A stretch of 64,000 bases of DNA from Methanothermococcus thermolithotrophicus DSM 2095 (GCF_946463545.1 NZ_OX296583.1:1364001-1428000), one strand, 5' to 3'. Shown: positions 1-64,000, counted from the first letter of the stretch. Made by a program: numbers and translations. Notes: a model not told the origin generated them from the sequence alone.

Positions 1-31
1 ATGGACATACAACATCTTTAATTACCTCCAT
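1..31 (-). CDS. 5' end of a second fwdB-like gene (runs off the window)
   Basis: The minus strand reads ATG at 31-29 and then M-E-V-I-K-D-V-V-C-P, the same ten residues that start the complete FwdB at 178-1479. The DNA from 1 to 42 is identical to 1449-1490, including the GGTGAAATA ribosome binding site. Either a tandem paralogue of formylmethanofuran dehydrogenase subunit B continues to the left, or this is only a duplicated 5' fragment. The window edge prevents a decision. Confidence 0.6.
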   Translation of the reverse strand, partial: MEVIKDVVCP

Positions 32-93
32 TATTTCACCTTATTGCATTGTTATCTTCATATTGCCTGCATATGCTTGCTATTTCATATATA

Positions 94-128
94 TGGTAGA
101 GAGTCCCTTGAAGGGTTCCTCTTTACCA
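94..128 (-). promoter_or_regulatory. Archaeal SECIS-like selenocysteine insertion element
   Basis: Read on the minus strand (128 to 94), the sequence folds into a 5-bp lower stem (UGGUA with UACCA), one A/C mismatch, a 4-bp stem (AGAG with CUCU), an asymmetric internal loop with GAA on the 5' side and a single A on the 3' side, a CCC/GGG stem and a UUCAA apical loop. The GAA/A internal loop bounded by a short GC stem is the hallmark of SECIS elements of Methanococcales. It starts 50 nt downstream of the stop of fwdB (178-1479) and about 63 nt upstream of the next fwdB-like start. The upstream gene encodes cysteine, not selenocysteine, at the active site. The element is therefore either a 5'-UTR SECIS for the next gene or a relic. 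Confidence 0.75.
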
Positions 129-177
129 CACTTGCACAATTTACGCATATTTACGTATATTTCTAGAGGATATCCAG

Positions 178-1479
178 TTACATCATTTTCTTAATATTCT
201 TAATCATTCTCTCAAGTATTTCTGTATCGTTCAATATCCCTTCTGGAGCATCGATGACCTTTTTCACCCTTATTGCCACACAATCCATTCTATAACATGT
301 TCCCTCATACTCTATTCCACCAAACGCACACGGTATTATTATATCAGATAATGGGTCAGTTGGATTAATTGCAGGATTTATGTTGATAACAGGTATATTT
401 GCCATATGTTCAAGTGCTTTATTTGGGAATGAATGTCCTGGGTCAGCACCACAAACAAGCATTGCATCTGCATGTTCTTTTATAAGCATATCCGTGGCGG
501 AACTTTCACCAGGATTATATGTTGGATATCCTTTTGAGAAATCTACGGCAAGAGGATACCCAGTTTCATATGCTGCAGTGATATTGCACCCTGCAACATT
601 GTAGTGTCCCCTCATAGGCTGAAGAACAGCCTTCATATGCTTATTTAAATCAGATATCAAAGTTATTGCAGGATCTATGTTCATATATTTTCCAGGACTC
701 TGTGTGAGCCCCATGCCAAAGAAAAGCATGGCGAACTGGTGCCTTCCTATGGCGTCAAATACTTCATAAAGAGTTTCTTTTGGAACTCCTGCAATTACGT
801 CCTGTTGTGGTTCTACACCATTTAGTATCATTCTTAAAGCACTTACAATAAGGTAATCTGTCCCAGGATATGGTTGTATATGGATGTCTGCCATTTTTGC
901 AGTGTCGGTTTTTCTCGGGTCCACAACAACTATTGTTCTATCCCGTTTTCCTCTTTCTCTAAAAAATCCTCTGGCATATATGGAATACCTACTTGCATGC
1001 CTTGGATGGGCATGCATTGGATTGCATCCCCAATATATTATTAAATCAGCATAGTTTTTTGTTTCATCTAATGTACAAACTGGATATCCTCTATTCTGAA
1101 CTGCTAAAATCGAAGGTGCATGACACACTGTTGCAGTGTTGTCAAATACCCCTCCAACAAGTTCTGCTAACTCGATGCCTTTTTGCTGGGTTTCGCATAG
1201 TGTGGCACTCCACCCATAAAGCAGTGGCCAGCTTGCCTCTGCAAGTATCCTTGCAGATTCTTCTATTGCAGTATCGATATCTACCTTTTTTAATTCTCCC
1301 TTATCATCCCGCATCATTGGGGTTAAATGTCTTTGTCCATGTGTAGGGTGCATAAATTTTGCATGGCCAATTCTACACAGGTTTTTTGTTCCAGTTATAT
1401 GTCCACCATCTACTATAACCTCTCCATCATCACATACGCACCCACAAAATGGACATACAACATCTTTAATTACCTCCAT
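178..1479 (-). CDS. fwdB: Formylmethanofuran dehydrogenase subunit B (molybdopterin catalytic subunit)
   Basis: This is the catalytic subunit that reduces CO2 to formate at a tungsten- or molybdenum-bispyranopterin centre, the first step of methanogenesis from CO2. The 433 residues match the family length. An N-terminal [4Fe-4S] site is formed by C9, C12, C16 and C35. The metal ligand position is C119 in the motif TVCHAPS; its codon is TGT (1125-1123), so this is a cysteine isoform rather than the selenocysteine type known in related species. The start has a GGTGAAATA ribosome binding site. fwdD lies immediately upstream on the same strand, so the two form an operon driven from the operator-bearing promoter near 1949-1997. 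A SECIS-like hairpin follows the stop codon. Confidence 0.93.
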   Translation of the reverse strand: MEVIKDVVCPFCGCVCDDGEVIVDGGHITGTKNLCRIGHAKFMHPTHGQRHLTPMMRDDKGELKKVDIDTAIEESARILAEASWPLLYGWSATLCETQQKGIELAELVGGVFDNTATVCHAPSILAVQNRGYPVCTLDETKNYADLIIYWGCNPMHAHPRHASRYSIYARGFFRERGKRDRTIVVVDPRKTDTAKMADIHIQPYPGTDYLIVSALRMILNGVEPQQDVIAGVPKETLYEVFDAIGRHQFAMLFFGMGLTQSPGKYMNIDPAITLISDLNKHMKAVLQPMRGHYNVAGCNITAAYETGYPLAVDFSKGYPTYNPGESSATDMLIKEHADAMLVCGADPGHSFPNKALEHMANIPVININPAINPTDPLSDIIIPCAFGGIEYEGTCYRMDCVAIRVKKVIDAPEGILNDTEILERMIKNIKKMM

Positions 1480-1507
1480 TATTTCACCTTCATAATACCG
1501 GATTGAG

Positions 1508-1909
1508 TTAAATCTTTGACATATAAGTTTTTTCTACTAAATCAAGGGAATTATTGGCCAGTTCTTGCGTTACAGGTTTAATAGTAACTTTTATGGCCTT
1601 TAAATACGGCATTCCTGTGCTATTTGTATCTGGGCAAACTACCACATTAGCCCATGAACCATATGCCGCATATACCATTCCCTCGGGGAGCTCTTCTTTG
1701 GCTTTCACTGCTTTCATAACTACCTTTCCATAATCATTATATACTAAAACACTTTCATTTTCATTCACATGAATTTTTTTCATATCTTCTGGATTCATCT
1801 CCAACATGCAACATGCTTTGGTATATAGTTCCCCTTCTTTACCAGATTCCATTCCCTCACCTTGCCAGACTGTTCTCCCAGTTAAAAAAAGCGCTTCAAG
1901 TTTTTTCAT
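1508..1909 (-). CDS. fwdD: Formylmethanofuran dehydrogenase subunit D
   Basis: This is the small subunit that caps the molybdopterin dinucleotide site of the Fwd/Fmd complex. An open frame extends to 2005, but the ATG at 1909 follows a GGTGGTAAT ribosome binding site and gives 133 residues, the normal length for FwdD; the upstream extension runs over the promoter and operator. The protein begins MKKLEALFLTGRTVWQGEG and ends in a conserved VEKTYMSKI-like tail. It is the first gene of an fwdD-fwdB unit. The other Fwd subunits are not next to it; fwdF lies about 8.7 kb away and A, C, E and G are outside the window. Confidence 0.88.
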   Translation of the reverse strand: MKKLEALFLTGRTVWQGEGMESGKEGELYTKACCMLEMNPEDMKKIHVNENESVLVYNDYGKVVMKAVKAKEELPEGMVYAAYGSWANVVVCPDTNSTGMPYLKAIKVTIKPVTQELANNSLDLVEKTYMSKI

Positions 1910-1948
1910 ATTACCACCATGGGGTGAGTTATAATTAATCGCCGATAT

Positions 1949-1981
1949 TGTGTATATACTACACTGTGTATATGTTACACA
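1949..1981 (-). promoter_or_regulatory. Tandem TGTGTA-N5-TACACA operator at the fwdDB promoter
   Basis: Two abutting 17-bp palindromes occur: 1965-1981 is a perfect TGTGTA-N5-TACACA, and 1949-1965 matches except for its last base. The TATA box for fwdD is at 1989-1997 (TATATAAAA on the plus strand, read on the minus strand). The operators therefore lie between the TATA box and the ribosome binding site, a position expected for repression. Confidence 0.75.
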
Positions 1982-2027
1982 CCAATAATATATAAAATTT
2001 TCCATATGGCATAATGTAGAAAGATAT

Positions 2028-2540
2028 TTATTCCAGATATTTAACCAACTTTGAAAGATAGACTATCCAGTCATCATAGGACATATTTGGATAGGATAAG
2101 TCAGCATTTGGATGCATAAATTTACATAATGTAAGTGTTTTTATATGCGGCGCAAAATTTTTTAAGGTAGAAAGCCCCTGAGAGCCAATATAATAAGGTA
2201 CGCCTATAAAACATATTAAATCATAATTTTCTCTACCTTCAAAACCTTTCCAAGTTGGATCCTTTAAATGATTTATGAGCTCCACTGCTCCCATAATATA
2301 TTGGGGTTTAAAATTTAATTTTGAAAGTGTAAGATTGGAACCTCCTGTCGACACAACGGTCATATGTTTTAATTTTGCTATTTTTATGGCATATTCTGCT
2401 ATTTCCTCTGGGAGTACATTTAATAACGAACCCATAACAAACATGGGATTTTTAGATTTTTTTATTGTTAATGCTGCTATTTTTGGAGAACAAAGCATTG
2501 CCTGATTTGGAGATGTAAATGCAGGATTCCAGGCAGACAT
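2028..2540 (-). CDS. cdhB: CO dehydrogenase/acetyl-CoA synthase epsilon subunit
   Basis: The protein matches the small subunit that associates with CdhA in the archaeal CODH/ACS complex, which makes acetyl-CoA from CO2, a methyl group and CoA. The start chosen is ATG 2540, preceded by GGTGATAGC, giving 170 residues (MSAWNPAFTSPNQ...), the usual family length; an upstream extension to 2576 would run into the operator. Family-like segments include KSKNPMFVMGSLL near residue 30 and ICFIGVPYYIGSQGLSTLK near residue 120. It is transcribed divergently from cdhA, and both promoters share one operator at 2567-2583. The beta, gamma and delta subunit genes are not in the window. Confidence 0.85.
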   Translation of the reverse strand: MSAWNPAFTSPNQAMLCSPKIAALTIKKSKNPMFVMGSLLNVLPEEIAEYAIKIAKLKHMTVVSTGGSNLTLSKLNFKPQYIMGAVELINHLKDPTWKGFEGRENYDLICFIGVPYYIGSQGLSTLKNFAPHIKTLTLCKFMHPNADLSYPNMSYDDWIVYLSKLVKYLE

Positions 2541-2566
2541 GCTATCACCACAATATTTATATATTA

Positions 2567-2583
2567 TGTGTATCAATTACACA
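2567..2583. promoter_or_regulatory. Shared TGTGTA-N5-TACACA operator between cdhB and cdhA
   Basis: A perfect palindrome with spacer TCAAT. The TATA box for cdhA (TTTATATAT, 2556-2564) lies on its left and that for cdhB (TATATAAT, 2584-2591, read on the minus strand) on its right. One site is thus placed to control both divergent genes, each with the same TATA-then-operator order seen at the other promoters. Confidence 0.78.
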
Positions 2584-2623
2584 TATATAATGATTAATAA
2601 TGATAGTATTTAAAGGTGATGGT

Positions 2624-4945
2624 GTGTTTCAGCTTGATGAATATAAAAGTAGGAATTTTTCAATTAAAGGATTAAAAATGGATTTTAAGAAAATAAATTT
2701 TGATACAGGGCAGGCAAATGCAGATTCTCCACCATCTGATAAAAAAAAGGTTCATATAGATTATTCAAAACTCAGGGACTGGGATTTTAAGTTATTGTCT
2801 CATTTTAGGCCATTTTATGCTCCATTATGTAATTTATGTTGTCTATGCACCTATGGGAAATGTGATTTATCCAAAAATAAAAAAGGAGCATGCGGTATTA
2901 ATTTAGAAAAACAGCAGGCAAGAATTGTATTATTGGCATGTTGTATTGGGGCATCCACCCATGCAGCTCATGCTAGACATATTGTTGATCACATATTGGA
3001 AGAAAATCCAAATTTAAAAATAGATTATGGAAATGCCATAGATATTGTTGCACCCTTATCCACCACCATTACAGGAATCACTCCAAAAACTGTTGAGGAT
3101 TTAGATAAAATATTAGTATATATTGAGAAGGAAATAACAAACCTGCTGGCAGCCACCCATACAGGTCAGGAGGGAAACCATTTGGATTTTGAATCAAAAG
3201 CACTCCATGCCGGCATGATTGATAATTTAGCATTGGAAATAGCCGAATTGGCCCAGATAAATTATTATAATTTACATAAGGGGGAGCCTAACACACCTTT
3301 AGTAGATATTGGATTAGGTGTAATAGATAATCAGAAGCCGATAATATTGTGCATTGGACATAATATAGCACCAGGGGTAGAAATTATCGACTATATTGAA
3401 GATAATGGTTTGTCTGATGATATAGAAGTATGCGGATTATGTTGCACAGCAATAGATATCAGCAGATACTCAAAAGAGTCAAAAATAGTTGGTCCAATAT
3501 CAAGACAGTTGATGTTTATAAAATCAGGCGTTCCAGATGTGGTGGTTTTGGATGAACAGTGTATAAGGGCAGATATTTTAGAACTTTGTGCTGAAAAAAA
3601 TATTCCTGTCATTGCAACAAGTGATAAATGCTCCTTAGGATTGCCCGACATGAGCTCTAAGGATGAAAATATTATAATTCATGAGCTCCTTTCAAAAAAA
3701 TATGATGGAGCTCTTATAAAAGACATGGAGAAAGTTGGAAAGGTTGCTGTTAATCTTGCATTATTATTGAAGAAAGACCGCAAACATGAACATAAACATA
3801 AAAATAACGAGAATGACGACCTGGACATTTTTGAACTTATAAATAAATGTACAGAATGTGAATGGTGTAATAGGGTATGTCCTGCCATGCTTCCAATAAA
3901 AGAGGCCTTCATCCAAGGTAAAGCTGGAAATTTATCTTTATTTTCAGAACTTCACGGTAGATGCGTAGGATGCGGAAAATGTATGGAAGAATGCGAGAGA
4001 AACCTTCCGATAATAGACATTATAAGAATAGCTTCAAAGGATAAAATATCATCTGAAAGATATAAAATTAGGGCAGGTAGGGGACCTATCCAAGATGTTG
4101 AAATAAGGAAAGTAGGAGCTCCGATTGTGTTAGGGGACATTCCAGGAGTCATTGCACTTGCAGGCTGTTCCAACTACTATAATGGGGAAAATGAAATAGC
4201 CCTTATTGCAGAAGAGTTTTTAAAAAGAGGGTATATTGTAGTAGCTGCAGGATGTGCTGCCATGGACATAGGACTTTATAGGGATAATGATGGAAAAACA
4301 CTTTATGAAAAATATCCTGGAGACTTTGACAAGGGAGGGGTTCTAAATGTGGGCCCCTGTGTTGCAAATGCTCATGCTATAGGTAGTGCCATCAAAATAG
4401 CAAATATATTTGCAAAAGTGCCCCTTGAAAATAATTTTGAAAATGTAGCAGATTATATATTAAATAGAGTTGGAGCATGTGTAATTGCATGGGGTGCTAT
4501 GAGTCAGAAGGCGGCGGCAATTGCTACTGGTGCAAATAGATGGGGTATTCCTGCAGTAGTTGGACCTCATGCATCTAAATATAGAAGATTATATTTGGGA
4601 GAATCGAAATTAAGGGAAATTACTGATAAACGAACAAATGAAAAAGTGGAGTGTGAGCCTGCCCCACTGCATTTAATATACTGTGCTGAGAGCATGAATG
4701 AGTGCATGTCAATGGTGGCAAAATTATGTATGAGACCTAATGATACTCCAAAAGGAAGATTAATAAAACTAACCCATTATGTGGATATATATAAAAAATA
4801 TCATGGTTGTCTACCTGATGATTTACACCTATACATTAGAAGTGAACGAGAAATCCCTTATGAGGATAAAAAAGAAATATTAAGATTCCTTAGAGAAAAA
4901 GGATGGAATCCAAGAAAGGCCCCAAATGAACCTTCAATATTGTAG
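2624..4945 (+). CDS. cdhA: CO dehydrogenase/acetyl-CoA synthase alpha subunit
   Basis: This is the CO dehydrogenase subunit of archaeal CODH/ACS and carries the Ni-Fe-S C cluster that reduces CO2 to CO. The N-terminal cysteine motif CNLCCLCTYGKC supports the B and D clusters. Two ferredoxin-type motifs lie mid-protein (CTECEWCNRVCP and CVGCGKCMEEC), as is typical of the archaeal alpha subunit. The frame is open from ATG 2600, but GTG 2624 follows a good ribosome binding site (AAAGGTGAT, 2612-2620), so I prefer GTG 2624 (773 residues). ATG 2600 has no such site and would leave a leader of only about a dozen bases. The stop overlaps the spacer to the next gene, suggesting co-transcription with the Sua5-type gene. 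Confidence 0.93.
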   Translation: MFQLDEYKSRNFSIKGLKMDFKKINFDTGQANADSPPSDKKKVHIDYSKLRDWDFKLLSHFRPFYAPLCNLCCLCTYGKCDLSKNKKGACGINLEKQQARIVLLACCIGASTHAAHARHIVDHILEENPNLKIDYGNAIDIVAPLSTTITGITPKTVEDLDKILVYIEKEITNLLAATHTGQEGNHLDFESKALHAGMIDNLALEIAELAQINYYNLHKGEPNTPLVDIGLGVIDNQKPIILCIGHNIAPGVEIIDYIEDNGLSDDIEVCGLCCTAIDISRYSKESKIVGPISRQLMFIKSGVPDVVVLDEQCIRADILELCAEKNIPVIATSDKCSLGLPDMSSKDENIIIHELLSKKYDGALIKDMEKVGKVAVNLALLLKKDRKHEHKHKNNENDDLDIFELINKCTECEWCNRVCPAMLPIKEAFIQGKAGNLSLFSELHGRCVGCGKCMEECERNLPIIDIIRIASKDKISSERYKIRAGRGPIQDVEIRKVGAPIVLGDIPGVIALAGCSNYYNGENEIALIAEEFLKRGYIVVAAGCAAMDIGLYRDNDGKTLYEKYPGDFDKGGVLNVGPCVANAHAIGSAIKIANIFAKVPLENNFENVADYILNRVGACVIAWGAMSQKAAAIATGANRWGIPAVVGPHASKYRRLYLGESKLREITDKRTNEKVECEPAPLHLIYCAESMNECMSMVAKLCMRPNDTPKGRLIKLTHYVDIYKKYHGCLPDDLHLYIRSEREIPYEDKKEILRFLREKGWNPRKAPNEPSIL

Positions 4946-4952
4946 TGAGATT

Positions 4953-5948
4953 ATGAGGATATTAAACGCCCATGAAATAGATATTGCATCAGAGGCCATA
5001 AAAAAAGGAGAATTGGTGGCATTTCCAACAGAAACTGTATATGGGCTCGGAGGTGATGCCCTAAATATCTCCGCCATACAAAAGATTTTCGAAGTAAAAG
5101 GAAGACCAATTGACAATCCATTAATTGTACATATAAACAGTTTGGATATGTTAGAACATGTGGCATATATAACGGAGGATGCAGAGTTGTTAATAGAAAG
5201 ATTCTGGCCAGGTCCCCTAACTTTAATTTTAAAAAAGAAAGATATTGTTCCAGGAATCACCTGCGCCAACTTAGATACTATTGCTGTGAGGATGCCTAAT
5301 CATGATATAGCATTGAAATTGATAAAAAAGGCAGGAGTTCCCATAGCAGCCCCAAGTGCAAACCTCTCTGGAAAACCAAGTCCTACATCAATATCCCATG
5401 TAATGGAAGATTTAAACGATAAAATAAATTATGCAATAGATGGGAAGGTCAATATAGGCGTAGAATCTACGGTTGTTGATTTAACTGAAGAGAAACCGTT
5501 GATTTTAAGACATGGCGGGATAACATTTGAAGAACTAAAAGAGATTGTTGATATTGAAATATTTACTACAAGAGATATGAAAAAAGTTAAATCACCGGGA
5601 ATGAAGTATAGGCACTATGCTCCAAATACTCCCTTAGTTTTAGCTACTGGAAAACTTAATGACATGGTTTTTAAAATAAACAAATTAATAGAAGAATATA
5701 ACAAAATTGGAGAGAATGTTGGAATAATCGCAACTCATGAAACAATCCACAGATACCCAAATAATATTAAAAAGAGAAGTATTGGAACCAGGGACAATTT
5801 ATATCAAGTTTCAAAAAATCTATTTAATATATTGAGAGAAATGGATAAGGAAAATCTAGATGTAATTATCATAGAAAGTTTTGAAAAAAAAGGATTGGGA
5901 TTTGCCATTATGGAGAGGCTGGAAAAAGCCTCCGTGAGCATGATATAA
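4953..5948 (+). CDS. Threonylcarbamoyl-AMP synthase (Sua5/YrdC)
   Basis: The enzyme makes threonylcarbamoyl-AMP from threonine, bicarbonate and ATP for the t6A37 tRNA modification. The YrdC domain occupies roughly residues 1-200, with the motifs VAFPTETVYGLG, KGRPIDNPL and APSANLSGKPSPT. The Sua5-specific linker SPGMKYRHYAP follows near residue 210, then a C-terminal Sua5 domain; the total of 331 residues is usual for the long form. ATG 4953 was chosen because the longer frame from 4926 overlaps the end of cdhA. It is another bicarbonate-using enzyme directly behind cdhA, probably by operon read-through. It ends abutting the convergent regulator gene. Confidence 0.9.
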   Translation: MRILNAHEIDIASEAIKKGELVAFPTETVYGLGGDALNISAIQKIFEVKGRPIDNPLIVHINSLDMLEHVAYITEDAELLIERFWPGPLTLILKKKDIVPGITCANLDTIAVRMPNHDIALKLIKKAGVPIAAPSANLSGKPSPTSISHVMEDLNDKINYAIDGKVNIGVESTVVDLTEEKPLILRHGGITFEELKEIVDIEIFTTRDMKKVKSPGMKYRHYAPNTPLVLATGKLNDMVFKINKLIEEYNKIGENVGIIATHETIHRYPNNIKKRSIGTRDNLYQVSKNLFNILREMDKENLDVIIIESFEKKGLGFAIMERLEKASVSMI

Positions 5949-6431
5949 TTAATCTAACTCGCTTCTCTTGTCTTTAATTATTTTTAAAAATATTGCATTT
6001 TTTGGACATAACTCTTGACATAACTCACATCCACAACATTTATTTTTGTCAATATGAATTATATTATCATCAATATTTATCGCCTTTGTTGGACACACAT
6101 CCATACATATTTTGCATAAATTACACTCATTGGAAATGGCCACGTCAACATCTATATTATCAGAAATAAGTGTCTCCGTAATTGTATTTATAATGTCGTC
6201 ATCATTACAGACGGTTTTAATAAAAAGTACCGCATCCCTTGGATAAAACTTTTCAGCAGTAACTTTTGCACATTTAACAGCTTCTTTTGCAGGTATCCTG
6301 CCGGCTAAATAATGAGTAATTACAGTTCTATCTACTTTAAGTAATTTTGCAATTTCTTCATGCGTTAAACCTTTTTCCCTAAGTTTTTTTGCAGTGAGTG
6401 CTCTTAAACCTGCTAATATATGTTGAGTCAT
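5949..6431 (-). CDS. HTH transcriptional regulator fused to a 2x[4Fe-4S] ferredoxin domain
   Basis: The N-terminal ~75 residues contain a helix-turn-helix (GLTHEEIAKLLKVDRTVITH, about residues 20-39). The C-terminal half has two ferredoxin motifs, CNLCKICMDVCPTKAI and CCGCELCQELCPKNAI. The architecture suggests a DNA-binding protein that senses redox state, iron-sulfur status or a ligand through its clusters. ATG 6431 follows GGTGGTATC and gives 160 residues; the longer frame to 6458 is less likely. It sits alone between cdhA-sua5 and the kor operon, inside the set of genes sharing the TGTGTA operator, which makes it a candidate regulator of them. Its own promoter lacks the palindrome. The assignment as regulator of that set is inference only. 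Confidence 0.8.
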   Translation of the reverse strand: MTQHILAGLRALTAKKLREKGLTHEEIAKLLKVDRTVITHYLAGRIPAKEAVKCAKVTAEKFYPRDAVLFIKTVCNDDDIINTITETLISDNIDVDVAISNECNLCKICMDVCPTKAINIDDNIIHIDKNKCCGCELCQELCPKNAIFLKIIKDKRSELD

Positions 6432-6584
6432 GATACCACCATAAAAATATACAAACATTAAATTCCATTAAATAAATTCCATTAAATATAAAATACAATA
6501 TATTTGAAGAATATTAGTTTAATGACTTCTACCAATATATAAAACACTATAAAGTTCTAACCAGATTAACAACTGTGTTTTAAA

Positions 6585-6780
6585 CTATGATATCAGATCA
6601 TACCAATAAATAGTTTCATTTCTAACTTTTAGTTTGGTCTTGTCAATTACTATTAGCTTCTTATTCTTCTTAGACATGTCTAAAACTGATTCGTGACTTG
6701 CCTTCCCAACTGGGATAGAATAAGCATGTCTTTTAGCTATAGACTCAAATAGTATAAAAGATCGGTTAGAATCTAATCTC
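6585..6780 (-). pseudogene. Remnant of a DDE-type transposase
   Basis: On the minus strand an open stretch of about 60 codons without a start ends at a TAG (6587-6585). It reads LDSNRSFILFESIAKRHAY and later LIVIDKTKLKVRNETIYWYD. The pattern hydrophobic-D-x-T-x-x-K-V followed by an aromatic-rich strand resembles the first catalytic Asp region of IS6-like archaeal transposases. No start codon, downstream catalytic residues or terminal repeats were found. It is a fragment at best, and the family assignment is tentative. The rest of the 6432-6933 gap holds only AT-rich DNA with a short direct repeat (ATTCCATTAAAT) near 6460-6485. Confidence 0.4.
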
Positions 6781-6933
6781 TATTAGTATCTTATTTCACT
6801 TAAAGAGCTTTTTCTCTTTGATTTGTTCCTTTATCATACCTATTATGAGCTCATATTTTTTTATGGATCAGATATTAAAACTTATCGATATTCCCTATAT
6901 TCGTATATATATCTACTTCTTAGAAAATAAAAG

Positions 6934-7542
6934 TTATTTAATAAATTCTCTATATCCCAAATTCAACTCTTTATTTACTTTCACAACATCTCCTGGAACC
7001 TTTTTATACCATTCTGGAATATCGGGAAGCTTGTTAAAATCTGTTAAAATAGTTCCATTCGGCAAAAATGCTTTTATTATCCCATCTGAATCCTTATATA
7101 TGGAAGTATTTGGGGGGATCCATTTATCATTCGGTATTTTTAAATCGCCCCCTACTCCATCTACAACAGAGTTATGTCCCACTATTGTATTATCTCCAAT
7201 TTCAGCTCCAAATACAACTGAATTAAACCCAATAAATGCATTATCTCCAATTTTTGCAGGACCATGAATTACCGTGGAATGAGTGATTGAAGCTTCCTTG
7301 CCAACAACTACCGACGTATTTCTAAGACAGTGTATCACAACCATATCTTGAATATTCGCCCCTTCTTTTATTAATATACCTTTAGTTGGAGGTTCATCAC
7401 ACCTTATAACAGCGTTTGGACCAATGTAAACATTTTTTTGTATGGCAACGTCTCCTATAATCACTGCACTTTTATCAATAAATACGTTTTTATCTATGTT
7501 TGGGGTTTTTCCTTCAATATTGGGAAGTATGTTTTTTTCCAT
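6934..7542 (-). CDS. Gamma-class carbonic anhydrase-like protein, cytoplasmic
   Basis: A left-handed beta-helix protein of the gamma carbonic anhydrase family, predicted to interconvert CO2 and bicarbonate. Hexapeptide repeats run through most of its 202 residues. The three zinc-ligand histidines of the Cam family are recognisable in VIHCLR and in SITHSTVIHGPAKIG. There is no signal peptide. The frame is open from GTG 7551, but ATG 7542 follows GAGTGAT and is preferred. It is the last gene of the kor operon, about 5 bp after korC, which places a carbonic anhydrase with 2-oxoglutarate synthase, a CO2-fixing enzyme. It lacks the acidic loop of the classical Cam, as do CamH-type proteins. Confidence 0.8.
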   Translation of the reverse strand: MEKNILPNIEGKTPNIDKNVFIDKSAVIIGDVAIQKNVYIGPNAVIRCDEPPTKGILIKEGANIQDMVVIHCLRNTSVVVGKEASITHSTVIHGPAKIGDNAFIGFNSVVFGAEIGDNTIVGHNSVVDGVGGDLKIPNDKWIPPNTSIYKDSDGIIKAFLPNGTILTDFNKLPDIPEWYKKVPGDVVKVNKELNLGYREFIK

Positions 7543-7547
7543 AAATA

Positions 7548-8090
7548 TCACTCTTTTATATTATGTCCTAATTCAAATCCTTTTTCGAGGGCTTTTAGGT
7601 TTAATTCATTAAATTTTGATGGAACTGCATCAACTACCGCATTTTTTAAAGATTCTTTTGATATTACATTCGTAATACTTACTAACGCCCCAAGCATTAC
7701 AACATTGGCAACTATTTTATTTCCAAGATTATAAGCGGTTTTTGTGGCAGGAACTGGATATATTTCTATATCATCTCTATTGGGATGATTATTCATCATA
7801 TCAGGATCGTAAATAAGGATTTTTCCAGAGCTCAAATCCTTTGTATAGGTGTCCAAAGATTCTTGGGACATTGCAACCAATACGTCTAAATTTCTGACCT
7901 TTGGGTAGTCTTTTGGATTATCTGATATTACCACTTCTGCACGGGATATACCCCCCCTTGCCTCTGGACCTATTGACTGAGTTTGAAAGGCATAACTATT
8001 TTCATACAGTGCAGCAGCTCTCCCCAATATTATGCCTGACAAAAGTATGCCCTGCCCCCCAAATCCGGCAAACCTTATTTCTTTTCTCAT
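7548..8090 (-). CDS. korC: 2-oxoglutarate:ferredoxin oxidoreductase gamma subunit
   Basis: This is the gamma subunit of the enzyme that reductively carboxylates succinyl-CoA to 2-oxoglutarate with ferredoxin. The N-terminus carries FAGFGGQGILLSG, followed by QSIGPEARGG, both typical of the gamma family. ATG 8090 follows GGTGGTATT and gives 180 residues; the longer frame to 8147 overlaps korB. It is fourth in the order korD-korA-korB-korC-carbonic anhydrase, transcribed from the operator-bearing promoter at 10341-10365. Confidence 0.9.
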   Translation of the reverse strand: MRKEIRFAGFGGQGILLSGIILGRAAALYENSYAFQTQSIGPEARGGISRAEVVISDNPKDYPKVRNLDVLVAMSQESLDTYTKDLSSGKILIYDPDMMNNHPNRDDIEIYPVPATKTAYNLGNKIVANVVMLGALVSITNVISKESLKNAVVDAVPSKFNELNLKALEKGFELGHNIKE

Positions 8091-8106
8091 AATACCACCA
8101 TAAGCT

Positions 8107-8970
8107 TTAATCTTCCTTAGATGCTTTTGATATTGAAGGATATTCAATTAAACATTCGTTTTTTATTATTTTATATAGTTCATCGGTAAATTCAGGCTGT
8201 TTTTTATCCACAAATTCCCCAATCACTAGTTTTCCATCTAATGCTTCTTTTCCATCTTTTGAAAGTTTTTTTACTTTATTTATGTGTATGGTGTTTGATT
8301 TAATCAATTTCATGAGCTCCGTGTTGGATTTTATATTGTTCATCCTTCCATAGTATGTATAACACTGAGACATCACTTCAATAAATGCCAATCCCTTAGT
8401 TTCTATACCTTTTTTAATGGATTTTGACAGTTGGAATGGGTGAGAAGTGGTCCATCTTGCAACATATGAAGCCCCGGCAGCTTCAGCCAATTTGCATAAA
8501 TCAAAGGGCCTTTCAGGATTTCCATAAGGTGAAGTGGTAGCTCTTTTTCCAGTGGGTGTTGTTGGAGAAACTTGCCCTCCTGTCATTCCGTATATATGAT
8601 TATTTACACAAATAATTGTAATATCGATGTTCCTTCTACATGCATGTATGAAGTGATTTCCTCCGATGGCTGCACAATCTCCATCACCGGTGAATGTAAT
8701 TACATTTAAATCAGGATTATATGATTTAACTCCTGTTGCAAATGCAATAGGTCTTCCATGGGTTGTATGCAGTGAATCACAGTTAAAGTATCCTGGAATC
8801 CTTGAAGAACAGCCTATACCTGATGTCATTATAGTGTTATCCATATCAATATTTAAATCATCAAATGCCTTGCATGCACAATTTATAATTGTTCCGATAC
8901 CACATCCCGAACAAAACATATGCGGCAATCGATCTTTTCTTAAATATTTTAAAGCAAAATGTTGTTCCAT
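8107..8970 (-). CDS. korB: 2-oxoglutarate:ferredoxin oxidoreductase beta subunit (TPP-binding)
   Basis: This is the thiamine pyrophosphate-binding subunit. The cysteine motif MFCSGCGIG near residue 25 and the TPP/Mg motif beginning GDGDCAAIGGNH near residue 90 are present, followed by NNHIYGMTGGQ. ATG 8970 lies behind a strong GGAGGT ribosome binding site and gives 287 residues. It starts 4 bp after korA stops, showing tight coupling. The HTTHGRP segment and the neighbouring gene order argue for Kor rather than the related branched-chain enzymes. Confidence 0.92.
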   Translation of the reverse strand: MEQHFALKYLRKDRLPHMFCSGCGIGTIINCACKAFDDLNIDMDNTIMTSGIGCSSRIPGYFNCDSLHTTHGRPIAFATGVKSYNPDLNVITFTGDGDCAAIGGNHFIHACRRNIDITIICVNNHIYGMTGGQVSPTTPTGKRATTSPYGNPERPFDLCKLAEAAGASYVARWTTSHPFQLSKSIKKGIETKGLAFIEVMSQCYTYYGRMNNIKSNTELMKLIKSNTIHINKVKKLSKDGKEALDGKLVIGEFVDKKQPEFTDELYKIIKNECLIEYPSISKASKED

Positions 8971-8974
8971 AATT

Positions 8975-10120
8975 TTACCTCCCTGTTGCCATATCAATAA
9001 TTTCCTCTGGGAAATGTATTTCTCCGCCCGTTTTTGGAAGCAATACTACATCACAAAATCCTTTTGATGCTCTCTCCACTTCCCTCGCGATTTGACCAAA
9101 ATTCATTTCCGGCACAATAATTTTTTCTGTTTTTTTGGCAATTTCTAATATCTTTTTATCTGGGAATGGCCATACAACCTCCAATCTAAAATATCCTGCA
9201 CTAACTCCCTTTTCACGGAGCTCAGTTACAGCAGTTTCCGCAGACCTTGAAGGAGCTCCATAGGATACCACCACAACATCCCCGCAATCATCCAAATATT
9301 TTTCCTCAAATGAATATATCTCATTGGCATGATTCAATATCTTTTTATTCAATCTCTCAACTAATTTATGATGTTCATCGGGTTTTGATGCTGCATCGGG
9401 ATATCCCTTTTCATTATGGGTTAATCCAGTTATATGGGACTTATACCCTTTACCAAATACTGGCATTTTAGGAATTAAATCTTCTTCTGGGTAAAATGGA
9501 AGTTTATTGAGCCCCTTTTTTCTTTCAACTATCTCAATTTCTTCTGAAATAGTTAGCTTTTCCCGCATGTGTCCTACTATTTCATCACTCATTACAAAGG
9601 CTGGAACCCTATATTTTTCAGAAAGATTAAATGCCTTTATTGTAAATTCAAAACACTCTTGAACTGAGGACGGAGCTAATGCTATTACTTGGTAATCCCC
9701 ATGGGAACCCCATTTTGCCTGCATCATATCACTTTGAGAGGCCATGGTAGGCTGACCTGTTGAAGGAGCTCCCCTCTGCACATCCACTATAACAAAAGGG
9801 GTTTCTGTCATAGCCCCATATCCTATGTGTTCCTGCATCAAACTAAAACCAGGTCCACTTGTGGCAGTCATTGCCTTTGCACCCGCCCATGATGCCCCAA
9901 TAACCGCTGCTAATGCCCCTATTTCGTCTTCCATCTGAATGAATGCTTTTCCAATTTGAGGCAAACGCTTTGCCATTCTTTCGGCAACCTCAGAGGATGG
10001 TGTGATAGGATAACCTGCAAAAAAATCGCATCCTACGGCTATGGCACCCTCAGCACATGCTTCATTACCTTGCATAAAATAACTCCCTGGTTTAAGTTTT
10101 CCGTTGTTGTCAATTGTCAT
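8975..10120 (-). CDS. korA: 2-oxoglutarate:ferredoxin oxidoreductase alpha subunit
   Basis: The alpha subunit supplies the pyrimidine-binding fold that completes the TPP site. The motif CDFFAGYPITPSSEVAE near residue 30, ATSGPGFSLMQE and QRGAPSTGQPT near residue 120 are characteristic of 2-oxoacid oxidoreductase alpha subunits of the 2-oxoglutarate type. The 381 residues start with MTIDNNGKLKPGSYFMQGNE. It overlaps the stop of korD by 4 bp, so translation is probably coupled. Confidence 0.93.
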   Translation of the reverse strand: MTIDNNGKLKPGSYFMQGNEACAEGAIAVGCDFFAGYPITPSSEVAERMAKRLPQIGKAFIQMEDEIGALAAVIGASWAGAKAMTATSGPGFSLMQEHIGYGAMTETPFVIVDVQRGAPSTGQPTMASQSDMMQAKWGSHGDYQVIALAPSSVQECFEFTIKAFNLSEKYRVPAFVMSDEIVGHMREKLTISEEIEIVERKKGLNKLPFYPEEDLIPKMPVFGKGYKSHITGLTHNEKGYPDAASKPDEHHKLVERLNKKILNHANEIYSFEEKYLDDCGDVVVVSYGAPSRSAETAVTELREKGVSAGYFRLEVVWPFPDKKILEIAKKTEKIIVPEMNFGQIAREVERASKGFCDVVLLPKTGGEIHFPEEIIDMATGR

Positions 10121-10314
10121 TTTTTCACCGCAATTGATTGGTCAGGACATATTATTTCACAAATGCCGCAGTAATTACAATCTTCAATATTTCCAACTGT
10201 TGATGGATAAATTCCTTTTTTGTTTAATCCCTTAGAGATCCTAAATACTTTTTTTGGACAGGATTCCACACAAATATAACATCCTTTGCATAATTCTTCG
10301 TCGATGCTTATCAT
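10117..10314 (-). CDS. korD: 2-oxoglutarate:ferredoxin oxidoreductase delta (ferredoxin) subunit
   Basis: A 65-residue 2x[4Fe-4S] ferredoxin with motifs CKGCYICVESCPKKVF and CNYCGICEIICPDQSI. It carries electrons between the TPP centre and external ferredoxin. It is the first gene of korDABC; the ribosome binding site is GGTGATGGT. Its promoter has a TATA box at 10358-10365 followed directly by the operator. Confidence 0.92.
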   Translation of the reverse strand: MISIDEELCKGCYICVESCPKKVFRISKGLNKKGIYPSTVGNIEDCNYCGICEIICPDQSIAVKK

Positions 10315-10340
10315 ACCATCACCAAAATAATTTACTTATA

Positions 10341-10357
10341 TGTGTATATACTACACA
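10341..10357 (-). promoter_or_regulatory. TGTGTA-N5-TACACA operator at the korDABC promoter
   Basis: A perfect palindrome with spacer TATAC. It touches the TATA box (10358-10365, read on the minus strand) and lies 27 bp upstream of the korD start. The remaining 10366-10571 gap to the end of fwdF contains no gene; two GAGCTC hexamers occur there. Confidence 0.78.
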
Positions 10358-10571
10358 TATATAAATGTTATGATATGTTATTAACAATGTTATTAGTAGA
10401 GCTCTAAAAATGTATTTAAAAACATTATTTTCGTGGAGCTCCGTCAAAAATAGAGGTATAAATTTATCATTGCTGATGAAGGAATTAAATAACCAAAAAT
10501 AATAATTAAATAAAGTACAATTAAATGACTTTTATGGTATAACTACCACCAACTTATGCATAACCCGTCAT

Positions 10572-11576
10572 CTATTTTTTAAGTTCTCTCCTAATTTCTA
10601 TGGCATCAACAGGACATGCATGGGTACATGCTCCACATAAAACACATACATCAGAATTCAGTATAACCTTTGGAATCTTTTGAGCAGGTTCCTCCATTTT
10701 TGGAATATCTAATGCATTACATGGACATATTGCAACACATGCACCACAGACATTGCAAATATCGTTATGAATAATTAATTCGCCTTCAAATGGTTTTTCA
10801 ACCTCAATGGCATCAGTAGGACAGGTTATTTCACATCGTCCGCAATATACGCAATATTTTTTATCTATATTTGTATATCCTGTGATTGTTTCATATAATA
10901 CTGGTTTTTCGATTTTTTTATCCCATGGGCACTTATAACAAATTGCCTCAATGGCATTATGTGGGCAGGCTATTTCACAGACTTTGCAAAATACACAGGC
11001 GTCGGTATCTACCACAATGTCTTTATATGGTTTTAAAGTAAGGGGACTAATCTCATTAGGTATAAGATTAATAGCATCAGCAGGACAATATTCCGCACAT
11101 ATTCCACAATATACACATTTATCTTTATCTATGGATATTTCACCTATTACGAGGGTTTTTCGCTCAGGCATTTCCCTAACTACATCAATAGCTTCACGGG
11201 GACAGGCTAATTCACACTGTTTACATAAAATACATTCCTCTTGAGTTACAGAAATGTTGTTAGGTAAGGCATTCTTCTCCATAATTTTTACCAAATCCTG
11301 ACCATACGCATCCAAAGAAAATGCACCAAAAGGACAGGCAAAGGAACATACTCCACATAATACACATTGATTTTCATCGATGTCCAACTTTGGAGCTCTC
11401 ACATTACCCTTTGCAATTGCACCCAATGGACCCATGTGTATGGCATTAACAGGACAAATATCATGGCAAATTCCGCATCCGACGCATATATCATCATTCC
11501 ATGAAAGTTTTCTTTTTTTATCTGTGTTAATGCTATAAATTTTAAATCCATCATGATATGCTTCTTTTATATGCAC
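10572..11576 (-). CDS. fwdF: Polyferredoxin of formylmethanofuran dehydrogenase (FwdF type)
   Basis: The 334 residues contain eight CxxCxxCxxxCP motifs, for example CVGCGICHDICP, CVLCGVCSFACP, CILCKQCELACP and CVYCGRCEITCP, plus an isolated CYKCP. Eight clusters in about 330-350 residues fits FwdF, which wires electrons into the Fwd complex. GTG 11576 is used as start behind CGAGGGAT. It stands alone, separated from fwdDB by the kor and cdh genes, but shares the operator motif in a leader about 110 nt upstream. An Ehb- or Vhu-associated polyferredoxin is the alternative; I favour FwdF from cluster number and context. Confidence 0.78.
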   Translation of the reverse strand: MHIKEAYHDGFKIYSINTDKKRKLSWNDDICVGCGICHDICPVNAIHMGPLGAIAKGNVRAPKLDIDENQCVLCGVCSFACPFGAFSLDAYGQDLVKIMEKNALPNNISVTQEECILCKQCELACPREAIDVVREMPERKTLVIGEISIDKDKCVYCGICAEYCPADAINLIPNEISPLTLKPYKDIVVDTDACVFCKVCEIACPHNAIEAICYKCPWDKKIEKPVLYETITGYTNIDKKYCVYCGRCEITCPTDAIEVEKPFEGELIIHNDICNVCGACVAICPCNALDIPKMEEPAQKIPKVILNSDVCVLCGACTHACPVDAIEIRRELKK

Positions 11577-11684
11577 AATATCCCTCGTTATATAATTTAA
11601 GCTACAATAACAATTCCAGTTCTTATTTTCTAATTTTTAGTAAGCATAGCGCTACACGTTATAACTCATTGTTAACTAACTACA

Positions 11685-11701
11685 CGTGTACATATTACAC
11701 A
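11685..11701 (-). promoter_or_regulatory. TGTGTA-N5-TACACA operator (one mismatch) at the fwdF promoter
   Basis: The sequence is CGTGTA-CATAT-TACACA, one base away from the consensus. A TATA box (TATATAAAT on the plus strand, 11709-11717, read on the minus strand) lies 7 bp upstream, so the site would overlap the transcription start. The mRNA leader to the GTG start is about 110 nt. Confidence 0.65.
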
Positions 11702-11753
11702 TAAGTAATATATATAAATTTTTATTTCAACTAAGCCGAAACTTACATGTATA

Positions 11754-11996
11754 ATGGTGTGTAATTTAAGCGAAAATTAAAATATTATATTGAAGCGAAT
11801 CCTTCGGATTTTACTGACTTACGAAAATCTTTGATTTAGTTGAATAATCATAGATTCAACTCTCGACGAAACCGAAGGTTTCGTCGAGAATTTAATATCG
11901 AAGTAAATAAACCTATCTTTCAATTTAACAAGGTATTTTATGTTTAAATAAAATTTAACCGTATTATTAGTTAAGTAATTGATACACGCCACTATA
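11754..11996 (+). mobile_element. Degenerate MITE-like element, copy A
   Basis: The right half (about 11899-11992) is close to the right half of the intact element at 62058-62197, sharing for example TTTATGTTTAAATAAAATTT and GTTAAGTA. The ends are decayed forms of the terminal repeat: ATGGTGTGT on the left and ACACGCCACTATA on the right. The left half has been replaced by hairpins (11798-11888). No transposase is encoded. Nothing else was recognised between here and the operator at 12187. Confidence 0.6.
11798..11888. repeat. Two perfect hairpins with TTC and GAA triloops
   Basis: 11798-11810 pairs AATCC with GGATT around a TTC loop. 11862-11888 pairs the 12-bp arms CTCGACGAAACC and GGTTTCGTCGAG around a GAA loop. 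Similar GAA/TTC triloop hairpins occur at 48673-48817 and 58122-58148. Confidence 0.7.
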
Positions 11997-12186
11997 ATTA
12001 ACAAATAATGGCAACATATTGTTTTTGTGTTTATACATATAACAAATATGACAAAAATTGGCCAATAATCAGTACTTGAATTCAATTGGGGCTTTTTATT
12101 ATTTGATTATCCCCTATGGGCTGGACATCATGCAATTTACCAGGTCAAATTTATTAAAATTGGGGCAAAATCTTATATATCAATTA

Positions 12187-12203
12187 TGTGTAAATACTAC
12201 ACA
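12187..12203 (+). promoter_or_regulatory. TGTGTA-N5-TACACA operator upstream of the mini-ferredoxin and purE
   Basis: A perfect palindrome with spacer AATAC. The TATA box TTATATAT lies at 12173-12180, six bases upstream, so the same TATA-operator order is used here on the plus strand. Confidence 0.75.
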
Positions 12204-12222
12204 TATAAAATATGGTGAAAGA

Positions 12223-12324
12223 ATGGTGATTCTTAATCTTGAAGAATTCAATGTGAAAAATGTGTTGAATTGTATATTCTGCATGAGCTGCGTAGGTTCA
12301 TGCCCCTATTTGGCGTTACATTAA
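12223..12324 (+). CDS. 33-residue protein with one [4Fe-4S] cluster motif
   Basis: ATG 12223 is preceded by GGTGAAAGA and directly follows the operator-bearing promoter. The product has one ferredoxin half-motif, CIFCMSCVGSCPYLAL, near its C-terminus and no partner motif. It stops 42 bp before the purE start, so the two are probably co-transcribed. It may be a functional single-cluster microprotein, or the truncated relic of a ferredoxin subunit left behind an active promoter. I recognise no family. Confidence 0.5.
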   Translation: MVILNLEEFNVKNVLNCIFCMSCVGSCPYLALH

Positions 12325-12366
12325 ATGAAACTAAATAATAAAAAAATTAAAAAAGTTGGTGATATT

Positions 12367-13422
12367 TTGTCAGATGTTGTAATTATAATGGGGAGCTCAT
12401 CAGATATAAAAATAGCAAAAAAAGCAGTAAATATATTTGAAGACTTTGGCATAAGTTATGATATAACGGTGGCATCTGCCCATAGAACTTCTGAACGAGT
12501 GAGGGATATAACAGTAGAAAGCACAAAAAATGGAACAAAGGTATTTGTAGCAATTGCAGGATTGGCTGCCCATTTACCCGGAATTGTTAAAGCAAATACA
12601 ACCAGACCTGTGATAGGAGTTCCTGTTGAATCTAAATTAAATGGATTGGATGCATTACTTGCCTGTGTCCAAACCCCAAAGGGCGTTCCAGTGGCAACAG
12701 TCGGGATTGATAGGGGAGAAAATGCAGCAATATTGGCGGCCCAAATAATCGGTATACATGATAAAAATATTAGAAAAAAGGTCTTGGAGTATAAATCAAA
12801 CATGGTTAAAAAAATTGAGGGAGACCAAGAATATATAAGAAAAGAAATTGGTGGAAAATACCTAATAGCAAGGAGCTATGGAAAATTCCTTGCAGATGTG
12901 GAGGAGAAATTTAAAATATATGAAAATAAGAATGATGAAGGTGAAGATAGTGTTCTTATTGTAGCTGGGAGTTATTCAGACATAAAAATAGTTGAATCCA
13001 TAGTAGAAATTTTAAAATCCTTTGATATACAGTATAAAATCGAAATAGCCTCCCCAAATAGATACCCTCAAAAATTACATAAGGCCGTGGTTAATGGGAC
13101 CGTTTCTGGAACAAAGGTATTTATATGCGTGTCTGGGCTGTCTGGTTTTGTATCTGGTGCAGTAGCTGCACACACCGACAGACCAGTTATATCGGTGCCC
13201 CACGATGTAAAATTAGGCGGATTAGATTCCCTCATCACCATGGCACAAATGCCGCCAGGTGTCCCTACTGCAACAGTTGGAATCGATAATGGGAAGAATG
13301 CAGCCATTCTAGCAGTTGAAATGCTCGCAGTAAATAACGAAGAATTAAAGGAAAAATTAACTTCGTTTAGAAAAAATCTTAGTGAAATGGTGGATTTCAT
13401 AAATACGGCACAAATCTCCTAA
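12367..13422 (+). CDS. purE: Tandem PurE: AIR carboxylase with two PurE domains
   Basis: PurE adds CO2 to aminoimidazole ribotide (class II) or rearranges N5-CAIR (class I) in purine synthesis. Domain 1 (about residues 1-155) has MGSSSD, the catalytic SAHR motif and the GLAAHLPG segment. Domain 2 (about 200-345) repeats the fold (AGSYSD, GLSGFVSG) but reads SPNR where SAHR is expected, so the catalytic His is lost. The ATG at 12325 lacks a ribosome binding site, whereas TTG 12367 follows GGTGATATT and places the protein start (SDVVIIMGSSSD) where PurE proteins normally begin. It is under the CO2-gene operator at 12187-12203. Confidence 0.88.
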   Translation: MSDVVIIMGSSSDIKIAKKAVNIFEDFGISYDITVASAHRTSERVRDITVESTKNGTKVFVAIAGLAAHLPGIVKANTTRPVIGVPVESKLNGLDALLACVQTPKGVPVATVGIDRGENAAILAAQIIGIHDKNIRKKVLEYKSNMVKKIEGDQEYIRKEIGGKYLIARSYGKFLADVEEKFKIYENKNDEGEDSVLIVAGSYSDIKIVESIVEILKSFDIQYKIEIASPNRYPQKLHKAVVNGTVSGTKVFICVSGLSGFVSGAVAAHTDRPVISVPHDVKLGGLDSLITMAQMPPGVPTATVGIDNGKNAAILAVEMLAVNNEELKEKLTSFRKNLSEMVDFINTAQIS

Positions 13423-13429
13423 AAATAAA

Positions 13430-13711
13430 TTATTTAATGGCATTTAATTTTCTTTCGATTGTGTTTTCCTTGTCCTTTCTTTCATCAATTTTTAAAGAAC
13501 TAACAACTCTTTTTGTATCATTTAAAACTTCTTGATGCGCCTCCTTAAACGCCTCCAATATCTTGTCCAAGTCCCCCTCCAATACGGTTCCCATTGCACT
13601 TGGTTCTATTTTTAAGTCATATTTTTCGAAAACCTTTAATGCTTTTTTAACATATTTTGAAACGCTCGGACCTTCGCCTAATGGTATTATGCTCACTTCT
13701 GCAACCACCAC
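13430..13711 (-). CDS. Thiamine-binding / MTH1187-family protein
   Basis: A 93-residue protein beginning VVAEVSIIPLGEGPSVSKYV and containing the SAMGTVLEG segment, characteristic of the MTH1187/YkoF-like family (UPF0045), small ferredoxin-fold proteins, some of which bind thiamine. GTG 13711 follows GGTGATAAA and is taken as the start. It is convergent with purE and separated from it by only 7 bp. Its cellular role is not established. The upstream gap 13712-13887 contains AT-rich DNA only. Confidence 0.8.
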   Translation of the reverse strand: MVVAEVSIIPLGEGPSVSKYVKKALKVFEKYDLKIEPSAMGTVLEGDLDKILEAFKEAHQEVLNDTKRVVSSLKIDERKDKENTIERKLNAIK

Positions 13712-13887
13712 TTTATCACCTTTAATTATATTTATATGGTAGATAACTTTTAATAATTGGTGTTAAATAAAATAATTTAAAATTTGTGGTTTTAAATCGT
13801 GATATAATATATCCAATAAAAAAGAGAAAATAGGATGTTATTTGTCCAATTTTAATATTTTCATTAATTTTTCTATTTATTTATGCC

Positions 13888-14667
13888 TCATTTTTTCAAA
13901 TATCCTTCTGCCAACTCAATATTTACATCTACAACCTTTCCTGGGACAGGTTTATACCAATCCACCACATTAGGCAGTTCATTTAAATCTGTCAATACTG
14001 TGCCATCAGGTAAAAATGCTTTTACCTGCCCGTCTACATCTTTCATTACAACAGCTCCTGATGGAACCATTTTTCCAGCAGGTATTTTCAATCCTCCTTC
14101 TACTCCAATTCCATCTACAACTGCATTATGTCCAATTAATGCACCGGGTCCCACTTCCGCAGCAAATACGACGGCACCAAATGCGACAAAGGCATTTTTA
14201 CCTATTTTAGCAGGTCCATGCACTATGCTCCCATGGGCAAGAGAAGCCTCATCTTCAATTTCTATTTTTGTTCCCCTTAGGGCGTGTATGATAACACCAT
14301 CTTGAATATTTACCTTATTTCCAATTACGATTCCTTTTGTTGGAACTTCATCGCATCTTACAACTGCATGAGGGCCCACATATACGTTATCTCCGATTTT
14401 TACATTTCCAATAACTACTGCATCGGGGTCAATATAGGTACCTATTTTACTTATTGAAGGAGAATGTCCTTCTAAATTCTGCCTTACATTTGGTATCATA
14501 TTAGGGGATGATTTCAATTTATTTACTTCTGCTTCTAAGTTGGATATTTCTGATTTTAACTCGTTTGTGGTAGATTCATCAACTGCTGTTTGATTATCGA
14601 CACATCCTGCAAATAGCAATGTTAATGCCATACAGAACATGCCCAATACTGCAATCTTTTTGTTCAA
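13888..14667 (-). CDS. cam: Gamma-class carbonic anhydrase, secreted lipoprotein
   Basis: Predicted extracellular carbonic anhydrase. TTG 14667 follows AGAGGTGAT; the frame to 14715 would run through the operators. The N-terminus NKKIAVLGMFCMALTLLFAGC is a signal peptide with a lipobox (LFAGC, Cys22), so the protein should be lipid-anchored outside the membrane. A short coiled-coil (about residues 30-50) is followed by the beta-helix, with the three zinc histidines in VIIHALRG and SLAHGSIVHGPAKIG. The catalytic region is closely related to the cytoplasmic homologue at 6934-7542. Two copies of the operator precede it. Confidence 0.88.
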   Translation of the reverse strand: MNKKIAVLGMFCMALTLLFAGCVDNQTAVDESTTNELKSEISNLEAEVNKLKSSPNMIPNVRQNLEGHSPSISKIGTYIDPDAVVIGNVKIGDNVYVGPHAVVRCDEVPTKGIVIGNKVNIQDGVIIHALRGTKIEIEDEASLAHGSIVHGPAKIGKNAFVAFGAVVFAAEVGPGALIGHNAVVDGIGVEGGLKIPAGKMVPSGAVVMKDVDGQVKAFLPDGTVLTDLNELPNVVDWYKPVPGKVVDVNIELAEGYLKK

Positions 14668-14682
14668 TATATCACCTCTTAA

Positions 14683-14716
14683 TGTGTAGTAAGTACACAT
14701 GTGTATATAATACACA
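14683..14716 (-). promoter_or_regulatory. Two abutting TGTGTA-N5-TACACA operators at the cam promoter
   Basis: 14683-14699 (spacer GTAAG) and 14700-14716 (spacer TATAA) are both perfect, exactly 17 bp apart, as in the fwdDB promoter. The TATA box is at 14722-14730 (read on the minus strand). The operators end 16 bp before the TTG start. Confidence 0.8.
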
Positions 14717-14944
14717 TATAATATATAAATATTATCCCATATTTTTAATGCTTCAGTGCTACTTGTTAATACTAAAAAAATTGTTCAGTTATAAGCTATG
14801 CGATATTATAGGTTTTCTAGCAATATCCATCGATATGATTTTGCCAATTTTCATATTTTTTCTTATTTCCAATATTTCTAATAACAACATTTCATGTTCT
14901 TTAAAAATAATGAATAAAAACTAAAATTAATATCTAAAATATAT

Positions 14945-15081
14945 GGTTGTGTGCGGATTTTTTATAATTATTTATAAACTTATAGAATTTCATTAGTTGT
15001 TATTTTCCTTTTATTTTGAAATTAATCTTTTAACTTCAATAAAAATTTATTGTATATATGTTTAACCTAACGCACACAAAC
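14945..15081. mobile_element. Candidate MITE-like element of a second subfamily
   Basis: The segment is bounded by inverted ends: GGTTGTGTGCG on the left and CGCACACAAAC on the right, each next to TATA-like flanks. It is 137 bp long, AT-rich and non-coding, like the GTGGTGTGC elements, but its interior is not clearly alignable with them. It fills most of the 14731-15099 gap between cam and purC; I see no gene there. Confidence 0.45.
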
Positions 15082-15099
15082 TATAATTACAGTATTGGC

Positions 15100-15828
15100 T
15101 TATAAACATCCAATTCTTTCAGCTACAACTTCGTATTTTCCAACAACATCTCCCATGTCCTTTCTATAAACATCCTTATCAAGAACATCTTTTGTTTCTT
15201 TATCCCATAATCTCATGGTGTCTGGGCTAATTTCGTCTGCAACTACTAATTTTCCATCCTTTGTTCTTCCAATCTCGATTTTGAAATCTACAAGGATTAT
15301 GCCCTTTTCATCAAAGAATTTTTTCAAGGTTTCATTTACTTTCAATGCTAACTCTTTTAATTCTTTTAATTCCTCTTCTGTTGCAAGGTTTAAGGCAAGA
15401 GCTATGTCATCGTTTAACATTGGGTCTCCGTAGTCGTCGTTTTTATAATCAAACTGTACAATAGGGGTTGCTAATTCTTTACCTTCTTCAAATGGGTATT
15501 TTCTACATAAGCTCCCTGCGGCAATATTTCTAACTATAACCTCAATTGGTATGATTTCTACATTTTTAGCAATCATGTAGATTGGTTCAATGTATTCTAT
15601 GAAATGTGTAGGAACACCATTTTCATTTAAGAGCTCGAACAATTTTGAAGATATTAAGGCATTTAGGTGGCCTTTTCCTTTTTTCACATCGTGCTTTTCC
15701 CCATTTCCTGCAGTAATATCGTCTCTGAATTCAATTAAAACCTTGTCATCATCTATTTCATATATGGATTTTGCCTTTCCACTGTATAAAGGTTCTTTTT
15801 TTAATATTTCGTTAATATTCATGTCCAT
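15100..15828 (-). CDS. purC: SAICAR synthetase
   Basis: PurC ligates aspartate to CAIR, the product of PurE, in purine synthesis. The 242 residues begin with the substrate motif LYSGKAKSIYEI and contain FRDDITAGNGEK, VRNIAAGSL and DFKIEIGR, all conserved. ATG 15828 follows AAAGGTGATACA. It follows PurE in the pathway but is on the opposite strand and has no TGTGTA operator; its promoter lies in the short gap to 15870. Confidence 0.95.
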   Translation of the reverse strand: MDMNINEILKKEPLYSGKAKSIYEIDDDKVLIEFRDDITAGNGEKHDVKKGKGHLNALISSKLFELLNENGVPTHFIEYIEPIYMIAKNVEIIPIEVIVRNIAAGSLCRKYPFEEGKELATPIVQFDYKNDDYGDPMLNDDIALALNLATEEELKELKELALKVNETLKKFFDEKGIILVDFKIEIGRTKDGKLVVADEISPDTMRLWDKETKDVLDKDVYRKDMGDVVGKYEVVAERIGCL

Positions 15829-15869
15829 TGTATCACCTTTATTTTTTCAATTAAATGTATCACCTAGAA

Positions 15870-17696
15870 TCATACCTTAAATTTACCAACCTGTTCGGAG
15901 ACCAGCTGAGCAATAGTTGTTGCCTCCTCAATAGCTTTATTTATTTCTTCAATGGCTCTATTCTGTTCCTCAGCACTGGCGGTTAATTCTTCCGCAGTAG
16001 CTGCAAATTCCTCAGATATTGAGGCAATATCTTGAACATTTCTTAAAGCCTGATTAACATTTTCAGAAGCATGTTTTGCTCCTTCTTTAATAGCATTTAT
16101 CTTTTCAGTTGCCTTATCTACACTTTCTTTTATTTTAAGGAATGCATCATTCACTTCATCTATTGCCACAACTCCTTTATCCACTTCGTCCTTACCTGTA
16201 AGACCGAGGTCGATTGTTCTATCGATCCTTTTATGTATTCCTACAATGGTTTTGTTAATATCATCCACAGATTTACCAATCTCTTCTGCCAGTGATTTAA
16301 TTTCACTTGCAACAACTGCAAATCCTTTTCCAGCTTCTCCAGCTCTTGCAGCTTCAATAGAAGCGTTTAAAGCCAGTAATCCAGTTTGTTCAGCAATATC
16401 TTTAATCAATACAGTAACTTCGTTGATTTTCTTGCTCTCGTCTCCGAGCTCTTGAATTGCCCTTCCTAAGTCATCTATTACGTTAGTGATTCTCTGCATG
16501 GTGTCTATTGCATTTTCAACTTTCTGTACACCAGTTCCTGAGTTTTTCTCTATTTCATTTGCCGCCTCTACTGCATCTACTGCTGCGTTGAATACTCCCT
16601 CGGTAACTTCCCCAGCATTCCCTAAATCCTGGGATACATCCTGTAGTTTTGCAGATTGGTCTGTTGCAGCTGTGGCAACCTGTGAAGCTGCATCTGCAAC
16701 CTGATCTGAGGTTTCCTTTGTCCGCTCTATCTCTTCTTTTAGCGTAGATACCTCTTTGCTCAGATTAATTACCTGATTTTTCAGTTCTCTCGTCATGTTT
16801 GCTATGTTCTCAATAGCTTTGTTAATGATTTTTTGAAGCTTATTTCGTTTTCCATTTTCATCCATTCTTGCTGTTAGGTCCCCTTCAGATACTTTCGTCA
16901 TAACTTCTGTGACGTCTTTGAATAATTTAGCCATGTTTTTTCTGTCTTCTTTCTGCTTTTCTATATCTTCTTTCATGTTATGGTATACCCTTTTCATGTT
17001 ATGATATATTTTACCAATTTCATCATCGTTGAATTTCACTTTCGACTGTATGTTGTAGTTCCTACTGGCTAATTCACCAGACATTCTTTCAAGGTCTTTA
17101 AGTTGGTCTAAAACAGTTCTTTTTATAAAAATCATTGAAACAATCCCAACCAATAATGCCAATATTGCGGATATCACCGACATATAATTTGCAAATTTCT
17201 TTTTTTCATCAGCTGATATAGTATATATGCTAACGGCTTTGTTCATTTCATTTAATAATTCGCTGTTATGGCTTTTTACATAATTTAATGCCTCTTTAAA
17301 TTCTGGATCGTCTGGACTTTTGGAGTATATTATTTTTATTTTTTTATAGTAAGGATCCCATAGTTGTTTTACCTTAAGAAGCTGGGGTTTAACTTCATCG
17401 GGAGCAGGGGGGAGTCCTAATTCTTTATCACCATATATTAGACCATTTAATGTTTTATCAAATCGTTCAGAGGTTTCTTTTAAATCTTTAATGTACCCAT
17501 CATACCCATCTTCTATCATAACTGCATCATGTGCCAATTTTAGAGCTAACGTTCGTTGATACCCTGCAAGATTTATAGCATGTCCGTCATCGTTCATGCT
17601 AATTGCCACCGTGAATGATAATACTACAATAATAAGAACCAAAATTGATATAATGGATACAATCTTGGTTTTAACAGTCATGTCGTTAAGTTTCAT
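15870..17696 (-). CDS. Methyl-accepting chemotaxis protein with PilJ-type sensor
   Basis: A transmembrane chemoreceptor. ATG 17696 follows TGAGGGGAAGT and gives 608 residues. TM1 lies at about residues 13-36 and TM2 at about 178-200. The extracytoplasmic region contains [15 protein letters not shown], the PilJ/NarX-like helix motif. A HAMP-like segment follows, then the signalling domain with [19 protein letters not shown] at the hairpin tip. The C-terminal half is nearly identical to the soluble receptor at 37206-38456. It stands alone between purC and carB, away from the che cluster. Confidence 0.92.
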
Positions 17697-17831
17697 ACTT
17701 CCCCTCATTACTGTCAATATAAGGAATTGCAAAAATTTAAGTAACTAACTGCATGGTTACGACGACAATACAAACTCCACGGGCAATATTACCATATTTT
17801 GATATTTCGCGATATAATAAGCAATATTTAT

Positions 17832-20800
17832 TTAATTTATACTATATACTTCAATATCTCCGTCTTTCATATTTTTAATGGCATTAAATGCTGCCTTTGC
17901 TCCATCAGTTGTGGTAATGTATGGTATTTTATAATCTATTGCTGTTCTTTTTATCAGATATTCGTCCTCTTTTGATGCACTTCCCTTTGGAGTATTTATA
18001 ATCAAATCTATCTTTCTAGATTTTATTAAATCAATTATATTTGGTCTCCCTTCGCTTATTTTGAATACTTTTTCTACTGCTATTCCGTTATTGGTTAATA
18101 CATTATAGGTTCCTTCTGTTGCCACTATCTTAAATCCTAAATCTTCAAAATTTTTTGCTATTGGTATTAATTTGTTTTTATCATCATCATTTACACTTAT
18201 AAATACAGTTCCTGCTAATGGGAGCTCCATACCAGCAGCCAGTTGTGCCTTATAATATGCCAGTCCAAAATCCTTATCTATGCCCATAACTTCTCCTGTG
18301 GATTTCATTTCAGGACATAGGGAGATCTCTGCATTTGGCCATTTGCCGTATGAAAATACAGCCTCCTTGACGCATACTTTATCAGGTATTTTTTCCACAA
18401 GGTTTAAATCTTTTAATTTTTTGCCTACCATGATTTTTGCTGCAATCTTTGCAAGGGATATGCCAATAGCTTTACTTAAATAAGGTATTGTCCTACTTGC
18501 CCTTGGATTTGCCTCCAAAACATATACTGTATCATCTTTTATGGCATACTGGATATTTATCAAACCTTTGATTTTTAACCTCAACGCCAATCTTTTTGTG
18601 TAGTCCTTTATGGTGTCTATAATGTCTTTTGAAAGTGTTTGGGGCGGTATTACACAGGCACTATCTCCACTATGTATGCCTGCCTCTTCTATATGTTCCA
18701 TTATCCCTCCAATAAATACATCTTCACCATCGCAAACTGCATCTACATCCACTTCAATAGCATCTTCCAAAAACTTATCAATTAGGATTGGGAGCTCCGG
18801 TGAAATCATTACTGCCTCGTTCATGTAATTTTTTAATTCCTCCCTATTATACACTATATGCATGGCTCTTCCACCGAGCACATAGGAAGGTCTAACCAAT
18901 ACAGGATATCCGATTTTTTCTGCCACTTCTAAGGCTGTTTCCTCATCAAATACTATTCCATTTGGCGGTTGTGGTATTTTTAATTCATTCAATATATTTG
19001 AGAATTTCTCCCTATCCTCAACTAAATCAATGGATTCTTTTGGAGTCCCAATAATTATATCGTCAGGAATGTATTTCGATAGATTAAGGGGAGTTTGTCC
19101 CCCAACTTGAACTACAACGCCGTAGGGGTTTTCTTTTTCGATTATATTTAAAACATCCTCGGGATATAACGGCTCGAAGTAAAGTCTATCTGCTAAATCA
19201 AAATCGGTGCTAACTGTTTCAGGGTTGCAATTTACCATTATGGTTTCAAAACCTTCTTCCTTTAATGATTTTATCGTATGGACACAGCAATAATCAAATT
19301 CTATACCTTGACCTATTCTGTTTGGTCCCGAGCCCAATACTATGATTTTATTACTTTTGTTATTGTTAGAACTCTTGCCAATATTGTTATTGTTATTATT
19401 ATTTCCACCTATTTCTAGTTCATCTTCCTCGTCATTATAGGTTGAATAGTAGTAAGGGGTTTTTGCCTCAAATTCTGCACCGCAGGTATCGACCATTTTA
19501 TATTTGGGGAATATGTTATATTCTTTTCTTAGATTTCTTATTTCTTTTTCTGATTTTCCCGAGATGTCGGCTATTATTTTATCGGACAGTCCATATTTTT
19601 TTAACTTTAAAAGGGTTTCATAGTCAAGATTTTTTGCACCACTTTTATCACTTTTTATAGAGCTCTCCAGTTCTATTATATTTTTCATCTTATTCAGAAA
19701 CCAAGGGTCTATTTTAGTTATTTTATAAACTTCATCAACATCCTTTATTTTTAAAATTTCAAATAAATCATATATTCTACCTATCCCGCCTTTTGGATTT
19801 GTATAATTTAATCTCTTCTCATCAAATTGATATTTAGTATTGTAAAGGTCCAAACTTCTCAATGCCTTTAAAAATGCCTCTTCAAAAGTCCTACCAATCG
19901 CCATAACCTCCCCAACACTTTTCATCTGGGTTGTTAAGGTGTCATCCACGCCAGGAAGTTTATCAAAATCCCATCTTGGAATCTTTACAACAACATAATC
20001 TATTGTAGGTTCAAATGCTGCGGAAGTCCCAGTTATTTCGTTTTTAATCTCATCAAGGGTTAAACCAACAGCCAATTTTGCGGCAACCTTCGCAATTGGA
20101 TAACCTGTTGCCTTACTTGCAAGTGCGGAGCTCCTGCTTACCCTTGGGTTCATTTCAATGGCCACAATTCTCCCATTTTCTGGATTAACTGCAAATTGAA
20201 TATTACTTCCGCCGGTCTCAACCCCAATTTCTCTAATGATTTTTATGGAATAGTCTCTTAATAATTGATATTCTTCATCACTGAGTGTTTGGGTTGGAGC
20301 TACTGTAATACTGTCTCCTGTATGTATCCCCATAGGGTCAATATTTTCAATGGTGCATACTATAATTACATTGTCGTTTAAATCCCTAATTACTTCATAT
20401 TCATATTCCTTCCAACCAATTATGCTCTCTTCTATCAAGATTTGATTTTTAAGGCTATATTCTAATCCCTTTGAAGCTATTGATTTTAACTCTTCTGGGT
20501 TAAATGCTACACCTCCTCCGGTTCCCCCAAGGGTAAATGCAGGTCTAACTACTACAGGGTAGCCTAATTTTTCTGCAATACTCAGGGATTCTTCCACAGT
20601 ATATGCAACTTCACTTTTTAACACATCCACTCCAACTTTTTTACAGGCTTCTTTAAAGAGCTCCCTATCTTCCGCTTTTCTAATGGCATCTAACTTTGCC
20701 CCAATCAGTTCAACATCATGTTTATCAAGAATTCCTTTATCCGCCAGTTCAACTGCCAAGTTTAGTGCAGTCTGTCCTCCAAGGGTGGGCAGTATTGCAT

Positions 20801-21050
20801 CAGGCTTTTCCTTCTCAATAATTTTTTCAACGACCTCAGGCACCAACGGTTCTATATATATTTTGTCTGCCATCTCAGGGTCAGTCATTATTGTTGCAGG
20901 ATTTGAATTTACAAGGACTATTTCATACCCCAGTTCTTTTAAGGCTTTACATGCCTGGGAACCAGAATAATCAAATTCACACGCCTGCCCAACAATTATT
21001 GGACCTGCACCTATAATCAGTATTTTTTTAATATCTTCTCTTTTTGGCAT
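17832..21050 (-). CDS. carB: Carbamoyl-phosphate synthase large subunit, single chain
   Basis: CarB makes carbamoyl phosphate from bicarbonate, ammonia and ATP for arginine and pyrimidine synthesis. The 1072 residues contain both ATP-grasp halves: [17 protein letters not shown] at the start and the equivalent [17 protein letters not shown] near residue 575, with an MGS-like allosteric domain at the C-terminus. Between the halves (about residues 547-566; 19352-19410) lies a low-complexity Asn-rich linker ([14 protein letters not shown]). M. jannaschii encodes the halves as separate genes. ATG 21050 follows GGTGGTTTT. carA lies 12 bp upstream, so carAB is an operon. Confidence 0.96.
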
Positions 21051-21062
21051 AAAACCACCAAA

Positions 21063-22130
21063 TCAATATTGTTTAATAATCTTCTCAAAATCGTCAAAGA
21101 ACCCATATGTGTCATGGGGACCAGGATGAGCCTCTGGATGATATTGAACACCAACGATCGGTAATTCCTTATGTTTTATTCCCTCAATGCTGTTATCGTT
21201 TAAATTAATCTGAGTAATATTCATACAATCGGGTAAATCAGAAACTGCAAAGTTGTGATTTTGGGAAGTGATATATACCCTTCCATTTTCCAAATCCTTA
21301 ATGGGCTGGTTTAATCCATGATGGCCAAATTTTAATTTTCTCGTTTTAGCACCAAGTGCCAGCGATATTATTTGATGTCCTAGACATATTCCATAGATTG
21401 GAACTTTGCCTATAAGGTTTTTCACAGTATTTATTGTTTCTTTTAGAATTGAAGGATCTCCCGGCCCATTTGAGATAAACACCCCATTTGGATTATATTC
21501 CAATATATCTTTATAATTTGAATCATATGGAACAATAACCAAATTTACGTTCTTTTTAATTAGCTGATTTACTATGGATTTTTTAACTCCACAGTCAATT
21601 AAAACCACGGTTTTTTTACCATTTCCCAATATTATTGGTTTATCCGTACATACCTCAGGAACTAAATTTAATTCTGAAATATTTTTATGAGATTTAACCT
21701 TTTTCAATAATTCCTCATTATCAATATCCCCAACTCCTATGGCGGCCTTCATAGTCCCATAGGTCCTTATTTTTTTTGTTAATTTTCTTGTGTCAATATC
21801 GGATATTCCACATATATTATATTCTTTTAAAAATTCATCAATGCTTTTTTTAGATTTATGGTGGCTAGGAACTGAACAATTTTCTTTTACAACAAAACCT
21901 TCCACTTTTATTCCATCGGATTCGAACCATTCTTCATTTACACCATAGTTTCCAATTAACGGATATGTCATGGTTAATATTTGACCTTTATAAGATGGGT
22001 CAGTCAATGCTTCTACGTATCCCGTCATACCTGTACAGAATATAATTTCCCCAATCGCAATACCCTCTGCACCAAATCCATGACCCTGCATAACAGTCCC
22101 ATCTTCCAAAATTAATACGGCTTTTGTCAT
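21063..22130 (-). CDS. carA: Carbamoyl-phosphate synthase small (glutaminase) subunit
   Basis: CarA hydrolyses glutamine and channels ammonia to CarB. The class I amidotransferase nucleophile is in GICLGHQI (about residue 250) and the catalytic His in VQYHPEAHPGP near the C-terminus. ATG 22130 follows AAGGGATAGT and gives 355 residues; the frame to 22163 has no ribosome binding site. The gap to the end of porB is only about 64 bp, so carAB may be transcribed from the por promoter. Confidence 0.95.
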   Translation of the reverse strand: MTKAVLILEDGTVMQGHGFGAEGIAIGEIIFCTGMTGYVEALTDPSYKGQILTMTYPLIGNYGVNEEWFESDGIKVEGFVVKENCSVPSHHKSKKSIDEFLKEYNICGISDIDTRKLTKKIRTYGTMKAAIGVGDIDNEELLKKVKSHKNISELNLVPEVCTDKPIILGNGKKTVVLIDCGVKKSIVNQLIKKNVNLVIVPYDSNYKDILEYNPNGVFISNGPGDPSILKETINTVKNLIGKVPIYGICLGHQIISLALGAKTRKLKFGHHGLNQPIKDLENGRVYITSQNHNFAVSDLPDCMNITQINLNDNSIEGIKHKELPIVGVQYHPEAHPGPHDTYGFFDDFEKIIKQY

Positions 22131-22193
22131 ACTATCCCTTCTATTATGCATGCTTATGAGCATGCATATTCTATTGTTTAATGTATCAGATTG

Positions 22194-23087
22194 TTAAATT
22201 AGGATTTTTTTATTATTGTGCTCTAAAAATGCCTCCCAGCTTTCATCCACACTTTCTTGTATGTGCTCAATTTCAATCTCTGAAAGGTGTCTAAATCTCT
22301 TCTGGATGCTTAAATAATCTTTTACCGGTATTTTTTTATTTTTATAGTTCATCTTAAATTCTTTATTTTCAATTTCGTAAAGCGCCCACAATCCAGATTG
22401 AACAGCCAATTTTGCGATTTTTATTCCATCTTTACTGTGAAATCCCCACCCAGTGGGGCATGGGGCATGCACATGAATATATTTGAATCCATCAAAGGAT
22501 AATGCCTTTTCAACCTTTTTTAGGAAATCAATGGGATAACCTACTGACGCAGTGGCAACATAGGGAGCTCCGTGGGCAGCCACAATAAATGGCATGTTCT
22601 TTTTTTCTTCGGGCTTTCCAATACTGTATTTTCCAGCAGGGCTGGTAGTTGTTGATGCCCCATAAGGGGTAGTCCCGCTCCTCTGTTTTCCAGTGTTTGC
22701 GTATGCTTCGTTATCGGTACAGATGTATAGTATATTGTGTTCGCGTTCTACTGCTCCCGATAATGCCTGAAAACCAATATCTGCGGTTCCACCATCTCCA
22801 GCAAATACTACGATATTTGTCTTTTTACCCAGTCTTTTCATGGCTTTTTCTATGCCGCTTGCAACTGCTGCAGCATTTTCAAATGCAACATGTATAAATG
22901 GCACCCTCCAGGCAGTTTCAGGATATATTGTAGTAATGACTTCCATACATCCAGTTGGTGCAATGACAATTGTGTCCTCTCCACATATTTTTAAAGCCAA
23001 TCTTAAGGCAAGAAGTTCTGGACATCCAGCACAGGCTCTTGCTCCTGGTGCTAAATATTCTTCTTTTGGAATATCTGTGATTTTCAT
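22194..23087 (-). CDS. porB: Pyruvate:ferredoxin oxidoreductase beta subunit (TPP-binding)
   Basis: PorB binds thiamine pyrophosphate in the enzyme that carboxylates acetyl-CoA to pyruvate. The cysteine motif [12 protein letters not shown] near residue 20 and the TPP motif [15 protein letters not shown] near residue 97 are present; [14 protein letters not shown] follows. The 297 residues and the ATGA overlap with porA support the start at 23087. It completes the order porC-porD-porA-porB. The associated PorE and PorF proteins of Methanococcus are not next to it. Confidence 0.95.
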
Positions 23088-24235
23088 AGATTAACACCTA
23101 TCCATGTAATTTCTTTTGGATTGTTATCCTCTAATAATCTAAATATGGTTCTAAAATCGTCATAAGTTACATCCCTACCGCCCAATCCAACAATAAAGTT
23201 TTTTACAATAGGTTTACTATCCAAATCATAAAGGCATGATTTAACTTCATGGGCCACAATTCCACCGGACCCAAAGCTTATATTTTTATCAATTACTCCT
23301 ATTTTTTCAAACCTTGAAAGTATTTTTTTCAGTTCTTCTTTTGGGAATGGCCTAAATACCTTTAATTTAATCAATCCTACTTTTTTTCCCTCTTTCCTTA
23401 GTTCATCTACAATAAATCGTGCAGTGGTGGTTATTGCCCCCATAGTTAAAATAACAATTTCTGCGTCTTCGGTCCGATATTCTTCAATGAATTCATACTT
23501 CCTTCCAGTGAGCTCTTCAAATTCTTTAAAAGTTTTTTCCATAACAATTCTAGCATTCTCCATGGCTTGTTCCTGTTGATATTTCAGCTCCATGTAGATA
23601 TTTGGACCTCCAACTGGTCCCAATGTGTAAGGGCTTTCAGGGTCTAATTTATATTCTAAATCCAATTCTGGAAGAAAACTTTCAATTGTTTCATTATCCA
23701 GTGGATTTACTGGTTCGACAGTATGTGATAATATAAATCCATCGAGAGATACCATTGCAGGCAATAATACATTTTTATTTTCACATATTTTGTATGCCAT
23801 TATCACTGAATCATGAGCCTCTTGATTACTCTCACAAAACATCTGAATTGCCCCACTGTCCCTTTGAGCAAGGGCATCTATATGGTCTGACCATATCGAT
23901 ATTGGAGCAGAATATGACCTGTTAGTAATTGCTGTAACAATGGGTAACCTAAGTCCCGAAGCACATGGGATGAGCTCGTGAAATAATGCTACACCAGGTC
24001 CGCAAGATGCGGTAAATGTTCTAACCCCGCAGGCACTAGCCCCAATTACTGCACTCAATGCACTGTGTTCGGATTCTACTGGAATATACTCGCAATCCAT
24101 CTCACCGTCGGCAATAAATTTTGCTATTATCTCAACAATTTCACTTTGGGGGGTAATTGGATATGCTGCCACCACATCGACACTTGAATTTTTCACCGCA
24201 GTGGCAACTGCCATATGTCCGGTCATTCCTTGCAT
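23084..24235 (-). CDS. porA: Pyruvate:ferredoxin oxidoreductase alpha subunit
   Basis: This is the alpha subunit, 383 residues, with [15 protein letters not shown] near residue 22, the [12 protein letters not shown] segment and [14 protein letters not shown] near residue 125, typical of PorA. The start ATG 24235 lies behind GAGGAGGACTAAA, one of the strongest ribosome binding sites in the window. It supplies acetyl-CoA-derived pyruvate for biosynthesis, directly downstream of CODH/ACS in the pathway. Confidence 0.95.
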
Positions 24236-24236
24236 T

Positions 24237-24506
24237 TTAGTCCTCCTCTATCATTTTTATAGCATTTTTTGGACATTCAACTTCGCAAATTCCACATCCC
24301 TTGCAAAAATCGTAGTCAATTGTTATTTTATCATCCTCAACAATTACCACTCCATCGGGGCAGTAGAGCCAGCAGAAAAGACATGAATTACAGTTTTCAT
24401 AGTCAATAATTGGTTTATAGGTCCTCCAACCTCCAGTTTTGTTTTCTACGCTTGTTCCAGGTGGAAGCACACCACCTATGATTATATTATTATAATCTAA
24501 TGTCAT
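24237..24506 (-). CDS. porD: Pyruvate:ferredoxin oxidoreductase delta (ferredoxin) subunit
   Basis: An 89-residue ferredoxin subunit with two motifs, CNSCLFCWLYCPDGVV and CKGCGICEVECPKNAI, and the N-terminal GGWRTYKPIID segment characteristic of PorD. Its ATG overlaps the porC stop by 4 bp, and porA begins one base after its stop codon. Confidence 0.93.
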   Translation of the reverse strand: MTLDYNNIIIGGVLPPGTSVENKTGGWRTYKPIIDYENCNSCLFCWLYCPDGVVIVEDDKITIDYDFCKGCGICEVECPKNAIKMIEED

Positions 24507-25042
24507 ACGACCACCTTTTTCATCTCATCATATGCCCTTTTAACGGCCAATATATTTTTATCAGCAAGTTTTTTTGGAAATCTTTCTGATATGATTGAAA
24601 TAACTGAATCCAATGAGATATTGTCATATATTGCCAAAAATGCTCCAATCATGACGGTATTTGTAATTGGAACCCCCAGAGTTTCAATGGCAAGTTTAGT
24701 GGCATCTATTGTATAGGTATTTTGGCCCTCAAACTCGATAGGCTCCTTTGTATTCACAATTATGGTTCCATCATCCAGTCCTTGGACAACATCCACAGTA
24801 GGGTCATTTATAACCGTTGGGTCTAGAACCATCACATAATTTGGATTGTATATTTGAGTTCTTGTTTTAATTTCACTGTCGCTTATTCTAACATAGGAAG
24901 TTACAGGAGCTCCCCTCTTTTCAGGGCCAAAAAATGGAAAAGCTTGACAAAATTTTCCCTCTTTTAAAGAAGCTATGGCAAGAATTTCTGCGGCGGTAAC
25001 TGCCCCTTGACCTCCCCTGCCATGAAATCTTATTTCATCCAT
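24503..25042 (-). CDS. porC: Pyruvate:ferredoxin oxidoreductase gamma subunit
   Basis: The 179-residue gamma subunit begins MDEIRFHGRGGQGAVTAAE, the family signature, followed by FPFFGPEKRGAPV. ATG 25042 follows GGTGAAAAAC; the longer frame to 25099 runs through the operator. It is the first gene of porCDAB, and possibly of a longer porCDAB-carAB unit. Confidence 0.94.
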   Translation of the reverse strand: MDEIRFHGRGGQGAVTAAEILAIASLKEGKFCQAFPFFGPEKRGAPVTSYVRISDSEIKTRTQIYNPNYVMVLDPTVINDPTVDVVQGLDDGTIIVNTKEPIEFEGQNTYTIDATKLAIETLGVPITNTVMIGAFLAIYDNISLDSVISIISERFPKKLADKNILAVKRAYDEMKKVVV

Positions 25043-25081
25043 GTTTTTCACCCTGCATATGTCATTATTAATTATTATATA

Positions 25082-25098
25082 TGTGTATTTAATACACA
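25082..25098 (-). promoter_or_regulatory. TGTGTA-N5-TACACA operator at the porCDAB promoter
   Basis: A perfect palindrome with spacer TTTAA. The TATA box is at 25102-25110 (TATATAAAT on the plus strand, read on the minus strand). The site is 40 bp upstream of the porC start. Confidence 0.78.
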
Positions 25099-25269
25099 TA
25101 TTATATAAATATTTCGGAATTTCGGCAATTGTACAATAATATTATATATGGAACCGTAAAAAATCATTTAACAAACTTTAACAATACTTATTAAATCAAT
25201 AAAAATCGAAATCTAGGATTTCATCTAATTTTTCATTAATTTACTCATACCACATTCCCTTGAACAATT

Positions 25270-25377
25270 ATGCAAGAGAATAAAAAACCAGATCATCCCA
25301 GAACTGCCGACTACCTCATGAATAAATATCCCTGGCGAGCTCGGGGCAAGATACATTATTCCTTTAAATATGGTTAG
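25270..25377 (+). other. Short GC-richer open stretch (possible 35-residue ORF), function unknown
   Basis: Within the 25111-25466 gap, an ATG-initiated frame of 36 codons (residues include KPDHPRTADYLMNKYPWRAR) uses codons such as CCC, GCC, CTC and CGG that are rare in the surrounding genes. It has no clear ribosome binding site. The opposite strand is also open over the same stretch. It could be a small gene, a fragment of acquired DNA or chance. I recognise no family. Confidence 0.3.
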
Positions 25378-25466
25378 TACCAAGTAATCTTAACACTTTG
25401 TTTTTCTGCCTGTTTTTTCCGTCCTTTTCTGTCTTTTGGGATATTCTTCCTCAATCAATCATAAAC

Positions 25467-26327
25467 TTAAAAATTTATAAATTTATCAAAGAGTATTCCA
25501 ATTATCCCGCTTCCAACGATAACTCCAATCAAATATTTTAATGTTAGTTTTTTCCCATAACATCTTTTCATAGCCATTAGTAAAGGAAGTCCCAAAGTAG
25601 GAGCTGAAATTAAAAACGAAATTATCAATCCTTTTGATATACCATCTATTGCAACTGCCTTTATAATTGGTACCATTGCATGAGGGCATAAGAAGATGAA
25701 TATTCTTATTATTGAAACATAAAAATACGAGTATAGGTTATTGGAAAGAATTAACAGAATGGTTTCTTTTGAGACATAGGTCATTACAAATCCAGAAATT
25801 AAAAATCCCAAAGTTATAGATGGTAAAAATTTTTTAAACTGCTCAATGAACACATCAAAAAAACCATTTTTGTTATTTTTGGATTCAAATCCACAAAATA
25901 CTACTTTTTCATTGTAGAATATCAAACCTACAAATACTGATAATAGCATTGATGCTAAAACCTGCACAATTGCTAGTTTATACCCTAACAACGAAAGAGA
26001 TAGTAAAATACCAATAGGATTTATTGAAGATGCTGAAACAATAAATGCCATACTAGTTCCTAAGTTTGCCCCCTTTGAGCTCATGGCATTTGCTACAGGC
26101 ACCCCACTTGCAGAACATAATGGTAGGATCCCTCCAATAAAAGATGCTAAAATTATGGATTTTTTTGAGTTATCCAATATATGAACAAACCTTTTTCTCA
26201 AATCTCCTTTCAATTTTATCTTTAAATATGTGGATATAACAAAACCCAATATAATATAAGGTAATGCCTTTAAAAAGAAGTTTAGGGAGTGTTCCAGTGA
26301 GATATAAATAGCGTACATATTAATCAT
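25467..26327 (-). CDS. Predicted permease (ArsP/DUF318 family)
   Basis: An integral membrane protein with about eight hydrophobic segments. The sequence GGILPLCSASGVPVANAMSS near residue 70 corresponds to the conserved Cys-Ser-Gly-Val-Pro-Val-Ala motif of DUF318 permeases, some of which export metal or metalloid species. The open frame starts at 26369, but those codons lie inside a MITE-like element. ATG 26327 (MINMYAIYISLEHSLN) or ATG 26318 is more likely the native start. The substrate cannot be deduced. Confidence 0.75.
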   Translation of the reverse strand: MINMYAIYISLEHSLNFFLKALPYIILGFVISTYLKIKLKGDLRKRFVHILDNSKKSIILASFIGGILPLCSASGVPVANAMSSKGANLGTSMAFIVSASSINPIGILLSLSLLGYKLAIVQVLASMLLSVFVGLIFYNEKVVFCGFESKNNKNGFFDVFIEQFKKFLPSITLGFLISGFVMTYVSKETILLILSNNLYSYFYVSIIRIFIFLCPHAMVPIIKAVAIDGISKGLIISFLISAPTLGLPLLMAMKRCYGKKLTLKYLIGVIVGSGIIGILFDKFINF

Positions 26328-26358
26328 GGTTTCCACACTTACCACACTTAGAATTATA

Positions 26359-26502
26359 GTGGTGTGCATTACTTACTTAACTAATTAATACAGGTAATTT
26401 TTATTTAAACATAAAATACCCTTGTTAAATTAAATTAAGCTTATTTATTGCAGTTATTAAATTTATAATACTTTGATTAGTTTACTTAAAGTTGCACACC
26501 AC
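26359..26502 (-). mobile_element. MITE-like element, copy B
   Basis: A 144-bp element with terminal inverted repeats GTGGTGTGC (26359-26367) and GCACACCAC (26494-26502), flanked on both sides by TATA. It lies in reverse orientation relative to copy C: AATTTTTATTTAAACATAAA near its left end matches the complement of that copy's right half. It supplies the last codons and stop of the NapH-like gene and an upstream pseudo-start for the permease. Confidence 0.7.
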
Positions 26503-27129
26503 TATACATTTGAGTTTGTTTTTCGTTTTCCTTATTCCTTTTTTTGTTAATTGGATTGCAGTACCATAAGGGCACAAAAATCTACACCAGAATCTTGGTA
26601 TTAATATGGCTAGGAACAATCCTCCCAATACCAATAATAACCTTGTGTAATATTCATTTCCAACAGTCATTAAGGTCAATTCTATTGAAGTTATTAAATC
26701 ACTGGTATGGATTGGAATGTAATACCTTGGATTTCCATTTATTATTGCAATTATTGCAAAGGCAAATATTGTATATCTTAAAAAATTAAACGATAATTTT
26801 AGTTCCAATGGTAGTTTAACAACACTTTTTGAAATTTTTCTTCTTATTTTGTAAATTATATCGTTTAAAGTTCCAAATGGACATACTCCACTACAGAAAT
26901 CTTTTCTAAACAAAAACATGTATCCAATAACAAATGCAACAAAAGGTCGCCTATAGTATTTGGAAGGGCAGTCAACAACAGGACACATGTCACATGCTAA
27001 AAATGGGATCATATATGGACATCTGAATATAACTAAAATAACTGTGGGGATTACGCCAATAAAAATTCCGTATTTTATGAAAATTGGGATAATAGCGTTT
27101 ACCTTATTAAATAATTCTTTAAAATTCAT
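26482..27129 (-). CDS. Membrane Fe-S protein, NapH/CcoG-like
   Basis: A 215-residue polytopic membrane protein with about four transmembrane segments. It has a CDMCPVVDCPSK motif near residue 45 and the CSGVCPFG and CRFLCPYG motifs that characterise NapH/RdxA-type membrane ferredoxins. ATG 27129 follows TTTGGTGAGATA. The last residues (CIVVCNFK) and the stop codon are read from the end of the MITE-like element, so the native C-terminus was probably altered. The electron-transfer role is inferred; the partner is unknown. Confidence 0.75.
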   Translation of the reverse strand: MNFKELFNKVNAIIPIFIKYGIFIGVIPTVILVIFRCPYMIPFLACDMCPVVDCPSKYYRRPFVAFVIGYMFLFRKDFCSGVCPFGTLNDIIYKIRRKISKSVVKLPLELKLSFNFLRYTIFAFAIIAIINGNPRYYIPIHTSDLITSIELTLMTVGNEYYTRLLLVLGGLFLAILIPRFWCRFLCPYGTAIQLTKKGIRKTKNKLKCIVVCNFK

Positions 27130-27235
27130 TATCTCACCAAATTAAATAAAATATAATGTAGCTTCATGATTTGGTTAATATTTCAGTTTTAAAACTGTCG
27201 CAAAAAGAGAAAATAATTGATAATATTATGGGATA

Positions 27236-28123
27236 TTATTGTTGTGGTGCAATATCTTTATATTCTGAGTAGTAGTTGTTTAAGATTTCCTGACCTTTTT
27301 CAGATTTTACAGGATAGAAGCCGTGTTTTGCCAATATACTTTGTCCTTCATCTGATAAAACAAATTCCATGTATTTGTATGCTAAATCCTTATTCTTTGA
27401 GTTTTTCATAACTCCTATTGTGAAAACACCTTTTTGCATATCAAGGTATTCTCTTGGAATATCTATAACTTCAACGTTTCCTTTTATTCCTTCCAATGTG
27501 GTGCATCTTCTCTCAACTATTGCTGCATCTGCATTTCCATTGGCAACTTCTTTTAACATCTTTCTGTAGCAGTCGTAATCTTTTGAACTTTTTTCATAGA
27601 TTTTTTCGATTAATTCTTTTTTTGGTTTTAATGCTTTTATTTCTGGAATCTTTGCTTTTGAGTTTGTGTAAACTATAACATCATCTCTCAATAAATCTTC
27701 TAATTTAGTTATGTTCTTAGGGTTTCCTTTTGGAGTTATTATTACCCATTCTGTAAATTGGTAGATTTTATAGTCTGGTTCCATTAAACTTTCGTTTGTT
27801 AATATTTTTGAATGTTTGATACTTCTTGGTAAAAATACGTCAGCATAAGCACCTTTTTCTAACGCCTTTCTTAAAGTTCCAGCTGATGCTCCTGTGAATT
27901 CTACTTTACAGTTGTATCTTTTTTCAAAAACTGAATTTACTTCTTGGAGTGCCTCTGTTGGACCTCCACAACTGTAGACCACTAAAGTTTTTAGAGCTCC
28001 TGCAGATTTTGCAGCTGTAGCGGTAGCTTCTGCAGGTGATGTTGCTTGAGTGTCTGACACACATCCAGAAAACATTAGGGTTATTGCAATAAGCCCTACC
28101 ATGAATAATGCATGTTTTCTCAT
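27236..28123 (-). CDS. ABC transporter substrate-binding lipoprotein, ModA-like (tungstate/molybdate type)
   Basis: ATG 28123 follows GGTGAAAAG and gives 295 residues. An N-terminal signal ends in a lipobox (LMFSGC). The mature part has the periplasmic-binding-protein type II fold with VYSCGGPTEALQEV, VEFTGASAGTLRKALEKGAYADVF and a C-terminal YKYMEFVLSDEGQSILAKHG, typical of molybdate/tungstate-type binding proteins. No permease or ATPase gene is adjacent. A near-palindrome TTTGGAATTTCCAAA lies at about 28157-28171 between the promoter and the start. The substrate is inferred; tungstate would fit the tungsten or molybdenum need of Fwd. Confidence 0.75.
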   Translation of the reverse strand: MRKHALFMVGLIAITLMFSGCVSDTQATSPAEATATAAKSAGALKTLVVYSCGGPTEALQEVNSVFEKRYNCKVEFTGASAGTLRKALEKGAYADVFLPRSIKHSKILTNESLMEPDYKIYQFTEWVIITPKGNPKNITKLEDLLRDDVIVYTNSKAKIPEIKALKPKKELIEKIYEKSSKDYDCYRKMLKEVANGNADAAIVERRCTTLEGIKGNVEVIDIPREYLDMQKGVFTIGVMKNSKNKDLAYKYMEFVLSDEGQSILAKHGFYPVKSEKGQEILNNYYSEYKDIAPQQ

Positions 28124-28346
28124 CTTTTCACCATTAAATTTTCTAATAACCGCTTTTTTGGAATTTCCAAATCTAATGGTATTTTTACATATAAATAGTT
28201 TGTTTTTCATTAATTTTAATAACTAATTAGCTATTAGATAATATAATAAGTCCAAAAATGCCTCATTTTAAATTGGACAGATGATTCAAATAGTAAAAAA
28301 TTAAAAAAGATGTAGTACAACATATAAAAAAATAGATAAATAATAA

Positions 28347-28922
28347 TTATGCTAATTTTTCAAAACATTCTTTACAAACTATTTTTCCATCTACGATTCT
28401 TCCTTTAATTTCCATAAAGTACTCTCCACATTCTTCACATTTTATGGATGGGTATAATTTTGCCTTTCTTGGTGCAGGAATATCAACCTCTTTAACTTCA
28501 AATAATTCCTCATCATTAGCATTTAATATCCTTTCAGTAATTTCCTTCTTTATTTTTATAAATTCTTCTTTTTCTTTTTCTGTCAATTGATCTTTGTTGT
28601 ATTTTTTTCTCATATCTTCAATATCTTTAAAGAAATCGTCTTTGAAGTATATCCTTAAAGCTTTGCGGTTATCCCTTGAATAAAACGTATAAGCGTGTTT
28701 TCCATTATCTTTAAAGATTAAATTTCCTTTCCCAAATGTACAGCTCAGCATATGCTGTATTGCGTCAACACTACAGGAGTTGTTTTCTACAATCGCCACG
28801 AGCTCTTCATCTTCAGACTTGTTGTAATGATTTTGAATATATTTTGCAACCCTGTAACCTATTGCCAGTCCTGGGCATTCATGTCCATGGAATTCAACAG
28901 CTCTTTCCCATTCTACGTCCAT
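28347..28922 (-). CDS. FmdE-family protein
   Basis: A 191-residue protein starting at ATG 28922 behind GGTGAAAAA. The N-terminal domain has the FmdE signature EFHGHECPGLAIGYRVA and NNSCSVDAIQ with conserved Cys and His. A C-terminal zinc ribbon is formed by CEECGEYF and CKEC. FmdE proteins are associated with formylmethanofuran dehydrogenase, but their role is not settled. It has no TGTGTA operator. The 230-bp gap to 29153 contains the divergent promoters only. Confidence 0.85.
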   Translation of the reverse strand: MDVEWERAVEFHGHECPGLAIGYRVAKYIQNHYNKSEDEELVAIVENNSCSVDAIQHMLSCTFGKGNLIFKDNGKHAYTFYSRDNRKALRIYFKDDFFKDIEDMRKKYNKDQLTEKEKEEFIKIKKEITERILNANDEELFEVKEVDIPAPRKAKLYPSIKCEECGEYFMEIKGRIVDGKIVCKECFEKLA

Positions 28923-29152
28923 TTTTTCACCCATAAATAATGGAAAATATTTAGTATTTCTTTAGTACCGTATCATATAATACAATATAAACTTTTATAA
29001 ATGAATCAACCTTCTTAGGAAATAGTCTAATTTAAATATTTTCATCAACATATCATGAATAGGTTTTAGTAGAAATAAGATGTAGTATAATTAATATTTC
29101 ATATCAGTTTGTTGACAATAATATTATCGATAGTATTGTAAAAGGTGATATT

Positions 29153-29455
29153 TTGCCAAAGATGATCTTACTTCCAAAACTCACAATGTCCCTTGGAGGC
29201 TATATTAGGGAAACCATAGAGCCTTATAATGATGACGAAGCTAAACCATTTCCTTACAGAAATGTAGTCGTAGGAAATCCTACAGATGAACCTATAAAAA
29301 TAGATGTACCTGCATACGATGAAAACTGGGTGGAAAGACATAGAGAACTTGGATTAATTGTAGTACCTGTCGGCATAGATGATGACTTCGTAGGTATATT
29401 TAAGATGGTAGAAGAAAAAGTTAAAAGAGGAATTTCGGTGGAAAAAAATGATTAA
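29153..29455 (+). CDS. EhbP-like small protein (energy-converting hydrogenase B subunit P family)
   Basis: A 100-residue protein that resembles EhbP by its LGGYIRET start, the VVVGNPTDEPIKIDVPAYDE core and the HRELGLIVVPVG segment. TTG 29153 is the start behind AAGGTGAT. EhbP is named from the Ehb hydrogenase cluster of methanogens, but no other ehb gene is present here. It overlaps the next gene by 8 bp, so the two are translated together. The family call is from memory of the motif and is moderately sure. Confidence 0.6.
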   Translation: MPKMILLPKLTMSLGGYIRETIEPYNDDEAKPFPYRNVVVGNPTDEPIKIDVPAYDENWVERHRELGLIVVPVGIDDDFVGIFKMVEEKVKRGISVEKND

Positions 29456-30137
29456 AGGAGTGTTATTTGATCTGGACGACACTCTATACGATTCTTCAAG
29501 TTTTGCTGATCGGGCTAGAAGAGAAGCCATAAAAATGATGATAGACGCTGGATTGGAATCCACAGAAGAAGAAGCCTACAACATACTTCAAAAAATCATT
29601 AAAGAAAAAGGTTCCAACTATGGAAAGCATTTTGACGATCTAGTAAATGCAGTTATGGGTTATCATGATCCTAAAATAATTACGATGGGAATTATATCTT
29701 ACCACAACGTTAAATTTGCTCTTCTAAGGCCATATCCTGATACCATAGAAACTTTGATGAAATTAAAAGCATTGAATCTAAAATTAGGTATTATAACCGA
29801 TGGAATAACATTAAAACAGTGGGAAAAATTGATAAGACTCGGAATATACCATTATTTTGATGAAGTAATAACTTCAGAGGAGTATGGACTTGGAAAACCA
29901 AATATCGAATTTTTCCAGTATGGATTGAAGAAAATAGGTTTAAAACCTGAAGAGGTAGTATATATTGGAGATCGTGTGGATAAGGATATAAAACCTGCTC
30001 AAAAGGTTGGAATGTCTACAATCAGAATTTTGAAAGGAAAATATAAAAATTTAGATAATGACACCGAATGCCCAACAGTAAACAAGCTTTCAGAAATCGT
30101 GGACATTATAAAAAATTTAGGACTTGAGAAGAAGTAA
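29448..30137 (+). CDS. HAD-superfamily phosphatase
   Basis: A 229-residue HAD hydrolase with the nucleophile motif FDLDDTLYD at the start, ITDG mid-protein, the catalytic Lys in YGLGKPN and the acidic IGDRVDKDI motif. It belongs to the archaeal subfamily that includes the M. jannaschii homologue adjacent to cobS, and the same adjacency is seen here. The substrate is uncertain; a phosphate ester of a small metabolite is likely. Confidence 0.85.
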   Translation: MIKGVLFDLDDTLYDSSSFADRARREAIKMMIDAGLESTEEEAYNILQKIIKEKGSNYGKHFDDLVNAVMGYHDPKIITMGIISYHNVKFALLRPYPDTIETLMKLKALNLKLGIITDGITLKQWEKLIRLGIYHYFDEVITSEEYGLGKPNIEFFQYGLKKIGLKPEEVVYIGDRVDKDIKPAQKVGMSTIRILKGKYKNLDNDTECPTVNKLSEIVDIIKNLGLEKK

Positions 30138-30143
30138 ATATTG

Positions 30144-30935
30144 ATGAATGATATTGATAGTAGGTTGAGGAGCATGATAGATGAAATAAAAGGTTTAGTG
30201 GCATTTATGACCAGAATCCCTGTAGGGCATTTTAGAAGTAATTTTGAGGATATGGCAAGATATTTCATGATACTACCTTTGATAGGTACCCTTGTTGGAA
30301 TTTTTGGAGCTCTTGTAGCTTTTGTGTTTAACTACTTTAACTTTGAGGCATCCAACGTTGTTGGAGTAGTTGTAATGTTTGCACTGTTGTATATGCAAGG
30401 GTTCCACCATGTGGATGGTCTAGGGGATTTTGGAGATGCATGGATGGTAATGGGAAACACCAGGAAAAAACTTGAAGTCATGAAGGATGTTTATATGGGG
30501 ACCGGTGGCTTAATTTTTGTTTTTTTAATTGAACTAATATCTATATTTTCAATAGCTTATTTTTATGAAAATCTAAGTTTTATCCTGTTTGCGAAGTACA
30601 TAATAATAGGGGAAACCTGCTCAAGATTGGGTTTACTTTCATCTGCCTGCTGTGGCATACCTTCAAAAGAAGGAACTGGAAGACATTTCGTTAAAAATAC
30701 AAAAGAGTTTCATTTATTTATTGGATATGTCCTTACTTTGGCAGTATCTGTATTGATGGGCGTGCCAAAAATAGGAGCTCTCTGTTCTACTTTGGCAGTA
30801 TTCTTTGGTATGTTCATAGCTTGGAATTCAAATAAAAGCTTTAAGTGTGTTACCGGAGATATTTTAGGGGCCACTAACGAAATAACAAGAGCAATAGTTT
30901 TAATAGCCGCTATAGCGTTTCCACTAATATATTAA
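30144..30935 (+). CDS. cobS: Adenosylcobinamide-GDP ribazoletransferase
   Basis: The enzyme joins adenosylcobinamide-GDP and alpha-ribazole in cobamide synthesis. It is a polytopic membrane protein with the signatures AFMTRIPVGHF and the metal-binding HHVDGLGDFGDAWM. Two starts are possible: ATG 30144 (263 residues) or ATG 30174, which lies behind GAGG; the latter begins nearer the usual CobS N-terminus. CobY, the guanylyltransferase that makes its substrate, is also in the window at 59383-60003. Confidence 0.92.
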   Translation: MNDIDSRLRSMIDEIKGLVAFMTRIPVGHFRSNFEDMARYFMILPLIGTLVGIFGALVAFVFNYFNFEASNVVGVVVMFALLYMQGFHHVDGLGDFGDAWMVMGNTRKKLEVMKDVYMGTGGLIFVFLIELISIFSIAYFYENLSFILFAKYIIIGETCSRLGLLSSACCGIPSKEGTGRHFVKNTKEFHLFIGYVLTLAVSVLMGVPKIGALCSTLAVFFGMFIAWNSNKSFKCVTGDILGATNEITRAIVLIAAIAFPLIY

Positions 30936-30955
30936 CATAATCCATCAAGTTTAAA

Positions 30956-32620
30956 TTATCTGAAAACGTCTTCTTCTTTTTTTCTGATTAAATCCTTGCC
31001 TTTTCCATCCACATAAGGAACAGGAGCGTTTCTTATTATTACTAAAGGTATTCCTTCGTTTGATTGACCCATTACAACTGACGCTGCCGATGCAAGTTCA
31101 TCTGCAATTCCAACTTCTGTAGTTTTTAACTCTCTGCCAAACAAATCCTTCTCTCCCTTTCTATCCCACAACGCACAAACTCCACTAACACCTATGGCCA
31201 CACCAACAGACCCTTTTCTAAATGGTCTTCCCATACTGTCGTTTATAATAACCCCTACCTTCTTGCCAGTAAGTTTTTCTATCTTTTTTCTTAGTTCATC
31301 CGCACTTTTATCAGGATTCTTTGGTAATGGTTTTATGTAATCTAAAGAGTTACTTTCATCAACACCACTGTTTGCACACACAAAACCATGTTTAGTTTCT
31401 GTAACTATGAAGTTGGGCCCCATTTTCACAACTTCATTGGTTTCATCAAGTATAATCTGAACAACTTCTGGATCTTTATTTAATTTTTCAGCTATTTCAA
31501 TAGCTTCTTTGGATGGGACTATTTCATCCTTTTTTACCAGGTTTTTTTCAAGCTTTGAAATTATGGTTTCTGCAATTACTATTATATCCCCGTCTTCGAT
31601 TGGGTATTCTGAAATTAATTCAGCTAAGTCTAAGTTTTCATTCCCTGTTATTATCGGTATCTCCAATCCAATGACTTCCATTTTTCTTCTTTCTTTGCAA
31701 CCCTTTAAAAAAGTGTTGCATCCCAAAGTTTTATTTGATAATCCAAAATCTTTTTCAGATGGTTCGGCTTTTATGTTCATGGTGTTTTCAATTGCATCTT
31801 TCATAACTTCTACATTTGGTTTTTCCCCAGTCCAGATTTCAAAGGCGATTGCCCCTTGGTATATCAACATTCCAAGGCCGTTAATCGTCTTTGCACCGAA
31901 TTTTTTTGCTTCCTTTAATAGAACTGTTTCAATTGGGTTGTATATTAAATCCATAACCACCATATTTTCGTTTAAATCTTTGCAATTGATTACTGGTTCA
32001 ACATCAACATTGGGGTACATTCCAACAGGTGTTGTGTGTATTACTATGTCAAATTCTCCTACGTTAATGTTTAAATCACTAAATTCAACTTCATTTTCAC
32101 TTTTATTTAATTTCTCGGCGATTTCTTTTGCCAATCTTTCCGCTTTTTCAACGGTCCTATTTGAAATCGTGATTTTATTATTTTTCGCAAGTTCAAATGC
32201 AACCGCTCTCGCAGCTCCCCCTGAACCGATAATTAATATTTTTTTATCCTTTACTTCTTCACCTATTTCTTCTTCAAGGGACATTCTAGCCCCTAAACCG
32301 TCTGTATTATATCCTATCGCCCTTCCATCTTCTTCGATCTTAACTGTATTCACTGCCCCAATTAACCGAGCTCCTTCATCAATATCATCCAAGTAATTCA
32401 TAATATCTATTTTATGGGGTATTGTCACATTGAAACCTACCATTCCAAGAGCTTTTGCCCCATCAATTACGTATTTTAAATTTTCAGGTTTTACATCAAA
32501 TGCAAGATACACATAGTTCAAGTTCTTATCCATAAGAGCTCTGTTGTGCATTACGGGAGATAAAGAATGTTCAACTGGATGTCCTATTAATCCCAACAAT
32601 TTGGTTTTTGAATCTATCAA
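30956..32620 (-). CDS. aroE-cofE: Fused shikimate dehydrogenase (AroE) and F420-0:gamma-glutamyl ligase (CofE)
   Basis: Residues 1 to about 285 are a complete AroE: GLIGHPVEHSLSP, NVTIPHK, the NADP motif GSGGAARAV and GLGMLIYQGA. Residues 314-554 are a complete CofE, beginning MEVIGLEIPIITG and containing DSMGRPFRKGSVGVAIG. The roughly 25-residue linker (including LGCNTFLKGCKERRK) is encoded by a palindromic intergenic-type repeat at 31696-31720. The frame is uninterrupted, and no good ribosome binding site precedes the cofE ATG (31681), so a bifunctional protein is predicted. The two pathways (aromatics and F420) are unrelated. In M. jannaschii the genes are separate. Confidence 0.88.
   Translation of the reverse strand: MIDSKTKLLGLIGHPVEHSLSPVMHNRALMDKNLNYVYLAFDVKPENLKYVIDGAKALGMVGFNVTIPHKIDIMNYLDDIDEGARLIGAVNTVKIEEDGRAIGYNTDGLGARMSLEEEIGEEVKDKKILIIGSGGAARAVAFELAKNNKITISNRTVEKAERLAKEIAEKLNKSENEVEFSDLNINVGEFDIVIHTTPVGMYPNVDVEPVINCKDLNENMVVMDLIYNPIETVLLKEAKKFGAKTINGLGMLIYQGAIAFEIWTGEKPNVEVMKDAIENTMNIKAEPSEKDFGLSNKTLGCNTFLKGCKERRKMEVIGLEIPIITGNENLDLAELISEYPIEDGDIIVIAETIISKLEKNLVKKDEIVPSKEAIEIAEKLNKDPEVVQIILDETNEVVKMGPNFIVTETKHGFVCANSGVDESNSLDYIKPLPKNPDKSADELRKKIEKLTGKKVGVIINDSMGRPFRKGSVGVAIGVSGVCALWDRKGEKDLFGRELKTTEVGIADELASAASVVMGQSNEGIPLVIIRNAPVPYVDGKGKDLIRKKEEDVFR
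31696..31720. repeat. Palindromic repeat inside the aroE-cofE reading frame
   Basis: TGCAACCCTTT pairs with AAAGTGTTGCA around AAA, followed by TCCCAAA. The same design occurs in intergenic DNA at 33243-33265, 53722-53742 and 58082-58108. Confidence 0.75.
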
Positions 32621-32635
32621 ACTACCACCTTATTT

Positions 32636-33139
32636 TTATATTATTTTTATTCCAAATTCTTCCTTTAAAATTTCCACAAAATTATCAATGGTTTTTTCAA
32701 TACCACTTTTTTGCCTTTGGGTTATATTCTTTTTATTTATTAAATCACCATAAACATCAGTGGTAAATAGATACTTATTTTTATCCGTTAAAATGCATAT
32801 GCCCCCCCTTCCAACTCCTGCAGTAGTTCCTATGCTAATATCACAGTTTAAAATGTTTTTAATGCCCTTTGCCATTAGGTAGGCTACTTTTAAATCGTTT
32901 TCTTCAGAATATACTTTTGCAAAATCAAATTGATAGTCAGGCTCAGGGAGTTTTATATTCAGAAGTTTTTCTGCACTATAAACAGAAGGTATGAACATAG
33001 ATGCCATTACCTTTACGTTTCCGTTGATGCATTTGAAATATGGATTATTTTTAAGTTCATCATATCCGCAAGCCATTTTATGTATTTTAGTGCCTATTTG
33101 CCCATAGGTAAAGCACTCTGCGGTAGCTAAGGTTATCAT
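32636..33139 (-). CDS. UPF0254 family protein
   Basis: A 167-residue conserved archaeal protein of unknown function, starting MITLATAECFTYGQIG at ATG 33139 behind GGTGATTAT. The upstream extension to 33247 runs into a palindromic repeat and is not used. Segments such as TTAGVGRGGICI near residue 115 are typical of the family. It follows aroE-cofE in the reverse direction, with its stop 15 bp before the aroE start region on the same strand, so the three activities may be co-transcribed. Confidence 0.85.
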   Translation of the reverse strand: MITLATAECFTYGQIGTKIHKMACGYDELKNNPYFKCINGNVKVMASMFIPSVYSAEKLLNIKLPEPDYQFDFAKVYSEENDLKVAYLMAKGIKNILNCDISIGTTAGVGRGGICILTDKNKYLFTTDVYGDLINKKNITQRQKSGIEKTIDNFVEILKEEFGIKII

Positions 33140-33235
33140 ATAATCACCAATAGTAGAATAATACTGTAAAAGGGAGTATTTAGGATAAGTTTTGTGTGGA
33201 ATCCATCCGAGCTCGCTTATTTTATTATCGTTAAC

Positions 33236-33300
33236 TTTTGGATCCAACCTTTTCTAAAGGTTGGAGATAGTGTATTACTTTGTATCAAAACTTTTTTAAA
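33236..33300. repeat. Two palindromes upstream of UPF0254
   Basis: 33243-33265 is a perfect stem, TCCAACCTTT with AAAGGTTGGA around TCT, preceded by TTTTGGA: a reverse-oriented member of the CCAACC family. Near 33277-33297 AAAACTTT pairs with AAAGTTTT around TTT. The rest of the 33301-33457 gap is AT-rich promoter DNA for cheF. Confidence 0.7.
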
Positions 33301-33457
33301 GTTTTGAGGTAGAGTTATCATACGATATATATCGGGCCATCAATATATTTTTTAAAAAGTTAATATTTAAATTATAAAACAAATATAATATACGTGTTAT
33401 TATCATATTATATTATTAGCTTTGTAAAAGTTTATTACCTATTTAAAAGGTGTTTCC

Positions 33458-34504
33458 ATGGTAAAATCTAAAGAAGTAGCAAGATTTGAAGGTAAGGGTA
33501 TTTTGGTAAACCCATATACTATGAGGGATCCATTCACAAAATGGGAAAAAATCCAAATAATTCTTTACAATGATAAAATTGAGTTTAAATTTAAAAATAA
33601 CGAAATCGTAGCTACACTCGATCAGATCGAAGATGTTGATGCTAAATTACCCAGAAGGGCTATAGAAATTGCCAAGGGTTCTTTGGAGGATTTGGGGGAG
33701 TATTCCTCAATTACAATTAAATTGCCAGATCGTGATATAGATATAATTGGCTTTGCTCCAGAAACATCAATATATGGAAAAACGTTAATAAATGCATTTT
33801 TAAAAAAGCTATTTTTCGAATTACTTAATAAAAAAGAAGTTAAGGTACAGTATGGTTTAATAAAGGGAGGCTCTGTTGATCCGTCAGTAACTTGGGAAAA
33901 TGGAATGTTTGTTTTTGCACAAAAACCTGTAAAAAAAGGAGTTTCAATAATTCATGAACCTGTTTTAGCCATAGCTGTAACGACGGATCGTAAACCAAAA
34001 GTTTATGATCTATTCAGCAATATAGAGTCTGTAAATAGGGAAAAAAAAGCCGTAGATGGGGAAGAACGTGATGTTCTTGAAATTAAACAGATAAAAGCTG
34101 GGGAAACCATGACTTCATATATGTATGCCCCACAAAAAGAAACACTATTTGTTCTAAGGTATATATCCGCGTTAACTAAGTATCACAATGCGGTCAGTAA
34201 CCTACTACCAAAAACTGATGAAGAATTGGAATCTCAACTGGCCTTAGAGAGCTGGAGTGGAGATAGAATAAAAAGTGAAATTGAACAGCTTGAACCTGAA
34301 GAGCAGGAAATTCTAACTGCACTTTACACGGGAATAAGTTCTCTTGAGCTCCCATCAATGATGGGTCTTGATGTAGATGAGGTTGAAGCAATACTGGAAA
34401 AATTAATTGATAAAGGATTACTTGACTTAATCAGGATACGAAAAGAAACTGAACTTACTGATAAAGGAAGGGCAATAACAAATTATATTATAACAAATTT
34501 CTAA
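33458..34504 (+). CDS. cheF: Archaeal taxis protein CheF
   Basis: CheF links the Che system to the archaellum and binds CheY, CheC/CheD proteins and the motor. The 348 residues show the CheF architecture: an N-terminal PH-like half (to about residue 220) and a C-terminal winged-helix half (ILTALYTGISSLELPSMMG). ATG 33458 follows AAAAGGTG. It heads the plus-strand run cheF-cheY-cheC-cheC-cheR. No archaellin genes are in the window. Confidence 0.9.
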   Translation: MVKSKEVARFEGKGILVNPYTMRDPFTKWEKIQIILYNDKIEFKFKNNEIVATLDQIEDVDAKLPRRAIEIAKGSLEDLGEYSSITIKLPDRDIDIIGFAPETSIYGKTLINAFLKKLFFELLNKKEVKVQYGLIKGGSVDPSVTWENGMFVFAQKPVKKGVSIIHEPVLAIAVTTDRKPKVYDLFSNIESVNREKKAVDGEERDVLEIKQIKAGETMTSYMYAPQKETLFVLRYISALTKYHNAVSNLLPKTDEELESQLALESWSGDRIKSEIEQLEPEEQEILTALYTGISSLELPSMMGLDVDEVEAILEKLIDKGLLDLIRIRKETELTDKGRAITNYIITNF

Positions 34505-34572
34505 TGTATAAATTGATAAAATTAAAATATTATGAGTTAATATTGTAGTATATGAAATTGAGGTGAAGTAAA

Positions 34573-34944
34573 ATGGTTGATGTAGTTAAAACATTAGTTG
34601 TTGATGATTCAGCGTTTATGAGAAATATATTAAAAAGAATTTTGGCTACCACCAACAAATACGTCGTAGTTGGGGAAGCTTCAAATGGTAAAGAGGCTAT
34701 ACAGAAAGCAGAGGAATTACAACCCGATTTAATAACAATGGATGTCGTAATGCCGGAAGTAGATGGGATAGCTGCAACGAAAGAAATAAAGGAGAAGTTC
34801 CCTAATATAAAAATAGTAATGTGTACATCCGTAGATCAAGAACAGAAAATGATTGAGGCAGTAAATGCCGGTGCTGATGGATATATTGTTAAGCCATTCC
34901 AAGCTCCAAAAATTATTGAGCAATTCAATAAATTATTCCCTTAA
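34573..34944 (+). CDS. cheY: Chemotaxis response regulator CheY
   Basis: A single receiver domain of 123 residues. The acidic pair is in VVDDSAF (D11, D12), the phospho-acceptor is D57 in ITMDVVMPEVDG, and the conserved switch residues are in MCTSVDQ and the K of YIVKPFQ. The start follows GAGGTGAAGTAAA. It receives phosphate from CheA encoded at 38943-41777. Confidence 0.96.
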   Translation: MVDVVKTLVVDDSAFMRNILKRILATTNKYVVVGEASNGKEAIQKAEELQPDLITMDVVMPEVDGIAATKEIKEKFPNIKIVMCTSVDQEQKMIEAVNAGADGYIVKPFQAPKIIEQFNKLFP

Positions 34945-34974
34945 TAAAAATATTTTTTTAGCAGAGGTTGTACC

Positions 34975-35700
34975 ATGGGCGGTTTTTCACAGTTCTCATA
35001 TAGGGCGTGGGAAGTATTATTAAAATACATAATTGATGATGTTACCAGCAGGGGAGAAATAATGGACGATTCCTATGAAAAATCGAAGTTTATACAAAAC
35101 TTTAGTAAAGAAACCTTAAACAGTATTGAAGAAATTGGAAGATCTGCGGCTGAAAGAGCGGCTAGTTTTGTTGAAGACATGAGTGGAGATAAAATTGAGA
35201 TTAAAGTTTTTAAAGTCGGTCTCGTAACCCCAAAAGATATAAAAGAAAGAATGGGTAACGATACCAAAGTATTTACCAAAATTAAATTTGATGGAATAAT
35301 TAATGGTACGGGGGTTCTAGTTTTTTCAGAAGATTCTGCATTAAAATTATCTGATGCCATGCTTGCAGGAATGGGGATGGATGACGAATCAGATGATGGT
35401 GAGAAATTTAGTGAAATGAAAATATCTGCGATTAATGAAACATGTAATTTGCTAATTTCTGCTTATGTTGATACCTTCGCTAATTTTATGAAAACTTCGC
35501 TAAATATGCATCCGCCGTCTTTTGTTATAGGTTGTGGAAAAGAACTAATTGATGAGATATTCAAAAGTTATGATGTGAAAGATGACGATCTCGTTTTCAC
35601 GTTTGAGTCAGAATTATTTTCCCATGGCATAGGGGCAGGTTTTGAAGTTTTAATTGTGATACATCATGATTCCATAACTACATTATTCAATGAATTGTAG
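34975..35700 (+). CDS. cheC: CheC-type CheY phosphatase
   Basis: A CheC/CheX-family protein. The C-terminal active-site motif MKISAINETCN (E and N three residues apart) is intact, whereas the N-terminal equivalent (SIEEIGRSAAE) keeps Glu but has Arg at the Asn position. The frame from ATG 34975 (behind GAGGT) gives 241 residues; an internal ATG at 35062, with its own GGGGAG site, would give 212 residues and removes an unusual 29-residue extension. It lies between cheY and a second cheC-like gene. Confidence 0.85.
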   Translation: MGGFSQFSYRAWEVLLKYIIDDVTSRGEIMDDSYEKSKFIQNFSKETLNSIEEIGRSAAERAASFVEDMSGDKIEIKVFKVGLVTPKDIKERMGNDTKVFTKIKFDGIINGTGVLVFSEDSALKLSDAMLAGMGMDDESDDGEKFSEMKISAINETCNLLISAYVDTFANFMKTSLNMHPPSFVIGCGKELIDEIFKSYDVKDDDLVFTFESELFSHGIGAGFEVLIVIHHDSITTLFNEL

Positions 35701-35748
35701 GGCAATAATAATTTTTTATTTAAAACCTCGTATATGGAGATGGGTTTT

Positions 35749-36354
35749 ATGAGTATTTTAGAATCAATGAAAAAAATAACTGATATCGGTCGTAAAGCTT
35801 CTGAAAATACTGCCGAAGCATTTAGTGGGTTAACTGGAGAAAATACTGAGGTTTATTTTTTGGGTACAAGGTTTGTACCAATTGAATACCTACCAGAGCA
35901 GTTTGGAGATGAGACTTGCAAAATAATTCGTATAGATTTTGATGGAGTGCTAGCTGGCGGAGCTCTAATGATACTACCTGAACAAGATTCTGTAAAACTT
36001 GAAAAGCTTCTCTTATTGGATATGATATGGGATAGTTTAGTATATAATCAAGAGTTACCGGATTACTCTGAAATGGAAGTCTCAGTTATTGGTGAAGTTG
36101 CAAACATAGTTGTAGCCGCATTTTTAAATGTTTTTGCAAATGCTTTAGGTGATGAAATTAACATAACAACACCAGAGTTTATTAGAGATAGCGGATATTC
36201 AGTAGTGGAGTCATTAGTCCTTGAAATGGCGGATGATTTAGAAGTTGCCCTTGTATTTGATGCTAAGATTGAAATTGTGGGCAGATTTCCAATAAACTGC
36301 AATATTTTGATTTTAATAAATCAGGAAACTCTCAAAAATCTTGATAAATTATAA
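35749..36354 (+). CDS. Second CheC-like protein
   Basis: A divergent paralogue of the preceding cheC, 201 residues from ATG 35749 behind GGAGATGGG. It keeps the C-terminal site (MEVSVIGEVANIVVAAF) but the N-terminal site (KITDIGRKASEN) lacks both Glu and Asn. Archaeal genomes often carry paired CheC proteins with unequal active sites. It may act as an adaptor to CheF or CheD rather than as a full phosphatase. Confidence 0.8.
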   Translation: MSILESMKKITDIGRKASENTAEAFSGLTGENTEVYFLGTRFVPIEYLPEQFGDETCKIIRIDFDGVLAGGALMILPEQDSVKLEKLLLLDMIWDSLVYNQELPDYSEMEVSVIGEVANIVVAAFLNVFANALGDEINITTPEFIRDSGYSVVESLVLEMADDLEVALVFDAKIEIVGRFPINCNILILINQETLKNLDKL

Positions 36355-36381
36355 TTTTTTATTTTATTTTCCGGTGATTGA

Positions 36382-37185
36382 ATGGATGAAAAGTATTTCG
36401 AAAGAATAAAAAGGGATATTAAAACAAAACTAAATATCCAGATAGATCAATATAAGGATGCATACATTAAAAGAAGGATCTCTGTTAGAATGAGGGCTTG
36501 CAAATGTAAAACATATAAAGAGTACTATGAATACTTGATTAAGAATAATCCGGATGAATATAAAAAATTGGAGAGTACTTTAACCGTAAATGTTACAGAG
36601 TTTTGGAGGGATAGAACAGTCTATGAGGAAATAAAGAAAATTCTTGAAAAAATGATATCAGATAGGACTACAAGATCAATAAGGATTTGGAGTGCAGGCT
36701 GTTCTTCAGGGGAAGAGCCTTATGGTATCGCGATAATAATAAATGAACTTCTTGAAAAGTATAATAGAAAATTTATGAGGGTCTCAATTACTGCTACAGA
36801 CATAGATAGGGAAGTAATCGAGAAAGCCAGAAAGGGTATTTATATAGACAAGCAATTAAAAAATATAGATCCTCTTCTAATACCTAAATACTTTAATAAG
36901 TTGGATGACAATCAATACCAAATTAGATCCATAGTAAAAAAATATGTTAAGTTTAAACAGCATGATATGATAAAAGAACCACCAATAAGTAATATGGACA
37001 TGATACTCTGTAGAAATGTAATCATATACTTCGATAAAGATATCCAGGAAAAATTATTTTTAAAGTTTTATGAGAGCCTTGTTGATGGAGGCTACCTAAT
37101 TCTTGGAAAAACTGAAATGTTACATGGAAAAGCCAGAGATCTTTTCAAACCAGTAAACCATAGGGAAAGGATCTATCAAAAATAA
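36382..37185 (+). CDS. cheR: Chemoreceptor methyltransferase CheR
   Basis: CheR methylates receptor glutamates with SAM. The 267 residues contain the N-terminal helical domain, TVNVTEFWRD, the SAM motif WSAGCSSGEEPYGIA near residue 113 and DMILCRNVIIYF near residue 210. The start follows CCGGTGATTGA. It ends the plus-strand che genes and is convergent with the soluble receptor. Confidence 0.95.
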   Translation: MDEKYFERIKRDIKTKLNIQIDQYKDAYIKRRISVRMRACKCKTYKEYYEYLIKNNPDEYKKLESTLTVNVTEFWRDRTVYEEIKKILEKMISDRTTRSIRIWSAGCSSGEEPYGIAIIINELLEKYNRKFMRVSITATDIDREVIEKARKGIYIDKQLKNIDPLLIPKYFNKLDDNQYQIRSIVKKYVKFKQHDMIKEPPISNMDMILCRNVIIYFDKDIQEKLFLKFYESLVDGGYLILGKTEMLHGKARDLFKPVNHRERIYQK

Positions 37186-37205
37186 TATTATATAAAAAAA
37201 TATAT

Positions 37206-38456
37206 TTAATTCTCTTTTATTTTTAATATTTCGGAGATTTTTTTAACGTCATCGGATGCTGCAGCCAATCCATCAACAGCCTCATCAATTTCATCCATGA
37301 TTCTATTCTGTTCTTCTGCACTTGCTGTTAATTCTTCAGCAGTTGCAGCAAACTCTTCAGATATTGAAGCAATATCTTGAACATTACTTAATGCCTGCTG
37401 TACGTTCTCTGAAGCTTGCTGTGAGTTTTCTTTAATAGCATTTATTTTTATCATTGCTTTATCTACACTTTCTTTAATTTCTATTAATGCATTGTTTACT
37501 TCATCTATTGCCACAACCCCTTTATCCACTTCATCCTTACCAGTTAATCCTAAATCGATTGTTCTATCGACCTTTTTATGTATTCCTGAAATGGTTTTGC
37601 TAATGTCATCCACAGATTTACCAATTTCCTCAGCCAGTGATTTAATTTCACTTGCAACAACTGCAAATCCTTTTCCAGCTTCTCCAGCTCTTGCAGCCTC
37701 AATAGAAGCGTTTAAAGCTAGCAATCCAGTTTGTTCAGCAATATCCTTAATTAAAACTGTAACTTCGTTGATTTTCTTGCTCTCGTCTCCGAGCTCTTGG
37801 ATAGCTTTTCCTAAGTCGTCTATTACGTTGGTGATTCTCTGCATTGTGTCTATTGCATTTTCAACCTTCTGTACACCAGTTCTTGAGTTTTCTTCTATCT
37901 CTTCAGCTGAATTTACCGCATCAACTGCTGCATTGTAGACTTTTTCAGCGGCCTCTCCTGTGTCCTCCAAGTCCTGTGAAATGTCCTGTAGTTTATTAGC
38001 CTGATCTGTTGCAGCTGTTGCCACCTGTGAAGCTGCGTCTGCAACCTGATCTGAGGTTTCCTTTGCCCTTTCAATTTCTTCTTTAATATTTTTAATTTCC
38101 CTATTTAACGCGATCACTTGGAGTTTTAAATCTCCGGTCATCTTTGAAAGGTTGTCTAATGCCCTATTGATAGTTTTTTGAAGTTTATTGTGCCTTCTGT
38201 TTTCGTTAATTCTAACTGTAAGGTCTCCTTTTTCTAGCCTTTCCATAATTTCATTAAGTTCCTTAAATATAATGGCATTTTCTTTTCTGTACTCTTCAAA
38301 CTGTTTTTCAGTTTCGCACAAATTTTCAATTCTTTTAATTAATTCTTCAGGGTTATTCTTTACTACATTAGCATCTATACCTACAATTACACATATTTTT
38401 TCAATTAAATCATTCTTATAGGGTTTAGATATTAAACCGCTTAAACTAATACCCAT
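37206..38456 (-). CDS. Soluble methyl-accepting chemotaxis protein
   Basis: A receptor without transmembrane segments, 416 residues from ATG 38456 (behind GGTGAAGAAT). The N-terminal ~80 residues form a short domain of unknown sensing function. A HAMP-like segment ([17 protein letters not shown]) follows, then the full signalling domain with [19 protein letters not shown]. From about residue 125 on, the DNA is nearly identical over long runs to the membrane receptor at 15870-17696. It lies inside the che cluster, upstream-adjacent to cheD. Confidence 0.93.
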
Positions 38457-38468
38457 ATTCTTCACCAT

Positions 38469-38933
38469 TTAAATAATCTTTTCACTATTTTTAACTCTAA
38501 CAAATACTTTACCATCCCTAAGTGTAAACCTAACAGTTCTACCAGATGTGCCGCCTAAATCTTCCCCTACAATCTTTATTTCATACTTTTTTAATTCCCT
38601 TTTAGCAGCGTTTATGTTCTTTGTTCCGATATCCATTGCGTTAGATTTGGATTTAAACATTTTCGCACCGCCTGCTAACTTTGCAACAAGTTTCTCAGGT
38701 CTTGCCCCAAGAATTACCATTTTGGCGATCATTGCTGGGATGGCAGTATTGGCATATTTTCCAGGAGTTTTAGTGTTCATATCTCTAGTCTCTGGAAGCA
38801 TTATATGTGCCATACCTCCCACTCTTTTACCTGGGTCGTATAGCATAATAGCCACACAAGAACCCAATAGGGTCTCTAGAATTTCGGGACTTTTTGATAC
38901 TTCAAACCCGCCCATTTTAACTTTCAGTACCAT
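38469..38933 (-). CDS. cheD: Chemoreceptor glutamine deamidase CheD
   Basis: CheD deamidates receptor glutamines and partners CheC. The 154 residues contain the catalytic Cys in [13 protein letters not shown] and His in [10 protein letters not shown], and the GGAKMF segment. The start at 38933 follows AGGAAGATAAC and lies 9 bp after cheA, so cheB-cheA-cheD-MCP read as one unit. Confidence 0.95.
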
Positions 38934-38942
38934 GTTATCTTC

Positions 38943-41777
38943 CTAGATATTGCTTAAATCCAATATAAGTGCTACTCGCCCGTCACCAAGTATTGTAGCC
39001 CCAGCAAGTCCATTAACATTCTTTAGGATACCCGTAAGTGGCTTAACTACTATTTCATCCCTGTCTATAACTTCATCAACGATAACTCCTACTTTCCCTT
39101 TGTTTCCTTCAACTACCACCACATATAGTTCCTCAAAGTCTGAGCTCGAATATTGGTTGAGGATATCTTTAAGCCAGAATACTGGTAATATGTGGTCTCG
39201 GTATATTATGGCCTCCTGTCCTTCTAAGTTCTTTATTTCGTCTTTTTGAATTGAAGCCACGTCTAAAACGCTTGTTAATGGTATTGCGTATATTTGGTCA
39301 TGTAACTTGACCAACAATGCCAATATAATCGCCATTGTTAATGGCAGATGGAGTGTTATTTTTGTGCCCTTTCCCTTTTCAGACTGTATTGAGACACCGC
39401 CCCCTAAAGATTCAATCTTAGATTTAACAACATCCATCCCAACCCCTCTTCCAGAGACATCTGAGATCTTTTCAGCAGTACTAAATCCAGGTAAAAATAT
39501 AAGATTTATAGCCTCATCGTCACTTAATTTTTCAGCTTCTTCTTCGGTTAAAATACCTTTTCTAACGGCACTTTTCCTTATTACATCAGGGTCAATACCC
39601 TTGCCATCGTCTTCAATTATTATGTTCACGTGATCTCTTTCTCTTGTAGCAGTTAATTTTAATGTACCTTTTCTAGGTTTTCCTAGTTTCTCTCTTACAT
39701 CAGGGTATTCTATACCATGATCTAAAGAATTCCTGATTATGTGTGTGAGAGGTTCTGCAAGTTCATCCAGCATCGTTCTATCCAATTCAATTTCTGACCC
39801 TTCAATTATAAAATCAACTTCTTTTTTAAGAGCTCTTGCAGTATCTCTGACTGTTCTAGGGAATCTATTAAATACGAATGCAACTGGAATCATTCTCATG
39901 GCCATTACTTCTTCCTGAAGCTCGGTTGCAAGCATGTTAAGTCGATTAACTGCGTTGTGCAACTCTTTAAGATCGTATTTGTTTGCAATCTGGGTAAAAT
40001 TAGCCCTGTTTATAACCAGCTCTCCCACTAGGTTCATAAGTTTATCCAGTTTTTCAATATTAACCCTAACCGTCTGTGTAGCTGGACTTGTTTTTTTGTT
40101 TTCTGCCTGCTGTGGTTTTTTTGTGTTAGAATTGTTGTCTGACTCTCTTTTATTAATGATCTTTGAATCTTTAGGAGGATTTATTATTATATCCTTTATT
40201 TCAGGTATTTTGAATATTGTTTCTTTTATATCGTCTATCTCTTTATCGGAGTTCAAATAAATGGTTACTTCATTAGTTTCAAGATTTCCTGCTTCAATAA
40301 CTTCATTTGAAGGTTCTGTTTTAATCACTTTTCCTATATTTTTAAGTTCCTTTATTACCATATATGCCCTAACCGACTTCAAAGGACACTCTTCATCAAT
40401 TATTATTTTTATTTTGTAAACCTCATCCTCGTTTAACCCGATAGATTCGGTTTTTTCAGGTTTTACTACTTCATTCTCTTTTGTTTCATTATTTTCAGGT
40501 TTCTTATCCTCTGATTCCGATTTTGTAGTTTCTTCAATTTCAAAATCAACCTCTATAGGGACCACTATAATATAATCCATCTCATATACTGTATCGAGTA
40601 CTTTTTTTACATCATCCAGTTCTTTGCTGGATAGGAATATCGCATCTAATTCCTCATAGCTCTTTTCCTTAAGTTCTTCTTCACTAGGTATTGACTCTAA
40701 AAGTTTTCCAATTTCTTTTATTTTTGATAGAACCATTGCCAGCCTAACAGATTTTAATGCACAATCTTCCGAAGTTTTTGCCTTTACGTGATATAATTTA
40801 TAATTTTGATCAACAACCATTTCTTTTATTTCCTCAGCACTTTCATCTAAATTAAATATTGAATGGTCCAATGTAATTTCGTATTCATCAACATCTTCTG
40901 AAGTTGGTTCTTGAGCCATTGCTAGGTCTATTTTATCGCTTAATTGGGATAAATCTATATCGATACTATTGCCATTTTCCTCAAAGGATTTAGCAATTCT
41001 CTCCATTGCCGTTAATGACTCTTTTAAAGTCTCTATTACTAAATTATTAGATGAAATACTTTGATCTAAAACAGATGATGATAATTTTTCAATTTTTTTC
41101 AACGTTTCGCTTAATTCTTTGTAACCTAATGCCTCTACAATAACATGTAGAGCTTCAGCTGATTTTTGTATTTGTTTTACAATCTCATCAAAGTTTTCAG
41201 GTTTTTCAACTTCTTCAGTAGCTTTTGGTTTACTAACTTTGATGGTGGTTTGTGGTTCTTTTAATGTTATTTTTACCTTTTTTTCAGTATTTGCAGGCGC
41301 TTCATCTTTTTCCATCCCATCCTCTTCTTGTGACTCTTCTGGATCGTTGGATTCATTAGACGGTTCCTTACGATCAAAATTTCCCGACAAATACTTCTCC
41401 TTTAAATTTTTTATCTCTTCAACAATATCGCTAACATCATCAATGGTTGTATCTTCACCATCCCCAATTTTACCAACCATAGTTTCAAGAGCATCAAGAC
41501 ACTTAAACAACATGTCCATAATTTCGGAAGTTACAGGTATTTTTCCAGATCTTATGTAATCTAAAATATCCTCCATATGGTGGGTAAGGGAAGATATATG
41601 ATCAAATCCAAGGGTTCTTGCTGAGCCCTTTAAAGTATGTGCCGATCTAAAAATTAAATTGACAATTTCTAAATCATTTGGATTATTTTCTAACTCAACT
41701 AAGTTTTGATTCAAAGCTTGAAGATGTTCTTCAGCTTCTGCCATAAAAAGCTCCCTATATTGTTCCATATCATCCAT
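38943..41777 (-). CDS. cheA: Chemotaxis histidine kinase CheA
   Basis: A long CheA of 944 residues from ATG 41777 (behind GGGGATGAAATA). P1 carries the phospho-accepting H47 in RSAHTLKGSARTLG. After acidic linkers come two related ~80-residue modules of P2 type, about residues 320-415 (DCALKSVRLAMVLSKIKEIG) and 450-540 (ECPLKSVRAYMVIKELKNIG). P3 dimerisation, the P4 ATPase (IIRNSLDHGIE, DDGKGI, SGRGVGMDVV) and a CheW-like P5 follow. Usual CheA length is about 650-900 residues, so the duplicated P2 and linkers account for the excess. Confidence 0.95.
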   Translation of the reverse strand: MDDMEQYRELFMAEAEEHLQALNQNLVELENNPNDLEIVNLIFRSAHTLKGSARTLGFDHISSLTHHMEDILDYIRSGKIPVTSEIMDMLFKCLDALETMVGKIGDGEDTTIDDVSDIVEEIKNLKEKYLSGNFDRKEPSNESNDPEESQEEDGMEKDEAPANTEKKVKITLKEPQTTIKVSKPKATEEVEKPENFDEIVKQIQKSAEALHVIVEALGYKELSETLKKIEKLSSSVLDQSISSNNLVIETLKESLTAMERIAKSFEENGNSIDIDLSQLSDKIDLAMAQEPTSEDVDEYEITLDHSIFNLDESAEEIKEMVVDQNYKLYHVKAKTSEDCALKSVRLAMVLSKIKEIGKLLESIPSEEELKEKSYEELDAIFLSSKELDDVKKVLDTVYEMDYIIVVPIEVDFEIEETTKSESEDKKPENNETKENEVVKPEKTESIGLNEDEVYKIKIIIDEECPLKSVRAYMVIKELKNIGKVIKTEPSNEVIEAGNLETNEVTIYLNSDKEIDDIKETIFKIPEIKDIIINPPKDSKIINKRESDNNSNTKKPQQAENKKTSPATQTVRVNIEKLDKLMNLVGELVINRANFTQIANKYDLKELHNAVNRLNMLATELQEEVMAMRMIPVAFVFNRFPRTVRDTARALKKEVDFIIEGSEIELDRTMLDELAEPLTHIIRNSLDHGIEYPDVREKLGKPRKGTLKLTATRERDHVNIIIEDDGKGIDPDVIRKSAVRKGILTEEEAEKLSDDEAINLIFLPGFSTAEKISDVSGRGVGMDVVKSKIESLGGGVSIQSEKGKGTKITLHLPLTMAIILALLVKLHDQIYAIPLTSVLDVASIQKDEIKNLEGQEAIIYRDHILPVFWLKDILNQYSSSDFEELYVVVVEGNKGKVGVIVDEVIDRDEIVVKPLTGILKNVNGLAGATILGDGRVALILDLSNI

Positions 41778-41781
41778 TATT

Positions 41782-42891
41782 TCATCCCCCAATAAGTTTA
41801 ATGAATTTTACAATATTTTCTGGTATCTTTGAAGGGGGTAATACTAATTCTATAGCGCCCATTTCAATTGCAGCTTTTGGCATGCCAAAAACAACACAAG
41901 TTTCTTCCTTCTGGGCTATTGTGTGACCTCCTCTATCCCTTATCTGCTTCATCCCATAAGCTCCATCTCTACCAATCCCGGTTAAAATAACACCAACAGT
42001 ATTTTTGCCATATATTTTTGCTACGTGCTCTGCCGTAATATCTACCGTAGGTCTGGTTCCATGGACTTTTGGCATGTGATTGTCCAATTCAATATATACG
42101 TCATCACCCCTCTTCTTTAGAATCATTTGGTAATCCCCCGGAGCCACGTAAACATGTCCTGGTTTTACAAGTTCCCCATCTTGAGCTTCCTTAACATTTA
42201 GTTTAGAGCGGTCATTCATTCTTTCAGCAAACATTTTTGTGAACCCCTGAGGCATGTGTTGAACAACAAATATAGGTGGCATATCCTTGGGAAGCATGGC
42301 TATAATCTCTGAAACTACTGGGGGCCCACCTGTTGAGGAACCTATCATAACAGCCATTTTTTTCAATTTTTCAGGAGGTATATTTAATTCACCTACAAAT
42401 TCAGATTCCACAGGCAAGGTTTTTTTATCCCCTAATTTTTCTACTTTTTCTGTGGTAGGCTCCCTTGCTATATGCTGTTTTTTCCTAACAACAGCTTTTG
42501 AAACCGATTTTACTTTATTTATTATTTCATTACCAATTTTTCTAATATCCAATGATATAGATCCTGATGGTTTTTCGATAAAGTCAACAGCACCATACTC
42601 CAATGCTTTAAATGTAGCTTCAGAACCTTTTCTTGTTAATGCAGATACCATCAAAATTGGAGTAGGTTTTATTTCCATTATTTTTTTTACGGCTTCAAGT
42701 CCATCCATCCTGGGCATTTCTACGTCCATTGTTACTACATTGGGACTCAATTTTTGAACTAGTTCGACAGCCTCTATTCCATCCTTTGCAGTACCTATCA
42801 CTTCTATATCTTCATCTGAATTAAGTATGTCCGAAAGCACCTTTCTCATAAATGCCGAATCATCTGCGACCAATACACTTATCTTTCTCAT
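41782..42891 (-). CDS. cheB: Receptor methylesterase / response regulator CheB
   Basis: A receiver domain (residues 1-120, phospho-acceptor D56 in VTMDVEMPRMDG) is fused to the methylesterase domain. The catalytic elements are present: IGSSTGGPP with the nucleophile Ser, VVQHMPQGFT with the His, and the Asp in GIGRDGAYGM. The 369 residues match the family. The start follows TAGGGATATT. The stop is 4 bp before the cheA start. Confidence 0.95.
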   Translation of the reverse strand: MRKISVLVADDSAFMRKVLSDILNSDEDIEVIGTAKDGIEAVELVQKLSPNVVTMDVEMPRMDGLEAVKKIMEIKPTPILMVSALTRKGSEATFKALEYGAVDFIEKPSGSISLDIRKIGNEIINKVKSVSKAVVRKKQHIAREPTTEKVEKLGDKKTLPVESEFVGELNIPPEKLKKMAVMIGSSTGGPPVVSEIIAMLPKDMPPIFVVQHMPQGFTKMFAERMNDRSKLNVKEAQDGELVKPGHVYVAPGDYQMILKKRGDDVYIELDNHMPKVHGTRPTVDITAEHVAKIYGKNTVGVILTGIGRDGAYGMKQIRDRGGHTIAQKEETCVVFGMPKAAIEMGAIELVLPPSKIPENIVKFIKLIGG

Positions 42892-42916
42892 AATATCCCT
42901 AACTTACTATGTCCGT

Positions 42917-43357
42917 TTATAACTCCTGAGGATTTACCAAATTCTTAATATTTAATATTATAATCAATCTATTGTTAATTTTTGCAATTCCTTCAATATA
43001 CTCTCCGCTTATGTTCTTTCTCATTTCTCCCATGTCCTCTATCTGTTCTTTGGAAATTTGCATTACATCACTAACAGCGTCAACGAGGATACCCACAGGA
43101 ACATTATCGATTTCTATTACCATAACCAACTTTTCATTTTCGTTATCCTCTTCGGTATCATATATATTCAACTTCTTTCTTAAATCAATAATAGGTGTTA
43201 TTTCCCCCCTGATATTGGTAACTCCAATGATATAATCTGGAGTATTTGGTAAAGATGTAATATCTTGGACTTTTAAAACCTCTCTGACTTCATCCACCCT
43301 CAACCCATACTCATTTGAAGATAGTTTAAAAACAACTACTTTTGGTATTTCTTCCAT
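42917..43357 (-). CDS. cheW: Chemotaxis coupling protein CheW
   Basis: CheW bridges receptors and CheA. The 146-residue protein is a single CheW domain, with ISS-like VVFKLSSNEYGLRVDEVREV at the N-terminus and GVTNIRGEITPIIDLRK near residue 46. The start follows GGTGGAATT. It is the first gene of the minus-strand run cheW-cheB-cheA-cheD-MCP. Confidence 0.94.
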   Translation of the reverse strand: MEEIPKVVVFKLSSNEYGLRVDEVREVLKVQDITSLPNTPDYIIGVTNIRGEITPIIDLRKKLNIYDTEEDNENEKLVMVIEIDNVPVGILVDAVSDVMQISKEQIEDMGEMRKNISGEYIEGIAKINNRLIIILNIKNLVNPQEL

Positions 43358-43415
43358 AATTCCACCTCATATTATTGTGCAGTAAAATTGGGCCCAATAC
43401 ATTATTCCAATCATG

Positions 43416-44021
43416 CTAGTTTTCTCTTAATTTATCAAGGATATTATGAACTATAATGATACAGTGGTCGGCATGTAGTTCCAAAGGTGAAATAGAGACT
43501 TTTTCAGCTCCTATTTTTTCCAAGAATTCTTCGTCCTCTGAACCTATCCCCACATGATCCCCAAGTACAAAAACTATATCTTCATCTTTTCTTAGCTCAA
43601 TATTTTCCATGGGTTTCCCGTTTATGTGTAAATAAAATATCCTTTTCCCTTCATTTTTCTTTTCTAAAATAATATCTCTAAACTCTTTTTTTGAATGGTA
43701 TATTCCAGAAGTGCTTTCTTTCCAGAGTTCAGAACTTTCCTTTTCAAGGGCTTTTTTTATGAAAATTGCAATACTTCTTTCATCAGGACTAACTCTTTTC
43801 AATTCGTTACCTACAAATTTTAAAGCAACCGGAGGGTTGGGGTTACCATAATGAACAGAATAAAACACGGTATCCCTTCTCATATCATGAGAAAGAAAAA
43901 ACGCACTATTTACGCATCTACAGACCAAGTCCAATCTGCCACAGCTTCCAGGAAGGTCTTTTAAATTTATATCCCCCGAAGTTATGGCTTTGTTAGCTTT
44001 TAGTATGAATTCTCTCAACAT
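43416..44021 (-). CDS. trmY: tRNA (pseudouridine54-N1) methyltransferase
   Basis: A SPOUT methyltransferase that makes m1-pseudouridine at tRNA position 54. The 201 residues include [19 protein letters not shown] near the N-terminus and the knot region [18 protein letters not shown]. The start is ATG 44021 or the adjacent TTG, both near GGTGA. It sits between cheW and dapB. Confidence 0.92.
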
Positions 44022-44059
44022 TTCACCATCATGAGCTCTTGAGGATTAAAATTAAGGGA

Positions 44060-44875
44060 CTATTCAGAGAGTCCCAATACATCAAATGTGTTGTATATGC
44101 CTTCTTTTTTCTCTGAAATAAATCTAACTGCAAGAATAACTCCATTTACAAAAGCCTGCCTACTACTTGCTTTGTGGGTTAGTTCTAATCTTTCTCCATC
44201 TCCTGCAAATATAACGGTGTGGTCTCCTACGACATCTCCTCCCCTCAAAGCATGAATACATATTTCTTCTTTTGATCTTTCTCCAACAAGACCTTCCCTT
44301 CCAAAAATAAGCTTTGAGTCTCTGTTTAAGTTATTTTGGATTATTTCAGCAGCCCTTAGTGCAGTACCACTGGGAGCATCTTTTTTAAATTTATGGTGCA
44401 TTTCAACTATTTCGATATCGTAATCTCCTAATTTTTTAGCTAAGAACTCCAAAGTCTTAAAGAATATATTTACTCCGATTGCATAATTTTGTGAAATTGT
44501 TGCAGCTATTTTATTCTCTTTAATGGCATTTTCAATTTCCTTTTTCTGTTCTTCTGTAAATCCTGTAGTTCCTATAACTAAATTAACTCCATTTCTTGCA
44601 GCTATTTTTGCAGTTTCAACACAAGGGGCAGGAGCTGTAAAATCAACTAAAACATCTGGTTTAGATTCTTTGATTACGTTTTCTAAATTATCGGAAGTTT
44701 CCAATGGAACGTTTATTTTACCAATTCCGATAAGTTCTCCAATGTCTTCTCCTTTTTTAGGATGATTTGGTATGTCTATTGCAGCAACAACTTCCATACC
44801 TTCGTTTTCACAGATTGTTTTTATTATATTACTTCCCATTCTTCCTAAAGCTCCTGTAACGGCAACTCTTATCAT
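44060..44875 (-). CDS. dapB: 4-hydroxy-tetrahydrodipicolinate reductase
   Basis: DapB acts in the diaminopimelate/lysine pathway. The 271 residues contain VAVTGALGRMGSNI at the NAD(P) site, VIGTTGFTEEQ near residue 100, the catalytic EMHHKFKKDAPSGTA and GREGLVGERSKEEI. The start follows GGTGATTTA. dapF of the same pathway is at 58158-59045. Confidence 0.95.
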   Translation of the reverse strand: MIRVAVTGALGRMGSNIIKTICENEGMEVVAAIDIPNHPKKGEDIGELIGIGKINVPLETSDNLENVIKESKPDVLVDFTAPAPCVETAKIAARNGVNLVIGTTGFTEEQKKEIENAIKENKIAATISQNYAIGVNIFFKTLEFLAKKLGDYDIEIVEMHHKFKKDAPSGTALRAAEIIQNNLNRDSKLIFGREGLVGERSKEEICIHALRGGDVVGDHTVIFAGDGERLELTHKASSRQAFVNGVILAVRFISEKKEGIYNTFDVLGLSE

Positions 44876-44885
44876 TAAATCACCT

Positions 44886-45704
44886 TTAAGCTTCTATATC
44901 GGTTTCGATCTTATTAACGTAATTGTCAAGTTTATTGTTGAGATTATCTACCATATCCACGGCTTTATCCATTTTTTCAGGATTAAGATTCCTTAAAATA
45001 TCTTTTATTTCTTCAAGTCTCTCATATATTTCTCTTATGAGTTTTATAATATCTGAAACTTTAATATCGCCATTTTCAAGTAGTTTTATAGTTTTTTCAG
45101 ATACAACATCCATTTTTGTCAGTAGCTTGTCAATTTCTACCAATACATCGTCTAACTTGGATGAGTAATCCTGGTTTCTTTCTATAAGGATATTTAATTT
45201 ATCCAATAGTAGGTTCATAGTTTCTGATATATTATCGTTGTTATTGGTTTCCAAAAGTTGATCAACCTTATTTAAAATCTGGTTTAAGGTATCATTTGAA
45301 ACATGTTCTTTTTCAGAATCCAGTTTTTCCAATATTTGATTTAATAGATTTTCAATGTCTGAATTGGAATTACTGGTGATCATATCGATTATTTTATCTA
45401 ATTTTTCATTAATTTCATCTAATTTACTACATTCAACAATATCCTCTTCCTTTTGAGTATCTTCTTGGGTATTATTCAATAAATCGCAGTTTTCTTTAGA
45501 GCTTATTGCAATTTTTATTTTATCATATATCTTTTCCATGGCTTTTCTTAGATTTTCGGCCTTCTTATTTAAATCATCATCTTCTGAAACTTCCCCAACA
45601 TCTTTCATAGGCATATTATCAATATCCTGATCTGAAGAGTTGGCTGTTTCTACCTTCTTTTCCATCTTACTTCTTATTAGTTGAAGCTTTTCTGAAAGAT
45701 CCAT
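44886..45704 (-). CDS. Coiled-coil protein of unknown function
   Basis: A highly charged, almost entirely helical protein of 272 residues with heptad-like repeats (for example LDEINEKLDKIIDMI and NQILNKVDQLLETN) from about residue 95 to the end. ATG 45704 is used behind GGTGG; GTG 45716 is the alternative. There is no signal peptide or membrane segment. It precedes dapB by 10 bp. The pattern recalls structural or scaffold coiled-coils; I do not recognise a family. Confidence 0.7.
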   Translation of the reverse strand: MDLSEKLQLIRSKMEKKVETANSSDQDIDNMPMKDVGEVSEDDDLNKKAENLRKAMEKIYDKIKIAISSKENCDLLNNTQEDTQKEEDIVECSKLDEINEKLDKIIDMITSNSNSDIENLLNQILEKLDSEKEHVSNDTLNQILNKVDQLLETNNNDNISETMNLLLDKLNILIERNQDYSSKLDDVLVEIDKLLTKMDVVSEKTIKLLENGDIKVSDIIKLIREIYERLEEIKDILRNLNPEKMDKAVDMVDNLNNKLDNYVNKIETDIEA

Positions 45705-45789
45705 GTTATCTGCCACCGTTTATATATTATAATTATATATTTTTAATCTAAAATATATTGTTTTTGTGTAGGTAGTTATGTTTATTGAA

Positions 45790-46161
45790 TTATTTTTCAT
45801 GATGGTGGTTATTACTTGCCGATTTTCTGGCCCGTTTTTCTCTGGTCATCGGTATTCTAACAATATTCCCACAGTTTAAACACGTGATTACTATATGCGG
45901 ATATCTTTTACTTTTAATCCTAACCCGTGCGTTTTTACCAAAGATTAAAAAAGCATGACATCTTTTGCATATTCTTATTTTCCATTTTTTGGGAAATGGC
46001 ATTCTCATTTTCATGGCAATCTTTCTACTAAGCTTTACATATTTTTCCGCCCTATCCCATCTATTTCTTTTAGCCTCTTCTTCTGCAAAATTCATAAGTG
46101 CATCTATTCTTTCAAGGGCTATCTTTTTTGATTTTTCCAAAAATTTTCTTTTTAACTTCAT
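45790..46161 (-). CDS. rnp4: RNase P protein component 4 (Rpp21/Rpr2)
   Basis: A subunit of archaeal RNase P, which matures tRNA 5' ends. The 123 residues have a helical, Lys/Arg-rich N-terminus and a zinc ribbon formed by RICKRCHAFLI and ITCLNCGNIVR. ATG 46161 follows GGGAGAAA; the frame to 46200 has no support. Confidence 0.92.
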   Translation of the reverse strand: MKLKRKFLEKSKKIALERIDALMNFAEEEAKRNRWDRAEKYVKLSRKIAMKMRMPFPKKWKIRICKRCHAFLIFGKNARVRIKSKRYPHIVITCLNCGNIVRIPMTREKRARKSASNNHHHEK

Positions 46162-46290
46162 TTTCTCCCAACTTAACTGATAGTTATAAATATAATTCAC
46201 TTCTTTAGTTATTATATATCGTACTATATCGTACTTTTTTATTTATTTAAATCTAAATTGTTATGTGGCATACTATGAATAGGTGGGATT

Positions 46291-47229
46291 ATGGAAAACG
46301 ATGAATTAAAAGTAATTTATGAAACTTATGAGAAAATAAAGAGTATGAAAATTAGGGGGGCAGGTAGGATAGGGAGGGCCGCTGCAAGAGCTCTAAAGGA
46401 ATATGCCTACAAAATCATGGACTTAAAAGAAGAAGATTTTAAAGATAAAATGACCAAAGCAGGGGATATACTGATTTCTGCAAGACCAACTGCAGTTTCA
46501 TTACCAAATGCTGTAAAATTCGTTTTAAATGGATTAAACGAAGAGGATATGAAATCTTCAGTAGTTAAAAAAGCCGATGAATTTATAGAATCTTCTTCAA
46601 ATGCCATAAAAAAAATAGGTGAAATAGGTTCAAATAGAATAAAGGATGAATACACGATATTAACTCACTGTAACTCAGAAGCTGCAATTGAGGTAATAAA
46701 AGCAGCCCATAAAAAAGGGAAAAAAATTAAAGTATTCTGCACCGAGACCAGGCCAAGAAATCAAGGATACTTAACTGCAAAAGCTCTTGCAGATGAAGGT
46801 ATTGATGTTACGTTGATAGTAGATAGTGCAGTTAGATACTTCATAAGAGAGGTTAATTTGGTAGTGGTGGGGGCAGATGCAATAACTGCTAATGGATGTC
46901 TTGTTAATAAGGTAGGTACATCACAAATAGCCTTGGCTGCCCATGAGGCTAGAGTTCCATTTCTAACTGCTGCAGAAACATATAAATTTCATCCAAATAC
47001 TATTGTAGGTGAGTTAATAGAAATAGAGAATAGAGATCCAAACGAAATACATACCTTTGAAGATGAGTACAAAGATAAAATCAAACTTATAAACCCTGCT
47101 TTTGATGTCACGCCATCCCAATATATTGACGGAATAATCACAGAAGTAGGGTTAATTCCTCCACAAGGTTCTTGGTATATTATTGAAAAATACTTTGGCT
47201 GGCTCGATAAATATCCTGAGATTAAATGA
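46291..47229 (+). CDS. Ribose-1,5-bisphosphate isomerase (eIF2B-related)
   Basis: An eIF2B/MtnA-family enzyme that converts ribose-1,5-bisphosphate to ribulose-1,5-bisphosphate in the archaeal AMP pathway. The 312 residues include IRGAGRIGRAAARAL near the N-terminus, ILTHCNSEAA with the catalytic Cys, CTETRPRNQG and VVVGADAITANG with the catalytic Asp. The start follows GGTGGGATT. If this methanogen has form III RuBisCO, this is one more link to CO2 fixation, but no RuBisCO is in the window. Confidence 0.9.
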   Translation: MENDELKVIYETYEKIKSMKIRGAGRIGRAAARALKEYAYKIMDLKEEDFKDKMTKAGDILISARPTAVSLPNAVKFVLNGLNEEDMKSSVVKKADEFIESSSNAIKKIGEIGSNRIKDEYTILTHCNSEAAIEVIKAAHKKGKKIKVFCTETRPRNQGYLTAKALADEGIDVTLIVDSAVRYFIREVNLVVVGADAITANGCLVNKVGTSQIALAAHEARVPFLTAAETYKFHPNTIVGELIEIENRDPNEIHTFEDEYKDKIKLINPAFDVTPSQYIDGIITEVGLIPPQGSWYIIEKYFGWLDKYPEIK

Positions 47230-47314
47230 GAACATTTTTATAAATATACCAACATTTAAGATTGAGATAAAAGAATGACTAAAATAACACAACAAAATAT
47301 ACTTTGGTGAAACT

Positions 47315-48562
47315 GTGAGCAAAGTTAAGGATATAAATCTTGCTCCTGAAGGGGACTTAAAAATGGATTGGGCAGAAAAACACATGCCCGTTTTAGGTTT
47401 GATAAGGGAAGAATTCAAAGCAGAAAAACCATTTAAAGGTTTAACAATAGGTATGGCATTACATTTAGAGGCTAAAACAGCAATTTTGGCTGAAACCTTA
47501 AAAGATGGTGGAGCTAAAATCGCGATTACAGGATGTAACCCACTCTCTACACAAGATGATGTTGCCGCAGCATGTGTAAAAAGAGGTATGAACGTCTACG
47601 CTTGGAGAGGAGAAACCGACGAAGAGTACTATGAAAATTTAAACAAAGTACTTGACTATAATCCAGATATAGTTATAGACGATGGTGCAGACCTTATATT
47701 CTTAATTCACACAGAAAGAACAGAGCTCCTAGACAACATAATGGGAGGATGTGAAGAAACTACAACAGGAATTATAAGATTAAAGGCAATGGCTGAAGAA
47801 GGGGCTTTAAAGTTCCCAGTAGTTAATGTTAACGATGCCTATACAAAACACCTATTCGACAACAGATACGGTACAGGTCAGAGTGCAATTGATGGAATAA
47901 TAAGAACTACAAACCTACTTATAGCAGGTAAAAATGTCGTAGTTGCAGGTTACGGCTGGTGCGGTAGAGGAGTCGCAATGAGAGCATCTGGAATGGGTGC
48001 AAATGTTATAGTTACAGAAGTTGACGCTGTAAGGGCCTTAGAAGCTAAAATGGACGGTTTTAGAGTAATGAAAATGGAAGAAGCTGCTAAAATTGGAGAC
48101 ATATTCATAACAACCACAGGATGTAAGGATATCCTTAGAATGGAACACTTTTTACTTATGAAAGATGGGGCTGTTCTTGCAAATGCAGGCCACTTTGACA
48201 ACGAAATAAATAAGAATGATTTAAGAGAGCTCTCAAAATCTGTAAGAACCGTTAGATTCAATATAGAAGAGTACGACTTTGGAGATAAGAAAGTATTCCT
48301 ACTTGGAGAAGGAAGACTGGTAAACCTGGCTTGTGCAGATGGTCACCCATGTGAAGTTATGGACATGAGCTTTGCAAACCAGGCATTAAGTGCTAGATTC
48401 ATTAAGGAAAACCATGAAAAACTTGAAAACAACGTTTACAGCATACCTTATGAACAGGATTTAAGAATAGCATCTTTGAAACTTAAATCAATGGATGTTG
48501 AAATAGATGAACTAACTCCTGAACAAAGAAAGTATTTAAGCGACTGGAGAGAAGGAACTTAA
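47315..48562 (+). CDS. ahcY: S-adenosylhomocysteine (S-inosylhomocysteine) hydrolase
   Basis: The 415-residue enzyme removes the product inhibitor of SAM methylation. It contains [13 protein letters not shown], the substrate site of the family, the NAD motif [13 protein letters not shown] near residue 213 and [12 protein letters not shown] near residue 290. GTG 47315 follows TTGGTGAAACT. In M. jannaschii the homologue acts on S-inosylhomocysteine after deamination, so that substrate is possible here. Confidence 0.95.
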
Positions 48563-48672
48563 GAAAGAAAAATAAAGTAAAATAGTAAGATAAATAAAAT
48601 ACGACAGCGGTAAAATAATTATAATTAAAATTTAACCAATACTTTTTTATTTATTATATTTATTCATTTGAA

Positions 48673-48817
48673 CAAAACTCGAAGAGTTTTGTAGCCCTCC
48701 ACTTCGCTCCAATTAAATAAAATCACTTCGTGATTTTATAGCTCTTCCCGTTAAGGGTTTTGAAAATCTATGATTTCGCTTATGAAGTAAGCGAGTAACA
48801 AAAACCGAAGGTTTTTG
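48673..48817. repeat. Cluster of hairpins with GAA/TTC triloops
   Basis: In the 48563-48887 gap: 48673-48691 (CAAAACTC, loop GAA), 48719-48737 (AAAATCAC, loop TTC) and 48799-48817 (CAAAAACC, loop GAA), all perfect stems, plus weaker ones between them. No gene was seen in this gap. The cluster may terminate ahcY transcription from the left or be a repeat-insertion hotspot. Confidence 0.7.
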
Positions 48818-48887
48818 TCTAATTCATAACGCTCACTTCATGAGCTCCGATTTAACTAATTTATTATAAATTTAAACAGTGATTAAA

Positions 48888-49658
48888 ATGGAACGTCCTG
48901 TTATATGCACAATAAAAGAAGTAATCGAAGAAAGTCCAAGTGTAAAAACTTTTTTAGTTGATAAAGAATTTGATTTCAAACCTGGTCAGTTTGCCATGGT
49001 GTGGATTCCTGGTGTGGATGAGAAGCCTTTTGGTTTTTCCACTAAAACTGGTTTTAGCGTTGCCAAAGTAGGAGAATTCACAGAAAAAATGCATTCATTA
49101 AAAGAAGGAGATTCAATAGGTGTTAGAGGACCTTATGGAAGTTATTTCGAACCTTTTGGTGACAAGGTATTGGCAATAGCAGGGGGAATCGGTGGAGCTC
49201 CGATAATAAGTGCAGTGGAAGAATTTTCAAAAATGAATATCGATGTAACGGCAATAGTTGGAGCAAGGACTAAGGAAGAGCTCCTGTTTTTGGATAGATT
49301 TGAAAAATCTGGAAATGTTTTCCCATGTACCGATGATTGTAGTTTTGGTTTTCCAGGATTTACGACTGAAAAAATGAAAGAGCTCTTAAATGAAGAAAAA
49401 TTCGATTTGATAATAACCTGCGGTCCTGAAATAATGATGAAGAAGGTTGTAGAAATCGCAAAAGACCATAAAATTCCTGTTCAAGTCTCAATGGAGAGAT
49501 ATATGAAATGTGGAATTGGAATATGTGGTCAGTGCTGTGTTGATGATCAAGGACTCTGTGTTTGTAAGGATGGTCCAGTATTCTGGGGAGAAAAACTAAA
49601 GTTCATAACTGAATTTGGATGCTATAAAAGGGATGCCAGTGGTAAGATTATCAGGTAA
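48888..49658 (+). CDS. pyrK: Dihydroorotate dehydrogenase electron-transfer subunit
   Basis: PyrK carries FAD and a [2Fe-2S] cluster and links PyrD to NAD. The 256 residues include FAMVWIPGVDEKPFGFS (FAD), GGIGGAPI and the C-terminal cluster motif CGIGICGQCCVDDQGLCVC. ATG 48888 is used. The last ~22 codons (49588-49655) are repeated at 51875-51945, beyond the decayed OLD gene. Confidence 0.93.
   Translation: MERPVICTIKEVIEESPSVKTFLVDKEFDFKPGQFAMVWIPGVDEKPFGFSTKTGFSVAKVGEFTEKMHSLKEGDSIGVRGPYGSYFEPFGDKVLAIAGGIGGAPIISAVEEFSKMNIDVTAIVGARTKEELLFLDRFEKSGNVFPCTDDCSFGFPGFTTEKMKELLNEEKFDLIITCGPEIMMKKVVEIAKDHKIPVQVSMERYMKCGIGICGQCCVDDQGLCVCKDGPVFWGEKLKFITEFGCYKRDASGKIIR
49588..49655 (+). repeat. Direct repeat, left copy (3' end of pyrK)
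   Basis: This copy encodes EKLKFITEFGCYKRDASGKI and the following IR-stop of pyrK. The right copy at 51875-51945 differs at only a few positions. The pair brackets a 2.2-kb segment with the OLD-type gene. Confidence 0.8.
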
Positions 49659-49729
49659 TTATAAATAGAAATTTGATTCCAATAGCAATATTGTAGTAAA
49701 TTTTAACTACTAAGGGGGAGGGGGTTAGT

Positions 49730-51687
49730 ATACATATTTCTGAATTACACATTGAAAATTACAGGTCAATTAAAAGCCTTAAATTAAATTTTGAAAAAGG
49801 AAGAAATGTCATTGTTGGTAAAAACAATTCGGGGAAAAGCAATATTATAAAAGCGATAGATATTGTTCTTGGTGAAAAAACTCCACATTATGAGGCTTAT
49901 GAAAATATAACTAAAAATGACTTTTTTGGAGGGGTTGATGAAAGCCAAACTATTATTATAAAATGTATTTTAGAACGGGGCGAAGATGAAGAATTAGACT
50001 TACCAGATGCAAAAGGTTGTTTCTACAAACGTAAATCTTATGATAATAATTATTATAAAATAAATATTGAAAATAATGAAGAATTTGAAAATTCTTATGA
50101 TGTAGTGGGTTATGAATATGAAATTGAACAGCAGGGATATGGATACAAATCATGGATTGGGAATTGTAACTATAACAATATAACAAAATATGACTCAGAA
50201 TTTGAAAATGTTGATAAATTCGCATTTATATTCATTGCCAAATATATAAAGAATGAAGAAGGAGAACATATAAAAAAAAATTTACTATTTTTATATCGGG
50301 AAAAAGATGATACTGCATGGACTGTTGGATTTGCAGGGAATAAATTAAGAAGTCATTTAATCCAAAGTGCAATAATTCCAGCATTTAGGGACCCAAAAGA
50401 CCAATTAAGGGCATACAATTATACGTGGTTTGGAAAATTATTAAAACACCACTTTAATAGCGTTAATGACGAATATAAAACTAAACTATACAAGGCTTTC
50501 AATAATGTTGAGGAAATTTCAAATGAGATATATAAAGATGTTAATAAAAAAATTATTGATAGTGGTGTTAAAGTAGCATTCCCCAATACAGAACTCTCAA
50601 TACAATATATTCCCAATTCAAAAGACCATAATATTTATAAAAATGCTATGATTTACATTGACGATGGATTTAGAAGCGAATTGAAAGAAAAAGGAGCAGG
50701 AATTCAAAGTGCTGTTGTAATCGGGTTATTCAATTATTATATTCAAAATATAGCCCATAACAGTAGTTCTTTATTGGCTATTGAAGAACCAGAATTATAT
50801 TTGCATCCGCAAGGTAGAATGGTAATTTCATGTAAATTAGATGAGTTTGTTGAATGTGGGGAAAATAAAAACAACCACCAGGTTGTTATTGCAACACATT
50901 CAATCGAATTTATTTCAAATCTTGATATAAATACCAATTTAATTCTTGTCAAAAAAGACAATGGAGGAACCACTGTAAAAAATATGGAATTTAATACTCC
51001 GAAGGATAGACAGATATTAATTAAAAAACAGAATGCTGAAATGTTCTTTGCAGATGCTGTTATTCTTGTTGAAGGAGCAGATAAATACATATTAGAAGAA
51101 ATGGCAAAAGAATTTGGAAAAACCATATTATAAAAGTTGATGATGAGATTAAAGAATTAGGGAAAAATTGGCTAAATGAGTATAATGTATCCATTATATC
51201 GTGCGGAGGAAAACATGAATTTATCAAATATGCAAATATTTTAAATAAAGTTGATATTCCATATTATATAATGGCTGATTTTGACTATTTAAAAGAAGGC
51301 GTTGGAAAATGTATTCGCGAGTTAAGGCATGATAAATTGGAAAATGAATTAAACCGATTAAAACAGGAAATTTCAAAAAATACTCCCAGATATAAAAAAA
51401 TAGATGATATAACGGAGGGTTGTATAAATATTGAAACCCGTAAATACCTGCATAAATTAAAATGTGAAAACATATTCATACTTACTGGTGAATTAGAAGA
51501 TTTTTATATTAAAACACCAAAATTTAAAAAAGAAGCAGGGGTTATTGAAACCATAGGGAAATCTATGGAAGAAAATAAACCAATAACTGAATATGTTGAC
51601 CATGAAGAATTTTATGAATTATTTAAATTATTTATTAAAAAGTGCTTGAATATTGAACTTATGGAATATCGGGAGTTTAGAGCGTAA
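49730..51687 (+). pseudogene. Decayed OLD-family ATP-dependent nuclease
   Basis: The reading frame from 49730 encodes an AAA/ABC-type ATPase: HISELHIENYRSIKSL at the start, Walker A GKNNSGKSNIIKAID, and a signature/Walker B region (LLAIEEPELYLHPQG) with the ATHSIEFI switch. A TOPRIM domain follows (VILVEGADKYILEE, then SIISCGGKHEF and YYIMADFDYL). Two lesions are visible. The expected ATG is ATA (49730), although a GGGGGAGGGGG ribosome binding site is well placed and no ATG/GTG/TTG occurs in frame until 50105. The frame is also shifted near 51118, where one extra A in the A5 run would restore about 652 residues. OLD-family proteins act in phage defence. Confidence 0.8.
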
Positions 51688-51874
51688 TATTATGGAAGCC
51701 ATAAATGACATATAATTAATAACCTTAATTATGATAAGTTATATTCAATAAAATAAACTGCAAATTATGACAAATAAACTTGGAAAAACAATTAATGGGT
51801 AAATATATCTTATTTGGTCAGTATGGAAAAGTTAAAAAATATAAAATAAAAATAGTTATGTAGATGTAAACGGT

Positions 51875-51945
51875 GAGAAAAACTAAAGTTCATAACTGAA
51901 TTTGGATGCTATAAAAGAGATGCCAGTGGTGCCATTATAAGATAG
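51875..51945 (+). repeat. Direct repeat, right copy (displaced pyrK 3' end)
   Basis: It reads in the pyrK frame as EKLKFITEFGCYKRDASGAI and IR-stop, with no upstream coding sequence. It is the original or duplicated pyrK tail left on the far side of the OLD segment. The 51688-51874 stretch and 51946-52025 contain no other feature that I can see. Confidence 0.8.
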
Positions 51946-52025
51946 AAAAAAATAAAAATATTTATGACCATATCTAATTTAAAAAATATATTTTTTATAA
52001 AAACAGTAGAATTAAGTGAGGAAAT

Positions 52026-53624
52026 ATGTGTTCTATAAGTGGAATAATAGTTAAAGACGAAGATGATCCAAGTAGTCATCGGAGTAACAAAGTCAAAGAT
52101 TCTCAATTTTCTAATGGATTCAAAAGTGAGGATCTCTCAAGATATTTAATTGAAACAATGAAAATTTTAAAGCATAGAGGACCAGACTATTCTGGAATGT
52201 TATTTGATGATGAGGTATACTATTTTGAAGATTTTGAAGATTTAGACTTAAGTGCTGAAGGCCATCCTAGAATGGGATTCGGGCACAATAGGCTGGCCAT
52301 AGTAGGTAGTGCAGTTCAGCCAATCCCTAACGAAGATGAAAGCATCTGGGTAATCTGTAACGGAGAAATTTATAACTATCTTGAATTAAGAGAGGATTTA
52401 TCAAGGACCCATGAGTTTAAAACCGATACAGATACAGAGGTTATAGTCCATGCATATGAGGAAGAAATGCTGAACGAGCTCGATGGGGATTATGCCTATG
52501 CACTGTACGATAAAGAGGATAATGTAGTAATTTTAAGAAGGGATTTAATTGGTGTAAAACCGCTTTTTTACATTGACAGAAAAAATTACTTTGCATTTGC
52601 TTCTGAAAAGAAGGCCCTTTGGTATTTATTGATGGAAATTGACGGCATGTCTTTTGAAGAAGCTTTTGAATACCCAATATCCAGGTTGAATCCAAATAGC
52701 CAGCTCATCTACGAGTTAGATGATAATAGATGGTATATTGAGGAAGATCTTGAAAAAATTAAGACAAACTATCTGGAAAACAGAGATTACAACAACTGTA
52801 AAGAAGAATTGGAAAATGTAATCCATGATTCAATTTTAAAGAGAACGCGAGGATTGGATAAAGTAGGTATAATTTATTCAGGTGGAGTTGACAGCACTTT
52901 AGTGGCAAAGATGGCTTCAGAAAATTGTGAGGTCATACTGTACTCAGTGGGTGTTGAGGAATCTGAAGATTTAAAGTACGCTGAAAGAGCTGCAAAGGAC
53001 ATGGGCTTAAAATTTAGAAAAAAGATACTAACTGGTGAAGACTTCGAAAAATATCTGGTAAATGTGGCACATGCCATAGATGAAATAGATGTTATGAAGT
53101 TAGGTGTGGGTATTCCAATATACGTAGCATCTGAAATGGCTAAAGAAGATGGAATAAAAGTTGTTTTATCTGGACAGGGTGCAGATGAGTTATTTGCAGG
53201 TTACAATAGGTATAAAAGAATACTTCATGAAAAAGGCGAGGAAGAATTAAAAAAATCTATCTACGAAGATGTCATGAATATATACAAGGTAAATCTCGAG
53301 AGGGACGACCACTGTACAATGGCAAATGGTGTAGAGCTCAGAGTTCCATTTTTGGATAAAAACGTTATTGAGGTAGGACTTTCCATACCCACTGGGCATA
53401 AATTAAATGAGAGCTCTGAATTTAGAAAAAAGATATTGAGGGATATCGCATCAAAGTATATTCCAGATTACATAGCCTATCGACCAAAAAAAGCTGCCCA
53501 GTATGGAAGTGGCAGTGAAAAAATGATATATGCAGTTGCAAGAAAATATGGTTACTCAAAAAAGAAAATAAATGAATTCTTTGAAAGTGTTTTAATAGAA
53601 AGGATAAAAGTGAATAAATTATAA
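52026..53624 (+). CDS. asnB: Asparagine synthetase (glutamine-hydrolysing)
   Basis: The N-terminal nucleophile is C2 in MCSISGI, with the Ntn amidotransferase domain to about residue 230 (FGHNRLAIVG, NGEIYNY). The synthetase domain follows with the pyrophosphate loop IYSGGVDSTLVA and SGQGADELFAGY. Total length 532 residues. The start follows AGTGAGGAAAT. A T-rich stretch right after the stop (53625-53642) is a likely terminator. Confidence 0.94.
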   Translation: MCSISGIIVKDEDDPSSHRSNKVKDSQFSNGFKSEDLSRYLIETMKILKHRGPDYSGMLFDDEVYYFEDFEDLDLSAEGHPRMGFGHNRLAIVGSAVQPIPNEDESIWVICNGEIYNYLELREDLSRTHEFKTDTDTEVIVHAYEEEMLNELDGDYAYALYDKEDNVVILRRDLIGVKPLFYIDRKNYFAFASEKKALWYLLMEIDGMSFEEAFEYPISRLNPNSQLIYELDDNRWYIEEDLEKIKTNYLENRDYNNCKEELENVIHDSILKRTRGLDKVGIIYSGGVDSTLVAKMASENCEVILYSVGVEESEDLKYAERAAKDMGLKFRKKILTGEDFEKYLVNVAHAIDEIDVMKLGVGIPIYVASEMAKEDGIKVVLSGQGADELFAGYNRYKRILHEKGEEELKKSIYEDVMNIYKVNLERDDHCTMANGVELRVPFLDKNVIEVGLSIPTGHKLNESSEFRKKILRDIASKYIPDYIAYRPKKAAQYGSGSEKMIYAVARKYGYSKKKINEFFESVLIERIKVNKL

Positions 53625-53642
53625 TTTCTTTTTTTATTTTTT
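53625..53642 (+). terminator. T-rich putative terminator after asnB
   Basis: The sequence after the stop contains a run of seven T, then a run of five T, the type of T-rich stop used by archaeal RNA polymerase. No functional test is possible from sequence. Confidence 0.45.
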
Positions 53643-53651
53643 GCTGCAAGT

Positions 53652-53742
53652 AGTGATGGAATTTCTTTGAAATTTCATAGGATTTCCTCACTTCGTTCGG
53701 AAATGGATGTGTCCTCCAGACCCAACCTTTAGAAAAGGTTGG
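53652..53742. repeat. Intergenic hairpins between asnB and the CRISPR array
   Basis: Stems include ATTTC-TTT-GAAAT (about 53663-53675), ATTTCC...GGAAAT around a CACTTCG-containing loop, and 53722-53742, a perfect CCAACCTTT/AAAGGTTGG stem followed by ATCCAAAT, which belongs to the CCAACC family. Confidence 0.65.
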
Positions 53743-53800
53743 ATCCAAATAAAATAATGTTTTTCAAACTTATTCTTTTTTTAACATCCTTTTAACTTAT

Positions 53801-56800
53801 GTTTCCATCCTTGTTTTAATGGATGAGTCTTTCAGACACATTCAAAGAATGTTCTTAGAAGTTAATGGGTTTCCATCCTTGTTTTAATGGATGAGTCTTT
53901 CAGACGATGCATACGATGAATATTATCAAACACATAAGAAAAGTTTCCATCCTTGTTTTAATGGATGAGTCTTTCAGACACAAACAGATTTATTGGCCGA
54001 CGATTGGTGTAGTTTCCATCCTTGTTTTAATGGATGAGTCTTTCAGACTATCCGACTAATAAATAACGGGCTCGAATTTCTTTTGTTTCCATCCTTGTTT
54101 TAATGGATGAGTCTTTCAGACATTTAAATAACATCATAGTTTATATTTAGCTCTTCGTTTCCATCCTTGTTTTAATGGATGAGTCTTTCAGACATAGTTT
54201 TTAGATATTTCTTTAACTCTATACCTTCTCAGTTTCCATCCTTGTTTTAATGGATGAGTCTTTCAGACAAGAAAAACAAGAGTATATTTTGAGTATGTTA
54301 GTTTCCATCCTTGTTTTAATGGATGAGTCTTTCAGACACATATCAAAAACACGCAAAGGAGAAATATAAAAGTTTCCATCCTTGTTTTAATGGATGAGTC
54401 TTTCAGACATGGCATTAAAATAAGAAAGCAGTACTATTTAACATGTTTCCATCCTTGTTTTAATGGATGAGTCTTTCAGACTTTTCATATCCTGCTTTTG
54501 CCAATTTTATTAAGTTTCCATCCTTGTTTTAATGGATGAGTCTTTCAGACTCATAATCTAATTTTATTATTCTGCTTTCCATCCGTTTCCATCCTTGTTT
54601 TAATGGATGAGTCTTTCAGACCAGTTCTTTTTCTGCGTCTTTTTTCCAATTGCTGTTTCCATCCTTGTTTTAATGGATGAGTCTTTCAGACATAACAATA
54701 ATCCCGTTAAGAACTCTTGAGGAGAGTTTCCATCCTTGTTTTAATGGATGAGTCTTTCAGACAAGAAAACGAATTTATCCAACACGCAGTTTAGTTTCCA
54801 TCCTTGTTTTAATGGATGAGTCTTTCAGACAATATCAGCGATGAGTGGATCATCGCTGATATCTTAGAGTTTCCATCCTTGTTTTAATGGATGAGTCTTT
54901 CAGACATTATTTATATTTTTTAAAATCAGACCATTTGTCGTTTCCATCCTTGTTTTAATGGATGAGTCTTTCAGACATGAAGAGGTATTTTGGGAGGTGC
55001 TTAGGGAGATGTTTCCATCCTTGTTTTAATGGATGAGTCTTTCAGACGGAGGTGCTTAGGGAGATTAAAAAAATCTCCCCAAAGTTTCCATCCTTGTTTT
55101 AATGGATGAGTCTTTCAGACGAGATAGCACAACCACACCATTATACAATTGTATAATACAGTTTCCATCCTTGTTTTAATGGATGAGTCTTTCAGACAAA
55201 GATAGTTATTTATTAATTATTTATATTTTTGTTTCCATCCTTGTTTTAATGGATGAGTCTTTCAGACACACTCAAAGCACCACTTATTTAAATGCAAAAA
55301 GTTTCCATCCTTGTTTTAATGGATGAGTCTTTCAGACGTCAATAATTAGTATGTTTTTTATATTTTTCTCGTTTCCATCCTTGTTTTAATGGATGAGTCT
55401 TTCAGACAGTGTAGGGGTCTGGATTGTAGGTAGAATAGGCTAGTTTCCATCCTTGTTTTAATGGATGAGTCTTTCAGACAAGATTCCAATTCTAATGGGC
55501 TTATCAAATTTGTTTCCATCCTTGTTTTAATGGATGAGTCTTTCAGACGGGATTTTATGTGAATTTTAAGGGGTTCGTTGAATAATGTTTCCATCCTTGT
55601 TTTAATGGATGAGTCTTTCAGACCGCGATGATCCACTCATCGCTGATATTAAATCTAAGTTTCCATCCTTGTTTTAATGGATGAGTCTTTCAGACGAGTA
55701 GCAATAGATACCAACACAACAACACCCGGGTTTCCATCCTTGTTTTAATGGATGAGTCTTTCAGACCTTATATTTGTATGATTTATTTGATCGTAATAAG
55801 TTTCCATCCTTGTTTTAATGGATGAGTCTTTCAGACATTAGTTTTGGTTCTTCTTTTGATGATGTTATTTGTTTCCATCCTTGTTTTAATGGATGAGTCT
55901 TTCAGACTAGTTTTTATTTACTTCCCCTGTTGATTGAAATTGTTTCCATCCTTGTTTTAATGGATGAGTCTTTCAGACGCGGAGACTCAATTTAAGAAAA
56001 TGAAGGAAGTATGTTTCCATCCTTGTTTTAATGGATGAGTCTTTCAGACCCTATAAGATTACGAGCAACAGAACAAGGACTATGTTTCCATCCTTGTTTT
56101 AATGGATGAGTCTTTCAGACAATTAATTATGAACTCGTTATATGGGAAATTCGGGGTTTCCATCCTTGTTTTAATGGATGAGTCTTTCAGACATGGATGA
56201 GTCTTTCAGATAAAATAAAAACACGGTTTCCATCCTTGTTTTAATGGATGAGTCTTTCAGACTCTATATTTTAGATACACAGAACATGTAGAAAAAGAAT
56301 GTTTCCATCCTTGTTTTAATGGATGAGTCTTTCAGACACCTTCTAATTTTCCTAACATCAACTTATCACGTTTCCATCCTTGTTTTAATGGATGAGTCTT
56401 TCAGACATGACATCAATGCCTAAAAAATCATTCTTAGCAGGTTTCCATCCTTGTTTTAATGGATGAGTCTTTCAGACTGGCTCTATCTGATTTAGGGCTT
56501 CCCATAATTATGTTTCCATCCTTGTTTTAATGGATGAGTCTTTCAGACTTTTTACCTGAATGTTTAACTCGTCCCCTTCAAGTTTCCATCCTTGTTTTAA
56601 TGGATGAGTCTTTCAGACAACTTTTTACCAAATGCTTTGGAAACCTTTTTGTTTCCATCCTTGTTTTAATGGATGAGTCTTTCAGACTGTCTTATTAGGT
56701 TGTGTATTTCTACAACCTCATGTTTCCATCCTTGTTTTAATGGATGAGTCTTTCAGACACCTCCAATGGATCTCCAACTCCAGATTTACAGTTTCCATCC

Positions 56801-57679
56801 TTGTTTTAATGGATGAGTCTTTCAGACTTTGTATGGATCAGTTGTTCCAAACTCATCTAAGTTTCCATCCTTGTTTTAATGGATGAGTCTTTCAGACCTC
56901 TTTTAGGTAGGGTGTAATGTCAATAGATTCTTTGTTTCCATCCTTGTTTTAATGGATGAGTCTTTCAGACGAGTCATTACCTTTTTATGAGCACGATTTT
57001 GGAGCAGGTTTCCATCCTTGTTTTAATGGATGAGTCTTTCAGACAATGAAGAGGTATTTATGAAAATAATTGGGGAGATGGTTTCCATCCTTGTTTTAAT
57101 GGATGAGTCTTTCAGACCTAATATTGCTTCTTTTCTGGCTATATTTTGAATGTTTCCATCCTTGTTTTAATGGATGAGTCTTTCAGACCCATTTCTAGAT
57201 GGATGGTCTTCAATTAACACGGGTTTCCATCCTTGTTTTAATGGATGAGTCTTTCAGACATTATTTTTTTTTAAACCTTTTTAGGTGATATGTTTCCATC
57301 CTTGTTTTAATGGATGAGTCTTTCAGACACTATATATACTTTTCGGTTCTCAATTAAAATTGTTTCCATCCTTGTTTTAATGGATGAGTCTTTCAGACAA
57401 TAAAAAAATAAAAAAGGTGAAAAAATGGAAAGTTTCCATCCTTGTTTTAATGGATGAGTCTTTCAGACACAAATAGTTAGTATAGTTAAGGATTCAATAG
57501 TGTGTTTCCATCCTTGTTTTAATGGATGAGTCTTTCAGACTAGATTTCTGGGGAAAAGTCCAAATTGATGGGTTTCCATCCTTGTTTTAATGGATGAGTC
57601 TTTCAGACTATACTCCTATTGTTAATGCTGGAAATTACATGCGTTTCCATCCTTGTTTTAATGGATGAGTCTTTCAGAC
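53801..57679 (-). CRISPR. CRISPR array, 55 repeats of 37 nt and 54 spacers
   Basis: The plus-strand repeat starts GTTTCCATCCTTG and ends GAGTCTTTCAGAC, with a fully conserved 37-nt unit at all 55 positions I counted. Spacers are about 31-38 nt. On the minus strand the repeat ends in GGATGGAAAC, matching the ATTGAAAC-like 5' handle typical of type I/III archaeal systems. The crRNA is therefore probably transcribed from the minus strand, with the leader on the right (57680 onward). No cas gene lies in the window. The partial overlap of some spacers with each other and one spacer containing repeat sequence are described in the findings. Confidence 0.97.
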
Positions 57680-58050
57680 CCCTATACTTTTCATCTTTTT
57701 TTATTGTTTTACTAGTTTATATGCCTTTCTATTTTGAAGTGATTTTTCTTACTGGTTGATTATCAAATAGTATTTAAAAGCAAGAAAGGTTGTGTATCAT
57801 GATTATAAATACTAAACACAACAGTAGGAGAAAAGAAGCGTTATCCAACCTTATTTTATATTATTTAAACTCATTAATCCTTAAAACATATAGAATAACC
57901 TTAAAATACCAACATATATAAAAAATAAAGAATCTCCATCGAAAAAAACAGTAATACTTTTTTGCATTTTTCTATGAACAATTTCACCAGGGGAGTATAT
58001 AAAAGCAAGAAAGCAAAATTAGAAAAATTAATATGTTATATTAAATAATT
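57680..58050 (-). promoter_or_regulatory. Probable CRISPR leader, AT-rich, gene-free
   Basis: About 370 bp without a gene follow the last repeat. The position next to the handle-distal end on the inferred transcription strand makes it the likely leader. An 18-bp word is repeated with one change: TATTTAAAAGCAAGAAAG (57771-57788) and TATATAAAAGCAAGAAAG (57996-58013). Confidence 0.5.
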
Positions 58051-58148
58051 TATTTACCAACCAATATCTATTAATTCTCCTTCCAACCCTTTTTAAAAAA
58101 GTGTTGGATCCCAAAAATCTGATACCTATTCACTTCGTGAATAGGTAT
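58051..58148. repeat. Duplicated dapF 3' end with two hairpins
   Basis: 58051-58083 repeats 58155-58187 (30 of 33 identical), that is the dapF codons for GELIDIGW plus the stop. Between the copies lie two palindromes: 58082-58108 of the CCAACC...GTTGGATCCC family, and 58122-58148, a perfect 12-bp stem (ATACCTATTCAC) with a TTC triloop. Confidence 0.8.
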
Positions 58149-58157
58149 ATTTTCTAT

Positions 58158-59045
58158 TTACCAACCAATATCTATTAGTTCCCCCTCGTAAATAATAACT
58201 GCATTTCCTTTCATATAAACGCCGTCTTCTTTTATTTCGATTTCTAAATCTCCACCATCTAAGTGTGCAAGAACTTTATTTTCTGTTTTACCTAGTTTAT
58301 GTGCAATTATAACTGAGCTCGTGGTTCCAGTACCGCAAGCTGTTGTGTATCCTGCACCTCTTTCCCAAGTGAGTATTTTAATTTCATTAGGGTTTAAAAC
58401 TTCTATAAAGTGAACATTTATTCTTTCCGGGAATACTTCATGGTTTTCTATTTCTTTACCAATAATATCCAAGTTTTCTCTTGCAAAATCCATAGTAATA
58501 TCGTTATCTTCTACAAATATCACAGCATGTGGGTTTCCAACATTTACTACGCTTAGTTTTACTTCTTTTAATAGGTCGTTTTTCAACTTTACAGTTTCAT
58601 TTAAAAATACATCTTCTTCTGATTTTCCTTCTATTTTCATTGGAATGTCCTTTAGCTGGAACTTTGGAGCTCCCATATAAACTCTTACTTTTTTTACAAT
58701 GTCGTCCTCTATTTCCATTTCTGAAATTCTTAGTCCTCCTTTAGTTTCTACTTTTAAAGGATTCTTTTTTAGTACTCTTTCATAGACATATTTTGAAAAG
58801 CATCTTATACCGTTCCCACACATTTCTGCTTCGCTACCGTCGCTGTTGAATATTCTAAATCTAATGTCGTACTCATTATCTGTAGGTTTTTGAACAAATA
58901 TAACTCCATCGGCACCTATTGAGAATCCTCTTTTACATATCTTTCTTGAAAACTCTTCTTTATCTTCTTCTTTTATTATCTCGCCATCAAATTCATTTAT
59001 TACAATGTAATCGTTTCCAAGACCGTGCATTTTAACAAATTTCAT
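58158..59045 (-). CDS. dapF: Diaminopimelate epimerase
   Basis: DapF converts LL- to meso-diaminopimelate for lysine. The two catalytic cysteines are in AEMCGNGIRCF (about residue 74) and TTACGTGTTSS (about residue 230). It is 295 residues from ATG 59045 behind GGGAGTGAAATT; the open frame to 59129 has no ribosome binding site. Its last codons are duplicated downstream at 58051-58083. Confidence 0.95.
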   Translation of the reverse strand: MKFVKMHGLGNDYIVINEFDGEIIKEEDKEEFSRKICKRGFSIGADGVIFVQKPTDNEYDIRFRIFNSDGSEAEMCGNGIRCFSKYVYERVLKKNPLKVETKGGLRISEMEIEDDIVKKVRVYMGAPKFQLKDIPMKIEGKSEEDVFLNETVKLKNDLLKEVKLSVVNVGNPHAVIFVEDNDITMDFARENLDIIGKEIENHEVFPERINVHFIEVLNPNEIKILTWERGAGYTTACGTGTTSSVIIAHKLGKTENKVLAHLDGGDLEIEIKEDGVYMKGNAVIIYEGELIDIGW

Positions 59046-59156
59046 AATTTCACTCCCATTTAAATTATTAAAAAAACGATTTTCACAAAATAAAATCTTT
59101 AAAAATATAAAAAAATAGTCTGTACTCATTCTATAATATTCGGTATTATTTTAATA

Positions 59157-59399
59157 TTATCTTATTATTTTTGATTCATCAATTACAACAACATCTTTCA
59201 CTGAGGTAACTGCCCTATAAGGCAATAATGCATAATTTCCTTCTGAAGGGAGGATTGGACTCTGATCTGAAAGTTCCACGCTTAATGAAATAAGTCTTCC
59301 AGTTTTTTCGTCAATTACAATATCATCTACGTTTCCAATAATACTCCCCAAATTTCCTACAATTGATCTCCCACGTAATGCCTTAAATGATGTTTTCAC
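59157..59399 (-). CDS. PRC-barrel domain protein
   Basis: An 80-residue single PRC-barrel domain (KALRGRSIVGNLGSIIG, then DIVIDEKTGRLISLSV). GTG 59399 follows GGTGGTTGTA; the frame also opens at GTG 59408. It overlaps the end of cobY by about 17 bp and is probably co-transcribed with it. PRC-barrels bind RNA or proteins; the role here is unknown. Confidence 0.85.
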   Translation of the reverse strand: MKTSFKALRGRSIVGNLGSIIGNVDDIVIDEKTGRLISLSVELSDQSPILPSEGNYALLPYRAVTSVKDVVVIDESKIIR

Positions 59400-60003
59400 T
59401 ACAACCACCTTTAGAAATTAAGCTTTCAACGAGCTCTTTATCACCCTGCGTATTAACATTTATAATGAGCTCGTCAATAATATATATTTCTTCCCTTTGT
59501 TCCCCGTATATAGGACTCAATACGTTAATTCCTGCTGGAATATATCCATCTATCTCTATCGAGGGTGTGCCCAAGTACTTTTCTCTTTTAATTGCTACGC
59601 AAAGGGACTCAATATTATCATATTTAATACTCAAATAATGATTTATAATGTTATTAATAGTTTTCGGTTTAATAGTGGGTATATCACATGATAAAACCAA
59701 AAATGGGCCTGAAAAATATTTTATACACTCGTTTAAGTCATCAATGTAGTTTTTTCCAGAGGTTTCTATTATTTTTATCCTTTCTCCATCTAGCGCATAT
59801 TTTTCTCTTATATGATGTTCAGTTTTTCGAGTGTTTTTTGACACTGCAATATATATTGTTCCAACTTTGGATTTTAAGAGTGTTTCAATGACGTAATCTA
59901 TCATTGGTTTTCCTTTTATCTCTAAAAGAGGTTTTTCAATGTTTAGTCCCAATCTAGTACCTTTTCCACCGGCCATTATTAGACCATCCATGGAGCCCGT
60001 CAT
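59383..60003 (-). CDS. cobY: Adenosylcobinamide-phosphate guanylyltransferase
   Basis: CobY activates adenosylcobinamide phosphate with GTP before CobS acts. The 206-residue nucleotidyltransferase has the GTP loop LIMAGGKGTRLG near residue 8, EKPLLEIKGKPMIDYV and VLSCDIPTI. It is the archaeal replacement of bacterial CobU. Only one cob partner, cobS at 30144-30935, is in the window. Confidence 0.9.
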   Translation of the reverse strand: MTGSMDGLIMAGGKGTRLGLNIEKPLLEIKGKPMIDYVIETLLKSKVGTIYIAVSKNTRKTEHHIREKYALDGERIKIIETSGKNYIDDLNECIKYFSGPFLVLSCDIPTIKPKTINNIINHYLSIKYDNIESLCVAIKREKYLGTPSIEIDGYIPAGINVLSPIYGEQREEIYIIDELIINVNTQGDKELVESLISKGGCSENII

Positions 60004-60117
60004 TTTTTCACATCTTTTTTGATCAGATGTTTATATATATTCTCAAATAAATATTATTATATATTAAATAGTGATGTATCGACTATATTATCATACCTAT
60101 TAAAATGAGGGGATATT

Positions 60118-60825
60118 GTGAAATATATTACTAAAAAAGAGATAGAGCTTAAAAATCCCTTAGTAGTTGGGGGATTTCCTGGTGTAGGGCTCATTGGAAG
60201 CATAGCAGCGTACCATATTATAAAAAACTTAAATTTGGATTTTTTGGGATATTTTGATTCTCCAGATATTCCCCCAATTATGACTGTGGAGGAGGGAATT
60301 ATATATCCACCTATAAGAGTTTATGGGAACGAAAATTTGGTAGTGATTTATTCTGATATAATAGTTTCACCAGATTTGGTATATCCTTTAACAGAAAAGA
60401 TAATGGAATATATAGTTGATTTGGATCCTAAAATGATTATTACTTTAGAAGGTTTGGCATCCATGAAATCAGAAGGTATTTATGCAATTTCTTCTTCAAA
60501 TGAAGTTTTAGAGCTCGTTGAAAAGGAAGAAATTCCAATTTTAAAGCTTGGAATGGTTGGAGGTATTGCAGGAACATTAATCATAAAAAGTGAGGATAAA
60601 AATCTGCCCTCCATGTGTTTAATGGCAGAGACTGTTGGATTAAGGCCTGATCCAAGGGGGGCATCCAATATTATCGAAGTATTAAATAAACTATACGATC
60701 TCAAGGTTAACACTGAAGAATTAATAAAAGAGGCTGAAAAAATAGAGGAAAAATTAAAACAACTTACTAAGGAACATATGAAACTTATGTCAAAACCAAG
60801 GGCTGAAAACCCAATGTACATGTAA
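60118..60825 (+). CDS. Proteasome assembly chaperone family protein (PAC2)
   Basis: A 235-residue protein with the PAC2 core: PLVVGGFPGVGLIGSIAAYH near residue 15, VVIYSDIIVSPD and a C-terminal charged helix. GTG 60118 follows GAGGGGATATT. Archaeal PAC2 proteins are linked to proteasome assembly. It is followed 12 bp later by a DUF473 gene. Confidence 0.88.
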   Translation: MKYITKKEIELKNPLVVGGFPGVGLIGSIAAYHIIKNLNLDFLGYFDSPDIPPIMTVEEGIIYPPIRVYGNENLVVIYSDIIVSPDLVYPLTEKIMEYIVDLDPKMIITLEGLASMKSEGIYAISSSNEVLELVEKEEIPILKLGMVGGIAGTLIIKSEDKNLPSMCLMAETVGLRPDPRGASNIIEVLNKLYDLKVNTEELIKEAEKIEEKLKQLTKEHMKLMSKPRAENPMYM

Positions 60826-60837
60826 AAAAGTGATAGT

Positions 60838-61215
60838 ATGAAAATCGTAGCACTAACTGGAATATCTCCCTACTGCATATCTGAACTAACAAGTAATCAT
60901 ATAAAGACGCTTAATTTAAAGAATTTCTGTAACTTGATGGCTTTAAACTCGTTAAGGGTCGGTGATTTTATATTTATAACTTCCATATCAAAGGAAGATC
61001 TTATTTCAGGTACTGAAGGAATAATAGCCCAGGTGAAAAAACTTGGCATACATCTACAAAAAGAAAACCCCTGCTGTTCAGAGGAAACTGAATTTTTAAC
61101 TGCTAGAGTTCAAGTTGAATTTATGGGATACGGTTCGTGTATAAATGTGGCTGAGACTGATGAACTGAACCCCTGCGTAGTTGTAGTTAAATTAAAATCC
61201 ATGTATGAATATTAA
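60838..61215 (+). CDS. DUF473 family protein
   Basis: A 125-residue archaeal protein beginning MKIVALTGISPYCISELTSN, with LRVGDFIFITSISKEDLISG and TEGIIAQVKKL, features I associate with DUF473. It contains several Cys (including ENPCCSEE) but no recognisable metal motif. The function is unknown; it is probably co-transcribed with the PAC2 gene. Confidence 0.7.
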   Translation: MKIVALTGISPYCISELTSNHIKTLNLKNFCNLMALNSLRVGDFIFITSISKEDLISGTEGIIAQVKKLGIHLQKENPCCSEETEFLTARVQVEFMGYGSCINVAETDELNPCVVVVKLKSMYEY

Positions 61216-61219
61216 TATA

Positions 61220-61254
61220 GTGGTGTGTAATTTTATAGATATATTGCACACAAA
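61220..61254. repeat. Short stub of the MITE-like terminal repeat
   Basis: GTGGTGTGT (61220-61228), preceded by TATA, and GCACACAAA (61246-61254) face each other across 17 bp. It looks like an internally deleted copy of the GTGGTGTGC element. Confidence 0.45.
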
Positions 61255-61410
61255 ACAATTTTATTTTATTTATTATTTTTGTAATATGCTCCCACCATAA
61301 ATAGAAAATAAAACGAAATAATAAATATGTAGAAGACATTAGTTAATATTTTATGGTTAATATTTCACCTATTTGGTGTAGTATATAACATGGTAAATAG
61401 AGGTGACTGT

Positions 61411-62001
61411 ATGAAGATTTTAGGTATTAGTGGCTCCCCTAGAGGGGATGGTAACACATCATTTTTAGTTAAGGAGGCATTAAAAGCTGCTGAAGAAGAA
61501 GGTTTTGAAACAGAATTTGTATCTTTGGCAGGATTGGAAATAAACCCATGTATTGCATGTGATGCATGTAAGCAAGAAAATGAATGTATAATAATGGATG
61601 ATGTTAACGATATTTTGAAAAAAATGGAAGAAGCCGATGGTGTTATAATTGGTTCACCAGTTTACTTTGGAGGAGCTACTGCACAGACAAAAATGATAAT
61701 TGATAGATCAAGACCTTTAAGGGCAGCTCACAAATTAAAGAATAAAGTTGGTGGTGCAATTTCAGTCGGTGGTGCAAGAAACGGTGGTCAAGAAACTACC
61801 ATAAGGCAAATACACGACTTTTATTTAATCCAGTCAATGATTGTTGTTGGAGATAGTTTTCCAACAGCTCACTACGGAGGTACAAGTGCTGGAGGTCCTG
61901 TAGGTGCATCCAAAGAAGATGAGGTAGGAATAACAACATCAAGAAACTTAGGTAAAAGAGTGGCTGAAGTCGTAAAGCTCATAAAAGGAAATGGTGAATA
62001 A
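61411..62001 (+). CDS. Iron-sulfur flavoprotein (NADPH-dependent FMN reductase fold)
   Basis: A flavodoxin-fold protein of 196 residues from ATG 61411 behind GAGGTGACTGT. The FMN loop is [13 protein letters not shown], and the compact cluster motif [13 protein letters not shown] (about residue 47) is that of methanogen iron-sulfur flavoproteins. GSPVYFGG lines the flavin. These proteins handle O2 or H2O2 or shuttle electrons; the precise partner is unknown. Confidence 0.88.
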
Positions 62002-62027
62002 AGATAAACGATAGCCACCATTATTTG

Positions 62028-62050
62028 CTTTTTTATTTTAATTTTTCTTG
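62028..62050 (+). terminator. T-rich putative terminator after the Fe-S flavoprotein
   Basis: A T-rich stretch (GCTTTTTTATTTTAATTTTT) follows the stop by about 25 bp and precedes the MITE-like element. Confidence 0.4.
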
Positions 62051-62057
62051 AGTTATA

Positions 62058-62197
62058 GTGGTGTGCAATTTGAGTAAACCAATCAATAATTGTAAATTGA
62101 AATTGTAGTAAATAAACTTATATTTCAATTTAACGGCATATTTTATGTTTAAATAAAATTTAACCGTATTTATTAGTTAAGTAGTAATGCACACCAC
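62058..62197 (+). mobile_element. MITE-like element, copy C (best preserved)
   Basis: A 140-bp non-coding element with perfect 9-bp terminal inverted repeats: GTGGTGTGC (62058-62066) and GCACACCAC (62189-62197). The left flank is TTATA and the right flank ATATG, consistent with a TA-rich target. The right half is shared with copies A and B. It lies just upstream of the next gene and may influence its promoter. Confidence 0.7.
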
Positions 62198-62224
62198 ATA
62201 TGTTTAATTTTTTAGGTGAACGAT

Positions 62225-62650
62225 ATGGAGATAGATGTAAAAAAGATAGAAAAAGTTTTAAAGGAGCAAGGTTTTTTTATATATCCTACTACCAGCGGTC
62301 TTGAGGAATTTCCAAGAATTGTTTGGGAGGGGGATAATTGGGAGGACTTTATAACTATAGCCAAAAGTGAAGGAATAAAAACAGTGTTTTTAAAAAAAGA
62401 AATATTTAAAAAGGAACATATAGACTCCAATTTAGTGCATGCAAAAGATTCTGACGAAAAAATAAACGAATTTAACGCTAAAATTAAGTCATTTAGCAAA
62501 TATATTAATAAAGTAGCTATTTTTACCATATACTGGATAAAAGATGACCTCATATATTCATTCACTAAAACTTCAAAATGGGCAGAAGAATTTTTAGATA
62601 TCTCTGTTGAAGTAAAAGATTCTGAAAATCGAGAATTTATAGGAATGTAG
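62225..62650 (+). CDS. Hypothetical protein
   Basis: A 141-residue protein starting at ATG 62225 behind GGTGAACGAT; GTG 62216 also opens the frame. It is mixed alpha/beta, rich in Lys and aromatic residues (FIYPTTSGLEEFPRIVWEGD near residue 20), without a signal peptide, membrane segment or cysteine motif. I recognise no family. It immediately follows the MITE-like element. Confidence 0.7.
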   Translation: MEIDVKKIEKVLKEQGFFIYPTTSGLEEFPRIVWEGDNWEDFITIAKSEGIKTVFLKKEIFKKEHIDSNLVHAKDSDEKINEFNAKIKSFSKYINKVAIFTIYWIKDDLIYSFTKTSKWAEEFLDISVEVKDSENREFIGM

Positions 62651-62689
62651 AGGTTTTGGAATAATAAAACAAAAAATAATATTTTGAAT

Positions 62690-63169
62690 TTAAACAGTTA
62701 ATCCAAATAATGCCCCTGCCTTATATCCAAAGTACGCTACTATCAAAAATCTTGGGAATCTTCCAATTAGGGTTCCAATGCTAAAGGGAATACATTTCAT
62801 TTCAAAAATTCCTGCAAGCCAGGCGATAACTTTGTAAGGTAACGGTGTAAAACCTGCTATGGTAACTCCCCACACCCCATATTTGTTAAAAAAATCCTCC
62901 CCTTTTATCAAGTATTTATCCCCAAATAATTTAATAAATACAGGATGTCCCAATTTGTTCCCGAGAAAATGCCCAAATAATCCACCAAATAGGGAACCTA
63001 TTGTAGCCACGATTGCAGAAATTATGGGATTTAATCCAAAAGCAGAAGCTCCCATTATAAATATATCTGGAGGCACTGGCTGAATAAAAGATTCAGTAAA
63101 TGCAACTAAAAAAATACCTAAGTAGCCGTAGTTATCAACTATGCTTTGCATTATTAAATATAAATCCAT
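62690..63169 (-). CDS. VTT-domain (DedA/SNARE-associated type) membrane protein
   Basis: A 159-residue integral membrane protein with four or five hydrophobic segments. The VTT-like pattern is seen in [20 protein letters not shown] near residue 30, [17 protein letters not shown] and [14 protein letters not shown]. The start follows ATATGGTGGAAAT. Relatives handle lipid scrambling or membrane homeostasis; the substrate here is unknown. Confidence 0.82.
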
Positions 63170-63229
63170 ATTTCCACCATATGTTAAAAAAGTTTCATCT
63201 GAAACTTTAAAGTAATGTTAGGTTTGTTA

Positions 63230-63610
63230 TTATTCTTTAACTACAGTTCTTAAAATATCAGTTTGAGATACAACCCCAACAGGCTTGTTTTTATCATTTA
63301 CAACTAAAAGAGCTGATACATCTGCATGAACCATTATCTGAGCGGCATCTTTGACATCATCGTTTTCATTTATTTTTAGAATTTCTTTCAACGCAACATC
63401 CTTTACTTTTATGTCCATTAGTTCAAAAAGGCCCCTATTTACAAACACGTCAACAAGATCTCTGTAGCTTATAACTCCATTAATTTCGTCATCATCACCT
63501 ACAAAAACCCTCTTAATACCTTTTTCATGCATGGCTTTAAACGCCCCATACAGGCTTTCTTCCTCACTTATTTTGTAAATCTTTGGGCTCATAATTTCTT
63601 TTACTTTCAT
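63230..63610 (-). CDS. CBS-domain pair protein
   Basis: A 126-residue protein consisting of two CBS domains (VKEIMSPKIYKISEEESLYG at the start and VKDVALKEILKINENDDVKD mid-protein). Such modules bind adenine nucleotides or SAM. The start follows GGGGGATATT. It is a single gene with the VTT gene downstream on the same strand. Confidence 0.88.
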   Translation of the reverse strand: MKVKEIMSPKIYKISEEESLYGAFKAMHEKGIKRVFVGDDDEINGVISYRDLVDVFVNRGLFELMDIKVKDVALKEILKINENDDVKDAAQIMVHADVSALLVVNDKNKPVGVVSQTDILRTVVKE

Positions 63611-63814
63611 AATATCCCCCGTCGATAAATTAATATAGTCGTAGATCGTATATAGAAGAAATGTATATTTGTGTCACATCTTACACACATACGTCATACT
63701 CGTATTATACTCATTTACTGTATTCAAATTAATTCTTATGAGTTATTTGATTATTCACAATATAATCCTTTTGGTAGCTGAACAAAAATCACGAACTTTA
63801 TCTCAGGTGATATG

Positions 63815-64000
63815 ATGGGAAATCTAATACTAAAAACCCCTTGCAGTACTTTTACACTAGAAAGTATAATGTGCTGTGTTTTTGGACTTAAGGCATTTGA
63901 TGTTGCAGTATATTTCGAAATGTTAAAAAATGGACCTTCAAGAATAAACGAAATATCTGAGGCCCTAAATAGAGACAGAAGTACAATTCAAAGATCTGCT
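63815..64000 (+). CDS. Partial HTH transcriptional regulator (runs off the window)
   Basis: ATG 63815 follows GGTGAT; 62 codons are present before the edge. After an N-terminal segment (CCVFGLKAFDVAVYF) comes a winged-helix-like region, LKNGPSRINEISEALNRDRS, resembling the archaeal TrmB/HTH regulator type. An imperfect, wrongly spaced TGTGT/TACACA pair lies upstream at 63670-63687. Confidence 0.7.
   Translation, partial: MGNLILKTPCSTFTLESIMCCVFGLKAFDVAVYFEMLKNGPSRINEISEALNRDRSTIQRSA

Follow-up and report, generated by a model that had tools for sequence, protein, structure and literature searches.

Results

Second copies of CO2-handling genes in one island

The window analysed here is a 64-kb stretch of the genome of Methanothermococcus thermolithotrophicus DSM 2095 (order Methanococcales; 1,706,496 bp; designated G000). 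Its relevant genes are given below by position and strand, with the basis of each assignment in brackets.

178-1479, minus strand: fwdB, formylmethanofuran dehydrogenase subunit B, no in-frame TGA (NCBIfam TIGR03129)
1508-1909, minus strand: fwdD (Pfam Molydop_binding)
2028-2540, minus strand: cdhB, CODH/ACS epsilon subunit (Pfam CO_dh)
2600-4945, plus strand: cdhA, second copy (ordinary copy at C1:728355, 57% identical)
5949-6431, minus strand: fwdH2, proposed regulator (Pfam HTH_3 and Fer4; copy in G004; tree; structural model)
6934-7551, minus strand: gamma-type carbonic anhydrase-like protein, end of the kor operon (domain and family matches)
7548-10314, minus strand: korDABC, 2-oxoacid:ferredoxin oxidoreductase (ORF reading; korA 90% identical in G004)
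10572-11576, minus strand: fwdF-like polyferredoxin (domain match)
12223-12324, plus strand: 33-aa mini-ferredoxin (ORF reading)
12325-13422, plus strand: purE, two AIR carboxylase-like halves (ORF reading)
13888-14669, minus strand: lipoprotein carbonic anhydrase (domain and family matches, protein search)
17832-22163, minus strand: carB (fused) and carA, second copies (ORF reading, paralog comparison)
22194-25042, minus strand: porCDAB, second copy (ordinary porA at C1:410324, 47% identical)

The carB and carA genes are probably cotranscribed with por. Among the island genes tested, cdhA, porA, fwdB and carB proved to be second copies, all having distant paralogs that lack the palindrome described below. 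Identity to the island copy is 57% for the ordinary cdhA, 47% for porA, 58-59% for two other fwdB genes and about 61% for a split carB. The island fwdB is one of an adjacent, 93% identical pair, lying at 178-1479 of the window and at C1:1362733-1364031 (mostly outside the window). The latter copy has an in-frame TGA, probably a selenocysteine codon, whereas the former has none; judging from their reading frames, the two are likely Sec and Cys isozymes encoded side by side.

The island also contains a gene for LarB, the CO2-using nickel-pincer cofactor carboxylase (NF033503; L045:16210-17022), near which only a two-mismatch site is found (L045:17322). Beyond por, at 27236-28934 of the window, a solute-binding lipoprotein and an FmdE-like protein, both recognized by eye from translations, are encoded without the motif.

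A palindrome adjoining the TATA boxes of island promoters

The first-pass annotation of this DNA had described a 17-bp palindrome, TGTGTA-N5-TACACA, at seven promoters of CO2-fixing genes. Pattern matching confirmed the places and the gene assignments: the window holds seven exact copies (at 1965, 2567, 10341, 12187, 14683, 14700 and 25082) and two copies with one mismatch (at 1949 and 11685), against 0.00 and 0.10, respectively, expected from shuffled sequence. The sites, to which no strand is assigned, are the following.

1949-1965: operator at the fwdD-fwdB promoter, copy a (one mismatch; pattern match)
1965-1981: operator at the fwdD-fwdB promoter, copy b (exact; pattern match)
2567-2583: operator between cdhB and cdhA (exact; conserved in G004, L046:19016)
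10341-10357: operator at the korDABC-carbonic anhydrase promoter (exact; identical in G004, L047:6162)
11685-11701: operator at the fwdF-like polyferredoxin promoter (one mismatch; pattern match)
12187-12203: operator at the mini-ferredoxin-purE promoter (exact; kept before the G004 purE remnant, L047:6346)
14683-14699: operator at the lipoprotein carbonic anhydrase promoter, proximal (exact; conserved in G004, L046:14300)
14700-14716: operator at the lipoprotein carbonic anhydrase promoter, distal (exact; one mismatch in G004, L046:14283)
25082-25098: operator at the porCDAB(-carAB) promoter (exact; conserved in G004, L046:5861)

No further copy with zero or one mismatch occurs across the 64 kb, as had been claimed; copies with two mismatches at 10621, 11435 and 15493 fall inside ORFs (10572-11576 and 15100-15828). 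At every window promoter 0-9 bp separate the end of a TATA box from the first operator copy downstream of it, in keeping with the earlier description, and a ribosome-binding site and start codon mostly follow within about 45 bp. Between the divergent cdhB and cdhA genes a single operator with a TATA box on either side serves both directions.

Sites elsewhere in the genome

The remainder of G000 was examined through pattern searches, protein searches and selected stretches, with the reversed pattern serving as control in genome scans. The genome contains eight exact sites (control, 0), all within the 36 kb between C1:1353472 and C1:1389098; the probability that random placement would cluster eight sites so tightly is about 1e-11. 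The eighth exact site, outside the window, belongs to an abutting pair preceding an operon in which a small gene of zinc-ribbon-like type is followed by fwdA and fwdC. Sites with one mismatch precede ppcA, encoding the archaeal-type PEP carboxylase (TIGR02751), and tupA, encoding a tungstate transporter (NF041772, matched below its cut-off), where the TATA box is not adjacent to the operator but about 24 bp from it. Thus, the seven promoters initially named are all correct but form part of a larger set that extends past the window to fwdAC, ppcA and tupA.

There are nine other one-mismatch matches in G000. Seven were inspected (all but C1:1483032 and 1585209): five lie inside genes, one at the promoter of a DUF169-like gene and one before an ORF of unknown function. 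Two of the matches in coding sequence, at C1:275307 and C1:575996, are identical because one gene segment is duplicated there, in opposite orientation. A related palindrome reading TGTGTA...TACACA or TGTGTATTG-N-CAATACACA lies between radical-SAM and DUF169-like genes in G000 (C1:947060), G002 and G012, the same sequence being matched in G005 (loci L011, L035, L036 and L037); it is perhaps a separate conserved operator. The single exact matches in G002 and G012 are of this kind and were set aside as unrelated in theme. An exact match in G038 was rejected as lying inside a gene, and an apparent pyc site in G000 (L112) because it is positioned downstream of pycB.

The possibility that the motif is common to the ordinary copies of the enzymes was also dismissed, since none was found within one mismatch at the ordinary cdh, por, fwd, carAB and pyc genes of G000. 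The original statement that the palindrome marks CO2-fixing genes consequently holds for the island's second copies and not for these ordinary genes, and the exact motif is not spread over unrelated promoters of G000 but confined to the island cluster. One cell thus harbours two sets of CO2 enzymes, one with the operator and one without, which amounts to a natural experiment. The rare, promoter-positioned sites mark genes related to CO2, bicarbonate or carboxylation, as proposed at the outset. CO2 or bicarbonate is the only substrate common to Fwd, CODH/ACS, POR, KOR, PEP carboxylase, PurE, CarAB and the carbonic anhydrases; tungstate uptake and the polyferredoxins fit this theme as accessories.

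Conservation of the operators in a second genome

The comparison set comprised about 100 related genomes, including 36 of Methanococcales and 70 of the order of G037 (Methanobacteriales). Outside G000 itself, the lipoprotein carbonic anhydrase and the island regulator have close homologs in just one of the 36 Methanococcales genomes, G004. The operators do not disappear from the same genes in this relative: they are kept at por, at the lipoprotein carbonic anhydrase (two), at cdh, at kor and at a decayed purE. In the last case (L047:6346-6362) the target gene is reduced to a truncated remnant and the intact operator before it is retained. A sixth exact site in G004 is unlinked and lies 319 bp upstream of the start codon of pycB, for pyruvate carboxylase subunit B, so its assignment to this gene is weak; pyruvate carboxylase is perhaps another of the targets sharing CO2 or bicarbonate.

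Between the two genomes, 1 of 72 half-site positions is changed, compared with 8 of 30 spacer positions (Fisher p = 0.0002), as expected for a bound palindrome. This bears on the possibility that one promoter was simply copied by duplication and carries no regulatory meaning, which the abutting copies at the fwdD, fwdA and lipoprotein carbonic anhydrase promoters might suggest. Spacers and flanks vary from site to site, selective retention of the half-sites between genomes is not what such copying predicts, and the same palindrome precedes fwdH in another order (see below); we regard this explanation as hardly credible.

Ten island proteins are 87-93% identical between G000 and G004, whereas their ordinary counterparts and PycB are 62-85% identical, a difference that suggests either that the island was transferred from one lineage to another or that it is more strongly constrained. 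The closest relatives of the island CdhA (66%) and CarB (73%) outside these genomes are found in G025, from another family of Methanococcales (C1:928947 and C1:616256).

An HTH/ferredoxin protein encoded in the island

The island bearing the operators also carries fwdH2, whose product of about 160 aa consists of an N-terminal HTH and a C-terminal 2[4Fe-4S] ferredoxin domain. The HTH scores 24.6 bits with Pfam HTH_3 (cut-off 23), and the ferredoxin domain 44.2 bits with Fer4; the eight cysteines of the latter are invariant in the family alignment. The AlphaFold model is confident (pLDDT 92) and places the HTH helices at residues 2-19, 24-31 and 35-43. A Foldseek search with this model returned nothing with an E-value under 0.001, and its best matches, partial and ferredoxin-like, span the ferredoxin half only. 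FwdH2 is 89% identical to the G004 island copy and, aligned along almost its entire length, 30-38% identical to 14 other proteins.

Homologs were found in every Methanococcales genome searched; a profile search of genome contigs with the family alignment gave 23 loci, no island copy among them. In Methanobacteriales, fwdH is followed by genes for an 8x and then a 2x Fe-S protein, and after these by more fwd genes (H-F-G-D-A-C-B at locus L206). The family was identified as FwdH from synteny with the fwdHFGDACB operon of Methanothermobacter (MTH1553-1559), an order given in a review (PMC3087415). The ordinary fwdH of G000 precedes fwdF-like and fwdD-like genes. The island gene, in contrast, is a solitary gene flanked by cdhA-yrdC on one side and the kor operon on the other; since it does not head a fwd operon, as its ordinary orthologs do, it was filed as a paralog of FwdH rather than as FwdH itself. 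In an unrooted tree, both island copies fall outside the Methanococcales fwdH clade (support 94/99, just under the usual threshold), which includes the ordinary fwdH of both island genomes, G000 and G004. The island and Methanobacteriales copies have in common a full Cx2Cx2Cx3C first cluster and a CCGC second cluster.

The palindrome at fwdH promoters of two orders

A 17-bp palindrome in which 10 or more of the 12 half-site positions match was present at 64 of 67 distinct fwdH promoters, compared with 75 of 2162 control windows. Part of the 67 loci had been fetched by the motif itself and the rest by protein, so that the protein-fetched loci are the unbiased part that matters; these carry TGTKAG-N5-CTMACA or a near form in Methanococcales and TGTGTA-N5-TACACA or a near form in Methanobacteriales. 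The three exceptions are the fwdH of G025, alone among ordinary copies in lacking a palindrome, and the two island fwdH2 copies (L049 and L050), in whose own promoters the best match is 8 of 12.

Exact TGTKAG-N5-CTMACA sites number 0-2 per Methanococcales genome and are often at fwdH. Five of the eight loci inspected were rejected as not being fwdH promoters; four of these five sites lie inside ORFs, L194 being the fifth. In the 70 Methanobacteriales genomes, 62 exact TGTGTA sites were found in 43 genomes (control, 14), and 53 of the 61 inspected (G056 left out) are at promoters of fwdH, of the adjacent mobB(-moaA) or of a polyferredoxin gene. Beyond those at fwdH, this order has exact operators in the divergent promoter region of mobB-moaA and in front of an additional polyferredoxin gene (L229-L275), and these link molybdopterin genes to the fwd operon.

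These sites, together with the one before tupA, could be taken to mean that the motif controls a tungsten or molybdopterin regulon, centred on W-dependent Fwd and tungstate uptake. This is very unlikely, as the products of cdh, por, kor, the carbonic anhydrase genes, purE and ppcA are not W or Mo enzymes. Furthermore, ModE is reported to be missing from Methanococcales (PMC9765008).

Operator type goes with fwdH clade, TGTGTA being found in Methanobacteriales and the island and TGTKAG in Methanococcales; given the tree position and cluster cysteines of the island copies, operator type follows the regulator's clade. The presence of the palindrome, or of a variant with the same geometry, before fwdH, the first gene of fwdHFGDACB, in most of the methanogens covered suggests that FwdH ancestrally probably served to autoregulate formylmethanofuran dehydrogenase. 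The distal site of ordinary fwdH promoters is found on the upstream side of a TATA box, rather than downstream as in the island, and a second site follows some 78 bp farther down, so regulation there may work in a different way.

Discussion

A candidate regulator of the island

Our preferred reading, to which we give a probability of roughly 0.6, is that the palindrome is the operator of the HTH/2[4Fe-4S] FwdH family, and that its use was expanded from fwd autoregulation to repression of the island by FwdH2, relieved at CO2 shortage. A dimer of FwdH2 would bind the operator between the TATA box and the transcription start and so repress the island genes; repression is the most likely mode, as the space between these two elements is taken up by the operator. 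On CO2 shortage the Fe-S domain would lift repression, perhaps through sensing ferredoxin that is over-reduced, and relief would lead to joint production of the alternative Fwd, CODH/ACS, POR, KOR, PEP carboxylase, the carbonic anhydrases and the tungstate transporter.

FwdH2 is the probable owner of the motif, although the ordinary FwdH (FwdH1), also encoded in G000, could bind the island sites. Several points count against the preferred reading: the lack of a palindrome at the promoters of fwdH2 itself, the mismatch at tupA and ppcA, and the 319 bp separating the G004 site from pycB. Likewise, the W-type Fwd of Methanothermobacter is termed 'formed constitutively' in a review (PMC3087415). 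It is conceivable, if unlikely, that the operator and regulon are real and the regulator is some other, unlinked DNA-binding protein, FwdH being an electron-transfer accessory that is first in the fwd operon by chance. FwdH is indeed catalogued among Fwd subunits (PMC3087415), and the bare fwdH2 promoter would fit such an accessory; the HTH, the tracking of FwdH clade by operator type and the fwdH paralog within the operator island would not.

Somewhat less improbable, yet still doubtful, is that FwdH2 is the regulator and responds to ferredoxin redox state or H2 supply instead of CO2, or that it activates instead of repressing. Its sensor domain is ferredoxin-like, Fwd, CODH/ACS, POR and KOR are all ferredoxin-linked, and the distal fwdH site upstream of the TATA box has an activator-like position. 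Carbonic anhydrases, PurE, PEP carboxylase, CarAB and pyruvate carboxylase, however, are independent of ferredoxin and have CO2 or bicarbonate as common substrate, and the island operators between TATA box and start occupy a blocking position. Carrying the FwdH2 reading further, FwdH may be an unrecognised family that senses CO2 through ferredoxin redox, and the island a transferable set of CO2 enzymes placed under a dedicated paralog, in the manner of bacterial low-CO2 regulons; we put this forward tentatively, at less than even odds.

Relation to known systems

Hydrogenotrophic methanogenesis starts with the reduction of CO2 to formylmethanofuran. The present data supply a precise predicted operator for genes of CO2 metabolism, together with a candidate regulator that occurs in two orders of methanogens. 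In the open-licence papers searched, no description was found of an FwdH regulator or of a methanogen CO2 regulon, in agreement with the initial suggestion that this regulon was undescribed, nor of any operator or regulator for CO2 supply in methanogens; FwdH is named there in gene lists only. A regulon with a dedicated operator is of a known kind; what would be new is the regulator family, and the target set, an island of isozymes, is unusual.

The FwdH of Methanothermobacter has the same domain architecture as the family members heading fwdHFGDACB-type operons of Methanobacteriales, with the identical operator in their own promoters, whereas the island FwdH2 belongs to a multi-operon regulon and has no operator in its own promoter. 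In the part of the review consulted, FwdH is listed within the Fwd gene set and no DNA-binding role is stated for it (PMC3087415); its domain content suggests that a gene counted among Fwd subunits encodes a DNA-binding protein. The nearest described system is Tfx (molybdate, Mo-type enzyme), likewise a methanogen DNA-binding protein encoded near a formylmethanofuran dehydrogenase operon and binding downstream of its promoter (PMC3087415). It differs in acting on the Mo-type fmdECB and in being the product of a separate gene, MTH916, not of fwdH (PMC3087415).

Other regulators offer partial parallels in operator placement, in target genes or in the probable sensor. The methanogen regulators NrpR and MsvR bind inverted-repeat operators near the TATA box; their operators and protein folds differ from the FwdH case. 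In autotrophic bacteria, CbbR, CcmR and CmpR coordinate genes for CO2 fixation or acquisition under carbon limitation; they are LysR-type regulators, unrelated to FwdH in sequence and operator. FNR and IscR are HTH proteins with an Fe-S cluster as probable sensor, a single cluster in a dedicated fold, whereas in FwdH the cluster-bearing part is an entire 2[4Fe-4S] ferredoxin domain.
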